Assembly (NCBI GenBank): GCA_964023275.1
Contig: OZ029915.1
Span: 33,335,989 to 33,399,988 of the forward strand
DNA: 64,000 bases
Direction: 5' to 3'
Origin: Norana najaformis
Taxonomy: Eukaryota; Annelida; Clitellata; Crassiclitellata; Hormogastridae
Part shown: positions 1 through 64,000 of the stretch, in pieces
How the letters are laid out: the number at the start of each line of letters is the position of its first letter
Position numbering within the stretch: position 1 is the first letter of the stretch
The notes under the pieces: generated by a model
Told to the model about the DNA's origin: nothing
The model's database searches: none
The model's input: the letters and a program-made list of their open reading frames with translations, nothing else
Program-made: the position numbers and the translations under genes

Positions 1-234
1 AAACATGCAGTGATGTAAAAAATTACGCTTGACTGGTTTTAAGTCGAGGTAGGCGTTTAAAGGCACTAATTGTAATTTTGTAATTGTAAACTGACATTTA
101 TAAAGCGCAACTTCAATAATAAACTCACGAGGGGCGCTCCCGATCCGAACCAGTGAGACCACTGTCAAATAATACAGACTTAGTAAAGTTTATTGAAAAT
201 GCATATGCAAGTCTGTTTGGTTTCATTACTACAG
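1..234. other. Intron sequence upstream of the first visible ANKAR-like exon
   Basis: No coding exon is seen. The stretch ends in an acceptor-like ...CATTACTACAG directly before an open frame, so I read it as intron. It contains a copy of the dispersed hairpin repeat (listed separately). Confidence 0.55.
88..150 (+). repeat. Dispersed 'TATAAAGCGC...GGCGCTCCCGA' hairpin repeat
   Basis: The motif ttTATAAAGCGC, about 25 nt, then GAGGGGCGCTCCCGATC recurs near 2,015, 14,812, 24,628 and 28,745 and in unit 2. The GCGC/GGCGC halves are partly complementary. It looks like one end of a short dispersed element; the family name is not known to me. Confidence 0.6.
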
Positions 235-1952
235 GGAGCACTTAAGAGGCCCGACATTCGCCATGCGCCCCTGTTCAAAGCCGTCAAGGGGTGGTGAGCG
301 TCGGCGTCGCAAGGCCCGCCTCGTCAGCTTCGACCCCTCGTTGCTGCTGACCGACTATCGAGTCGAGGACCTGTTCGAGTGGGATGCCTACGGATGGGCT
401 CCGATCCACTACGCTGCATTTCGCGGCTTCTGCCGCTGCCTTGAGATCATGATCACCGAGGTTCCGACTCTGCTCGACTTCAAGACAAACGACGACAATA
501 GATTGACCCCACTCATGCTGGCCGTCATGAGCGCCGATCTCCAGACGGTCACGTGCCTGCTGGACATGGGAGCCAGTATAGAAGCAGCCAACAGGCATAG
601 GCACGGGATCGTCGAGCTGTGCGCTTTCAAGCAGTTCACTCACATTCTGCAGTACCTGATTGACAAGGACTACCCGAACCTTCCAGTTTGGAGAAACCTC
701 GTTGGTCTTCTTGGGTCAGCCGTGGATTCGGATGTACTTGCTGCGGCCAGGTGTCTTCGCGCCATGACCTCGAAGGTCAAGGACGGCGTCAACCCGAACT
801 GGAAACCGGTCTGCGATAACGGATTTGGTGAGGTTATCGTCAAGGTGTTGAGCAGCGAAGTCTTCGACGAAGCCAAGGTTGAGTCACTGCACATGACCTT
901 GAACATAATCGCACGTGAAGAGGTCAAGCGACTTGTAGTCAACCACGGGATAATTCCGCCTTTGGTCAGGCTCTTTCAATCCCCAAACAACCTCATAGTC
1001 CAACTGTCTGCGAACGTCATCAGGGCCATCTGCGAGATCCCGGAATTTGCCGATGCAATCGTTGCCAGCGGAGCCATAGAAGCTCTAGTCGATGCACTGA
1101 GGAGCGTCCAGGAGACTCAGTCGGTCGTCGCAGTCGTAGAGACCATTGGAAGCATCGTGGCGACGAATCGGAAGTTCCAGGACCTGTTTGGCGACCTCGA
1201 GGGAGCCGTGGAAGCTCTTGTCGCCCGATTCGATGGCTGCGACAGTCGATCTCTTTTGCTTGCTCTCACTCAGACTCTGACGCGACTCGTGGCTGGTCAC
1301 GTGCGCAATCAGACGCTCTTCATTCGTGCCGGCGTCGGTCCCTACCTCGTCAACCTCGTCAAGGTCAAGAACCGTGACCTCATGATGTCGACGCTTGTCG
1401 CCATTAAGGCTCTGGCCGAGAAGAATCCCGTCGTCCAGAAGGCACTCCTGGCCGACGGAGCAATAACCCCAATACTGCAGACCCTCAAGCGCAGTCGCCA
1501 CACGTCGGTCCAGGAGAAGACTGTGGAGGCACTATGGGCGATTGCCGGCGACGACAGCAACGAACGCCTTCAGATCGCCGAAATGATCGGGGTTCGAATC
1601 CTCGTCGAGTTCGTTCTGTCGCCATCCGCCATCTTGAACTTCATAGGCGCGGACGCGATCGGCGTCCTCAGTTCGGCGCCGCTCGGACTCCATGACGCCA
1701 TGGCAACAGTGGGCGGGGTCGAAGCCTTGACGACGCTTGTGCGGAGGACGGACCGGAACGAAACCCTTGTGACGGCCGTGAAAACTTTACGGTTCCTATG
1801 CTACCGGACAGGGTTCGTGGTTTATCAGAAGAACCAGGAGACGTTGGCCGAGTGTCAGGCCATCAAAACCCTCGTCGATCTTTTGATGAATACAAACACA
1901 ACAGATATCATCAGAGCCGAGGCTGCCTACACACTCGGATGCATCGCAATGT
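235..1952 (+). CDS. ANKAR: ANKAR-like exon a: ankyrin repeats plus first ARM block (large exon)
   Basis: Open frame of about 1.7 kb. The frame is open upstream of the ATG at 263 (EHLRGPTFA) back to an acceptor at 234, so that ATG is probably internal. About residues 40-135 after it are ankyrin repeats; the rest is ARM repeats with their typical ANVIRAICE and TVEALWAIAG helices. The 3' end is placed at 1,952 (donor GTCGGT, weak) because this phase joins to exon b as ...LGCIAMC-NKETLRLIL. The open frame runs on to a stop at 1,990, which I regard as intronic. Confidence 0.85.
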
Positions 1953-4347
1953 GTCGGTATCCTATATCGAACTCGAGGTGCTGTCGGTAATATGTATCGT
2001 AATGTAATTGTAATCAAATTTATAAAGCGGCTCTTCAAGACAGATCCATCAGAGGCGCTCCCGACCTTATAGCACAAAACCAAGATAAAACAAAATGATT
2101 TTCAAGTGCTTAAGAACTAGAGGTAAAGAAAAACAAAGGAGCTCAGAAAGTTGGACCAACCACGGCCAAGCTTCTATGCTTCCGTTAAAGTTCCGTTAAA
2201 GTTTGGGCCGGGGGAGAACCAGGTAACCTTGCCCAAAAGAATGAAGGGATCTACAACTAGGAATGGATGAGATTGAGACATATAACTCTCCAGACAAGAC
2301 GGAGTACAGACTGAACTACGCATTAGAAGTAATAATAATAAACTAGTAGAATTTTTCATCGGTAACCAGTCAGCCGCAGAGGAGGATGTAAACTTTCAGT
2401 TCATAACAAAATATGGGCTCATGAAAACCTCAAATGAATATAATCAGTTTTTCATTGCTTTGTCAGGCAATAAGGAGACTCTTCGACTCATTTTGGAAAC
2501 GGAGAACTTCTGTTTCAAAGTCATCCTGGAATTGTTGCATTCAGAAAACCCCGAGGTTCAGATGCTGGCTGGCGCATCGTTGACTAGCTTCTGCTACAAC
2601 AGCGTCCAGAATCAGCAGCTAATCGCAAAGATTAGCGACCTCTTCTTCAGCCGATTTCTTCCTCTGATTCAATCGAAAGACGAAATACACAGCGCTAATG
2701 CTTCCTTCCAGGTGAGCGAATGTCTCAGTTCGCTGATATGGTGATGATGACGATTTTGAAATATAATCGTGACGTCACTTCAAGTTTACTGTAAAAACCT
2801 ATTTGCTCCAACATTGGACAACCATTTGGCAGGTGAATTCTGACGGCAGGTAAGCAGATGAGCTGTAAACAGATGACCAAATTAACAAACTTATCTTGGC
2901 ATTCGGCCCATTGTCATCTTCATACATCTTAGTCTCCTGCAGGCACTTCTCCCATTTGTTTAAATTTCTGCTATTTGTTAGCATAAACTTAACCAGAACA
3001 TTTGATTTCTCAAATGCATGGTTTACACTAATCCCAAACTTAAGATGCATCTTCTGACAACTGTCCGATAGCCACGTTCCATGGCATTTAAGAGATACTA
3101 AAAGGCGCTATGTAAATGTTCAGCTACATACATACAATCACATCTGAAAATGATCTTATATATGTACTCGGGATGGAAATTTGTATTTCTATGCGTCTGT
3201 CTTGAGCAGGTGGTTGTCATGGCTCGGATGTTCGTCGACAAGAGACAGGCGAACGCAGCAGCCGTCGGCATCAAGACCCTCGCAGATCTCATCGTCCGAT
3301 CCAAGTCAGACGCGGTCCTTTCACTCACAGCCGGCTTCATCGCAGCGCTCTCGCACACCAGAGCAGGCATGCTTTACCATCTACTATATATGGGATGATC
3401 TATATTTTCTTATAAGGATATTGGAAGAAAACGGATATGATGCTTCGGTAACTCGTCTCAGAGGGGTGGGCTATCCAATTGCTGTTGAAACTGCCATTTG
3501 GCGCACAGGCAGCATAATTATTTCGTGGGTGGATGCATGTTCTGCCACTCACTATAATCCACCGCAAAATGTTAGCGTAACTGCAAGGCAGCGTGAGGTG
3601 AATATGTTCGAAGGAAGCCAAGAAAAATAATGGCATGGTTTCCAGTAGTGGTAGTGAAAAATCTGCTTAACATATAAGCTAGTGTTAGAAATGTCCTGTT
3701 ACAATACAATATTTGTTCCATTTGGTTTAGACCCACATATTCATACAGCTTCCTTATCACAATGCGTAAAGTATCTGTAGACGTGTCATAGGCTTACACA
3801 AAAGGCCATAGCTAGACTAGGTCCAAGGGAAAACTAATAACATCTGTCTGGAAGGACTAATATCTGTTTAATGGATTAGCGATCAAAATTTGCAAATGAG
3901 AACTGAGTCAGCTGGCATCAGGAACGGATAGTGCCGATGATAATGCGACGAAAACAATGCTGTCATACTGATGACACTGATGACGAAACTGGCTTTCTGC
4001 GAGGGGATCACATCGCAGTTACAGGCTGTCCTGGTAAGTGACTTATAATCTGTTCATGCGTAGGAATTCCGAATGCCTTCATATCGATCGAAGTCGTTCA
4101 CTCACTCTGTCGACTGTTGCTCCATCCGTTTGAGATTGCTCGCGGCAACGCTGCAATTGCTCTCGGTTATCTGTCGTGCAACCCAGAAGCCAGGCGACAA
4201 CTGCTCAACGAGTAAGTCGTGTTCTCAACTATACGTAGGGTGTCTGAGAAGTTGCAACACAAATAAAGGCCTACACTCATAACCGATATACTGCAACACT
4301 AACACTGTATGAATGCCTGTAGGTACAATATGTTGGTACATATGTAC

Positions 4348-4378
<31 letters not shown>

Positions 4379-6427
4379 TGTATGTATGTATGTATGTATT
4401 TATGGTCATTTTCACATTCATTGGTATAATATGAGCCAATTAATGCGCCGTAAAACAACATAATTTTACTACACAAATATTATTATTATTTCTGCATTTA
4501 TTAAGCTCCATTATCTAATGACTAAGCATCAATCGATGGCGCAGAGCAATTGTGAGTGAAGGGCTTGGTCAAAGTCCCTACACAGTAACCGTTTCAGGAG
4601 AGGAGGCTCGAACCCGTAATCTCCGCGTAAAAGCCGAGCATTCTATCCAATCGGCTACCGTGCCGATTATATGGTGCAGTACTGTGCATTTACAAGACCA
4701 TATGTTCAAGGTGCTGAATAAGGTGCTATGTCCCACATGCCGATATTCTGCTTGTATACACGCAAGGTGCCGATTGTATCCGCTGCTTATGAAAATACTG
4801 CAATTCTACACGCAAGACAACCGACTGTGCGATGAATTCCTTGAGGACTGGACCCACTACCTCAGGGTTGGAGTCCCTCCGATCGAGTAAGTTTTGCTTC
4901 TGACAAACACTTTTAATCTATATACGGTGTTGACTTATCTTGGGTTCTGAAACCGTCCGTCGCATAACATGGCAGTTGGTTACATAACATGGCAGTTGGT
5001 TACATAACATGGCAGTTGGTTACATAACATGGCAGTTGGTTACATAACATGGCAGTTGGTTACATAACATGGCAGTTGGTTACATAACATGGCAGTTGGT
5101 TACATAACATGGCAGTTGGTTACATAACATGGCAGTTGGTTACATAACATGGCAGTTGGTTACATAACATGGCAGTTGGTTACATAACATGGCAGTTGGT
5201 TACATAACATGGCAGTTGGTTACATAACATGGCAGTTGGTTACATAACATGGCAGTTGGTTACATAACATGGCAGTTGGTTACATAACATGGCAGTTGGT
5301 TACATAACATGGCAGTTGGTTACATAACATGGCAGTTGGTTACATAACATGGCAGTTGGTTACATAACATGGCAGGTGGTTACACTGAATTGAAACGCGT
5401 TACGGTGCACTTGAAATAGTTTAAGCAGAGGGCTTCACTTGAGAAAGTGAGAACCAGATTTCCACCACTGAACGCAAAAGGCATGGAGAAACATCGCTTG
5501 CAGCTGAAAGAAATTTGCTGTGGCAACTGTGCTGTCTAGAAGAAGCCAACGATCCTGAAACGTATTTTGTTGTTCTAAATGTTTTGTTTCACCTGCATAT
5601 ATTTCATATAAAGATTTATGTATAGGTTTGTTCGTTTTTTTACATTATTTGAAGACTAATAGTTTTTGTTCATTCTGACATTAAACGAAACAATTAATAG
5701 TTCGTTTTTTTACATTAAATGAAGATCAATAGTCCATTTTACATTATAGTTGGCGTATAATTGTAACCATATGCAATTATGCTCCCAAGCAAGACATACT
5801 CAGTCTATGTAAGCGAAGCTCTGTAGGTGATTTCTGAGGTGAACCGGATATAAAACATTGTGCCTTCAGTCAGCAGTCATGCAACCCGCTGTGTAGGCTA
5901 AACATGTAAACCTCATGCGTCAGTTGCCACAGGCTGCATGTGGGCTATAGTGATGTATTCGTCGATGTATTGACCACGACTAATGGTATTTCAGTCAGAG
6001 TAAAGCGCACCTGGTCCGCCGAAGAGAAGTGCAGGTTCTGGACGAGGTTAGGCCGATGACGCTATCCGGCGATGACGACCCCGGCTACGACCCGCTTACA
6101 GCGGCTCAGAGAGCAGCAGCCGAAGACGCCGATGACACGATCGAAATGACGGATGCCTCGAAGCCAAGACGGCGCAGCAAACGACACACAAAGGTACAGC
6201 AGATGACACCCGCCGCCGATGTTCCATCGACGCCAGGTGGTGTTTCCAGAGACGGTGGAGAGGAGGAAATGGACAGAGAGGAAGAGGAAGAGGAGGAAGA
6301 AGAAGACAAAGTGGAAGAGGAGGAAGAAGAAAAGGAAGTGATGTACTTGACAAAAGTGGAAAATAAATCCAGGTGTCCGCCATGTAAGCCAAAGAGGCTG
6401 TCTGCAGCAACATCGAACAATGTGTGA
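235..6427 (+). CDS. ANKAR: ANKAR-like ankyrin and armadillo repeat protein, 3' part of gene (six exons)
   Basis: Six exons join in frame: 235-1952, 2467-2711, 3210-3366, 4064-4211, 4767-4886 and 5995-6427 (stop TGA at 6425). Two ankyrin repeats (around GWAPIHYAAFRG and LTPLMLAVMSADLQTVTCLL) are followed by many armadillo-type helices (for example NLIVQLSANVIRAICEIPE) and by HTRAG-IPNAF...ALGYLSCNPEARRQLLNECR, which follows the C-terminal layout I know from vertebrate ANKAR. The tail is specific to this gene: acidic, with a long Glu run. About 940 codons are visible. Vertebrate ANKAR is roughly 1,400 residues, so the N-terminus lies left of the window. ANKAR is a poorly characterised repeat scaffold; no catalytic residues are seen or expected. 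Exon boundaries are inferred from phase and splice motifs. Confidence 0.85.
1953..2466 (+). other. ANKAR-like intron with hairpin repeat
   Basis: Intron between exons a and b. It holds a second copy of the hairpin repeat at about 2,015-2,070 (TTTATAAAGCGGC...AGAGGCGCTCCCGA). No other feature seen. Confidence 0.6.
2467..2711 (+). CDS. ANKAR: ANKAR-like exon b: ARM repeats
   Basis: Acceptor ...GCTTTGTCAG and donor CCAG|GTGAGC. The exon encodes NKETLRLILETENF...VQMLAGASLTSFCYN...IHSANASFQ, the usual three-helix ARM pattern. It enters in phase 1 and leaves in phase 0. Confidence 0.85.
2712..3209 (+). other. ANKAR-like intron
   Basis: No gene or clear repeat seen; ends in an acceptor ...GTCTTGAGCAG. 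Confidence 0.6.
3210..3366 (+). CDS. ANKAR: ANKAR-like exon c: ARM repeat ending in HTRAG
   Basis: Encodes VVVMARMFVDKRQANAAAVG...GFIAALSHTRA(G). The frame joins to exon d as HTRA-G-IPNAF, matching the HTRAGIPEAF layout of vertebrate ANKAR. The required donor is CAG|GCATGC, so the following intron appears to start with GC instead of GT. Confidence 0.8.
3367..4063 (+). other. ANKAR-like intron, apparently GC-AG
   Basis: Begins GCATGC, ends GCGTAG. No GT lies at a position that keeps the frame and the conserved HTRAG join. No other feature seen. Confidence 0.5.
4064..4211 (+). CDS. ANKAR: ANKAR-like exon d: ARM repeat (ALGYLSCN)
   Basis: Encodes (G)IPNAFISIEVVHSLCRLLLH...IARGNAAIALGYLSCNPEARRQLLN(E), a textbook ARM repeat. 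Donor GA|GTAAGT; phase 1 in, phase 2 out. Confidence 0.85.
4346..4400. repeat. (GTAT)n microsatellite
   Basis: About 13 tandem GTAT units in an intron. Confidence 0.95.
4545..4680 (-). repeat. tRNA-derived SINE-like element
   Basis: On the minus strand, box A TAGCCGATTGG and box B GGTTCGAGCC are spaced as in a tRNA (head roughly 4,600-4,670). An unrelated body follows towards 4,545 (GAAACGGTTACTGTGTAGGG). The anticodon region is degenerate, so this is a SINE head and not a functional tRNA gene. Confidence 0.65.
4767..4886 (+). CDS. ANKAR: ANKAR-like exon e: end of ARM region
   Basis: Encodes (E)CRLYPLLMKILQFYTQDN...CDEFLEDWTHYLRVGVPPI; continues the conserved LLNECR junction. Donor GA|GTAAGT, 120 nt, phase 2 to phase 2. 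Confidence 0.8.
4887..5994 (+). other. ANKAR-like intron containing a 20-bp minisatellite
   Basis: Intron e/f. The first half is the minisatellite (separate entry). The remainder is AT-rich with a repeated phrase TTCGTTTTTTTACATTA (about 5,632 and 5,701). Ends in a good acceptor TATTTCAG. Confidence 0.65.
4961..5380. repeat. Minisatellite, 20-bp unit, about 21 copies
   Basis: Unit TACATAACATGGCAGTTGGT is repeated head to tail 21 times and is perfect except for the first two bases and one T-to-G change in the last copy. The unit is not a multiple of 3 and carries a stop in frame (ACA TAA), so it is non-coding. The homogeneity suggests recent expansion. Confidence 0.97.
5995..6427 (+). CDS. 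ANKAR: ANKAR-like terminal exon with acidic tail
   Basis: Encodes (D)QSKAHLVRRREVQVLDE...DDDPGYDPLTAAQRAAAE, then a basic stretch KPRRRSKRHTK and a Glu-rich run (EEEMDREEEEEEEEEDK) before the stop at 6,425-6,427. Low complexity; probably disordered. The KPRRRSKR stretch could act as a nuclear signal (inference). Confidence 0.8.
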
Positions 6428-6892
6428 GAATGATACCTTTTTCATGTAGACAGTGAAAATAATTCCAAACACAGATTTCTGGTTTCTAATTTAGGCAACG
6501 AAACTTGTAGTAATACAACAACCGTTTGTGGCATTTGAGCAAGACTAGTCAATTGGCGATTATATACATATCGATTGCGTAACATTGCTGGGAGTACTTA
6601 TCTACAATGCATTTGTATATGATTGTTTATGATGCTAACTATTAAAAATGTTCCTTCAAAGAAGTGGATATCTTTCAACATTAGTTGAATACTTCATTTT
6701 TCGTGTGACGAATTTTAAATTTATAAGAGTTTCAGACCGTTTGACGATACTGCATTAGAAACATTTTTCAACAACTTGCTTTCTATAATGATCCTAACTT
6801 GACAGGTTGAGTTGAGTTCTTAGATGGCGTACTTATTTACTTCTACAGTAAAATTTGGCCATACGTGTATGTCATTAACATGTGTAGTTCTA

Positions 6893-6898
6893 AATAAA
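6893..6898 (+). promoter_or_regulatory. Possible polyadenylation signal AATAAA of the ANKAR-like gene
   Basis: AATAAA lies 466 nt after the stop. It is the first canonical hexamer I noticed, but AATAAA is common in AT-rich DNA. Confidence 0.3.
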
Positions 6899-8512
6899 AA
6901 CACAAGAGCAGGTCCATATTTCGACAGCTTTCGCAGGAATTAAATGCCAAATTAGTGCAGAAATCCAGATTCTTCTCCATCCATTTTTACATACCTTACC
7001 AATGTCTTTGAAGTAGATTGACTTACTAGATAGCCTAATGCATCTTCCGACAGAACTGAAGCTGAGAAGAATTGTAATTTTGCTAAGAATCCAGTCTGGA
7101 GTTAATGGAGAAGTCTCAGCGGATAAAATTCGATGGATACGTTGCAGTAATCCATCATTTCTGACTTTATAATGCTCATGAAGAAGAAAAGGGTGCGGTC
7201 TCTTCAAAAAAGGTGGAAAAAAATTCTGAAAAGTTATAAAAGTTAAAAATCGTGACGCTCCAATTTATCCTACTCTCTGTAGATCTAAAGTTCAAACATC
7301 TAAATTCGTCCAGTGACACTTGGCTCTCTGGAAAACACCCTTAGTTCACGCCCATGAAGGAAAACATAACCCGTCGTGTTCTCTAGAGCCCACAGCTGTG
7401 TTTCTAATAGGATTTCATTGGCCGTGACTGTCCAGAGACAACCCACAGAAGCGCCGTCTATGTAATTGGATCGTCGACATCGTCAGTTCGATTAACGGAG
7501 AGACCAAAATGGACTTACAAGATGACCAAATAAATCCAAAAAATAACTCATCTGGGCTGATTTATTAAAGCTTATGGCGAGACAGATAGAACGGTATGCG
7601 GACATGCGAACAGACACAAAGGGACAGGAATAGAGAGAAAAATATAAAGCTCTTAGGCAACCGAAAGGGGAACGCAAGGAAGAGACTTTCAAGAGTGGCA
7701 GAAATATCTAAAGTCTCTTTAAACGAATATAGAAAAATTGTTAATAGCCTATTAGGCATGATAAAAACGCATACAAATAACACATATATTTATCAAACAG
7801 ACTATGCGGTATCTCTGCTTGTTTGCTTGTCGCTAATGATAAATCACCATTTACTCGGTATACGTCGCGGCATATCTCACGCAGGACGCTAATATTTTCA
7901 ACAGAATTTGGTGTATGTCATTAGTGGTTGCGATTTGCGTTAGCAGTCTATAACCAGTCATCCTCTGATGGGATTTCAGGTAGTTGTAAAGATATCATAT
8001 TCGTATAAGGTATTTGAAAATTAACAGTTGACTCTTATATCCTAGTTCTGTTGTTGTTGCCTTTGATTCAAAGGCAAATTTCTTGTGAGTCAGTTTTTCT
8101 TACTTTGGATACTACATTTACTGTTCATTCATGTTTGCGTTTGTTTGAGTTATGCATTGCATAATAAAGTTTATTTGTTGAACTGCTTTTTGCCAGCATT
8201 TCTCCCGATGTATTCATCAGTCGCAAATCCGCGAGTTTCACGTTTCTTCACAAACTAAGTTAAAATATACTCGATTAGTCTAATTTATCCAACTTTATCA
8301 TGCCGTGTTAACTCGAGAGAGCCACAGAAAATTTTTGAGATAGATAGATAGATAGTGAGGAATAAGCATGCATGGCAATAGAGATCGCTTCATAGGTATA
8401 GTGTTTTCGCTCTTTTTATTGTACCCAATAGAACTTGCGTAGTGTAGGTTATAAAAATATTAAACAATGAAAATGTCATTCATAGCACCATATGCAGACA
8501 GACATATGAACA

Positions 8513-8630
8513 CACACATACATACATGCATACATGTATGCATGCATACATGCATGCATTACATGCACAGGCATACATACGTAAGCCAACTTACATGCAT
8601 CCATACGGACGGACGGACGGACGGACGGAG
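8513..8630. repeat. CATA/CATG-rich and (ACGG)n simple repeats
   Basis: Alternating CATACATG units are followed by six ACGG units. Confidence 0.9.
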
Positions 8631-10324
8631 AAACAAAAGGTGGAGGGACAATCGATTGAATTGCATGCATTGGACAATAGGCATAGATGAGCATTCAAAT
8701 ATGTGCCATGGATTCCCTGAGGCTTCACAGATCAAACGGAGACTCGCATAAATAAAGACGGAGGACTTACTCGTCAGTCACTGTCTTGCGGACGAAATTT
8801 GCGTGGCACTCGAGTATGGAGTACATATTCAAAATCTAGGCAAATACTACGGGCAAACTCCAGTTCGAACGATAGGCACTGTCTAAGTCGGGCAGGTCTC
8901 TTGTCCATAATTGGTAGGCGGATAGGTGGGTGGTGGCATTTTCTATGCGAGGATCTTTTAAAAAGTTAACAGACGAATGCGCTCGTGCGAGGAAATAGAG
9001 CCACTTCCAAACATTTTAAGACTCGCCGACAATTGTTCGTGTTGAATAAACATAACATGAGTCTTGTGTGCTATTCTATTTAGCTGTTGCTGACACTTCG
9101 AAATGATAGAGCACATGCCTGCTACAGGAAGATTTGGTCATTGTCTTTGTCTATTGTCCGACGGTCGTATTTGATTGCACTAGTAGAGTATTGTATGTTT
9201 GGACAATACACCTGCACAATAATAGCTGATCCTTTACGCTTTACAGAGGATCCTTTACAAGAAACATTTCGATGCGGCGCTTGAAGAGTTACACTGCTGA
9301 TCAGATCAGATGAAATTTGATAAGATGTAATCGGGCATGATTTAGCATTAAGCCTGTTTCTTAAACAAACATCGTCAGATAAGACGAACCAAGATGCTTG
9401 ATTAAAGCCATGTAAAAATGAGTAGTGCTAAATACGCACGAACACACTCGCATACATTAAAATTAAATTAAATTCAACCAGCGCATAATACGGTAGCGTC
9501 GCGCTATATCTTTGATTGAAAGTATTATTAGCTACAATCAAAATCAATTTCACCGTCGTTTGACAGAGTTATCTGTAATTCAAAGCATAAAGTTCTGTAT
9601 CAAATGACGGAAACAGTGAGTCTGTGCTTAATTTATGCGTCTGTACTTGCATACGCCACAATCACAATTAAGGCGGAAACTAATTAGAAATGCAAATGCA
9701 ACAAAGCAATTATTATTGCACGTTGGTCACAAGCCATTCTTTTGCACAACAGATTATAATTATTCAGTTCGTTCTTATAAAGACAAATCTAGGCAACTGT
9801 TTCCGTTACAATACGCTAAAAATTTCGCATCAGCCTAATTTCATCCTCAGTTTTTCCTCAAATCTGTTGCATATTTTTACATACATATTCGGACAATAAT
9901 GCGCTCTTCTTCCGATTATGATTCGCAGAACCAGCGTGCATCATACGGGAAACATATTATTCTGAAAACTTACACACTCAGTCACAGACACAGACGCACA
10001 CACTCGTTGTCTCTCTGTCTACCCTTCTGTTTGGCTAACTTTCCCTGTCTCTATCTGCACTCTAGTTTGCCTCTTTCTTTGTCTCATTCTTTCCTTCTCT
10101 ATGTTTCTATCTCTGTCCATCTGCGTACCTTTCTCTCACTCTCTGACTCAGACACACACAACGCCGCACAGAGACGAGTCCGCCTTTTAGCGCTATATTT
10201 GAGGTTCGAATCCCGGTGTGTCGTGCAAAATGCACCATTTATCATTAAGCCATGCAGGCCACAAAATTACACAGCATTATAATCAATTAGGCAACTTAAT
10301 ATAACCCAAAGACAATATAAGAAA

Positions 10325-11206
10325 CTTAAAATGTAGACAAAACACAATGTCATATCTGTTTTGCAGAAAACAGTCACGAAAGCGACAGCAATAGTTTCTG
10401 CACAGAAAAGCAGGTCATTTTCAGACCCAGGAAAAATATGACTACATCGTCTTGACATTTACAACACAGACGAAATGTTCTGGAAAACAACAAAACGACA
10501 TAAACCACACGAACGCATTAGAATATGCAGTAGTAATCCACGACAACGACGATGACGATGATGACGACGACGATTTACAAAGCTGACTGTTGGAATGTTT
10601 ACCGTGTCATCTCATGTGTGAGTCATGTGAATAAATGTAGGCCTGCTCGAGTCATTCTGCATGCGACGATTAATTAGCATTACCTCCTACAGTGGCAGTT
10701 CAGCCTTATGCAAATCACGGCCCTCTGTTAACTCAAGTAATCGATTGACAACAGGCCGATTCGACAACGATGCAAGATAAATAAAGTCTGATTTCTGTAA
10801 TTAATCCCTAGTTCAGGTAAAATACACTTGAATTTTAAAACACACGCAACGTGGCACAAAATTCTAACGTACCTGTTAAAGAATAGCTTGGCTTACTGGA
10901 AGACTCATTCTTCAAACTTATTATGATACTTACCTATATAATTACTCACTCAAATAATTGCACAGTTAATTACTTATTTAATGATAAATAATGAGCCACT
11001 TAAATATTTATATGCCAACCATATACTGAATTGATTAAACATATAGCAAATAATTCAGTACCGAGTGTTGCTAAAACTGTTATATATATATATGTAAAGA
11101 AAACAAGTGTTGTTGAATTTAATGAGTGGCTCTGTTAAAAGAACAGATTAATTAATGCGAGGTTGAAATGACTGTCTTATCTTAGATGTATAATCCGTGT
11201 GTTGTC
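10325..11206. other. Intergenic start of unit 1
   Basis: AT-rich; a GATGAC-type repeat near 10,550 and (TA)n near 11,081. No gene seen. Confidence 0.6.
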
Positions 11207-12163
11207 TTATCTGACCGTTAAAACGGGCTTTGACCTTCGACCTTCCACGGCGGCCTTAGGCCTAGCTATTGTGTGAGCAGAGAAGTTCCGAGGGCACCCG
11301 GCTTCCTTGCGTACTACTGCTACTACCCTTCGGTCGATGTAGGAGGAAGAGACAAAGAGGGAATCATCGTCTTTCAAGGCCCAAATGCCATCGTCGCTCG
11401 AATCCTCCGAACTCCATCCGTCACTTATCGCGCTCTTCAACCGGAAGTCGACCAAATCGTCTGCCAGATATGACGTCTTAATGACGTCTTCGTCGACGGA
11501 TAGCAGCTGGTGGCTGTCGTTGCTTTGGCACAGTGAGTCTTCTGCACTGTCGTGGTGGATTTTGCGGATGTTTGCCTGAAGACAAAGAGCTACCCAATGT
11601 TGCGTGACACAGTGTCTTTTCTGCATCGCCGACTCTCTCTCCTTGTCATCCTCTTCCTCTTCGACGGCTGCTGTCATCCGACGGTCGTCGTGGCATCTTG
11701 ACAGAGTGCAGCTGATGCGACCGTTCAGCTTCGAACTAGCGCCACCGGCTCCGAGGGCAGGCCTTGGTACCCGTCGGATTGAGCGAGTGTCAACGTCCTC
11801 TGGATCGGAGAGGCCACGTCGAAAGGCACCATGTGACACCGCCGTCTCCATGGGACGGTCTGCTGAGACATCCGCGTGGACTGTTGTAATCCCGAATGGG
11901 TGACTTGTAACAAAAACATTTCCTTCTCCTCCGTCTGCAGTGGAATTAAGCGGTGACACTTCGATGCACCTGACTGACGATTGATGTCTTTCGAACTTTT
12001 TCGTCTCTTCCGCAAGCGTTCGTTTTTCAGTACCAACATCAGCCGGCATCACGTCCACAAGCCTTGATGCCATGGTTTCTGTAGAAGTCCTAAGATTAGT
12101 TTCGACATTCAATCGCTTACTACTTATCGTACCCATAGCAGCAACAGACACGCAGGAACCCAT
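11207..12163 (-). CDS. Single-exon ORF, 318 aa, N-myristoylation-type start, unknown function
   Basis: Not recognised. The protein starts MGSCVSVAAMG: Gly2 and a Ser/small residue at position 6 fit an N-myristoylation signal and Cys4 a palmitoylation site (general rule; here inference). The body is polar and low in hydrophobics, with an acidic stretch EEEEDDKERES, a central VTQHWVALCLQANIRKIHHD that could be a helix, and a Ser/Asp-rich stretch (DGWSSEDSSDDGIW) that looks like casein-kinase-2 substrate sequence. No transmembrane segment. Its codon use is more GC-rich than the AT-rich flanks, supporting coding. The unit-2 copy is frameshifted. It could also be the first exon of a longer gene. 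Confidence 0.6.
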   Translation of the reverse strand: MGSCVSVAAMGTISSKRLNVETNLRTSTETMASRLVDVMPADVGTEKRTLAEETKKFERHQSSVRCIEVSPLNSTADGGEGNVFVTSHPFGITTVHADVSADRPMETAVSHGAFRRGLSDPEDVDTRSIRRVPRPALGAGGASSKLNGRISCTLSRCHDDRRMTAAVEEEEDDKERESAMQKRHCVTQHWVALCLQANIRKIHHDSAEDSLCQSNDSHQLLSVDEDVIKTSYLADDLVDFRLKSAISDGWSSEDSSDDGIWALKDDDSLFVSSSYIDRRVVAVVRKEAGCPRNFSAHTIARPKAAVEGRRSKPVLTVR

Positions 12164-12183
12164 TTCTGCAGAAAACTCCTAGT

Positions 12184-12213
12184 ACCGACCGACCGACCGA
12201 CCGACTGACCGAG
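12184..12213. repeat. (ACCG)n microsatellite just upstream of the MGSC ORF
   Basis: About five to six ACCG units, one with a T. It lies 20-50 bp upstream of the ORF start. In unit 2 it is shorter. Confidence 0.9.
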
Positions 12214-13324
12214 AACGCTTGTCTCACTCACTCAAAGGACGATGCAGTCCAGCAGACCAATATAATCCACGCGCTGCGACAGCCAGCTACCACCACACAG
12301 TCTATTTGCCTCTGCTGTCAGTTATCTTAGCTACTATAGCCTGCCAGACCACGGTGTCTTTTACGCCAGCACGCCATTATATAAACGAAAGGCAGTTGAA
12401 ACGAATTATGGGAAGGTTATGTATTAGGCCTGTAGGCTGTATATATATAATATATAAGTATGTATCATATGTATATACCCAGCTATTGTTTAGCTAATGA
12501 CATTTGTGTTTTTCGAAACAATGTTCGAAAGCCAAAGCAGAATAGGTCAAAAGAAATCGAGCTTTCTTCGGAAAGTTGAACAAATGACCGTATTTTTCTC
12601 TTTATTTGCATTCTTCATAGCAGAAGTTCCTGATTAAGGGGTTTTAGTTTCTATTCAGCGTAATTTTGGCGCTTTGTTTCCAGTGTGCAGTGTGCTGTGA
12701 CGTCATTCAGGTCCGCGTGACCCTAAGTTCAGAATTTCTGTTCTTTGGTCATTTCATTTCAAAGGTACGTTGAATAGCCCGAGTTTAAATTCAGTGCACT
12801 GCGTGGTCATTCCTGCGACTGTATGGATCGTGGGTGCTTGCGTAGTGAGGTAGGCCCTATTATTGGCTATTCAAATGAGTCGGTAGACGGCACTTCGTGG
12901 CCAAGTGCCAATCGATAAGTACCTAAAGTACTTGAGAAGTATACTTGCGTCTGATTGGTTATGAAACTATTGGGTGCACAATTTAGTAAGTTTGGGTAGA
13001 ATGAATGGCTGTCCTGAGTAGCACTAGACAAAAGTATCCATGAATACAATCGCACATACAAACACACATGCAGAAACACATCCTCATCGACTTTCTTGGC
13101 CAACGCCTATACGACTTTGTATATACAGTGAGGTACATAAGGTCCAGGCTTCCACCTGATTCAACTCGCAAGAAGTCTCATTTGCGGACCTCATCTACCC
13201 CATGACTGTTCACTATACAATACTATACAATACAACTGAAATTTTTAATGTCCTGTTTACAAAGTACCGAAGTGCACTTGAAGCCGGGTTATGTGAAGCT
13301 TTAAGAACCATAAGCAGACTGTAA

Positions 13325-13545
13325 GAGGTAGGTTTTAAGGTTAGAGTGAAAGAAAGCCTCAGTAGGAGAATCGCGAACATAAGGAGGTAGAGTCCCAGAT
13401 GGAGGGATCAGCAACTGTGAATGAACGCAGGCCAAAGACAAGACGTGTACGAGGAACAACATATTTTCCAGCAGATGCTGACCTAAGAGAGAATATCCCT
13501 TTAACAGAGCTACATGGTGTAACCATGGAAGATACTACGGTAAGG
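13325..13545 (+). repeat. Dispersed-element body (GAGTCCCAGA..GGGATCAGCAACTG)
   Basis: The stretch AGAGTCCCAGATGGAGGGATCAGCAACTGTGAA resembles GAGGGTTCCAAAATATAGGTCCAGCAACCG at 17,480. Both look like internal parts of the element whose end is the hairpin repeat. It gives a 66-codon open frame with a GTAAGG at its end, but I prefer repeat to exon. Confidence 0.45.
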
Positions 13546-13639
13546 AGACCCATTATTATTTTCTGTAGGTCGTATAGGCAAATATCACACGGGCTGTAAT
13601 AATTTGATACCATTAACTGCCTGATTTTCTTTTGTAATC

Positions 13640-13850
13640 CAATGAAATGTGATGCAATGCAATGTGTAAATTGGACAATACAATAGGCTACAATAGAGTA
13701 GAATGCAATATAATATAACACAATACAGTACAATCAAAATAATACAATACAATACAATACAACACAATTACAATGCAATCTAATAAATTACAGTACAATG
13801 CAATACAATGTAATGCAATACAATACAGGGCAACGCCTTGCGATGTTATG
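13640..13850. repeat. (CAATA)n-type simple repeat
   Basis: Degenerate pentamers CAATA/CAATG over about 200 bp; also present at 40,215-40,420. The Tyr/Cys/Leu-rich open frames on the minus strand are artefacts of it. Confidence 0.9.
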
Positions 13851-13860
13851 AAAGCAATGC

Positions 13861-14070
13861 AACACAACACAGGATAAGACAACATGACGTAACGTAACAC
13901 AACACAGTATAAGACAACGTCATGTTGTCTTATCCTGTGTTGTGTTACGTAACACAACACAGGATAAGACAACATGACGTAACGTAACACAACACAAGAT
14001 AAGACCACATGACGTAACGTAACACAACACAGGATAGGACAACATGACGTAACGTAACACAACACAATGT
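13861..14070. repeat. 35-bp tandem array with one inverted unit and a perfect 64-bp palindrome
   Basis: The unit is about AACACAACACAGGATAAGAC plus AACATGACGTAACGT. One unit is inverted (about 13,917-13,948), giving a perfect palindrome with 32-bp arms and no spacer, 13,917-13,980. Unit 2 has only three direct units at 40,431-40,550 and no inversion. Confidence 0.95.
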
Positions 14071-14811
14071 AATACAGTTTGATATGCAGTGCAACACACA
14101 AAATACAATGCAGTGCAATATAGCATGATGCAGAGCTTTGCAGCGTAACCATCCATTTATCTAGCTGCTTTGTAAAGCCTCGGAAAGAAAGGCCTTGGAA
14201 CGCCTAATGTAGTTACGACATGACACTGGTCTTGGAGTGTTGGCTTTTCTGTACTGACGCCTTTTGTCTAATTATAATAAAATTAATAGCGTCGTTAAAT
14301 GATGATCATAGCCCCTTGAACGAGTATTCTTCATCAGTATGAGCCATTCACGTCGAACTTCGTCAACTAAAGGATTTGACGAGCAGGCCTTATTAAACTC
14401 ACGACTTTGACCACACAAAGTGAAATAGCGACCGAGCGACCGAGCGAGTGGTAGAGGGAGGGATGGAGGGAGCGGAGGGAGAGAGCGAAGGAGGGAGGAG
14501 AAACAGAGGAACGTCATCGCCTTGTAGCTTTGTGTCTTTACCGCGTTGACTCTTCACATGTTGACCACCTGAAGGAATGGATAAAGTTGAAAAGCTGCCT
14601 GGCCTTGAAGCTGTCTTGAGTTCGGTATGAGAGACCTCCGCTCGCCCTAGATATTTCGACATAATTTACTGGACCGCAATTCATTTATAACAATTTATAT
14701 AAAACAATTTTGATACAGGTTTAACTTTTGTCTACAGCCTGAAATTTCCGGCTTTGCTGAATGTATTTTCCATGGCAGTGACACCAAAACCGTAAGTGAA
14801 ATCTCAAGTAC

Positions 14812-14965
14812 TCATTTATATAGCGCCTCTTCGAGAAAATCCCTCGGAGGTGCTCCCGATCTGACAAAGCAAGACCACGATCACATGGTCTTCAACCGCT
14901 GGCAAAATAGGGACAGAAAAAGGACAAGAAGCATGATAGCTGCTCCAGAATGTACTGTGCAAATG
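14812..14965 (+). repeat. Dispersed hairpin repeat with body
   Basis: TTATATAGCGCCTCTTCGAG / CCCTCGGAGGTGCTCCCGATC can fold into a stem. About 100 bp of A/G-rich body follows. The copy in unit 2 is at 41,303. Confidence 0.65.
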
Positions 14966-16675
14966 CTTACTACATACACTTTTACATATATACACATCTA
15001 CACTTTCACATATAGGCCTACAGTACACATACTTGTACATATATTTGAATGTAGTCAATATCCAGGATAGAGGGCCTATAGTGTATCGTTAGTCCGTGGA
15101 TAAATATAATATTAGAATAGTTTATGGGTCATGATAGAATGACGCCATGATAGAATGATCAAGTCGTTAATTTTAAGGTGTTATTCGCTGGGCGAGGATC
15201 CTTCTAACATGCAATATCAGTAGATAATGGTCGTATTTTAGGATGCAATACTGCAAAACAGACCACAATTTATTGACCTTAATAAATAAATCTGTCAGAA
15301 CTGTTATTCAAATTGAGTCTTAGGCGTCATCGTCGCTTGTTGGCTAAAACAAAACGCTTGGCTACTTGCAACTATAGGTCCATAAACAATACATGGTTGA
15401 AAATAGTTTTCACTGATGACTCTATAACCTTGAACTTTACTGTTTCCGATGATTTTCCCCTACGGAATGAGATCCCTCGACAACCCTCGTTTAAATGGGC
15501 CATGCGCCGTTACAGGTTCCTCTCGTAATATACAAAGTCTGTCTTATAACAGTATCTGTGGTCTACATTCAGACTCTTTTGTTTAATTATCAGAAACGGT
15601 TGGAGTATCAGACAAGCTGAACTTGGTTGGGAGCAGGGTAGCTAGTGCAGGTTTTATACTTACTAGGTAATAGGCTTATATAGGTATAAACAAACTTCTG
15701 CGTAGTCGGTCAATTCTGCAATTAATTCGCTAGTCTTGATCTGTAAGAGTTTGTACGAAATACACAGATAATTTATCCCATACATATGGCCTTTTACGAA
15801 TATAGTAGTATTTTAGCAGTATTACTACCCGAATATAGTAGTATTTTAGTAGTATTACTACATGCATATAGTAGTATTTTTAATGTTTAACTGTCGTTAT
15901 GACATCAAAGGCCGTTGCTGTTGCCCTCCTCCTTTTATCCAGGCTGGGGACTGGCACTATATTCGAGTACGGAAGTGGCGGAGTTCTATTATATATAGCC
16001 TTATATTATATATAGCCTTATATAGCCTTATATATAACTCGTTTTTTATAGCCTGCAGCCTATAATCATTCCATGCGTATGCTATTAGTTACTTTCCACT
16101 TCCTTTTAAAGATATTCAGAATATAGGCCTAGTTTACATGCAACTTTCGGAAATCAGTTGCATTCAGACAAAGAGCATTTCGAAAGTCGCATCCTGCTTT
16201 AGACGAACCTGTCCCGCCCGACCTTTGCTTTACGAATTTCATTTTGAGGAACATTTATAGGCGAATAAGACGAGTTTCCGTCTAAATATTTATTTGCCAA
16301 GTAACACTTTATGCCACATGCGCAGTCCTGTGTATAATTAATTAATTACTCGCTACTCGACACTCTGTTAATTACTACGAGGATCAATTAGCGTCACGAT
16401 GTCAGTGCTGTGTGTCACTGACCTCTTTTCAAGCAATAAATTGTCAACCACATAAGTTTATCAATGTTCCTATTCTACACGTTTCGTCAAGTAAACCAGG
16501 CCTATATGAAAAGATTGTGATGAAATATATGGTCGTTTAAATCACCACGTTGACAGCGCATGGTTTGAAACATAACCTATGCATCAAACAGGCCATTGTT
16601 TGTCGTCAAGACCGCACATAGATCGTTACTGTCGCAGAATGTCTATCACATAGGACTACCCTACAAAGCTTTCCT

Positions 16676-16945
16676 TTACCAAGGAGTGCTTGCTGATCCT
16701 GTATCGCTTTCGTCCTCGCTGTCTGCCAAGGCTGTCTTCTTCTGGCATCTAGGATGTCCACCCTTCCGCTGACAAGACATGCAGATCTTATGAAGCACGC
16801 GGTAGGCCAGCTTCTCCTCTTCACTGATAGGACTGACCCCGCTGGAGCCGCACAAGTAGCAAACCAGAGGATTCCTCAACTTTGGGTGAAAGTAGTGCCA
16901 ATTTACGATGCTCTCACAGTTGATCTGGCTTTCAAGGATCAACGT
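16676..16945 (-). CDS. Gene A unit 1, last exon: CYLCG...CMSC zinc-ribbon-like half
   Basis: Acceptor AATTGCAG, 90 codons including the stop. It encodes NCESIVNWHYFHPK...LVCYLCGSSG...KICMSCQRKGGHPRCQKK with an acidic C-terminus ending ASTPW. Two CxxC pairs about 30 residues apart suggest a metal-binding ribbon. The nucleotide sequence is identical to unit 2. Confidence 0.7.
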   Translation of the reverse strand, partial: TLILESQINCESIVNWHYFHPKLRNPLVCYLCGSSGVSPISEEEKLAYRVLHKICMSCQRKGGHPRCQKKTALADSEDESDTGSASTPW

Positions 16946-16974
16946 CTGCAATTATGTATGTATGTATGCATGTA

Positions 16975-17100
16975 TTATGTTATTATTAATTTTATTATTA
17001 TTATCATTATTATTATTATTTATTATTAATTTTATTATTATTATTATTATTATTATCATCATCATCATCATCATCATTATCATCATCGACATCATCAACA
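16975..17100. repeat. (TTA)n/(ATC)n microsatellite in gene A intron
   Basis: Runs of TTA then ATC. Unit 2 has a shorter version and lacks about 180 bp that follow here. Confidence 0.9.
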
Positions 17101-17269
17101 ACATTGGTCGACGTTAATTACAGCGTAGTTTGTACGACGAAATAAAACACAGAAAAGAACGGCTAGTTTTATGCTTTCAAAAAATACGCAACATCTAGGC
17201 TAATATCGTAGCTGTCTAGTTGTGTGTTATGTATACATGTGCGCATGTATGCATGTAATAATAATAAGC

Positions 17270-17515
17270 AACTTCTATAGCGCCGGTGTATAATGCACAA
17301 GATATCAAACCGACACATGGAGCATCAAGGCCAAGCCGCATTCAGGTCAATACCACAGAGTCAATCCCCTGGGACAGAAAGGCAGTATTATGGTGGGTAA
17401 ACAAGCTGAAAGAGGTAGGCCTAAGTCTTAAGTTGCAACCGAAATGACAAAAGAAATGAGCAGAACTAACAGGTGGGGGAGAGGGTTCCAAAATATAGGT
17501 CCAGCAACCGTGCAT
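17270..17515 (+). repeat. Dispersed element related to the hairpin repeat
   Basis: Begins ACTTCTATAGCGCCGGTGT and ends near GTTCCAAAATATAGGTCCAG, the order of motifs seen for this family elsewhere. The copy in unit 2 starts at 44,612. Confidence 0.55.
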
Positions 17516-17572
17516 GTATATGTGTATGCATCTATGTATATACGTACGAATGTAGGGGTCTATGCAAGTATA

Positions 17573-17735
17573 AATGTAAGTATGTATTTGTGTATGTATA
17601 TGTAATTAGGTATGTATATGTATGTATGTATGTATGCATGCATGCATGTATGTGTATGTATCTTTGTATGCATGCATGCATATATGTATGTATGTATGTA
17701 AGTAAATATTTATGCGTGCATGTATGTAGAGAATA
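17573..17735. repeat. (GTAT/GCAT)n simple repeat
   Basis: Tandem TATG/CATG units in an intron of gene A; expanded differently in unit 2 (44,920-45,065). Confidence 0.9.
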
Positions 17736-17768
17736 CGCAAGTGTCAGGATCATTCCAGAATCTATTAC

Positions 17769-17886
17769 CTTAGCCAAGGGAGTGTCACGTGGTAACTTTC
17801 CGCCGCAGATGTATGATGCAGAGGCTTTCAGTTTGCTTAATGCCATTTTCTCTTCGTCGGTTAGAAAATATTCGCGATAGATGCAT
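17769..17886 (-). CDS. Gene A unit 1, exon 6: CIYREYFLTDEEK...YICGGKL
   Basis: Acceptor TTTTAACCAG and donor AAG|GTAATA. It encodes (R)CIYREYFLTDEEKMALSKLK...ASYICGGKLPRD. This is the middle part of the Cys-rich domain, matching gene B CVYSGKKLTKDDQ...YHCGANLF. Confidence 0.7.
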
Positions 17887-17994
17887 CTGGTTAAAAGTAA
17901 TGTACTGTGTCAGTAATAATATACTGTGTCAGCAATGATGCAAAGTGTAATGCAGTGTAATGTGTCAATAACAATGTAATTGTAACTGTAACGA

Positions 17995-18330
17995 GAATTG
18001 TGCATAGCGCCGTTGCAAGAGAAACTATTAAGAGGCTCTCTCTGCACTAGATGTTAAATGTCATTAAGAGTAGAACATTCATCCGTTAGCAGATATTGCT
18101 CAGATAACTAGAAGAGTCACCGGTGGCAGGGTCGCGCGCACACGCATAGTTTTACTAAGAGATTCCCAACTAGAGTTGAAAGATGACAGCATGTTCAGAG
18201 TTCCTGAGGCAAGTAGCATCAAGGACGAAGAACAACATTAGGCGATGTGATCCGCCGCCTATGGCTCACGGTTGCTCACCGTCCAGCAGACACTCGTAGA
18301 TGGAAGACGACGCGGTGTCTGGATATGCCT
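17995..18330 (+). repeat. Possible dispersed repeat in gene A intron
   Basis: GCATAGCGCCGTTGCAAGAG...AGAGGCTCTCTCTGCACT resembles the hairpin repeat. A body follows up to about 18,330. Confidence 0.35.
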
Positions 18331-18580
18331 TGAAGAGCAGGACATTCGACCGATCTTAGTTCCTCCAATCAGACTTCAATGCATCACTCAATACAAAAAA
18401 TTAATTTTCGCTTGATGTATACGATCCGGAATTCGAAGCTCACAGCTAATAGGTTGAGACGTGAACACCAAAATTCGTGGTGATGGTATACAGTTGCGAG
18501 CATATGCTTGCATTTTCGAACAACTCTAGCATACCATGTCATACACCATAACATAACATACCATAGCATACTCTTCATAC

Positions 18581-18701
18581 CTCGGTTTATTGCATTTGCA
18601 GCAATTGATGTAATCTCTGACATGTTCTCTTCTTTGTCCTTCAACGAGCCTTGGCTTTTTTGGAGTCGGAAGATCGAGTTGCTTCGATAAATTCACACGA
18701 G
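18581..18701 (-). pseudogene. Gene A unit 1, exon 5: frameshifted linker plus CCKCNKPR
   Basis: Donor AG|GTATGA after CNKPR. A run of six A on the minus strand, against five in unit 2, shifts the frame between SSDSKK and the CCKC motif, giving a stop after SDSKKAKAR. The acceptor choice (GCAG|CTCGTG) rests on phase. Confidence 0.55.
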
Positions 18702-19169
18702 CTGCATTTGGCCATCAAAAGTCATGGCATGGCGAATAAGATCAGTTTGTGTAAAAAAGAGATAGATTAATCGTTAAAATATTACCCCATAAACATACAT
18801 ACATACATACATACATGTGTTTGTGTAGCTACTGTATGCGTGAATATGTTTATATAGGAGCCTAGACCTATCTGGAAGGTCTATAACAGGTTCCTTTACC
18901 TAAATTTTCTCGACCTTTTGGTCACTGAATATCAAACCAATCAGCTGAATTTCTCTGGCATTGCACTTTAAAACTGTTCTTCCTTTCCTGATTATCTACC
19001 ACCCATTCTTGACTCTTAGTACTCTGCACGGAGAGTCACAATAACAATATAGGATAACCACAAAAATATTGGTTTCATATCGAGAACGAATGTTTCAGAG
19101 TGATGTTCTAGAATGACATAATGCACCATGCCTGAAGTGGTTGCGACAGTCTTGGCCACGAATCCTGAC

Positions 19170-19348
19170 GCTATATTTTCCAATCGTTTAGTTACTGAAT
19201 CCTTCGTATCTTCGGAAGGAGATTGAGTAGTCACAGACGGTCTCAGTTCGAGCTGTTTGATTGAAGCGTTGGCTTTAGTTACGTCAAACTTATAGGACAG
19301 AGACTCAACTGTTGGCACTGGCATTCCATTGAGATCGATAATCAATTC
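19170..19348 (-). CDS. Gene A unit 1, exon 4: ELIIDLNGMPVP domain
   Basis: Acceptor TTTTTAG. Encodes ELIIDLNGMPVPTVESLSYKF...SIKQLELRPSV..., followed by Ser/Thr/Glu-rich sequence. The start aligns with gene B ELIVDHNPVEIP. Possibly the start of a beta-rich domain. Donor GC|GTCAGG is weak but sits in the phase needed. About ten of 59 codons differ in amino acid from unit 2. Confidence 0.5.
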
Positions 19349-20271
19349 CTAAAAATAGACCGAGGTGTGAATAAAGAGAATTAACATTACTAAGGAAAGA
19401 TTTGCTCAATATAAGCTAACGAAGAGCATTAGTTTCAGCGCATGGTGCTTGATGCGCGTGTTATTTACACCGTACTACCGAAACAGTCTCTTTCGCATGA
19501 TTTAGTCAATTATATACACAAGCTGTCGTCGATCTGCTTATCTTCTATAGGCACCAAGTAATTCAACCCAGTTTTGTCTGAAGAATTTTACAATGACAGA
19601 ATTACTGGGAACAAGCTAATACGCTTTCGATGGTCGCTTAAGGAAGGTCAAGTTTGACTGCGTTACAAGGACACTACACTATACAAAGCTTTTCTAATGT
19701 GCAGGAATTCAAACGTGCTAATGGCACCACTGTTTCTCTAAGCTGCGCGCGCACAACCTTTTAGGATAGCGTGTGAAACCATTTTCTGCTAGCGCGCACA
19801 TTTGGTGAGCATTCAGGTTATTCAAGAGTTAAATTTAGCTCATTGCTTCTGGCATATTTATCCTACCATGCTCAGAATGTGAAAGTTTTCATATCCCTTG
19901 TTGCGAAACCATACGGCCAGCCTAGGTTGCGAAGATTCCTCCCAGCCTGTTCCACATAGTACATGTTTGTTTAAACTTGCTTACCCACCATACCACTAGT
20001 TGTCACCGATAATATGGTGCGCGCTGTCTGTACTCGAAACTGCAGCCTCCACGGTCATTTTTATTCTCGATGTAAGAGTCTATGAATGACTGATACCTCA
20101 GCCAACTGGTCAGTGGTCGCAGGTATGTAATATGAATCTGTCTATAGTGTTAGTAGCCTTTATGGTACAGTCACTGTTTGCAATTATTTTACGATGAAAA
20201 TAATTGCAAATCAAACAAAGTTAACTAAATAATTAAACAATACGATGACTTAGAGATAACAGAATACGGAC

Positions 20272-20443
20272 CTCTTCTGCTCTAGCAATTCTAGTCTCTA
20301 AATTCGCCAGAACTTCATTTAGCAGTTTCTCCTGTTTCTCATAAAACTCATTCAGCTGTTGGATTGCGGACGTCTTCGATTTATTTATGGACTTCTTCAG
20401 CGACTCGCATTTCTCCGAAACATCGCTTATGGCGATGTCTTTC
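20272..20443 (-). CDS. Gene A unit 1, exon 3: coiled coil
   Basis: 172 nt, acceptor TTATACAG. Encodes KDIAISDVSEKCESLKKSIN...LNEFYEKQEKLLNEVLANLE...ARAEE, a heptad-rich amphipathic helix like the coiled coil of RBCC/TRIM proteins. Donor GAG|GTCCGT is weak. Confidence 0.65.
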
Positions 20444-21070
20444 CTGTATAAAGCAGTTCCAGTGGAATAACTGGTAATGCACTAGAAACTTTTGCCATAC
20501 AAGAACTTAACGTTACAATCAGATAACATTTAATAATCGATTCTGCATGTTTCAACTAAGAAGGAGAAAAAGTCAGGGTACTTAATAACTGTAGAAAAGA
20601 ACGAATTTTTAATGATCTAAATAAGATGGCATACTTAAGCTATTACATCAGATGAATTGGACCAGGACAACATAAGCTTGTCTGGCTGCAAAGCTTTTTC
20701 AGAGTGTCATGCAATAATATCAAATTCATAAGGCTGCTGCTGATATTTATTGTTTTCAGGACGTCATGTTAGGGCCTTACATTGTCTGAAAACTTTGTTT
20801 CAAAACATGCCCACCTACAGTATCACGTTCATCAAGAAATGCTGGACAACAGGAAAGGAAAGTTTAAGGTTGGCAAAGAGGGAAGGGTAAGGCAATGGAT
20901 AGGCCTGAAAAGGATAAAGGAAAGGAGAAAGGAAGAAAAATGGAAAAGAAGATGTACAGTAATGTAATGTACATCTTTGAACATACCGCTACCTAAAATG
21001 CTATTTAATTTTTTTCCTACAAACATCGGGGGCAAATATTCGAAGCGTTTGTTATGTTGGATAGACTTAC

Positions 21071-21136
21071 TGCTGCATCAGTTCCGATTTCTTTCTGTTC
21101 ACTTCATTCTTTTGGTCACTGAGGTCTTTAACATGT
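21071..21136 (-). CDS. Gene A unit 1, exon 2: coiled coil (66 nt)
   Basis: Acceptor ATTTCAG, donor CA|GTAAGT. Encodes HVKDLSDQKNEVNRKKSELM(Q). Same length and phase as the gene B exon HIKSLKQELNKLDDKKKELD. Confidence 0.65.
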
Positions 21137-21795
21137 CTGAAATTTCACATATTCTGCTAAAAGTTTAACCGGACCAAGAACAGTGAAAAATCTAGTTAAA
21201 CATTAATGTGATGCAATGTGATGTAAGTTGATGAGTCATGGATGTGTTAAAACATATACTCTTGTAATAAAATCAGTTAAAAATTCTGTGTTCTCACTAG
21301 ACTCGCATTTGGATATATCTCTGAATCGGGTAGAGTTTGAGTTCCAAAATCTAGACTGTGAAACTCTTTTCCGGCACACGTTTACTCAATAGAGTAAACA
21401 AACTCGTGTCTTCCTGGATTTATTTCCTCCGTTGGCTGTTTCCATGAATTTTCGGAATACCCTTTTGATTTGAAAAACTCACCCTGGATTTTGACAGGAA
21501 CACCTATTTCGCGCAGCAGTGACCATCGATTGATGTCTTGTATATTATTATAGTGGCGCTACGGACGTTCTCAGATTATATTATATTAGACAGCATATTA
21601 TAGGAGTTTTTATAATAGGTCTATCACGTCACTATATGTACTGTAAAAGACAGTTTCTTAAAAAAATTAATTAGAACTGGAAACAGAAACAACACAGCAA
21701 AGCTTCGGTTGTATGTTGACTGATATTTCAACGAATGTTTTATGTTGAAACCTTATTTATGAAAACACTGGTAGGCAGGAATGTTGAAAACTTAC

Positions 21796-21833
21796 TGCTG
21801 CAACAACTGAAGTGTATTTGATTTCTTTGAAGC
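21796..21833 (-). CDS. Gene A unit 1, first recognised exon (38 nt)
   Basis: Acceptor TTATTTCAG, donor CA|GTAAGT. Encodes ASKKSNTLQLLQ(Q). It corresponds to the 44-nt gene B exon that also begins with Ala-Ser. The exon carrying the start codon was not found. Confidence 0.45.
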
Positions 21834-22291
21834 CTGAAATAACAAACCATAGATCTATTTAACATTTTGACAAGCAATACTTTTGTTTGCCGTTTGTCCT
21901 CGTTTGACTGTAAGACTTGAATACGCATATATCGGTATTTCATATGGTTGAAGAAGTGTTCACTGTTCGTATATTGAGGCCTAGATCTTACCGTTGTATA
22001 AGCTACATATTTTGTTTCAGTTGTTAGTTTTAAGCTGTGTATAGCACTTGCATGCAATGTTCAAAATATCGATTCAGATACAACAAATTTTATCACAGTT
22101 CATTTGAGGATAGATGAAATAAAATGAAGCAGTGAAGAAAATTACTATTCTGGAAGAGAAACAAAGTGAGAACTTTTAAAAAAGCAGGAAGAAGGAACAG
22201 AACTATTTCAATTACGAAGAAAATGAATATGTAAGAATAGGCATTCAGGGCTTTTAGATACGACTTTGTCGGTCTTCAATAAACAGAATTA

Positions 22292-22481
22292 ATGTCCGTC
22301 GGTGTAAATATTGCTACACTTACCAGCATTCGAAAGTCTGCAGAAAGTTTTGGTAAAGAAAAAAATGGTTCGGATTCCAACAAAAGCTATATCAAACCTT
22401 CTAAAACTTATAGAACAGTGCACAGTTCCATACAGGAAGCGAACTGTCGTGAAATAAATTGCAATACCCAAACATTTTCAG
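22292..22481 (+). CDS. Candidate plus-strand first exon, unknown gene
   Basis: ATG-initiated open frame MSVGVNIATLTSIRKSAESF...NCREINCNTQTFS with a clean donor CAG|GTAAGC. It joins in phase to the open block at 28,467. Only two amino acids near its end differ in unit 2 (frame beyond the donor excluded: one). No homology recognised; an excellent minus-strand acceptor/donor pair overlaps it, so the strand is uncertain. Confidence 0.25.
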
Positions 22482-22547
22482 GTAAGCACTGCAAAATCGA
22501 AATTTCGGTCTCAGTTTTCTAAAATTTGGGTCAAATGCATATTAATT

Positions 22548-23325
22548 CTTGCGTGAAGAGTTGTAATTGAAGTTCAGCGGTCCATGTAGACGAGGTGTGT
22601 GAAACGCAGGCATTTTCGATATTAGTCAATGCAGCGAACCGTTACGTATACACGATGTGTTGGGCGGCAGGAAAAGAACACGGGCATTGAAAGCTGACTG
22701 GGCTATCAGCGTAGTGCTATCAGAGACCTAATAAGACAGAGTATGTTAAATGATAAAATCAACTTTAAGCAAGTTTATAACTAATCCATCAAAAGACAAC
22801 TAGAGCCATTTAATTTCTTCATACTTGCAATTCCCACTTAGGCTAGTCGTTCTCTGTGCGATTGCCTTATAGCATAAATAGGATCTATAAGAGGTCAGTT
22901 ATAGAATTTCTTGAATTTCTTTCCCACATCTCGTCTACATGGACCGCTGAACTTCAATTACTACTCTTTATAGTTTCCATCTCCTCCCGAAGAAAATATA
23001 AATGGCTCTATCTCTAGTTGCAACAAAACGACCTCTGTCTCATAGCGACTAGGTAGCATATGCCTTAGTTGTCTTAGGTGCTTAGTAACAGACCTTTCTT
23101 TTCTTAATCATATAATTATAATTAGTTATCGACATCTGTAAGGTGAGATAATCACTCACTTACAGTTCACTATCAGAAGCATAATCCTCGGAGTTTTCGG
23201 GGTCAGGTCATTGAGTCAAAGGATCTTTCTGCTGAAGCGCAAACTCAACAGCAATCCAAAACCTTGCGTGAAGAGTAGTAACTGAAGTTCAGCGGCCCAT
23301 TTAGACGAGGTGTGTGAAACGCAGG
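22548..23325. repeat. Motif of about 50-64 bp in three copies, two direct and one inverted
   Basis: The core AAGTTCAGCGGYCCATKTAGACGAG lies at 22,548-22,611 (plus), 22,924-22,970 (minus) and 23,263-23,325 (plus). The first two could form the ends of a fold-back element of about 420 bp. Present in unit 2 at 51,717-52,495. Confidence 0.8.
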
Positions 23326-23744
23326 CTTTGCTTGAGAGTTGCATAGCTCGATAATACTAAGTAAAATTCACATAGTATTAGTTCATAATACGCGAACACG
23401 ATAGGCCTACACAGTGCAATTTTTCAGATGTCAGCGTTGACGAACTGTTCCCTCCAATCTTTTTCGCCATGCGCGCACTGGCCAACATTTGGAACCTGCT
23501 GTCTGGCCTCTCTAAGACTACACACCAATTAGGCCTAAGTCTAAACTAATAGACTACATTATCGCGTTTTATAAAAGGAAAACAATTGAAGACAAGCTAA
23601 GTGTGAACGTAAGATTACGCTGCTTAGTTGCAGCATGTTTTAAGCGCGCGCTCGTGTAGGAAATTTTTATGAGTGATCGGCTTAGTGATTTGTTTGTCAA
23701 CGCGCGGAGTAGATTAAACTATCGGTTTGAATTCACCTAGTCCT

Positions 23745-24050
23745 TTCTCGTCCTTTTCATATAGGCGACAGAAGCAGCCACCGCCCTCACCGCGCCTCCC
23801 AGCCACAGTTCGGGGACCATTTTGAGTTGATTGCCAGTCCCACGAGGCTGGCTGTGGGTTATGCTCCCCGGCCTAGGTCCAGCCGCCGGGTTTGATACCC
23901 CAGCCGAGCCTGCCAACGAGACCGGGGCAAAACACACTACTCGCGTGGCTGGTAGGCTCACGGTGTGGCGCTGACCAAGCGACACAACGGTAGTCAACAA
24001 GAGGAATCGGGCCAGAAACGCTTTGCAGAGGTCTTCGACGAGCTTATAAG
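23745..24050 (-). repeat. GC-rich probable short interspersed repeat
   Basis: A GC-rich island in AT-rich DNA, with a box-B-like GGGTATCAAACCCGG on the minus strand and an AAACTAAATTAAACT tail on the plus strand. The open frame of 87 codons in it has repeat-like composition. Duplicated at 52,913. Confidence 0.4.
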
Positions 24051-24627
24051 AACTAAACTAAATTAAACTGAATGCGACTGTCTGTCTAGGAGGAGACTTT
24101 ACAACCTAGTCAGGCTGGCATGCACGTACCTTCGTAAGATGGAGCATGAAAACCGTGTTTTTGCTTTTTGAGCATTGTAGGCTACATATGCCAGCAGCTG
24201 TAGCAATGAGCAAATGTTGACTTTAAAATTACATGTACGCTCACAAAATTTGTGCGCTATAAAAATTGATTTTGCGCGCTATCATTACAAGTTGTAAGCG
24301 AGCAGCTCAGACAGAATATTGCTCTGATGATATGTTTAGATAGTTGCTCTGATGATATGCACTGATTGTATGTTTAGATATTTCATAATTTCATGAAGTT
24401 CTGCATGCATATATAGAGTTAGCCTAATATTTTCTTTGTAGCTTTTCAAAGGCGCAACAATGATCTCCAAATAAATATGAGTGGATATTTACTTCGAAGT
24501 GGACTATTGCAGAAGGCACAGCCCAAATATATTTGTAACGTTCAGGCCCACTTTCTGTATTTCTACCTACTGTCCATACCAAACTGAAACTGCACCAGAG
24601 TTTCCATAAGATGATTTATGTACGCAT

Positions 24628-24668
24628 ATAGCTATTTATTTACATAACGCACCTTTGGGAACCTTTCA
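24628..24668 (+). repeat. Dispersed hairpin-repeat end
   Basis: TTTATTTACATAACGCACCTTTGGGAACCTTTCAAATGCGTT; the unit 2 copy (53,797) is closer to a GCGCCTTTGG..CCTTTCAAA stem. Confidence 0.5.
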
Positions 24669-25287
24669 AATGCGTTGAATTGCATAGAAATTTTCCCTTA
24701 TTTTATGTCGGTTGATTTCGAAATTAGAAATTAATAGCTCCGGAAAATTGATTGGAATTTTAGCCAACATTTTCCAGACAAAAACTTTAGTTTAATATAC
24801 TGAAGCATAGAAACGCGCAAGACATGGAGCGTCAATATGACACAGTGGCACGCGCTGACGAACAGATGAGATACATATTGTGCAAGCACTAAACAGCTAA
24901 AAAGCTCGAATAGTAAAACAAAAGGAGAGAAAACCTAAGGTTCTTGTCCAATAACAGTCTAAGCTTAATGGGATTACGATTCTTAAACCATGCTCGCGGG
25001 TGGAAAGGCAAACAAACGCTGGCCTAACAGACAGGGTTGCGCTATAATAGAAGCACACTAGAAGTCTGTCAGTCTGAATCAACGGAGTAATAGGCATATA
25101 AAGCAGATTATTTGCCCTATAAACCACTTCAAACCCTAGTTCTGTTATTTTATATTGGTCGTTTGTCCGTCGCCATTTACTGAAACTGCTACTAGTGATC
25201 GAGATACTGAATTACAAAAACAGTCTAACCCTTCAACCAGATATTTAGTTGCACTGACAATTCTCGGGTGTTGTTTCGACCTATATG

Positions 25288-25578
25288 TCATAACAGGATA
25301 ACCATCTCAGAAGAGTAGGCGCTCTTCGACTGTTTTTCAGTGTTTGCCTTTTTAACAGGAGACTTCTTCTTCCTTATTCTCGGTTTTATTCCCTGAGCTT
25401 TGCAGCCCTGACATACGTCGTGGGTGATCACGTCTGCCTGCTTATCCTCACGCATCTGGTTGCTGTGGCAACTGATATCGGCGCCACAGTGATAACACAC
25501 AGCGGGAAACTTGCGGTCATGGCTGAAATACTGATAGCTGACGTCCTTCGAACAGTCTGCCTGCTCCACAGCCAGATT
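25288..25578 (-). CDS. Gene B unit 1, last exon: CYHCG...CQGC
   Basis: Acceptor TTTTGCAG. Encodes NLAVEQADCSKDVSYQYFSH...AVCYHCGADIS...HDVCQGCKAQGIKPRIRKKK and a Ser/Lys-rich end. The amino-acid sequence is identical in unit 2. It aligns with the last exon of gene A. Confidence 0.7.
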   Translation of the reverse strand, partial: NLAVEQADCSKDVSYQYFSHDRKFPAVCYHCGADISCHSNQMREDKQADVITHDVCQGCKAQGIKPRIRKKKSPVKKANTEKQSKSAYSSEMVILL

Positions 25579-26142
25579 CTGCAAAAACAAAAGGAAGTCG
25601 TCATGGAGACAGGTGCAGCTTAGCGGAATTCAATGTTATTGAGTGAATTGTATCACAATCTGATAAGACAGTGTCAGGTATTTATTAATGAACAGCTTAG
25701 GTCTTTAGAGCATAATTGGAAGCGTTAGTCTAGTGGTCAGAGTTCTAGATTGTCAACCCAGATGTTTGGGGTTCAAATCTCCTAAAAGACGGACAGACAT
25801 TTGAAGATTTTTAAATAGTACAGTACAGCTGACCCTAGCTGAGTCAGAGCATAGGCCTATAGTTCATACAGCATACGGAATAACTTAAATAGCTACCATA
25901 GTGAAATAAGCACTAAATAAATACATCGATTTACCCTGCCAATGGAAAGATCTTACTGCGAAGGAAGGCCTAAAGAGCTGGAAGTCCTCCAATACCGAGG
26001 CTAAAGAATTAAGTCGCTAATGCTTCATACTCATGATGCCCCTCGAGGCTGGATTGGCGCATTCTGAGGACCACTCAAAAGCGCTGAAAGCAGTAGTAGT
26101 TGAATTAGTAGTGATTGAAATACACGGAGTAGTAGTAGTAGC

Positions 26143-26187
<45 letters not shown>

Positions 26188-29100
26188 TAATTACACAACC
26201 CTGGGTTTTCCTAATTGTATTTTTTCAATCCGCAGCTAAACTTACCTGTGCCACAGTAGGGAAGAGATTTGCTCCGCAGTGATATGGCAGGATCCATTTG
26301 AGACTGTTCCAACATTCTTGGTCATCCTTCGTCAGTTTCTTGCCGCTGTAGACACATCTAGCCAAACAAGAATCGTCATTGTCATTGTAGTCGTCGTCAT
26401 TATCATCATCATCATCATCATCATCATCCCCATCAGCCCCATCATAATCGTTCTTCTACTCTATTTCATCATCGTTGTCGTCAGTAGCACCACTTTAGCC
26501 ATCACTCTGATAATCATCACCATCGTCGTCATCATCATCATCACCTTTATCATCATCATCATCATCATCATGATTATCATTAAAGGCAAAGAACTAATAC
26601 TTCCGTTTTGATAACCATCTTCGTCAGTGACATCGTCAGTTTAGTTATCGCTATTAATAAAACGTTGCATCATGCGAAGCAAATTTTAATTGTCAGCCTT
26701 GGAGAGAAATTCTTGTGCAAAGAGGTGTTCAATCACCTTGGCTTACGACAGTTTCTGCACCGGATGAAATCCCGCAGAGTGTGGATGGTCATCTTGGGAG
26801 TAGAAGGAGATGGGTGTGAAGGGGTTTCAGTTGCTTCTGCTGCCTCTTTCTTCTTCCGTTTTGGAGTTGCTTTATTACTTTGGTGTGGAGAAGGAGAGGC
26901 TTCTGCTGCCTCTTTCTTCTTCCGTTTTGGAGTTGCTTTATTACTTTGGTGTGGAGAAGGAGAGGGAGCTACAAAGGAGCATCATCAAATCACAATATTC
27001 AAGTAAGCCTTACTAGGCCCACCTGCCTTGCTGCCTCTCTGTGCATCTGTGCTCTGTGTTTGGTTTTTCTCATATATACACATACATTGTGTTGTGAAGT
27101 TATTTTAACTAGTAAAAAATCTTGGTTTTATACTGGTAAATGTCCTGATGTTTTACCGGTAAACCGTTTTACAGTTTACCACGGTAAATTGTTGTCAGAA
27201 ATCCTTTAAAATGGCAAGAATGGTAAAAATGCTAAAAGGTTCAAGTTGCATTTCTGTTCACTTTTTTATCAGACTAAATATTTTTACTATCACCTGTTTT
27301 CATCTTCTTCATATAAACAACTCTGTCTAAAATTCACAATCTCATTATGTCGTCCCCAACAAGCAACGTATTCTGGACCTGATTCAAATGCTTTTCTTAA
27401 GGAGTGCTTTGATGTTTTGCACCCTGTCATTCAGTTAGTTCAGTTCAGTGTAATGTACTTATGTGATAGTTTAAGTCCAAATAACAGCGATTTGCTTAGG
27501 ATACGACAATTATTGAAATTTTGACAATGGATGAGCTATGCAGATAGACTGCAAGAATTTAATTTGTGGGGCAAACACTCTGATTCAATGTTGCTGTTCA
27601 TCTCAGTATATTACTATAACTTATAAATGGCTAAACATATAGGTGTGTGGGATATAACCAAGAGATTAAACGTAAAATATCCCATATTTCACAAGTGAGA
27701 CGTAGGGGAGGCGCTCATTTCTTTTTCTCAGGCCCTTGAGCTGACAATAAACGAATCCAAAGGTCCTGGACACGGGGCCAATGAATCGCAGGATTTGCCG
27801 TTACTTCCCAGCTTAGGCCGGTGCCAAATTATACTGCTTGGTGACAGAGACAGATTTCCGCCCTGGCGGGGATTGAACCCCCGACCTCTCGGTTGACAGT
27901 CCCACCCACTAAGCACTAGTCTATCGCTCACCCTCAACCAAGAGTTTACGTCACTTAAATCATTTTTACCAATTTTAACCATATTTAACCATGTATTATA
28001 AAGCGTGTGCATAGTCATTAAATAACAAGTAGCACAAAATACTGGAAAACATAAACAATAAGAGGATGATGCTGCATTTGCAGTTATGCAAATGTCACAT
28101 GCCTATAATGTGAAAGTTATATCAAAATTCAATTTTTTTCGCACACATATAAGCATTTCGCCAGACTCAGGTCCTGTGTCTTTGATACACATACAGAGTG
28201 TATTATGCAATTTTAATATGTTATCCGTATTCAACACTCCTGAAAACAACGTCAGAAACAAAGGCTTTTTGAAGATCTTTGCAACAATCTTTTATTCAGA
28301 TGGTATATGTACGACGGCATAAAGAGTTGCAAGATTTGTGTATTATTTACATAGCAAGGCCTGTCAAAATGAATGCAATCAATGACTTTCTAGCATGACT
28401 TTTAATTGAAATGTGTTAAGTGATCGTTTTCGTTGTGTATCTTACTTGAAAGTGACGTAACTGTAGCAGACACGTCAGAAGCTGACGATTTGGAAGGAAA
28501 AGAGAAAGCAAATCCACCGAAAACAACAGCTAAAATAAAATTGGTCAAACAATATGGTCAACAGGTCAGTTGTAGCTCACTGGTGCAAGTGGACATTTGT
28601 AAGGTTTGGTGTGGAATAAGGAAAGTAATTACCATTTGAATTCTTTATTTTATCATGAGCATAATTTACAATAACAGAGATTCTTACTAAAATAATGTCA
28701 TTCCAGCTATAGTGAACCATTCTCTTTTAATGCATTGTTTGTAACATTTTATGGTGCTCCTAAGAAAACCTTCTCGGAGGCGCTCCAGCATAAGAAACTC
28801 CTGATGAACAGAAACTGGCTTTCATACGTGTCGAAATACGAGTTGGGTAAAAACCTGAAAGGTCTGCTTAGAAAACAAGTGAAGGTAAGTCATCCACCCA
28901 AGTTTTAAAATGTTCACTAAAAACTGTGGGAGAGATGACTCAAATAACAAAGGAAACATGTTAACAAATGCATTGCTTACTTACTCACTTACTTACTTAA
29001 ACTAGGCAAAAACAGAAAAGGTAATCTGCAACTTCGGGGACTTGCGCCGATATCTCGCTGATTAAGCAGGTCATCATATTTTGCAACATCCTTACTAGCC

Positions 29101-32100
29101 TTCCCTTCAGACCTCTACATGCGTCAAGGTCCTCCTTTCTCAAAAACTTGCCGATGCCCCTGGTGGCGATAATAATGTCTTAGACAAGCCAGAATTGCAT
29201 CCACAGGCTTAGAAATGGCTCTATATTGCAAATACGAATCGACTAGCGTCATATAACGTGTTTGTAATACTCAACTGGGTAGAAATTTTCTAGATTACCT
29301 TATTTTACAACGCTAATAATTGGCATTGACGCATCTCAATTAGACATGTCATCCTTCACAGACTTATTTATAGAGTCCTTTTGTTGGTTTAAGTATATAC
29401 AAATATTTCCGATGCCAGTCTACACGGTGTTATGCAGTTAACATGCAGTGGGCTGTTTAAGTGGCTTGTGTACTCGTTACTATGAAATTATTTTTGGGTA
29501 CAGTAACTGAAATCTTTAGGCCAAAAGCGTGGAGAAGCATTTCCTTCTGGCACTATGTTTTCCAGTGAAGAACCAGTCGGGCTCCAGTCTGACCTGTGCC
29601 GACTCCCTTACATGTTAACCTGCTGACTCTTAGGTGTTAAAGTGTGTAATTTAAAATTATGATAACAGAAAACATTACGAAACTAACACAATTTCTTTTA
29701 TATCACTCAAAAATCAAATAAACTGAAGGACTATTGCATTAAGGTGGATTCAGAGCGTCTGAAATAAGAATTAATGTTAAGCACGGCGGAAACTTTGGCC
29801 AGTTTTGACTCGTACAGCACAGTGAGGAAGGACTTTAGGAATATTGCGAGGAAAGGATGAAAGTTTTTGAGGAAAGTTTGCGAATAGCGGCTGAGCGGCG
29901 AGGCGCCCCGTTTACTAAACCGTCGTGACTGTGCCCAAAGTAAAAAATAATAGTATCATCAGCTAAGATAATGCATTTTTTAAATTATCGAAGAAATAGC
30001 CATATCATTAGCCTAATAGACCTGTTAAAACAGAGATGGCTCAAAGACAGAACCTTGAGTCACATCACAAACTCTTGAAATAACATCCATTTTGCAATTG
30101 CATACAGGTTACGGTCAGACAGATGACAACTTTCTGTAAAGTCTAGCAGTCACTGTAAAAGTTTACCTTAAATCCATCGTTACGAATATATTGAATCAAG
30201 TGCAACTTACGTTCTGCTTTGATATCCTGCTTAGGGAATGTGAAAGAGGTACTCCTTCCACTTTCCGCTGGCAGTTTAATCAGAGCAATGGCACGCGATG
30301 CATTTTCGATGTTGATTGTGTAGTCGAAACTGACTTCCGGTATCTCAACTGGATTGTGATCCACGATCAACTCCTGTAGAAATGTTTGATAATTTTAAGC
30401 AGTTTACTCATTTGTTGTGGGATGCAATTTTATCATTGAGATGTCATGAATGAAGCTTTTTTCTTTTGTCTTCCGTCGCATGTGTAAGATTACGAGAACG
30501 AAACCTGTAACAATCTTGTTTGATTGGACCAAGTGTATCAAAGGCTACAGAGTAGTATTCGGACGGAATCGTGGCACATTTTGCAGCCTCTCTTAGGACT
30601 ACAATATTGGCATCAGCATCAGGGACCTCAACTACTATAGATCGTTATAAAAACTTCAATCCTTCGAACACTCCTATCTTTGTCGTTTATTTACAGTCTA
30701 ACCACTCCGTCCAACCCGCTTCTTTTCCACCCTAACACTTCCTCGCACTTTCGACATCTCATCCTTAAAATTTGAAGATCGCTCCCTACCCATAGCTGCT
30801 CCACCTCTCTCGAATAAACTATAATCATAATTAAGATAATCGCCTGATCCACCCTACAAATTCGTCAACACTTCATCCCTTGCAATCACTGAAAATACTC
30901 CTCTTACACATTTCCCATCCTGATTCCTCCTCTTCCCCTAATCTATCCTGTCGATTCAATTTTAAACACCATCCACTGTAGCAGTATGACTGTCTACCTG
31001 CCCGACCTATGGATCTTGACCTGGAACCGAATCTGGCCCTACCAGCATCTCGCTTTGTTTTGATTGAGCGGCCGTGAATAAATTGATTCCCGCGACTTAG
31101 CTTCTTTTGGGCGCTGAACAGTTTTCTCGAGTTTACGATTACGATTACAATCGTTACGAGTATGAGAAGATGTTAATGACCGTCAGATCCCAAATCAGGC
31201 AATTGTCGCTTCCAATCCTTATGATTGTTCAGAAAGTTATGACCTTGTTTTAGTAATGTTTCTCAAGTTTTTATTCTCGCCTGTAAACAACACTACATGA
31301 CTTTTTGCAAAATGTTCATTTAATTTTTATAATTATTTTGCAATTTTCTAGTCTCTAATCCACAAGATTATGGAGGTACTATACATTTTATACATGCACA
31401 CAAATTTATGCAGCGCGCAAAAGGGCCGCAAATGCGTCAAAAAACGGGGAATCCCCATTTACGAGTCTTTAACCTCTGCTTTTGTTTTCCTTTCGATCAC
31501 CTTCTGTCGGGCTTCTTCCAGCTTCCGTTTCTGCTCTTCATATAAGTCATCCAGTTGTTCGGAAGTCTGTGCATGAGATGCCTTAATTGCACTCACCAAA
31601 GAATCATACTTCCCGTAAATATCATCCTTTGCAATCACCCTCCTAAAATGTAAGTTTTATCTTAACTTTAATTTCGATGGCCTATTATATATCTTTCGTA
31701 TAAACACACACACATACACACATAACATTCACACAACACACACACGTCGAAAGAAAACTTGTTGAACAATCAAAACACTGGCTGAACCATTTATCATAAA
31801 TTTCAAAAAGCAAAAGTTGCTTTGTTACCTACCACAACAGACCAGTTATATCGGATGCTAATAAAACTAGGCTAAAAATTGTTTAAATAAAATGATTAGA
31901 TTCTTTCCTTTGAGTTAACGCGTATGGTCAGTATAAGTAACTGTTATCTTGTATGCATTTTAAATCAAGACCAGAGAGACCATTTTTATAAAATGTTGAA
32001 GGTTATTAAGACGATTCTTATAAAACGAAGAAGGTTATTTTCTTGTCAGCCTTAGCAAAGAAACTTACAGCTTATCAAGTTCCTTCTTTTTGTCATCTAG

Positions 32101-34602
32101 TTTGTTCAGTTCCTGCTTCAGCGATTTTATATGACTACAAGTAGACAGATGTTTTCACACTTTTTAAAAACATTTCCTTGCTGAACACTCTACAAAGGTT
32201 TTCTCTTAAATTGCATCAACTCGAATATTGAACCTGTATCTCATTCATCTACACCTTTATGATTCTCCGGTCTGGCTCATCGGTCCTGCAGTATACGCCT
32301 TTCACTCACTTCGACTTCTGTTCACCCTCATACCCCTATCTGTTTAGCCTTCTCACATCTTTAGCCACACTTTCATTCCTTCCAGAACCTTCTCCTTCAA
32401 GCTACGTTCACGATGTTCACTAGTATACGTAACTTGGAAACACCTGCTTGTGACATATCCCTATAATTTGTTTGTGACAGTCTATGTCCTAAGAACAACT
32501 AATTCGCTCTGAGAATCCCGTTCACTCCTTACAATTAATTTCAGACTTTTTCAGTGGCACATCATGGTATCCTATTCCTTTCTGCTTTCTTAATGTTGTT
32601 GGCTGATTCCAAAAGGTTGGCACTATTCTGTCCATGTCATCTGGTTGCATCAAAATCGATAATGATACGAGGACAAAGGCAACATGAGCAGTAATCGGCA
32701 GGCAAGTCCTAGCAGTTGCTGGCCTCCGTAAGGACCATCGAAATGATATTTGGCGCATTGTTACTGTGGCGCTATAGGAATTTCAGCATAGATCTTCACT
32801 TGCTAAACCTATCGGTATCCTCTTAATTTTGTTTTATATAATAAAAGGGAATGTCAGCGAAGAAAATAAGGAATATAATGCCAAGGTTTTTGAATATTCA
32901 ACCCTTTCCAAAAAAGCAATATGTAAATATAACCTGTGCAAAAATTGTAAGATTTGTTAACGATTTTCAAACGAAACGGCAGTATTCTTGCGATCTGCTG
33001 TAGCCCTACTTACTCGCTAATTACTTGATAGGAGCTGCGTTCTTCTACACCAGAAGCCTGACAACACATCAACACATCATAGTTGGTCACAGATTGAATG
33101 TAGACGATGTCAACAAGATCTATCAGAACTGAGCGTGTAATTTACAATTACATGCTATGTTGCATAGTCTGTTATAATTTTGGTAATATTAGAAACGTTT
33201 CATTGAATATGTAGCCTATCTATATCTGTTCTTGTAAATGTAGATGCGGGCCTATATTACAATCATACAGTATATACAAGTTTTATCATTTTGCCTGTGT
33301 TCCAAACTACCTTAGACTCGGATTCCTTTGTTACAGCTCCCATTTACAAACTGTAAATGGCTTTAACTGAGACATGGTTAAAGTCCGCTACATTGGATAC
33401 TGTATTTGTTTCATATCGAAATAATTCGATTCATACCTAAATACAGGCCTGTCGAAGAGAGCGATGGTTAGCCATTCTAATTAAGAAAGACGTGTAGTAT
33501 AAAACTCTGGACTTGGAACAAACTTCATTAAACACGTTACCTAGTATACGAACGTGTGTTTGTAAATGTTCCGAAGGACCGGAAAAGCACATTCCGCATA
33601 ATTTACCGTCCAACATGATACTTTTTAAAACTGAAATGAAGCACTAACTGCCTGTCAATTACGGGCAAAACGTTTTATAGCTTGGACTTTAATGATTAAA
33701 ACCGAAGAAAATATTATCTTTACTCAGAACTCCTACAACAGTCTTTCTTCATACCATACTTAGAGCCTCGCGAATGCCTAATACTACTACTATATTACCT
33801 TAATCGACAACATCTTTAATTAGCAATTTAAATTCCTCTGACTCGTCTGTCACCAGAAGTGATGTGGTTGACCACCTGGCCAATTATTGCTAGGGCGATT
33901 TAAATCCGGTAGCTGAAACTAGTCAGACTACGCTGACCAACTGCTTATTACTACTACTATATTACATTCATTAGCATAATTATACAGGGTTCACTGATTT
34001 ACAATATAATAAGAAATTGTACATTGTAGCATTATCTGTTTTTTCATTAAGTACATTCGGGTATAAATGGCCAACCCAATAGCGAATGTTGAACTCTTGC
34101 AGAAAAATCGTACAAATTACTGGCCCCTATTTAAGATATTTGAAAGATCACTGTGACACAATCAATCCAATTTCCTTAGTTACCGAAACACATTTACTAA
34201 AATCAAATCCAAAAAACTGACCATTTTCGTTCCAAGCAACGGAACTACAGTACAATGTCTCTAAATTTTAGTACTAAGTCATATACAAGACTTTCTGATC
34301 GACTCTGAACGACTCATCGGCCTATGTAACTTGACTTATGATAAGTTTAGATGATAATATCGCGTCGGCAATCTCATTGCTTGCAGATCTCTTGACCTCT
34401 CGCAGTCCGCAATAATAGCCACACATTGTACGCACAACAAACACTGAACACATGTTAAATGTTTGCACGCTAGGGCGTACAGGCTGTGCTTGTATCATTT
34501 CCGATTTGTGATTGGTTATCAGAAACGTCATTTTACCTGCATAGCCTTGATAGAGCATGCAGGCGCCAGTTTGGGCGTAGCACTTATGACCAAAGATCGC
34601 AT
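25288..34602 (-). CDS. Gene B, unit 1: coiled-coil + Cys-rich domain protein
   Basis: Exons 5' to 3' on the minus strand: proposed 34537-34602 (ATG, in-frame TGA upstream), then 33014-33057, 32069-32134, 31474-31642, 30211-30373, 26737-26968, 26246-26357 and 25288-25578. All phases agree; 1,143 nt, 380 aa. Layout: short N-terminus; coiled coil at about 37-115; ELIVDHNPVEIPEVSFDYTI domain (116-169); Pro/Ser/Lys linker with PKRKKKE, possible nuclear signal; and a Cys-rich domain: CRNCRKPRCVY, YHCG, CYHCG, CQGCKAQGIKPR. The coil recalls RBCC/TRIM proteins; no RING or B-box was found, so they may be absent or in missed exons. I recall similar Cys-rich domains in many invertebrate gene models but cannot name the family. 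No function is claimed. Confidence 0.6.
25718..25790 (+). repeat. tRNA-Asp(GTC)-like sequence, degenerate
   Basis: Box A TAGTCTAGTGG, an anticodon-like loop TTGTCAA, and box B GGGTTCAAATC are properly spaced. The acceptor stem halves do not pair, so it is a tRNA pseudogene or SINE head. Duplicated at 54,883. Confidence 0.6.
26124..26188. repeat. (GTA)n microsatellite
   Basis: About 20 GTA/TAG units; contracted to five or six in unit 2 (near 55,293). Confidence 0.95.
26246..26357 (-). CDS. Gene B unit 1, exon 7: RCVYSGKKLTKDD...YHCGANLF
   Basis: Acceptor GGCTAG, donor CAG|GTAAGT. Middle of the Cys-rich domain. The first codon is split so that RKPR-CVYS is restored across the intron. Confidence 0.7.
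26395..26580. repeat. (ATC)n-rich simple repeat
   Basis: Interrupted ATC/GTC units inside a gene B intron. They create an Ile/Val-rich open frame on the plus strand that I do not regard as a gene. Confidence 0.9.
26737..26968 (-). CDS. Gene B unit 1, exon 6: basic linker with 22-aa duplication, plus CRNCRKPR
   Basis: Acceptor CTTTGTAG, donor AG|GTGATT. Encodes two identical copies of SPSPHQSNKATPKRKKKE-AAEA, then TETPSHPSPSTPKMTIHTLR and DFIRCRNCRKPR. The DNA is an exact 66-bp tandem duplication (26,833-26,898 and 26,899-26,964). Unit 2 has one copy. Confidence 0.7.
27000..28430. other. Gene B intron with SINE, no exon seen
   Basis: A GGTAAA-type repetitive stretch near 27,120-27,190 (GGTAAATGTCC, ACCGGTAAACC, ACGGTAAATTG) and a tRNA-derived SINE at 27,715-27,945. 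Several open frames of 70-96 codons show no coding features. Confidence 0.5.
27715..27945 (-). repeat. tRNA-Asp-like SINE
   Basis: On the minus strand GTGAGCGATAGACTAGTGC is followed by GACTGTCAACC (GTC anticodon position) and GGGGGTTCAATCCCC (box B), then a body running to about 27,715. Duplicated at 56,770-57,000. Confidence 0.7.
28467..28564 (+). CDS. Candidate plus-strand exon inside gene B intron
   Basis: Acceptor ACTGTAG, donor CAG|GTCAGT. Open block (A)DTSEADDLEGKEKANPPKTT-AKIKLVKQYGQQ. The phase fits 22,292-22,481 before and 28,765-28,884 after. About seven of 33 residues differ in unit 2, which argues against strong constraint. Confidence 0.2.
28745..28884 (+). other. Hairpin-repeat copy overlapping an open plus-strand block
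   Basis: 28,745-28,800 is a degenerate hairpin repeat. From 28,765 an open block reads KTFSEALQHKKLLMNRNWLS, continues YVSKYELGKNLKGLLRKQVK and ends at a clean GTAAGT. It is identical in unit 2 at the nucleotide level. It is either an exonised repeat, a real exon of a plus-strand gene, or repeat sequence only. Confidence 0.3.
28885..30210. other. Gene B intron, nothing recognised
   Basis: No exon, tRNA or repeat identified with confidence; (CTTA)n near 28,980. Confidence 0.5.
30211..30373 (-). CDS. Gene B unit 1, exon 5: ELIVDHNPVEIP domain
   Basis: Acceptor TCTACAG, donor C|GTAAGT. Encodes ELIVDHNPVEIPEVSFDYTI-NIENASRAIALIKLP...FPKQDIKAE. Alternating hydrophobics suggest beta strands. Confidence 0.65.
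31474..31642 (-). CDS. Gene B unit 1, exon 4: coiled coil
   Basis: Acceptor ATTTTAG, donor GAG|GTTAAA. Encodes RVIAKDDIYGKYDSLVSAIK...LDDLYEEQKRKLEEARQKVI...KTKAE, alignable without gaps to gene A KDIAISDVSEKCESL over most of its length. One codon shorter than in unit 2 and gene A. Confidence 0.65.
32069..32134 (-). CDS. Gene B unit 1, exon 3: coiled coil (66 nt)
   Basis: Acceptor ACTTGTAG, donor CT|GTAAGT. Encodes HIKSLKQELNKLDDKKKELD-KL. Confidence 0.65.
33014..33057 (-). CDS. Gene B unit 1, exon 2 (44 nt)
   Basis: Acceptor GTTGTCAG, donor GA|GTAAGT. Encodes ASGVEERSSYQVIS(D). The frame stays open upstream (VDIVYIQSVTNYDVLMCCQ), so a longer exon is possible. Confidence 0.45.
33058..34536. 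other. Gene B intron, unit 1
   Basis: TACTACTAC-type repeats near 33,780 and 33,950. Contains at 33,531-33,576 the sequence copied at the unit junction. No exon seen. Confidence 0.5.
34537..34602 (-). CDS. Gene B unit 1, proposed first coding exon
   Basis: ATG with in-frame TGA seven codons upstream; 22 codons MRSLVISATPKLAPACSIKA-MQ, donor CAG|GTAAAA, phase 0, compatible with the 44-nt exon. In unit 2 one residue differs (T9K) and the donor is GTAATA. Choice by phase only. Confidence 0.35.
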
Positions 34603-34787
34603 TTTGAGGCAATGTCAAAATTGTGTAATATAGGTCTAACATAAATCATAGTCAGACACCTTGAAGTCTTTACATATATATATAGCATTTAATAACCAGA
34701 AATTATACAGGCCGTTTTTTGTTGTAGCTCTAGTCTTAGATATAAGTGTGTCCTTTAAATTAATCAGTTTTACCACTGCCTGTCTCT

Positions 34788-34980
34788 AGTCGATGTGGAA
34801 TGTGCGATTTATGATGGATGCAAAATAAAAATGCATTCTGAACTGAATCAAGTGGAACAGCGCGGATGTGCAATAGAAAATGTTTTACATGGAATGAGAG
34901 ACCAATTCACAAGAGGGCAGTATCTGTGTGTAGGCCAACTTGAATCCAAGATAACAGCAGCGAAATATTTCAGCAACTAA
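34788..34980 (+). CDS. Open block divergent from gene B, unknown
   Basis: After a good acceptor CTGTCTCTAG an open frame of about 63 codons reads DVECAIYDGCKIKMHSELNQ...RGQYLCVGQLESKITAAKYF and stops. It looks more protein-like than its surroundings. No homology recognised; the unit 2 copy runs off the window. Confidence 0.2.
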
Positions 34981-36865
34981 GCAGGAATACACTTCCAGCA
35001 ACAATACTAACTGTTTTCTTCGCTTCAAGCCGAATGACCATTTTAGGACTGTCGCCAGTGATTCCGAAGCATGTGAACTGTTGTGGATTCTCCAAGCATA
35101 TTGCCTCTGCAAGTGCGTATGCATCTTAATATCAATATAGCGCCTTTCGATTCCATCTCAAAACTCACAGTCTGTCTGTCTGTCTGCCTGTCTGTCTTTC
35201 CCTTGTCCCGTCTTCTGACTGCTTATGCATGCGTTTAGATCAGCCACTGACTAACACATGAGATTACGCCTATACTTTTTATTTTGAATCATCAGTATGT
35301 TAGCTCAATGATTCTTAAACTTTTTCAGCTACGGACCGGCACTAACTTTATGATGGCGGACCACCCATGGCAAACACGGAGCTGTGAAATATATTATACT
35401 AGCAAGTCTATTATCCAAATTTTTTTAAATTAAACAATTCAATTGACCACTGAATTCAATTAAAATACGTTTAGAAATTATTAATTTTCGCGAATTATTT
35501 CGTATGTTATTAAATTTGAAGAGAACTTGCGGACCGGTGACCAAAGCCCTGCAGACAGGCGTGGTCCAAGACGACCACTGTAAGAACCATTGGTTTAGAT
35601 CATTTTATAAGCTTACCGTCTAATACTCGGATCTACCAGTCGGTCGGCGCAGGCATGGGCGTCCTCATGACGGTGGATCAGATGGATCATTCGCAAACTT
35701 GGGGAAAGAGGTCTTTTGCCCCCACCGCACTGCTGACCCTAAAGACTTCAATTTTGGCTTGCAAAAATAACGTCCTAACCCTTTAGTATACAAGTACATC
35801 AACGAAGCCATTTTGATTGTAACTGCCACTTCATAAAGCTGCCAATAAGCCTAATAAAGCAACTCCATATCCATACACAAAAGGGGGCCATCGTAGGTCA
35901 TGGCCTGTCACAAGTCCTTTCGCGCCCATGAATGTTACAACTTTAAGAAAGGCCTTTAGATTTTAACCTGCCACTTTTTAGACTAGCATTGAGCATGTCT
36001 AAGTACAGACTTTATTGAAGATATCTATATATCGATATAAAATTATATGCATCTATGGCCTGAAAAGGTTCGCCACAAGGGGCCAGAAGAAGCCCAGTGG
36101 TTCCATGCTGAAGCCTGAAGAGGCCAATAGTCCTTGCACCTCGTTTTAGATTTTATTTGAGATGCTGACAGATAATATAATTATAACCTTGAGTACACAA
36201 ATAGTGTCAAGAACATCTAAAAAAACAAGAGGTTAGAGGGCAAAGGCGGAACTGAGATCTTTATGCATCTTTATAGGAACTTTAATTTGGATTCGAAATA
36301 TATAGTCTTAAGAAAATGGGCCACATGCTTCCACTCGAAAACCAGGCGAGAACTAGAAATCCTTTTGAACCCCACATTTGCCTCTTCTGTATTTAGTTGT
36401 CTTAATTTTTGTTACAGACGTGGTTAACTGTCACGTGATTAATTGTCGGTGATGAAGTGTCGCTTGATTAAATGCCACCAAACCCCTTTTACCACATCCA
36501 TGTACGAGTACGAGAGTCGCTACCAATAAGCAGTACACTTCAACCTTCACTTATATAGGTTTATTACCAACCAAAACTCAACCAAACTCTGGCTATACAT
36601 GCATGTCTGCCTGTATTTGTTTGCGTCTCCTTGAACGTTAGTGGCACTCTATGTGTAAATGACGTGAGTTTGTGTGTGTGTGTGTCATTGTCGCTGTATG
36701 TTTGTGGTTTCGTCTATGTGTGTCACTGACCTTGTGCATCATGCGGGTTAACAGACAAGTCGAGTCCACTTGATGTGCATTCAGTGAGGAACGTGATGAG
36801 CGAGAGTGAAGACATCATTCACATCAACGTGGGATCAACACAGCGCACCTAGGAGTCTGACGGTC
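34981..36865. other. Spacer between the units
   Basis: Contains (GTCT)n at about 35,169, a hAT-like MITE at 35,306-35,592 and (GT)n at about 36,670. No gene seen. Confidence 0.55.
35306..35592. mobile_element. hAT-type MITE, 287 bp
   Basis: Imperfect terminal inverted repeats: CAATGATTCTTAAACTTTTT at the left and the complement of GTAAGAACCATTG at the right (compare the CAGTGGTTCT ends of hAT/Charlie elements). A second inner match is ACGGACCGG / GGACCGGTGACC. No coding capacity. Flanks TGTTAGCT / GTTTAGAT may be a decayed 8-bp target duplication. Confidence 0.65.
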
Positions 36866-36911
36866 AACACGTTACCTAGTATACAAACGTGTGTTTGTAA
36901 ATGTTCCGAAG
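36866..36911. other. 46-bp copied segment at the duplication junction
   Basis: AACACGTTACCTAGTATAC... through TTCCGAAG is a copy, with one mismatch, of 33,531-33,576 inside unit 1, and directly abuts the first base of unit 2. Confidence 0.9.
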
Positions 36912-37836
36912 CTTAAAATGTAGACAAAACAAAATGTCATATCTGTTTTGCAGAAAACAGTCACGAAAGCGACAGCAATAGTTTCTGCACAGAAACGCAG
37001 GTCATTTTCAGGCCCAGGAAATATATGACTACATCGTCTTGACATTTACAACACAGACAAAATAATCTGGAAAACGACAAAACAACAAAACGACATGAAC
37101 CACACGGACGCTTTCAAATATGGAGTAGTAATTACGAGGATAAACCACGACAAAGACGATGACGATGATGACGACGACGTTGATGATAACGACGATGGCG
37201 ACGACTTGCAAAGCTCAGTATAGACTGTTGGAATGTTTTACCGTGTCATCTCATGTGTGAGTCATGCGAATAAATATAGGCCTGCTCGAATCATTCTGCA
37301 TGCGAGGATTAATTAGCATTGCCTCCTACAGTGGCAGTTCAGCCTTATGCAAATCCCGGCCCTCTGTTAACTCAAGTAATCGACTGACAACAGGCCGATT
37401 CAACAACGATGCAAGATAAATAAAGTCTGGTTTCTGTAATTAATCCCTAGTTCAGGTAAAATACACTTGAATTTTAAAACACACGCAACGTGGCACAAAA
37501 TTCTAACGTACCTGTTAAAGAATAGCTTGGCTTACTGGAAGACTCATTCTTCAAACTTATTATGATACTTACCTATATAATTACTCACTCAAATGATTGC
37601 ACAGTTAATTACTTATTTAATGATAAATAATGGGCCACTTAAATATTTATATGACAACCATATACTGAATTGATTAAACATATAGCAAAATAATTCAGTA
37701 CCGAGTGTTGCTAAAACTGATATATATGTAAAGAAAACAAGTGTTGTTGAATGTAATGAGTGGCTCCGTTAAAAGAACAATTTAATGCGAGGTTGAAATG
37801 ACTGTCTTATCTTAGATGTATAATACGTGTGCTGTC
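36912..37836. other. Intergenic start of unit 2
   Basis: Counterpart of 10,325-11,206; GATGATGAC repeat near 37,155. No gene. Confidence 0.6.
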
Positions 37837-38780
37837 TTATCTGACCGTTAAAACGGGCTTTGACCTTCGACCTTCCACGGCGGCCTTAGGTCTAGCTATT
37901 GTGTGAGCAGAGAAGTTCCGAGGGCACCCGGCTTCCTTGCGTACTACTGCTATTACCCTTCGATCGATGTAGGAGGAAGAGACAAAGATGGAATCGTCGT
38001 CTTTCAAGGCCCAAGTGCCATCGTCGCTCGAATCCTCCGAACTCCATCCGTCACTTATCGCGCTCTTCAACCGGAAGTCGACCGAATCGTCTGCCAGATA
38101 TGACGTCTTAATGACGTCTTCGTCGACGGATAGCAGCTGGTGGCTGTCGTTGCTTTGGCACAGTGAGTCTTCTGCACTGTCGTGGTGGATTTTGCGAATG
38201 TTTGCCCGAAGACAACGAGCTACCCAATGTTGCGTGACAGAGTGTCTTCTCTGCATCGTCGACTCTCTCTCCTTGTCATCCTCTTCCACTTCGACGGCTA
38301 CTGTCATCCGACGGTCGTCGTGGCATCTTGACAGAGTGCAGCTGATGCGACCGTTCAGTTCGAACTAGCGCCACCGGCTCTGACGACAGGCTCTGGTACC
38401 CGTCGGATTGAGCTAGTGTCAACGTCCTCTGGATCGGAGAGGCCACGTCGAAAGGCACCATGTGACACCGCCGTCTCCATGGGACGGTCTGTTGAGACTG
38501 TTGTAATCCCGAATGGGTGACTTGTAACAAAAACATTTCCTTCTCCTCCGTCTGCAGTGGAATTAAGCGGTGACACTTCGATGCACCTGACTGACGATTG
38601 CTGTCTTTCGAACTTTTTCGTCTCTTCCGCAAGCGTTCGTTTTTCAGTACCAACATCAGCCTGTATCACGTCCACAAGACTTGATGCCATGGTTTCTTTG
38701 GATGTCCTAAGATTAGTTTCGACATTCAATCGCTTACTACTTATCGTACCCATAGCAGCAACAGACACGCAGGAACCCAT
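37837..38780 (-). pseudogene. MGSC ORF, unit 2, frameshifted
   Basis: Starts MGSCVSVAAMG at 38,780. One C/G pair missing at about 38,359 (plus GTTCAGTTCG against GTTCAGCTTCG in unit 1) breaks the frame after about 140 codons. The 3' part remains open in the other frame to 37,837. A 12-bp in-frame deletion near 38,495 also removes four residues. The rest is well preserved, so the break is recent. Confidence 0.75.
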
Positions 38781-40430
38781 TTCTGCAGAAAACTCCTAGT
38801 ACCGACCGACCGACCGACTGACCGAGAACGCTTGTCTCACTCACTCAAAGTACGATACAGTCCAGCAGACCAATATAATCCACGAGCTGCGACAGCCAGT
38901 TACCGACACACAGTCTATTTGCCTCTGCGCTCAGTCATCTTCGCTACTATAGCCTGCCAGACCACGGTGTCTTTTACGCCAGCACGCCATTATATAAACG
39001 AAAGGCAGTTGAAACGAATTATGGGAAGGTTATATATTAGGCATGTATACACATAATATATAAGTATGTATCATATGTGTATGCCCAGCTATTGTTTAGC
39101 TAATGACATTTGTGTTTCGAAACAGTGTTCGAAAGCCAAAGCAGAATAGGTCAAAAGAAATCGAGCTTTCTTCGGAAAGTTTTTCTCTTTATTTGCATTC
39201 TTAGTAGCACACGTTCCTGCTTAAGGGGTTTTAGTTTCTCTTCAGCGTAATTTTAGCGCTTTATTTCCAGTGTGCAGTGTGCTGTGACGTCATTCAGGTC
39301 CGCGTGGCCCTAAGTTAAGAATTTCTGTTCTTTGGTATTTCATTTCAAAGATACGTTGGATAGCCCGAGTTTAAATTCAGTGCACTGAGTGGTCATTCCT
39401 GCGACTGTATGGGTCGTGGGTGCTTGCGCAGTGAGGTAGGTCCTATAAGGGGCTATTCAAATGAGTCGGTAGAGTGCCAATCGAAAAGTACCTAAAGTAC
39501 TTGAGAAGTATACTTGCGTCTGATTGGTTATGAAACTATTGGGTGCACAATTTAGTAAGTTTGGGTAGAATGAATGGCTGTCCTGAGTAGCACTAGACAA
39601 AAGTATCCATGAATACAATGGCACATACAAACATACGTGTAAAAACACATCCTCATCGACTTTCTTGGCCAACGCCTATACGACTTTGTATATACAGTGA
39701 GGTACATAAGGTCCAGGCTTCCACCTGATTCAACTCGCAAGAAGTCTCATTTGCGGACCTCATCTACCCCATGACGGTTCACTATACAATACTATACAAT
39801 ACAACTGAAATTTTTAATGTCTCTTTACAAAGTTCCGAAGTGCACTTGACGCCGGGTTATGTGAAGCTTTAAGAACCATAAGCAGACTGTAAGAGGTAGG
39901 TTTTAAGGTTAGAGTGAAAGAAAGCCTCAGTAGGAGAATCGCGAACTAAGGAGGTAGAGTCCCAGATGGAGGGATCAGCAACTGTGAATGAACGCAGGCC
40001 AAAGACAAGACGTGTACGAGGAACAACATATTTTCCAGCAGATGCTGACCGAAAAGAGAGGATCACCCTTTAACAGAGCTACATGGTGTAACCATGGAAG
40101 ATACTACGGTAAGGAGACCCATTATTATTTTCTGTAGGTCGTATAGGCAAATGTCACACGGGCTGTAATAATTTGATACCATTAACTGCCTGATTTTCTT
40201 TGTAATCCAATGAAATGTGATGCAATGCAATGTGTAAATTGGACAATACAATAGGCTACAATACAGTAGAATGCAATATAATATAACACAATACAGTACA
40301 ATCAAAATAATACAATACAATACAATACAACACAATTACAATGCAATCTAATAAATTACAGTACAATGCAATACAATGTAATGCAATACAATACAGTGCA
40401 ACGCCTTGCGATGTTATGAAAGCAATGCAA

Positions 40431-40550
40431 CACAACATAGGATAAGACAACATGACGTAACGTAACACAACACAGGATAAGACAACATGACGCAACGTAA
40501 CACAACACAGGATAATTCCACATGACGTAACGTAACACAACACAATGTAA
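40431..40550. repeat. 35-bp tandem array, direct units only
   Basis: Three direct units AACACAACACAGGATAAGAC plus AACATGACGYAACGT. The inverted unit of unit 1 is absent. Confidence 0.9.
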
Positions 40551-41302
40551 TACAGTTTGATATGCAGTGCAAAACACAAAGTACAATGCAGTGTAATATA
40601 GCATGGTGCAGAGCTTTGCAGCGTAACCATCCATTTATCTAGCTGCTTTGTAAAGCCTCGGAAAGAAAGGCCTTGGAACGCCTAATGTAGTTACGACATG
40701 ACACTGGTCTTGGAGTGTTGGCTTTTCTGTACTGACGCCCTTTGTCTAATTATAATTAAATTAATAGCGTCGTTAAATGGTGATCATAACCCCTTGAACG
40801 AGTATTCTTCATCAGTATGAGCCATTCACGTCGAACTTCGTCAACTAGAGGATTTGACGAGTAGGCCTTATTAAACTCACGACTTTGACCACACAAAGTG
40901 AAATAGCGACCGAGCGACTGAGCGAGTGGTAGAGGGAGGGATGGAGGGAGTGGAGTGAGAGAGCGAAGGAGGGAGGAGAAACAGAGGAACGTCATCGCCT
41001 TGTAGCTTTGTGTCTCTACCGCGTTGACACTTCATACGTTGACCACCTGAAGGAATGGATACAGTTGAAAAGCTGTCTGGCCTTGAAGCTGTCTTGAGTT
41101 CGGTATGAGAGACCTCCGCTCGCCATTGATATTTCGACATAATTTACTGGACCGCAATTCATTTATAACAATTCATATAAAACAATTTTTGATACAGGTT
41201 TAACTTTTGTCTACAGCCTGAAATTTCCGGCTTTTCTGAATGCATTTTCCATGGCAGTGGCACCAAAACCGTAGATGAAATCGTAAATGAAATCGTAGGT
41301 AC

Positions 41303-41456
41303 TCATTTATATAGCGCATCTTCGAGAAAATCCCTCGGAGGTGCTCCCGATCTGACAAAGCAAGACCACGATCACATGGTCTTCAGTCGCTGGCAAAATT
41401 GGGACAGAAAAAGGACAAGAAGCATGATAGCTGCTCCAGAATGTAATGTGAAAATG
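41303..41456 (+). repeat. Dispersed hairpin repeat with body, unit 2
   Basis: Same element as 14,812-14,965. Confidence 0.65.
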
Positions 41457-42144
41457 CTTACTACATACACTTTTACATATATACACATCTACACTTTCAC
41501 ATATAGGCCTATAGTACACATACTTGTACATATATTTGAATGTAGTCAATATCCAGGATAGATGGCCTATAGTGTATCGTTAGTCCGTGGATAAATATAA
41601 TATTAGAATGGTTTATGGGTCAACCATAAACTACGCCATGATAGAATGATCAAGTCGTTGATTTTAAGGTGTTATTCGCTGGGCGAGGATCCTTTTAACA
41701 TGCAATATCAGTAGATAATGGTCGTATTTTAGGATGCAATACTGCAAAACAGACCACAATTTATTGACCTTAATAAATAAATCTGTCAGAACTGTTATTC
41801 AAATTGAGTCTTAGGCGTCATCGTCGCTTGTTGGCTAAAACAAAACGCTTGGCTACTTGCAACTATAGGTCCATAAACAATACAGGGTTGAAAATAGTTT
41901 TCACTGATGACTCTATAACCTTGAACTTTACTGTTTCCGATGATTTTCCCCTACGGAATGAGATCCCTCGACAACCCTCGTTTAAATGGGCCACGCGCCG
42001 TTACAGGTTCCTCTCGTAATATACAAAGTCTGTCTTATAGCAGTATTTGTGGTCTACATTCAGACTCTTTTGTTTAATTATCAGAAACGGTTGGAGTATC
42101 AGACAAGCTGAACTTGGTTGGCAGCAGGGTAGCGGGTGCCGGTT

Positions 42145-43148
42145 TTCGGGAGAAGGCGTTATATTACCAAATTTGGGTTGAATTTATGGCAAACCTGCAT
42201 TCCTGTTTTTGAGATGGATGTGATTCACTAGTTGTACAGTTTGTCTATAGCAATTAATAAGCTGTTTATTAGCACGCTATCCATTGCAATCTGTTGTAGC
42301 TCTTTTTTATGACTGTATAGATACATTATATATGCCGATATATTTATGCAAGTTATGGCTTATTGAATCTATCAGTATAGTTTGTAGCATTACTAAAAGC
42401 CTGGCTCTCTCGCAATATAGTATTGTTCTGCTGTTTTTGCATGTACTTAGACCCAGGGTTACAGAGTGGTTAGAGAGTATACGTAGGTCCATATATAGTA
42501 GGTCTGGTCTTTATCTAGGAAATGAACACAAATGCGGGATAGTTTATATTCAGTTGAACTGCGTATGAACTGATGATAATATCATTTACGCGATGCAAGG
42601 TCTCGCGCTGATTCGATGCTTCGATTCTCCATTTATTATGTCTTTGTGTAGGTTTGTTTCTATGAAATGCTCCAACATGTAAATGCCTAAAAGATCCGCC
42701 TAATTGCGATGGCAATCGCTCATTTGCAGGATGCAAATCAGGCATTAACGATCACCGGTGGTTTGATAAATGACCAGTAAAAGCTCTGTGTATTGGACTT
42801 CAACTGCTAAACAAATATTTTGTGAGACTCTTGTTCGACAACCACAAAGATAAGTTCACACTTTTTACCATCTGATAGCGCAGGGTTCATTGCCATTAGA
42901 TCAATCCGATGCAGCCCCGCACTATAAGACAGTCAAAGCCTCACCTCCCATGAATAGTTGTTATGCTTGCTATGGTTTATTACAAATGCTTCGAAACGGT
43001 CTACCACTTGATCAACCAATAGACTTTCGAAAATTTGAAGGAGCTACACCGACACGAAAGACATTTCAAAAGTTCTTTAATAATATCATAAATATTTTCA
43101 GAAGTTTATTCAGTAACCATAATATGATCAGCGACAGTTTATTGCGTT
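42145..43148. other. About 1.0-kb segment present only in unit 2
   Basis: Unit 1 goes directly from GGTAGCTAGTGCAGGTTTT to ATACTTACTAG (about 15,656). Here about 1 kb lies between. No terminal inverted repeats or target duplication seen. It contains open frames of 76-94 codons, one reading FEGATPTRKTFQKFFNNIIN. Either a deletion in unit 1 or an insertion here. Confidence 0.8.
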
Positions 43149-44203
43149 ATACTTACTAGATAATAGGCTTATATAGGCCTAAACAAACTTCTGCGTAGTC
43201 GATCAATTCTGCAATTAATTCGCTAGTCTTGATCTGTAACAGTTTGTACGAAATACACAGATAATTTATCCCATACATATGGCCTATTACGAATATAGTA
43301 GTATTTTAGCAGTATTACTACACGAATATAGCAGTATTACTACACGAATATAGCAGTATTTTAGTAGTATTACTACACGCATATAGTATTACTACACGCA
43401 TATAGTAGTATTTTTAATGTTTAACTGTCGTTATGACATCAAAGGCCGTGGCTGTTGCCCTCCTCCTTTTATCCAGGCTTGGGACTGGCACTATACCCGA
43501 GTACGGAAGTGGCGGAGTTCTATTATATATAGGCTTATAATATATATAGCCTTATATAGCCTTATATATAACTCTGTTTTATAGCATACAGCCTATAATC
43601 AAGCGTATGCTATTAGTTACTTTCCACTTCCTTTTAAAGATATTCAAAATATAGGCCTAGTTTACATGCAACTTTCGGAAATCTGTTGCATTCGGACAAA
43701 GAGCATTTCGAAAGTCGCATCCTGCTTTAGACGAACCTGTCCCACCCGACCTTTGCTTTACGAGTTTCATTTTGAGGAACAATTGTAGGCGAATAAGACG
43801 AGTTTCCGTCTAAATGTTTATTTGCCAAGTAACACTTTATGCCACATGCGCAGTCCTATGTATAATTAATTAATTACTCGCTACTCGGCACTCTGTTAAT
43901 TACTACGAGGATCAATTAGCGTCACGATGTCAGTGCTGTGTGTCACTGACCTCTTTTCAAGCAATAAATTGTCAACCACATAAGTTTATCAATGTTCCTA
44001 ATCTACACGTTTCGTCAAGTAAACCAGGCCTATATGAAAAGATTGTGATGAAATATATGGTCGTTTAAATCACCACGTTGACAGCGCATGGTTTGAAACA
44101 TAACCTATGCATCAAACAGGCCATTGTTTGTCGTCAAGACCGCACATAGATCGTTACTGTCGCAGAATGTCTATCACATAGGACTACCCTACAAAGCTTT
44201 CCT

Positions 44204-44473
44204 TTACCAAGGAGTGCTTGCTGATCCTGTATCGCTTTCGTCCTCGCTGTCTGCCAAGGCTGTCTTCTTCTGGCATCTAGGATGTCCACCCTTCCGCTGA
44301 CAAGACATGCAGATCTTATGAAGCACGCGGTAGGCCAGCTTCTCCTCTTCACTGATAGGACTGACCCCGCTGGAGCCGCACAAGTAGCAAACCAGAGGAT
44401 TCCTCAACTTTGGGTGAAAGTAGTGCCAATTTACGATGCTCTCACAGTTGATCTGGCTTTCAAGGATCAACGT
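44204..44473 (-). CDS. Gene A unit 2, last exon
   Basis: Identical to the unit 1 exon. Two CxxC pairs (CYLC, CMSC), then GGHPRCQKK and an acidic end. Confidence 0.7.
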   Translation of the reverse strand, partial: TLILESQINCESIVNWHYFHPKLRNPLVCYLCGSSGVSPISEEEKLAYRVLHKICMSCQRKGGHPRCQKKTALADSEDESDTGSASTPW

Positions 44474-47400
44474 CTGCAATTATGTATGTATGTATGTATG
44501 TATGTATGTATGTATGCATGTATGTATGCATGTATTATTTTATTATTAATTTTATTATTATTATTATTACTATTATTATTTATTATTATTATTATCATCA
44601 TCATAATAATAAGCAACTTCTATAGCGCCGGTGTATAATGCACAAGATATCAAACCGACGCACGGAGCATCAAAGCCAAGCCGCATTCAGGTCAATACCA
44701 CAGAGTCAATCCCCTGGGACAGAAAGGCAGTATTATGGTGGGTAAAAAAGCTGAAAGAGGTAAGCCTAAGTCTTAAGTTGCAACCGAAATGACAAAAGAA
44801 ATTAGCAGAACTAACAGGTGGGGGAGAGGGTTCCAAAATATAGTTCCAACAACCGTGCATGTATATGTGTATGCATCTATGTATATATGTACGAATGTAG
44901 GGGTCTATGCATGTATGAATGTAAGTATGTATTTGTGTATGTATATGTAATTAGGTATGTATATATATGTATGTATGTATGTTTGCATGCATGTATGTAT
45001 GCATGTATATATGCATGCATGTTGGTATGAATATGTGTATATGTATTTATATATGTATGTATGCATGTAGAGAATACGCAAAGTTCTTAGTGTCAGGATC
45101 ATTCCAGAATCTATTACCTTAGCCAAGAGAGTGTCACGTGGTAACTTTCCGCCGCAGATGTATGATGCAGAGGCTTTCAGTTTGCTTAATGCCATTTTCT
45201 CTTCGTCGGTTAGAAAATATTCGCGATAGATGCATCTGGTTAAAAGTAATGTACTGTGTCAGTAATAATATACTGTGTCAGCAATGATGCAAAGTGTAAT
45301 GCAGTGTAATGTGTCAATAACAATGTAATTGTAACTGTAACGAGAATTGTGCATAGCGCCGTTGCAAGAGAAACTATTAAGAGGCTCTCTCTGCACTAGA
45401 TGTTAAATGTCATTAAGAGTAGAACATTCATCCGTTAGCAGATATTGCTCAGATAACTAGAAGAGTCACCGGTGGCAGGGTCGCGCGCACACGCATAGTT
45501 TTACTAAGAGATTCCCAACTAGAGTTGAAAGATGACAGCATGTTCAGAGTTCCTGAGGCAAGTAGCATCAAGGACGAAGAACAACAGTTGGCGATGTGAT
45601 CCGCCGTCTATGGCTCACGGTTGTCTCACCGTCCAGCAGACCCTCGTAGATGGAAGACGACGCGGTGTCTGGATATGCCATGAAGAGCAGGACATTCGAC
45701 CGATCTTAGTTCCTCCAATCAGACTTCAATGCATCACTCAATACAAAAAAATTAATTTTCACTTGATGTTTACGATCCGGAATTCGAACCTCACAGCTAA
45801 CAGGTTGAGACGTGAACACCCAAATTCGTGATGATGGTATACAGTTGCGAGCATATGCTTGCATTTTCGAACAACTCTAGCATACCATGTCATACACCAT
45901 AACATAACATACCATAGCATACTCTTCATACCTCGGTTTATTGCATTTGCAACAATTGATGTAATCTCTGACATGTTCTCTTCTTTGTCCTTCAGCGAGC
46001 CTTGGCTTTTTGGAGTCGGAAGATCGAGTTGCTTCGATAAATTCACACGAGCTGCATTTGGCCATCAAAAGTCATGGCATGGTGAATAAGATCAGTTTGT
46101 GTAAAAAAGAGATAGATTACTCGTTAAAATATTACCCCATAAACATACATACATACAAACATATATACATACATGTATATGTATACCAACTGTATGAATA
46201 AATATGTTTATATAGGAGCCTAGATCCATCTGGAAGATCTTTAACAGGTACCTTTACCGAAACTTCCTCAACCTTTTGGTCACTGAATATCAAACCATTC
46301 AGCCGAATTTCTCTGGCATTCCACATTAAAACGGTTCTTCCTTTCCTGATTATCTACCACTCGTTCTTGAATCTTAGTACTGTACGTAGCGTCACAATAA
46401 CAATACAGAATAGCTACAAAAAATTTGATTCAAATGATATCGAGAACGAATGTTTCAGAGTGGTGTTCTAGAATGACATAACGGACCATGCCTGAAGTGG
46501 TTGCGGCAGTCTTGGCCACGGATCCTGACTTAATATTTTCCAATTGTTTAGTTACTGAATCCTTCATATCTTCGGGAGGAGATTGAGTAGTCACAGACGG
46601 TCTCAGTTCGAGCTGTTTGATTGAAGTGCTGGCTTTAGTTACGTCAAACTTATAGGACAGAGAATCTACTGTTGGCACTGGCATTCCATTGAGATCGATA
46701 ATCAATTCCTAAAAATAGACCGAGGTGTGAATAAAGAGAATTAACAATTACTAAGGAAAGATTTGCTCAGTATAAGCCAAAGAAGAGCATTAGTTTCAGC
46801 GCATGGTGCTTGATGCGCGTGTTATTTACACCGTACTACCGAAACAGTCTCTTTCACATGATTTAGATAATTATACACAAGCTATTGTCAATCTGCTTAT
46901 CCTCTATAGACATGTATGTATGTATGTATGTATGTTCGTAATTCAACCCAGTTTTGTCTGAAGAATTTCACAATGACGGAATTACTGGGAACAAGCTAAT
47001 AATCTTTCGAAGGTCGCTTAAGGAAGGTCAAGTTTGACTGAGTCACAAGGACACACACTATACAGTACAAAACTTTCTTATGTGTAAGAATTCAAACGTG
47101 CTAATGGCACCACTGTTTCCTCTAAGCTGCGCGCGCACAACGTTTTAGGATAGCACATGAAACCATTTTCTGCTAGCGCGCACATTTGGTGAACATTCAG
47201 GTTATTCAAGAGATAAATTTAGCTCATTGTTACGGCTTCTGGCATATTTATCCTACTATGCCCAGAATGTGAAAGTTTTCATATCCCTTGTTGCGAAACC
47301 ATACGGCCAGCCTAGGTTGCGAAGATTCCTCTCAGCCTGTTCCACATAGTACATGTGGCCAAACAGCTGGTCACCAGTTGTCACCGATGGTATGGTGCGC

Positions 47401-50400
47401 GCTGTCTGTACTCGAAACTGCCGCCTCCACGGTCATTTTGGGCTCTCGATATAGGAGTCTATGAATGACTGATACCTCATCCAACTGGTCAGTGGTCGCA
47501 GGTATGTAATGTGAATCGGTCTATAGTGTTAGTAGCCTTTAGGATTGTATAGTACAGTCACTGTTTGCAATTATTTTACGATGAAAATAATTGCAAATCA
47601 AACAAAGTTAATTAAATAATTAAACAATACGATGACTTAGAGATAACAGAATACGGACCTCTTCTGCTCTAGCAATTCTAGTCTCTAAATTCGCCAGAAC
47701 TTCATTTAGCAGTTTCTCCTGTTTCTCGTAAAACTCGTTCAGCTGTCGGATTGCGGACGTCTTCGATTTATTTATGGACTTCTTCAGCGACTCGCATTTC
47801 TCTGAAACATCGCTTATGGCGATGTCTTTCCTGTACAAAGCAGTTCCAGTGGAATAACTGGTAATGCACTCGAAACCTTTGCCATACAAGAATTTAACGT
47901 TACAATCAGATAACATTTAATAATCGATTCTGCATGATTCAACTAAGAAGGAGAGAAAGTCAGGGCACTTAATAACTGTAGAAAGCAGGAATTTTTAATT
48001 ACCTAAATAAGATGGCGTACTTGAGCTATTACATCAGATGAATTGGACCCGGACAACATAAGCTTGTCTGGCTGCAAAGTTTTTTCTGAGTGTCATGCAA
48101 TAATATCAAATTCATAAGGCTGCTGCTGATATTTATTGTTTTCAGGACGTCATGTTAGGGCCTTACATCGTCTGAAAACTTGTTTCGAAACATGCCCACC
48201 TACAGTATCACGTTCATCAGGAAATGCTGGACAACAGGAAAGGAAAGTTTAAGGTTGGCAAAGAGGGAAGGGTAAGGGAATGGATAGGCCTGAAAAGGAT
48301 AAAGGAAAGGAGAAAGGAAGAAAAATGGAAAAGAAGATGTACAGTAATGTAATGTACAGTGGTGTGCAAAAGTCTGGAACCACCTACGAATTTTGACATT
48401 TTTTCAACTTTATGACCTTTTACTGTAATTTTTTCATTACCCCACTGAATTTTTTTTGTGTTTTTCGTTATAAGGGATATATTTGGGTATTATAATCAAC
48501 TTTTTGACCTAGTTTGGCCTTAATCTTCTAATTTTTTTGTTGAAGTTATCATGTTAATCGCTTAGCGTGTAAATCTCCTAATTTGTACACGTGTACGTAC
48601 ATCCCTAGGCAATAGTGTAAAATAATTAGTACGTACATGTATGCTTTAAAACAGGTCACGTGTGGTCTGTATTCCTTCGTAATCATTTAGGTGGCCTTGA
48701 AAAAGGCCGTTTTGTGTGACCGTGGTGAATTAGTATTTGGTGGGCCACCCTTTATTCTTGATCACCTGTCTGCACCGTTTCGGCATCGAGTGCACAAGTT
48801 TGACGAGGTGATCATGCGTGACAACGCGATTCCAGGCAGTAATGAGCGATTCAATTAGCTCACGCTTTGAAGTTGGGCGCTTCTTTGAAATTTCCAATGC
48901 CACCTTGTGCCACAGATTCTCGATGGGATTGAGGTCTGGAGATTGCGCAGGCCAGTCAAGTGACTCAATCTTGTGCTGACGCTTCCAGTTCATCACCAGT
49001 TTGGCTCGGTGGCAAGGTGCGTTGTCATCTTGGAACAGGAACCGGCCTGGAAAGAGCTGCTCCGCTGATGGCAACATGCACTTTTGCAGTATTGTGATGT
49101 ACTTCGCCCCGTTCACCATTCCATCGACGATGTGCAAGCGTCCCACGCCACTGGCAGCCATGCAGCCCCAGACCATGATCTTCAGAGGATGCTTTACAGT
49201 GACATTGAGGCACTCAGGCTTGAACTGCTCTCCAGGAAATCTCCTCACGTAGGTGTGGGCCTGATTGCCAAACAAGCAGAAGGTACTTTCATCGCTGAAA
49301 AGCACCTTCTCCCACTTGTCACTTGTCCAGCTTGAGTGTTTCCGCGCCCACTCGATCCGTTTCTTCCTTTGTACGTCACTCATCAGTGGCTTGTTGCGTG
49401 CCTTGCAGCCCCGCAGCCCAAATACTTTCAGGCACCAACGACGAACAGTTGATGAACTTGCACTGACGTGAGACGTGTCTGACCACTCACGCAGTAGCTG
49501 AGGCGAAGTCAACTTGCAGTTGGTCAATGACAAGCGTCGAAGAGCACGGTCCTGGCGTGATGTTGATACACGTGGACGCCCGGACCGAGGCTTGTCTACC
49601 ACCGAACCCGTCGTGTTCTTCTTCTGCAGGATTTTTACAACGGCGCTGTGACTGCAGCCGACTTTGCTGGCAATCTGGCGGCATGAAAAGCCTTCCTCCC
49701 TCAACACTGTCACACGAACACGATCCTCCAACACCAAGCCCCGCTTCTTCGTCATAGTCGATGCAGAAAGTGTAAGAAATCCAAAAGAGCGCGCCTATTT
49801 TATAGCTGCTGTCTTACCAAGATACCCTGGACTGTTATTGGCTGGTGAAAACTGCCTCCTAATTGGTCAGAAATAACGCGCGCTGATTGGAACATCTTGA
49901 TCCAGTTTCACGCAGGATTTGTGAAATTTACAAAAGTTGTACTAAGTATGTTTCAGAACATACTTCTGTCAAAAACAGAAATAATTGGTATTAAAAAGAT
50001 GATTATAATAGCCAAATATATCCCTTATAACGAAAAACACAAAAAAATAGTGGGGTAATGAAAAAATTACAGTAAAAGGGCATAAAGTTGAAAAAATGTC
50101 AAAATTCGTAGGTGGTTCCAGACTTTTGCACACCACTGTACATCTTTGAACATACCGCTACCTAAAATGTTATTTAATTTTTTCCTACAGACATCGGCGG
50201 CAAATATTCGAAACGTTTGCTATGTTGGACAGACTTACTGCTGCATCAGTTCCGATTTCTTTCTGTTCACTTCATTCTTTTGGTCACTGAGGTCTTTAAC
50301 ATGTCTGAAATTTCACATATTCTGCTAAAATTTTAACCGGGCCAAGAACAGTGAAAAATCTAGTTAAACATTAATGTGATGCAATGTGATGTAAGTTGAT

Positions 50401-51001
50401 GTGTCATGCATGTGTTAAAACATATACTCTTGTAATAAAATCAGTTAAGAATTCTGTGTTCTCACTAGACTCGCATTCGGATATATCTCTGAATCGGGTA
50501 GAGTTTGATTTCCAAAATCTAGACTCTGAAACTCTTTTCCGGCACACGTTTACTCTATAGAGTAAACCAACTCGTGTCTTCCTGGATTTATTTCCTCCGT
50601 TGGCTGTTTCCATGAATTTTCAGAATACCCTTTTGATTTGAAAAACTTACCCTGGATTTTGACAGGAACACCTATTTCGCGCAGCAGTGACCATCGATTG
50701 ATGTCTTGTATATTATTGTAGTGGCGCTGCAGACGTTCTCAGATTATATTATATTATACCGCATATTATAGGAGTTTATATAATAGGTTTATCACGTCAC
50801 TATATGTACTGTAAAAGACAGATTCTTAAAAAAATTAATTAGAACTGGAAACAGAAACAACACGGCAAAGCTTCGGTTGTATGTTGACTGGTATTTCAAC
50901 GAATGTTTTATGTTGAAACCTTATTTATGAAAACACTGGTAGGCAGGAATGTTGAAAACTTACTGCTGCAACAAATGAAGTGTATTTGATTTCTTTGAAG
51001 C
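44204..51001 (-). CDS. Gene A, unit 2: coiled-coil + Cys-rich domain protein, open
   Basis: Seven exons 5' to 3' on the minus strand: 50964-51001, 50239-50304, 47659-47830, 46530-46708, 45932-46051, 45118-45235 and 44204-44473. All phases agree; the sum is 963 nt, 321 codons with the stop. Coil ASKKSNTLHLLQ-HVKDLSDQKNEV...KDIAISDVSEKC...ARAEE, then ELIIDLNGMPVPTVDSL, a basic-polar linker SCEFIEATRSSDSKKPRLAE, and the Cys-rich domain INCCKCNKPRCIYREYFLTD...YICGGKL...CYLCG...CMSCQRKGGHPRC. A start-codon exon was not found. A Tc1 element sits in the intron between exons 2 and 3, in the same orientation as the gene. Same architecture as gene B, so the two are tandem paralogues; function unknown. 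Confidence 0.6.
44481..44605. repeat. (GTAT)n/(TTA)n microsatellite
   Basis: In the gene A intron; differs in length from unit 1. Confidence 0.9.
44612..44840 (+). repeat. Dispersed element related to the hairpin repeat, unit 2
   Basis: Counterpart of 17,270-17,515. Confidence 0.5.
45118..45235 (-). CDS. Gene A unit 2, exon 6
   Basis: CIYREYFLTDEEKMALSKLK...YICGGKLPRD. Donor GTAATA. One change against unit 1 near the 3' end (P to L in DTPLAK). Confidence 0.7.
45932..46051 (-). CDS. Gene A unit 2, exon 5: linker plus CCKCNKPR, in frame
   Basis: 120 nt with five A where unit 1 has six. SCEFIEATRSSDSKKPRLAE then GQRREHVRDYINCCKCNKPR. Confidence 0.6.
46530..46708 (-). CDS. Gene A unit 2, exon 4: ELIIDLNGMPVP domain
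   Basis: Same limits as unit 1; donor AA|GTCAGG. About ten amino-acid differences from unit 1, far more than in the flanking Cys-rich exons. Confidence 0.5.
46914..46936. repeat. (ATGT)n microsatellite only in unit 2
   Basis: About six GTAT units in the intron; absent at the matching place in unit 1. Confidence 0.85.
47659..47830 (-). CDS. Gene A unit 2, exon 3: coiled coil
   Basis: As in unit 1; one amino-acid change seen (AIQQL to AIRQL). Confidence 0.65.
48357..48507 (+). repeat. Left terminal inverted repeat of the Tc1 element
   Basis: Matches the reverse complement of 49,988-50,138 with a few substitutions and small indels; ends near TATTATAATCA. Confidence 0.9.
48730..49755 (-). CDS. 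Tc1 family transposase, 341 aa
   Basis: Cut-and-paste DNA transposase. It binds the element's inverted repeats and inserts at TA. N-terminal helix-turn-helix at about residues 12-45 (REEGFSCRQIASKVGCSHSA), GRPR motif at 59-62, second HTH at about 70-112, then the DDE core: D155 in LFSDEST, D244 in FQDDNAPCH, E279 in SPDLNPIENLW. D244 and E279 are separated by 34 residues, the Tc1 DD34E signature. The length is typical of the family and no stop or frameshift is present, so the protein may be active. The start MTKKRGLVLEDR fits the usual Tc1 N-terminus. Confidence 0.97.
   Translation of the reverse strand: MTKKRGLVLEDRVRVTVLREEGFSCRQIASKVGCSHSAVVKILQKKNTTGSVVDKPRSGRPRVSTSRQDRALRRLSLTNCKLTSPQLLREWSDTSHVSASSSTVRRWCLKVFGLRGCKARNKPLMSDVQRKKRIEWARKHSSWTSDKWEKVLFSDESTFCLFGNQAHTYVRRFPGEQFKPECLNVTVKHPLKIMVWGCMAASGVGRLHIVDGMVNGAKYITILQKCMLPSAEQLFPGRFLFQDDNAPCHRAKLVMNWKRQHKIESLDWPAQSPDLNPIENLWHKVALEISKKRPTSKRELIESLITAWNRVVTHDHLVKLVHSMPKRCRQVIKNKGWPTKY
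49988..50138 (-). repeat. Right terminal inverted repeat of the Tc1 element
   Basis: Inverted copy of 48,357-48,507, ending ...TTTGCACACCACTG before TA. Confidence 0.9.
50239..50304 (-). CDS. Gene A unit 2, exon 2: coiled coil (66 nt)
   Basis: HVKDLSDQKNEVNRKKSELM; identical in protein to unit 1. Confidence 0.65.
50964..51001 (-). CDS. Gene A unit 2, first recognised exon (38 nt)
   Basis: ASKKSNTLHLLQ(Q); one change (Q to H) from unit 1. Confidence 0.45.
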
Positions 51002-51459
51002 CTGAAATAACAAACCATAGATCTATTTAACATTTTGACAAGCAATACTTTTGTATGCCGTTTGTCCTCCTTTGACTGTAACACTTGAATACGTATATAT
51101 CGGTATTTCATATGGTTGAAGAAGTGTTCACTGTTCGTATATTGAGGCCTAGATCTTACCGTTGTATAAGCTACATATGTTGTTTCGATTGTTAGTTTTA
51201 AGCTGTGTATAGCACTTGCATGCAATGTTCAAAATATCGATTCAGATACAACAAATTTTATCACAGTTCATTTGAGGATAGATGAAATAAAATGAAGCAG
51301 TGAAGAAGATTACTATTCTGGAAGAGAAACAAAGTGAGAACTTTTAAAAAAGCAGGAAGAAGGAACAGAACTAGTTCAATTATGAAGAAAATGAATATGT
51401 AAGAATAGGCATTCAGGGCTTTTAGATACGACTTTGTCGGTCTTCAATAAACAGAATTA

Positions 51460-51649
51460 ATGTCCGTCGGTGTAAATATTGCTACACTTACCAGCATTCG
51501 AAAGTCTGCAGAAAGTTTTGGTAAAGAAAAAAATGGTTCGGATTCCAACAAAAGCTATATCAAACCTTCTAAAACTTATAGAACAGTGCACAGTTCCATA
51601 CAGGAAGCGAACTGTCGTGAAATAAATTGCAATACCCAAACAATTTCAG
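51460..51649 (+). CDS. Candidate plus-strand first exon, unit 2
   Basis: Same as 22,292-22,481; donor GTAAGC retained, one residue changed (F to I near the end). Confidence 0.25.
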
Positions 51650-51716
51650 GTAAGCACAGCAAAATCGAAATTTCGGTCTCAGTTTCCTAAAATTTGGGTC
51701 AAATGCATATTAATTC

Positions 51717-52495
51717 TTGCGTGAAGAGTAGTAATTGAAGTTCAGCGGTCCATGTAGACGAGGTGTGTGAAACGCAGGCATTTTCGATATTAGTCAATGC
51801 AGCGAACCGTTACGTATACACGATGTGTTGGGCGGCAGGAAAAGAACTCGGGCATTGAAAGCTGATTGGGCTATCAGCGTAGTGCTATCAGAGACCTAAT
51901 AAGACAGAGTATGTTAAATGATAAAATCAACTTTAAGCAAGTTTATAACTAATCCATCAAAAGACAACTAGAGCCATTTAATTTCTTCATACTTGCAATT
52001 CCCACTTAGGCTAGTCGTTCTCTGTGCGATTGCCTTATAGCATAAATAGGATCTATAAGAGGTCAGTTATAGAATTTCTTGAATTTCTTTCCCACATCTC
52101 GTCAACATGGACCGCTGAACTTCAATTACTACTCTTTATAGTTTCCACCTCCTCCCGAAGAAAATATAAATGGCTCTATCTCTAGTTGCAACAAAACGAC
52201 CTCTGTCTCATAGCGACTAGGTAGCATATGCCTTAGTTGTCTTAGGTGCTTAGTAACAGACCTTTCTTTTCTTAATCATATAATTATAATTAGTTATCGA
52301 CATCTGTAAGGTAAGATAATCACTCACTTACAGTTCACTATCAGAAGCATAATCCTCGGAGTTTTCGTGGTCAGGTCATTGAGTCAAAGGATCTTTCTGC
52401 TGAAGCGCAAACTCAACAGCAATCCAAAACCTTGCGTGAAGAGTAGTAACTGAAGTTCAGCGGCCCATTTAGACGAGGTGTGTGAAACGCAGGCT
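51717..52495. repeat. Three-copy inverted motif, unit 2
   Basis: Counterpart of 22,548-23,325. Confidence 0.8.
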
Positions 52496-52912
52496 TTGCT
52501 TAAGAGTTGCATAGCTCGATAATACTAAGTAAAATTCACATAGTATTAGTTCATAATACGCGAACACGATAGGCCTACACAGTGCAATTTTTCAGGTGTC
52601 AGCGTTGACGAACTGTTCCCTCCAATCTTTTTCGCCATGCGCGCACTGGCCAACATTTGGAACCTGCTGTCTGGCCTCTCTAAGACTACACACCAATTAG
52701 GCCTAAGTCTAAACTAATAGACTACATTATCGCGTTTTATAAAAGGAAAACAATTTAAGACAAGCTAAGTGCGAACGTAAGATTACGCTGCTTAGTTGCA
52801 TCAAGTTTTAAGCGCGCGTTTGTGCAAGAAATTTCCACGAGTGATCGGCTTAGTGATTTGTTTGTCAACGCGCGGAGTAGATTAAACTATCGGTTTGAAT
52901 TCACCTAGTCCT

Positions 52913-53215
52913 TTCTCGTCCTTTTCATATAGGCGACAGAAGCAGCCACCGCCCTCACCGCGCCTCCCAGCCACAGTTCGGGGACCATTTTGAGTTGATT
53001 GCCAGTCCCACGAGGCTGGCTGTGGGTTATGCTCCCCGGCCTAGGTCCAGCCGCCGGGTTTGATACCCCAGCCGAGCCTGCCAACGAGACCGGGGCAAAA
53101 CACACTACTCGCGTGGCTGGTAGGCTCACGGTGTGGAGCTGACCAAGCGACACAACGGTAGTCAACAAGAGGAATCGGGCAGAAACGCTTTGCAGAGGTC
53201 CTCGACGAGCTTATA
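52913..53215 (-). repeat. GC-rich probable short interspersed repeat, unit 2
   Basis: Nearly identical to 23,745-24,050. Confidence 0.4.
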
Positions 53216-54452
53216 AGAACTAAACTAAATTAAACTGAATGCGACTGTCTGTCTAGGAGGAGACTTTACAACCTAGTCAGGCTGGCATGCACGTACCTTC
53301 GTAAGATGGAGCATGAAAACCGTGTTTTTGCTTTTTGAGCATTGTAGGCTACATATGCCAGCAGTTGTAGCGATGAGCCAATGTTGACTTTGAAATTACA
53401 TTTACGCTCACAAAATGTGTGCGCTATAAAAATTGGTTTTGCGCGCTATCATTACAAGTTGTATGCGCGCAGCTCAGAGGGAATATTGCTCTGATGATAT
53501 GTTTAGATAGTTGCTCTGATGATATGCACTGATTGTATGTTTAGATATTTCATAATTTCATGAAGTTCTGCATGCATATATAGAGTTAGCCTAATATTTT
53601 CTTTGTAGCTTTTCAAAGGCGCAACAATGATCTCCAAATAAATATGAGTGGATATTTACTTCGAAGTGGACTATTGCAGAAGGCACAGCTCAAATATATT
53701 TGTAACGTTCAGGCCCACTTTCTGTATTTCTACCTACTGTCCATACCAAACTGAAACTGCACCGGAGTTTCCATAAGATGATTTATGTACGCATATAGCT
53801 ATTTATTTATATAACGCGCCTTTGGGAACCTTTCAAATGCGTTGAATTGCATAGAAATTTTCCCTTATTTTATGTCGGTTGATTTCGAAATTAGAAATTA
53901 ATAGCTCCGAAAATTGATTGGAATTTTAGCCAACATTTTCCAGACAAAAACTTTAGTTTAATATACTGAAGCATAGAAACGCGCAAGACATGGAGCGTCA
54001 ATATGACACAGTGGCACGCGCTGACGAACAGATGAGATACATATTGTGCAAGCATTAAACAGCTAAAAAACTCGAATAGTAAAACAAAAGGAGAGAAAGC
54101 CTAAGGTTCTTGTCCAATAACAGTCTAAGCTTAATGGCATTACGATTCTTAAACCATGATCGCGGGTGGAAAGGCAAACAAACGCTGGCCTAACAGACAG
54201 GGTTGCGCTATAATAGAAGCACACTAGCAGTCTGTCAGTCTGAATCAACGGAGTAATAGGCATATAAAGCAGATTATTTGTCCTATGAACCACTTCAAAC
54301 CCTAGTTCTGTTATTTTATATTGGTCGTTTGTCCGTCGCCATTTACTGAAACTGCTACTATGATCGAGATACTGAATTACAAAAACAGTCTAACCCTTCA
54401 ACCAGATATTTAGTTGCACTGACAATTCTCGGGTGTTGTTTCGACCTATATG

Positions 54453-54743
54453 TCATAACAGGATAACCATCTCAGAAGAGTAGGCGCTCTTCGACTGTTT
54501 TTCAGTGTTTGCCTTTTTAACAGGAGACTTCTTCTTCCTTATTCTCGGTTTTATTCCCTGAGCTTTGCAGCCCTGACATACGTCGTGGGTGATCACGTCT
54601 GCCTGCTTATCCTCACGCATCTGGTTGCTGTGGCAACTGATATCGGCGCCACAGTGATAACACACAGCGGGAAACTTGCGGTCATGGCTGAAATACTGAT
54701 AGCTGACGTCTTTCGAACAGTCTGCCTGCTCCACAGCCAGATT
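54453..54743 (-). CDS. Gene B unit 2, last exon
   Basis: Protein identical to unit 1 exon 25,288-25,578. Confidence 0.7.
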   Translation of the reverse strand, partial: NLAVEQADCSKDVSYQYFSHDRKFPAVCYHCGADISCHSNQMREDKQADVITHDVCQGCKAQGIKPRIRKKKSPVKKANTEKQSKSAYSSEMVILL

Positions 54744-57700
54744 CTGCAAAAACAAAATGAAGTCGTCATGGAGACAGATGCAGCTTAGCGGAATTCAATG
54801 TTATTGAGTGAATTGTATCACAGTCTGATAAGACAGTGTCAGGTATTTATTAATGAACAGCTTAGGTCTTTAGAGCATATTTGGAAGCGATAGTCTAGTG
54901 GTCAGAGTTCTGGATTGTCAACCCAGATGTTTGGGGTTCAAATCTCCTAAAAGACGGACAGATATTTGAAGATTTTTAAATAGTACAGTACAGCTGACCC
55001 TAGCTGAGTCAGAGCATAGGCCTATAGTTCATACAGCATACGGAATAACTTAAATAGCTACCATAGTAAAATGAGCACTAAATAAATACATCGATTTACA
55101 CTGCCAATTGGAAGATCTTACTGCGAAGGAAGCCCTGGAGATCTGGAAGTCTTCCAATACCGAGGCTAAAGAATTAAGTCGCTAATGCTTCATACTCATG
55201 ACTGCCCCTCGAGGCTGGATTGGCGCATTTTGAGGACCATTCAAAAGCGCTGAAAGCAGTAGTAGTTGAATTAGTAGTGATTGAAATACGCGGAGTAGTA
55301 GTAGTAGTAGTATAATAATTACACAACCCTGGGTTTTCCTAATTGTAATTTTTCAATCCGCAGCTAAACTTACCTGTGCCACAGTAGGGAAGAGATTTGC
55401 TCCGCAGTGATATGGCAGGATCCCTTTGAGACTGTTCCAACATTCTTGGTCATCCTTCGTCAGTTTCTTGCCGCTGTAGACACATCTAGCCAAACAAGAA
55501 TCGTCTTTGTCATCGTCGTCATCGTCATCATTATCATCATCATCATCATCCCCATCAGCCCCATCATAATCGTTCTTCTACTCTATTTCATCATCGTTGT
55601 CGTCAGTAGCACCACTTTAGCCATCACTCTCATAATCATCACCATCGTTGTCATCATCATCATCACCTTTTTCATCATCATCATCATCATCATCATGATT
55701 ATCATTAAAGGCAAAGCACTAATACTTCCGTTTTGATAACCATCTTCGTCAGTGACATCGTCAGTTTAGTTATCGCTATTAATAAAACGTTGCATCAAGC
55801 GAAGCAAATTTTAATTGTCAGCCTTGGAGAGAAATTCTTGTGCAAAGAGGTGTTCAATCACCTTGGCTTACGACAGTTTCTGCACCGGATGAAATCCCGC
55901 AAAGTGTGGATGGTCATCTTGGGAGTAGAAGGAGATGGGTGTGAAGGGGTTTCAGTTGCTTCTGCTGCCTCTTTCTTCTTCCGTTTTGGAGTTGCTTTAT
56001 TACTGTGATGTGGAGAAGGAGAGGGAGCTACAAAGGAACATCATCAAATCACAATATTCAAGTAGGCCTTACTAGGCCCACCTGTCTTGCTGCCTCTCTG
56101 TGCATCTGTGCTCTGTGTTTGGTTTTCTCATATATACACGTACATTGTGTTGTCAAGTTATTTTAACCAGTACAAAATCTTGGTTTTATACTGGTAAATG
56201 TCCTGATGTTTTACCGGTAAACCGTTTTATAGTTTACCACGGTAAATTGTTGTCAGAAATCCTTTAAAATGGCAAGAATGGTAAAAATGCTAAAAGGTTC
56301 AAGTTGCATTTCTGTTTACTGTTTTATCAGACTAAATATTTTTTCTATCACCTGTTTTCATCTTCTCCATATAAACAACTCTGTCTAAAATTCACAATCA
56401 CATTATGTCGTCCCCAACAAGCAACGTATTCTGGACCTGATTCAAAAGCTTTTCTTAAGGAGTGCTTTGATGTTTTGCACCCTGTCATTCAGTTAGTTCA
56501 GTTCAGTGTAATGCACTTGTGTGATAGTTTAAGTCCAAATAACAGCTATTTGCTTAGGATACGACAATTATTGAAATTTTGACAATGGATGAACGATGCA
56601 GATAGGCTGCAAGAATTTAATTTGTGGGGCAAACTCTCTGATTCATTGTTGCTGTTCATCTCAGTATATTACTATAACTTATAAATGGCTAAACATATAG
56701 GTGTGTGGGATATAACCAAGAGATTAAACGTAAATATCCCATATTTCACAAGTGAGACGTAGGGGAGGCGCTCATTTCTTTTTCTCAGGCCCTTGAGCCG
56801 ACAATAAACGAATCCAAAGGTTCTGGACACGGGGCCAATGAATCGCAGGATTTGCCGTTACTTCCCAGCTTAGGCAGGTACCAAATTATACTGCTTGGTG
56901 CAGAGACAAATTTCCGCCCTGGCGGGGATTGAACCCCCGACCTCTCGGTTGACAGTTCCACCCACTAACCACTAGTCTATCGCTCACCCTCAACCAAGAG
57001 ATTACGTCACTTAAATAATTTTTACCAATTTTAACCATATTTAACCATGTATTATAAAGCGTGTGCATAGTCACTAAATAACCAGTAGCACAAAATACTG
57101 GAAAACTTAAACAATAAGAGGATGATGCTGCATTTGCAGTTATGCAAATGTCACATGCCTATAATGTGAAAGTTATATCAAAATTCAATTTTTTTCGCAC
57201 ACATATAAGCATTTCGCCAGACTCAGGTCCTGTGTCTTTGATATACATACAGAGTGTATTATGCAATTTTAATATGTTATCCGTATTCAACACTGCTGAA
57301 AACAACATCAAAAACAAAGGCTTTTTGAAGATCTTTTCAACAATCTTTTATTCAGATGGTATATGTACGACGGCATAAAGAGTTGTAAGATTTGTGCGTT
57401 ATTTACATAGCAAGGCCTGTCAAAATGCAACCAATGACTTTCTAGCATGACTTTTAATTGAAATGTGTTCAGTGATCGTTTTCGTTGTGTATCTTACTTG
57501 AAAGTGATGTAACTGTAGGAGAGACGCCAAAAGCTGACGATTTGGAAGGAAAAGAGAAAGCAAATCCACCGACAACAACAGCTAAAACAAAATTGGTCAA
57601 ACAATATGGTCAACCGGTCAATTGTAGCTCACTGGTGCAAGTGGATATTTGTAAGGTTTGGTGTGGAATAAGGAAAGTAATCGTCCGCTTGAATTCTTTA

Positions 57701-60700
57701 CTTTATCATGAGCATAATTTACAATAACAGAGATTCTTACATAAATAATGTCATTCCAGCTATATTGAACCATTCTCTTTTAATGCATTGTTTGTAACAT
57801 TTTATGGTGCTCCTAAGAAAACCTTCTCGGAGGCGCTCCAGCATAAGAAACTCCTGATGAACAGAAACTGGCTTTCATACGTGTCGAAATACGAGTTGGG
57901 TAAAAACCTGAAAGGTCTGCTTAGAAAACAAGTGAAGGTAAGTCATCCACCCAAGTTTTAAAATGTTCACTAAAAACTGTGGGAGAGATGACTCAAATAA
58001 CAAAGGAAACATGTTAACAAATGCATTGCTTACTTACTCACTTACTTACTTAAACTAGGCAAAAACAGAAAAGGTAATCTGCAACTTCGGGGACTTGCGC
58101 CGATATCTCGCTGATTAAGTAGGTCATCATATTTTGCAACATCCTTACTAGCCTTCCCTTCAGACCTCTAGATGCGTCAAGTCCTCCTTTCTCAAAAACT
58201 TGCCGATGCCCCTGGTGGCGATAATAATGTCTTAGACAAGCCAGAATTGCATCCACAGGCTTAGAAATGGCTCTATATTGCAAATACGAATCGACTAGCG
58301 TCATATAACGTGTTTGTAATACTCAACTGGGTAGAAATTTTCTAGATTACCTTATTTTACAACGCTAATAATTGGCATTGACGTATCTCAATTAGACATG
58401 CCATCCTTCACAGACTTATTTATACAGTCCTTTTGTTGGTTTAAGTATATACAAATATTTCCGATGCCAGTCTACACGGTGTTATGCAGTTAACATGCAG
58501 TGGGATGTTTAAGTGGCTTGTGTACTCGTTACTATGAAATTATTTTTGGGTACAGTAACTGAAATCTTTAGGCCAAAAGCGTGGAGAAGCAAGTCCTTCT
58601 GGCACTATGTTTTCCAGTGAAGAACCAGTCGGGCTCCAGTCTGACCTGTGCCGACTCCCTTACATGTTAACCTGCTGACTCTTAGGTGTTAAAGTGTGTA
58701 ATTTAAAATTATGATAACATAAAAGATTACGAAACTAACACAATTTCTTTTATATCACTCAAAAATAAACTCAAGGACTATTGGATTTAGGTGGATTCAG
58801 AGCATCTGAAATAAGAATTAATGTCAATCACGGCGGAAACTTTGGCCAGTTTTGACTCGTACAGCACAGTGAGGAAGGACTTTTGGAATATTGCGAGGAA
58901 AGGATGAAAGTTTTTGAGGAAAGTCTGTGAATAGCGGCTGAGCGGCGAGACGCCCCGTTTACTAAACCGTCGTGACTGTGCCCAAAGTAAAAAATAATAG
59001 TATCATCAGCTAAGAGAATGCATTTCTTAAATTCTCGAAGAAATAGCCATATCATTAGCCTAATAGACTTGTTAAAACAGAGATGGCTCAAAGATAGAAT
59101 CTTGAGTCACATCACAAACTCTTGAAATAACATCCATTTTGCAATTGCATACAGGTAACGGCCAGACAGATGACAACTAACTTTCTGTAAAGTCTAGCAG
59201 TCACTGTAAAAGTTTACCTTAAATCCATCGTTACGAAAATATTGAATCAAGTGCAACTTGCGTTCTGCTTTTATATCCTGCTTAGGGAATGTAAAAGAGG
59301 TACTTCTTCCACTTTCGGCTGGCAGTTTAATCAGAGCAATGGCACGCGATGCATTTTCGATGTTGATTGTGTAGTCGAAACTGACTTCCGGCATCTCAAC
59401 TGGTTTGTGATCCACGATCAACTCCTGTAGAAATGTTTGATAATTTTAAGCAGTTTACTCATTTGTTGTGCGATGGAATTTTATCATTGAATTGTCATGA
59501 ATGAAGCTTTTTTCTTTTGTCTTCCGTCGCTTGTGTAAGATTATGAGAACGAAACCTATAACAGTCTTGGTTGATTGGACCAAGTGTATCAAAGGCTACA
59601 GAGTAGTATTCGGACGGAATCGTGGCACATTTTGCAGCCTCTCTTAGGACTACAATATTGGCATCAGCATCAGCGACCTCAACTACTATAGATCGTTATA
59701 AAAACGTCAATCCTTCGAACACTCCTATCTTTGTCGTTTATTTACAGTATAACCACTCCGTCCAACCCGCTTCTTTTCCACCCTAACACTTCCTCGCAGT
59801 TTCGCCACCTCATCCTTAAAATTTGAAGATTGCTTCCTACCCATAGCTGCTCCAACCCTCTCGAATAAACTATAATCATAAGTAAGATAATCGCCTGATC
59901 CACCCTACAAATTCACCAACACTTCATCCCTTGCGATCACTGAAAATACTCCTCTTACACAGTTCCCATCCTGATTCCTCCTATTCCCCTAATCTATCTT
60001 GTCGATTCAATTTTAGACACCATCCATTGTAGCAGTCTGACTGTCTACCTACCCGACCTATGGATCTTGACCTGGAACCGAATCTGGCCCTACCAGCATC
60101 TCGCTTTGTTTTGATTGAGCGGCCGTGAATAAATTGATTCCCGCGACTTAGCTTCCTTTGGGCGCTGAACAGTTTTCTCGAGTTTACGATTACGATTACA
60201 ATCGTTACGAGTATGAGAAGGTGTTAATGACCGTCAGATCCCAAATCAAACAATTGTCGCTTCCAAAAGAACGTCCTTGTCCTTGTGATTGTTCAGAAAG
60301 TTATGACCTTGTTTTAGTAATGTTTCTCAAGTTTTTAGTTTCGCCTGTAAACAACACTACATGACTTTTTGAAAATTGTTCATTTAATTTTTATAATTAT
60401 TTTGCAATTTTCTAGTCTGTAATCCACAAGGTTATGGAGGAACTATACATTTTATACATGCACACAAATTTACGCAGCGCGCAAAAGGGCCGCAAATGCG
60501 TCAAAAACGGGGAATCCCCATTTACGGGTCTTTAACCGCAATATAGCGGATACTTCGCTCGTATAAAAGCCAATTTTTATTGTACCGTTTCTGCCTTTGT
60601 TTTCCTTTCGATCACCTTCTGTCGGGCTTCTTCCAGCTTCCGTTTCTGCTCTTCATATAAGTCATCCAGCTTTTCGGAAGTTTGTGCATGAGATGCCTTA

Positions 60701-63700
60701 ATTGCACTCACCAAAGAATCATACTTCCCGTAAATATCATCCTTTGCAATCACCCTCCTAAAATGTAAGTTTTATCTTAACTTTAATTTCGAAGGCGTGT
60801 TATATATCTTTCGTATAAACACACACACATACGCACATAACATTCACACAACACACATACGTCGAAAGAAAACTTGTTGAACAATCAAAACACTGGCTGA
60901 ATAGTTTATCGTAAATCTCGAAAGAGCAAAAGTTGCTTTGTTACCTACCATAACAAACCAGTTATATCGCTGCTAACAAAAATAGGCTAATAATTTGTTT
61001 AAATAAAACGCTTAGAATCTGTTTTAGGTTAACGCGTATGGTCAGTATCTGCTATACATTTTAAATCAAGACCAGAGAGACCATTTTTATAAAATGTTGA
61101 AGGTTATTAAGACGATTCTTATAACATGATGAAGGTTATTTTCTTGTCAGCCTTAGCAAAGAAACTTACAGCTTTTCAAGTTCCTTCTTTTTGTCATCTA
61201 GTTTGTTCAGTTCCAGCTCCAGAGATTTTATATGACTACAAGTAGACAGATGTTTTCATTACTTCTAGGAAACATTTCCTTGCTGAACACTCTACAAAGG
61301 TTTTCTCCTAAATTGCATCAACTCGAATATTGAACAACTACCTGTATCTCTTTCATCTACACCTTTATGATTCTCCAGTCCGGCTCATCGGTCCTGCAGT
61401 CTACGCCTTTCACTCACTTCGACTTCTGTTCACCCTCATTCCCCTCTCTTTTTAGCCTTCTCACACCTTTAGCCACACCTTCATTCCTTCCAGAACCTTC
61501 TCCTTCAAGCCACGTTCACGATGTTCACCAATATACGTAACTTGGAGACACCTGCTTTTGACATATCCCTATAATTTGTTTGTGACCGTCTATGTCCTAA
61601 GAACAACTAATTCGCTCTGAGAATCCCGTTCACTCCTTACAATTAATTTCAGACTATTTCAGTGGCACATCATGGTGTCCTATTCCTTTCTGCTTTATTA
61701 GTGTTGTTGGCTGATTCCAAAGGATTAGAACTAATCTCTCCAAGTCATCTGGTTGCATCAAAATCGATAATGATACAAGAACAAAGACAACCTGAGCAGT
61801 AATCGGCAGGCAATTCCTATCAGTTGCTTGCCTCAGACAGGACCGTCGAATGATATCTGGCGCATTGTTACTGTGGCACTACAGGAATTTCAGCATAGAT
61901 TATCACTCGTTAAGCCTATCGGTATCCTCTTAATTTTGTTTTGTATAATAAAGAGGAATGTCAGCGAAGAAAATAAGGAACATAATGCAAAGGATTTTGA
62001 ATATTCAACTCTTTGCAAAAAGCACTATTTAAATACAACCTATGCAAAAATTGTAAGATTTGTTAACGATTTTAAATTGAAACGGCAGAATTCTTGTGAT
62101 TTGCAGTAGACCTACTTACTCGTTAATTAGTTGAAATGCGCTGCGTTTTTCTACACCAGAAGTCTGACAACACATCAACACGTCATAGTTGATCGCAGAT
62201 TGAATGCAGACGATGTCAACAAGATCTATCAGAACTGAGCGTGTAATTTACAATTATATGCTATGTTGCACAGTCTGTTATAATTTTGGTACTATTAGAA
62301 ACGTTTCCTTGAATATGTAGCCTATCTATATCTGTCTTGTAAATGTAGATGCGGGCCTATATTACAATCATATATAAAAGTTTTATCATTTTGCCTCTGT
62401 TCCAAACTATCTTAGACTCGGATTCCTTTGTTACAGCTACCATTTACAAACTGTAAATGGCTTTAACTGAGACGTGGTTAAAGTCCGCTATACAGTGGAT
62501 ACTGTATTTGTTTCATATCGAAATAATCCGATTCATACCTAAATGCAGGCCTGTCGAAGAGAGCGATGGTTTAGCCATTCTAATTAAGAAAGACGTCTAG
62601 TATAAAACTCTGGACTTGGAACAAACTTCACTAAACACGTTACCTAGTATACGATCGTGTGTTTGTAAATGTTCCGAAGGACTGGAAAACCACATTCGGC
62701 ATAATTTACAGTCCAACATGATACTTTTTAATACTGAAATGAAGCACTTACTGCCTGTCAATTACGGGCAAAACGTTTTATAGCTTGGACTTTAATAATT
62801 AAAACTGAAGAAAATATTATCTTTACTCAGAACTCCTACAACAGTCTTTCTTCATACCATACTTAGAGCCTCGCGATTGCCTAATACTACTACTATATTA
62901 CCTTTATCGACAACATCTTTAATTAGCAATTTAAATTCCTCTGACTCGTCTGTCACCAGAAGTGATGTGGCTGACCACCTTGCCAATTAATTATTGCTAG
63001 GGCGATTTAAATCCGGTAGCTGAAACTAGTCAGACTGCGCTGACCAACTGCTTATTACAGTTGAGTCGACTGCACAATTTCACTAACTACTAGGTGCTAT
63101 GAACTGAAGTCGGAAAACCGAAACATTCATTAGCACAATTATACAGGGTTCACTGATTTACAATATAATAAGAAATTGTACATTATAACATTGTCTGTTT
63201 TTTCATTAACTACATTCGGGTATAAATGGCCAACCCAATAGCGAATGTTGAACTCTTGCAGAAAAATCGTACAAATTACTGGCCCTTATTTAAGATATTC
63301 GAAAGATCACTGTGACACAATCAATCCAATTTCCTTAGATACCGAAACACATTTACTAAAATCAAATCCAAAAAAAACTGACCATTTTCGTTCCAAGCAA
63401 CGGAACTACAGTACAATGTCTCTAAATTTTAGTACTAAGTCATATACAAGACTTTCTGATCGACTCTGAACTACTCATCGGCCTATATGTAACTTGACTT
63501 ATGATAAGTTTAGATGATAATATCGCGTCGGCAATCTCATTGCTTGCAGATCTCTTGACCTCTCGCAGTCCTCAATATTAGCCACACATTGTACGCACAA
63601 CAAACACTGAACACATGTTAAATGTTTGCACGGTAGGGCGTACAGGCTGTGCTTGTATCATTTCCGATTTTTGATTGGATATCAGACCCGTCATATTACC

Positions 63701-63765
63701 TGCATAGCCTTTATAGAGCATGCAGGCGCCAGTTTGGGCTTAGCACTTATGACCAAAGATCGCAT
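54453..63765 (-). CDS. Gene B, unit 2: coiled-coil + Cys-rich domain protein
   Basis: Exons 5' to 3' on the minus strand: proposed 63700-63765 (ATG), then 62120-62163, 61170-61235, 60586-60757, 59262-59424, 55862-56027, 55374-55485 and 54453-54743. Phases agree; 1,080 nt, 359 aa. It differs from unit 1 by a one-codon longer coil exon (KAET), a single copy of the SPSPH...AAEA linker repeat, DHKPVEMPE for DHNPVEIPE, and a GC donor (C|GCAAGT) after the ELIV exon. All Cys and His of the Cys-rich domain are kept. If the GC donor is used, this copy is intact. Confidence 0.6.
54883..54955 (+). repeat. tRNA-Asp(GTC)-like sequence, unit 2
   Basis: Box A TAGTCTAGTGG, TTGTCAA loop, box B GGGTTCAAATC. 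The anticodon stem CTGG/CCAG pairs better than in unit 1; the acceptor stem is still broken. Confidence 0.55.
55374..55485 (-). CDS. Gene B unit 2, exon 7
   Basis: RCVYSGKKLTKDD...YHCGANLF, as in unit 1. Confidence 0.7.
55510..55705. repeat. (ATC)n-rich simple repeat, unit 2
   Basis: Counterpart of 26,395-26,580. Confidence 0.9.
55862..56027 (-). CDS. Gene B unit 2, exon 6: single-copy linker plus CRNCRKPR
   Basis: 166 nt, against 232 in unit 1. PSPHHSNKATPKRKKKEAAE once, then TETPSHPSPSTPK... and DFIRCRNCRKPR. Confidence 0.7.
56028..57480. other. Gene B intron with SINE, unit 2
   Basis: Counterpart of 27,000-28,430. Confidence 0.5.
56770..57000 (-). repeat. tRNA-Asp-like SINE, unit 2
   Basis: Same boxes as 27,715-27,945. 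Confidence 0.7.
57519..57616 (+). CDS. Candidate plus-strand exon, unit 2
   Basis: (G)ETPKADDLEGKEKANPPTTT-AKTKLVKQYGQP; donor GTCAAT is weaker than in unit 1. Confidence 0.15.
57798..57937 (+). other. Hairpin-repeat copy with open plus-strand block, unit 2
   Basis: Identical to 28,745-28,884, including GTAAGT. Confidence 0.3.
57938..59261. other. Gene B intron, unit 2, nothing recognised
   Basis: Counterpart of 28,885-30,210. Confidence 0.5.
59262..59424 (-). CDS. Gene B unit 2, exon 5: ELIVDHKPVEMP, GC donor
   Basis: 163 nt, same frame as unit 1. The base after the exon changes the donor from GTAAGT to GCAAGT, the usual form of GC-AG introns. Confidence 0.6.
60586..60757 (-). CDS. Gene B unit 2, exon 4: coiled coil
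   Basis: 172 nt, ending KAET with donor ACG|GTACAA. The sequence just downstream (about 55 bp) is absent from unit 1. Confidence 0.6.
61170..61235 (-). CDS. Gene B unit 2, exon 3: coiled coil (66 nt)
   Basis: HIKSLELELNKLDDKKKELE-KL; conservative changes only. Confidence 0.65.
62120..62163 (-). CDS. Gene B unit 2, exon 2 (44 nt)
   Basis: TSGVEKRSAFQLIN(D): seven of 15 residues differ from unit 1, but length, phase and splice sites are kept. Confidence 0.45.
62164..63699. other. Gene B intron, unit 2
   Basis: About 55 bp extra (around 63,059-63,115, GTTGAGTCGACTGCACAATT...) compared with unit 1. No exon seen. Confidence 0.5.
63700..63765 (-). CDS. Gene B unit 2, proposed first coding exon
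   Basis: 22 codons starting MRSLVISAKPKLAPACSIKA, donor CAG|GTAATA. Confidence 0.35.
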
Positions 63766-64000
63766 TTTGAGGCAATGTCAAAATTGTGTAATATAGGTCT
63801 AACATAAATCATAGTCAGACACCTTGAAGGCTTTACATATATATATAGCATTTAATAACCAGAAATTAGACAGGCCGTTTTATGTTGTAGCTCTAGTCTT
63901 AGATATGAGTGTGTCCTTTAAATTAATCAGTTTTACCACTGCCTGTCTCTAGTCGATGTGGAATGTGCGATTTATGATGGATGCAAAATAAAACTGCATT

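Follow-up and report, generated by a model that had tools for sequence, protein, structure and literature searches.

Four related genes, all on the minus strand and in the order B2-A2-B1-A1, lie in two tandem units that occupy much of the 64,000-nucleotide stretch of DNA analysed here (the window) and run into its flank. Self-comparison including the flank placed unit 1, which carries B1 and A1, at 10321-36869 and unit 2, which carries B2 and A2, at 36908-65850 (36908-64000 within the window). The units measure about 27 and 29 kb, their aligned segments are 91.7-97.1% identical, and no further piece of a unit longer than 150 bp was found in the 20 kb rightward or the 10 kb leftward. A transposon within unit 2 bears a histone-type 3' stem-loop. 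The A and B proteins are 34% identical over the cysteine-rich part and 33% over the coil part, and BLASTP in single comparisons established their homology over both (E 2e-22 and 2e-16, respectively). The preliminary description had read the region as a four-member cluster of genes joining a coil to a multi-exon cysteine-rich domain, arisen by an old A/B duplication and a recent duplication of the pair. The two tandem units and the A-B homology bear this out; A and B are old paralogues, and the pair was then duplicated together once, more recently. The right end of the cluster had been set at 63765; nothing demonstrably coding lies nearby, and the first supported exon of B2 is at 61235-61170.

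The six exons of B1 are separated by five GT-AG introns and, once joined, read as a single open frame of 343 codons. They comprise a 66-nt coil exon (HIKSLKQELNKLDDKKKELDK; 32069-32134), a 169-nt coil exon (31474-31642), the ELIVD exon (30211-30373), an exon encoding the linker and the CxxCxKPR motif (26737-26968), the CG exon (CVYSGKKLTKDD...YHCGANL; 26246-26357) and the last exon (CYHCG...CQGC; 25288-25578, stop included). The B linker carries the basic motif PKRKKK, which in B1 is doubled in frame by a 66-bp tandem duplication. In A1, the corresponding exons are the 66-nt coil exon (HVKDLSDQKNEVNRKKSELMQ; 21071-21136), without a single difference from its A2 copy at 50239-50304, the 172-nt coil exon (20272-20443), the ELIID exon (19196-19348, 3' end provisional), the linker and CxxCxKPR exon (18581-18701, with the acceptor at 18701, or at 18654 if an AAG acceptor is used), the CG exon (CIYREYFLTDEEK...YICGGKL; 17769-17886) and the last exon (CYxCG...CxxC; 16676-16945, stop included). 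A2 follows with its coil exon at 47659-47830, ELIID exon at 46556-46708 (3' end provisional), linker exon at 45932-46051, in which a run of A is one base shorter than in A1, CG exon at 45118-45235 and last exon at 44204-44473. B2 consists of a 66-nt exon (61170-61235), a coil exon (60586-60757, its end inferred), an ELIVD exon (59262-59424), a linker exon with a single basic motif (55862-56027), a CG exon (55374-55485) and a last exon (54453-54743).

The 66-nt and 169/172-nt coil exons and the three-exon cysteine-rich domain, whose intron phases are equal in A and B, were thus recovered as first described. So was the ELI(I/V)D exon, for which a degenerate DNA pattern matched four times where 0.18 matches were expected, a count that none of 100 shuffles reached. 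The claim that A and B have exon number and intron phases in common holds for the visible introns and fails at the ELI-to-linker junction: in B the exon ends in phase 1, and A is without a good phase-1 GT donor. The A1 frame stays open across this junction with a phase-1 GC donor or a poor AAG acceptor, and that of A2 only with other weak splice pairs. B2 has two altered donors; a 52-nt insert disrupts that of the coil exon, where an alternative in-frame GT follows ACG, and the ELIVD exon ends in GC rather than GT.

For none of the genes was a first exon that supplies a start codon identified, either by scoring frames of A against B or in a list of strong donors. In the former comparison, all 29 donor-ended frames of A were scored against 41 of B; the highest raw score, 42 against 28 for the next, fell between stretches with poor donors, and the pair was not accepted as a common first exon. 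The strong-donor list contained one unproven candidate, a short exon with an ATG that lies 5' of A and has its end at 21483. With first exons absent from the models, the proteins may begin with a signal peptide or carry an additional N-terminal domain. A secreted or cell-surface protein with its cysteines in disulphides would fit such a signal peptide; no known secreted domain scored above its Pfam cut-off, and the CxxC pairs, the CxxCG and the basic linker look intracellular, which makes this reading very improbable.

The genes are under protein-level constraint between the units. The pN/pS values are 0.0105/0.0336 for A and 0.0106/0.0553 for B, and the amino-acid changes number 7 in A and 8 in B against 36.7 and 25.7 expected at intron rates. 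The cysteine-rich exons show one amino-acid change each, where intron rates predict 13.7 (A) and 11.3 (B), and the last exons encode identical proteins in A1 and A2, and likewise in B1 and B2. The A ELIID exon differs between A1 and A2 by five amino-acid changes and one silent change, and so shows no sign of constraint. This last observation, together with the A2 linker that is one base short, the A ELI-linker junction phase for which no clear solution was seen and the two changed donors of B2, suggests that some copies, A2 foremost, could be decaying pseudogenes, leaving B1 and perhaps B2 as the working gene. The near-invariance of the A cysteine exons and of the last exons within each pair argues against such decay, as does the prospect that the spare in-frame GT and the GC donor of B2 could still work; on balance we regard it as rather unlikely.

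AlphaFold modelled the 169-nt coil exon of B1 as a single helix spanning residues 5-55 with a mean pLDDT of 92.6, in agreement with the helical coil first proposed. The coil residues are 38-46% charged, with at most one proline or glycine. Evidence of heptad periodicity was weak: shuffles equalled the best windows in 24 of 500 cases for A (28 residues) and in 15 of 500 for B (42 residues), and the other four windows in 68-178 of 500. A coil profile matched a Cmr6 chain in the PDB (best E 0.04), which we took as chance.

The coil had also been likened to those of RBCC/TRIM proteins, which have a long helical, charged segment of this kind. This likeness was not significant: the TRIM_CC model (PF25600) matched the B coil at E 4.1 with 7.7 bits, where the cut-off is 30, and the A coil was not among the matches listed. 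Many TRIM proteins end in SPRY or NHL domains, where the present proteins bear a cysteine-rich tail. A TRIM that had lost its RING and B-box, kept its coil and gained a new C-terminal domain, serving as a scaffold or as a decoy for TRIM oligomers, would account for the helical exon and the weak TRIM_CC match. A donor exists in this genome, which contains no fewer than 150 B-box matches (the number scored among 627 candidates), and a diverged TRIM coil could have escaped the genome search with the B coil, which returned no other coil at E ≤ 1 but missed the A coil too and is therefore a weak test. However, the TRIM_CC match falls far under its cut-off, and Pfam models detected neither RING nor B-box in the three minus frames upstream of A1, B1 (to 44200) and B2 (to 74000), in keeping with the absence first reported. 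The scan covered 21060-25290, 32060-36908, 36900-44200, 61171-64000 and 64001-74000 and recovered both domains in two of two control loci; a domain split by introns could escape it. Among the 150 scored B-box matches, none lies in the window, and the nearest on the contig is about 15.5 Mb away. We consider a TRIM origin unlikely.

The cysteine-rich tail retains ten Cys/His positions common to A and B, nine of them cysteine, with the cysteine pairs conserved between the two. It had been left without a name at the outset, and searches of Pfam (newest models from 2025), NCBIfam and PDB sequences supplied none; nor did we find published work with motif strings of the KPR[CV]xYS type, or any on this family by title and start of abstract. 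Similar cysteine patterns may occur in unnamed invertebrate proteins. Folded by itself, the last exon gave no confident AlphaFold model (mean pLDDT 45.5), and so no fold backs the putative zinc binding. Two known zinc-binding families show partial resemblance. The uS14 (type Z) profile, from a zinc-binding ribosomal protein, matched at C-x2-C-x-[KR]-P-R without significance (best E 0.039); the likeness is limited to about 22 positions, and we took it as zinc-knuckle convergence. The zf-BED model (PF02892) matched the B last exon weakly over the YF...CxxC stretch (E 0.24 and 0.16), with scores of 11.9 and 12.4 bits where the cut-off is 20.6. The second pair of BED domains has His-based ligands, whereas that of the present tail is CxxC, and two further cysteine exons stand in front of it.

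The distribution of the domain was examined across the chromosome-scale genome assembly of 608,420,607 bases in 17 contigs. Only the four genes at this locus scored below E 0.39 with the B query and below E 1.76 with the A query. Outside the locus, the B query gave two matches only (E 0.39 and 3.7) and the A query nine (E 1.8-8.5). At this sensitivity the family is therefore confined to one locus and is not an expansion, contrary to the lineage-expanded family first envisaged; nothing at the locus supports the accompanying suggestion of a role in defence or in taming mobile elements. Among contigs of IMG/VR and GTDB, 50 and 37 pattern matches were obtained, and none was confirmed as a relative.

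Unnamed cysteine-rich domains occur in domesticated transposon proteins, and the tail might likewise be the DNA-binding region of a mobile element, joined here to a coil. The sub-threshold zf-BED match is consistent with this origin, as are seven of the nine extra A-query matches (E 1.8-3.7), which fall inside frames of 1,091-1,319 codons that may be mobile-element genes. Yet the four of the nine loci that were re-examined gave short or stop-broken alignments with at most two cysteines matched at once, and the B domain matched none of them; the possibility raised at the outset, that the cysteine-rich exons belong to a transposon frame, thus found no backing here. The division of the domain over three exons with conserved phases, the lack of another genomic copy below E 0.39 and the absence of a transposase domain from joined B1 and from the A parts speak against domestication as well, and we hold it to be quite unlikely.

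Taken together, a model emerges in which the locus holds four protein-coding genes of a small one-locus family, whose proteins run from a helical coil through the ELI(I/V)D segment and a basic linker to a zinc-type cysteine tail and work in the nucleus as bridging or regulatory factors; we give this reading as a whole about an even chance. No named family fits. The N-terminal coil would most likely let the protein dimerise or oligomerise, and the basic linker would direct it to the nucleus. The tail is likely to fold round two zinc ions, the first held by C-x2-C-x4-C plus CG and the second by the ribbon-like CYxCG...CxxC, and may bind nucleic acid or a chromatin partner. More tentatively, the three-exon tail (about 120 residues, with nine cysteines and one histidine common to A and B) could represent an undescribed metazoan zinc-binding domain that is restricted here to a single tandem locus and, attached to a dimerising coil, would define a novel type of nuclear bridging protein. 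The preliminary observation was thus largely real and in part confirmed, and its interpretation is partly supported.

A conserved domain that bears no Pfam or NCBIfam name and is present in four genes at one place offers a clean starting point from which to establish a new domain family. The two units resemble each other in all else, and so the locus reveals in addition what stays fixed and what drifts once a gene pair has been duplicated: the cysteine tail is in the former class, the A ELIID exon and the splice donors in the latter.

The genome searched, which is eukaryotic and animal-type, comprises 608,420,607 bases on 17 contigs, and the window maps to C3:33335989–33399988. Self-comparison revealed a head-to-tail duplication in which positions 36908–65850 (unit 2) match 10321–36869 (unit 1), with aligned pieces 91.7–97.1% identical; it detected no further unit pieces above 150 bp in the 20 kb to the right or the 10 kb to the left of the window. 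Both units have the same minus-strand gene order, B and then A. Divergence between the units was 0–2.5% in 15 of the 17 200-nt bins spanning 22000–25400 and 5% in the other two, and 0.5–12.1% among the bins of 32100–36869; the low divergence at 22000–25400 may reflect gene conversion or conserved non-coding DNA. Unit 1 also holds a 322-codon open frame (11213–12178, minus strand) with no Pfam match at E ≤ 1, the unit 2 counterpart of which (37840–38795, minus strand) is broken into two frames. To the left of the duplication lies an ankyrin and armadillo repeat gene (197–1987, plus strand; Pfam Ank_2, 2.1e-12; Arm, 5.1e-16), and a 20-bp unit is repeated in a tandem array of 21 copies with 99% matches at 4963–5384.

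The unit 1 B gene, B1, is modeled with six minus-strand exons: a 66-nt exon (32134–32069), a 169-nt coil exon (31642–31474), a 163-nt ELIVD exon (30373–30211), a 232-nt exon bearing a linker and CxxCxKPR (26968–26737), a 112-nt CG exon (26357–26246), and a last exon of 291 nt including the stop (25578–25288). The five introns all have GT-AG ends, and joining the exons gives a single open frame of 343 codons. In B2, the unit 2 copy, the coil exon donor carries a 52-nt insert, with an alternative in-frame GT present, and the donor after the ELIVD exon is GC. The A1 exons, also on the minus strand, correspond in order: 66 nt (21136–21071), 172-nt coil (20443–20272), 153-nt ELIID (19348–19196), 121-nt linker and CxxCxKPR (18701–18581), 118-nt CG (17886–17769), and a 270-nt last exon including the stop (16945–16676). 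The common intron phases claimed for A and B in the preliminary description hold for the A introns except the one between the ELI and linker exons, where A lacks a good phase-1 GT donor. In A1 the frame is kept open by a GC donor in phase 1 (19132) joined to the acceptor homologous to that of B, or by a phase-0 donor joined to a poor AAG acceptor (18654). The A2 linker exon is missing one base of an A-run; here use of the corresponding AAG acceptor (46005), or alternatively of a weak phase-2 donor, keeps the frame open. A splice sites were scored with a generic table, and none of the candidate pairs for this junction is compelling. That some copies, A2 above all, have decayed is a live alternative, and it is compatible with reading B1 as a nuclear coiled-coil protein with a two-site zinc tail.

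Homology among the genes and constraint upon them were queried at several levels. The ELI(I/V)D DNA pattern occurs four times against 0.18 expected, a number reached in 0 of 100 shuffles. A and B are 34% identical across 144 aligned positions in the Cys part (E 2e-22) and 33% identical across 123 in the coil part (E 2e-16). Between units, A1 and A2 differ by 6 silent and 7 amino-acid changes (pS/pN 0.0336/0.0105), and B1 and B2 by 11 and 8 (0.0553/0.0106); the amino-acid changes predicted from local intron rates number 36.7 for A and 25.7 for B (binomial 1e-9 and 4e-5, respectively). These counts omit 18656–18701 of the A linker exon, since the frames differ there, together with B1 26903–26968 (a 66-bp repeat) and one gapped codon. 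The Cys exons show one amino-acid change each against 13.7 (A) and 11.3 (B) expected; for the B Cys part, 45 of the 366 sites are estimated, and its two silent changes were entered as one, leaving the amino-acid test unaffected. Constraint is not visible in the A ELIID exon, as it bears five amino-acid changes and one silent change between units, which counts against our reading.

The proposal of a lineage-expanded family was not borne out in this genome, as Cys-part matches outside the locus reached only E 0.39–8.5. The B Cys part gave ten matches at E ≤ 10, eight in the locus and two elsewhere (E 0.39 and 3.7); the A Cys part gave 17, eight in the locus and nine elsewhere (E 1.8–8.5), seven of these nine sitting in frames of 1,091–1,319 codons. 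The B query recovered the A last exons at E 9e-6, which gives a yardstick of sensitivity: relatives no more diverged than A would be detected. At the four of the nine outside loci that were re-examined, the A domain appeared as a 71-residue match containing stop codons or as pieces of 13–21 residues, at most two cysteines were matched at once, and the B domain had no match. The outside matches being weak, and the re-examined ones short or stop-bearing, an origin of the Cys-rich exons in a dispersed transposon ORF is without support. The six genomic matches of the B coil part at E ≤ 1 all fall in this locus, in a search that also missed the A coil and is weak for distant coils.

Neither the Cys part nor joined B1 matched a named family above cut-off in Pfam or NCBIfam, PDB sequences gave insignificant matches only, and a literature search found nothing on the Cys-rich tail or family. 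Pfam scans of the three minus frames upstream of A1 (21060–25290), B1 (32060–44200) and B2 (61171–74000) found no RING or B-box, in agreement with the preliminary description; the same kind of scan recovered both domains in 2/2 known B-box loci of the genome. B-box genes are abundant here, with at least 150 matches (150 scored of 627 candidates), none of the scored matches lying in the window and the nearest of them on the same contig being ~15.5 Mb away. This B-box expansion is very large; the matches listed sit mainly on contigs C8 and C2, many in open frames of ~380–400 codons. A coil joined to a zinc-type tail is a known kind of protein; none of the libraries searched (Pfam, NCBIfam and PDB sequences) has a name for this tail.

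Aligned with its three relatives, the B1 coil exon is predicted to form one helix (residues 5–55, mean pLDDT 92.6). The heptad signal is weak in a simple in-house test, and dimerization is thus inferred only. The B linker bears PKRKKK, which we take to be a nuclear signal; in B1, and not in B2, an exact 66-bp in-frame tandem duplication (26833–26965) doubles it. The Cys-rich tail common to A and B (C-x2-C-x4-C, CG, a further C, CYxCG, H-x2-C-x2-C) can naturally be read as two predicted zinc sites, a reading that the model of the last exon alone (mean pLDDT 45.5) does not back. The likeliest function, to which we give about even credence, is that of a nuclear factor in which the coil would dimerize the protein and the predicted zinc tail would bind nucleic acid or a chromatin partner. 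Our confidence is higher for the gene models and lower for the binding partner.

Unit 2 alone is interrupted by a 1.8 kb Tc1-like transposon (48352–50143, minus strand) carrying a histone-type 3′ stem-loop (48713–48667, minus strand; Rfam RF00032, 35.0 bits against a cut-off of 34), the stem of which starts 21 nt past the transposase stop, as counted by hand. A 401-base probe over the transposon end retrieved 164 genome candidates, and all 40 that were scored, the window's own included, were ~100% identical over the probe and distributed across many contigs. The stem-loop is intact in 12/12 fetched copies, likewise including the window's own; given how recent the copies are, its preservation does not demonstrate selection. 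Literature searches pairing the histone stem-loop with transposase and Tc1, or with transposable element and SLBP, found nothing. The element is a recently active DNA transposon, the mRNA of which may undergo processing like that of replication-dependent histone mRNA, and the stem-loop suggests a transposase mRNA predicted to be S-phase-linked and poly(A)-less. This histone-stem-loop transposon may merit more attention than the four-gene cluster.
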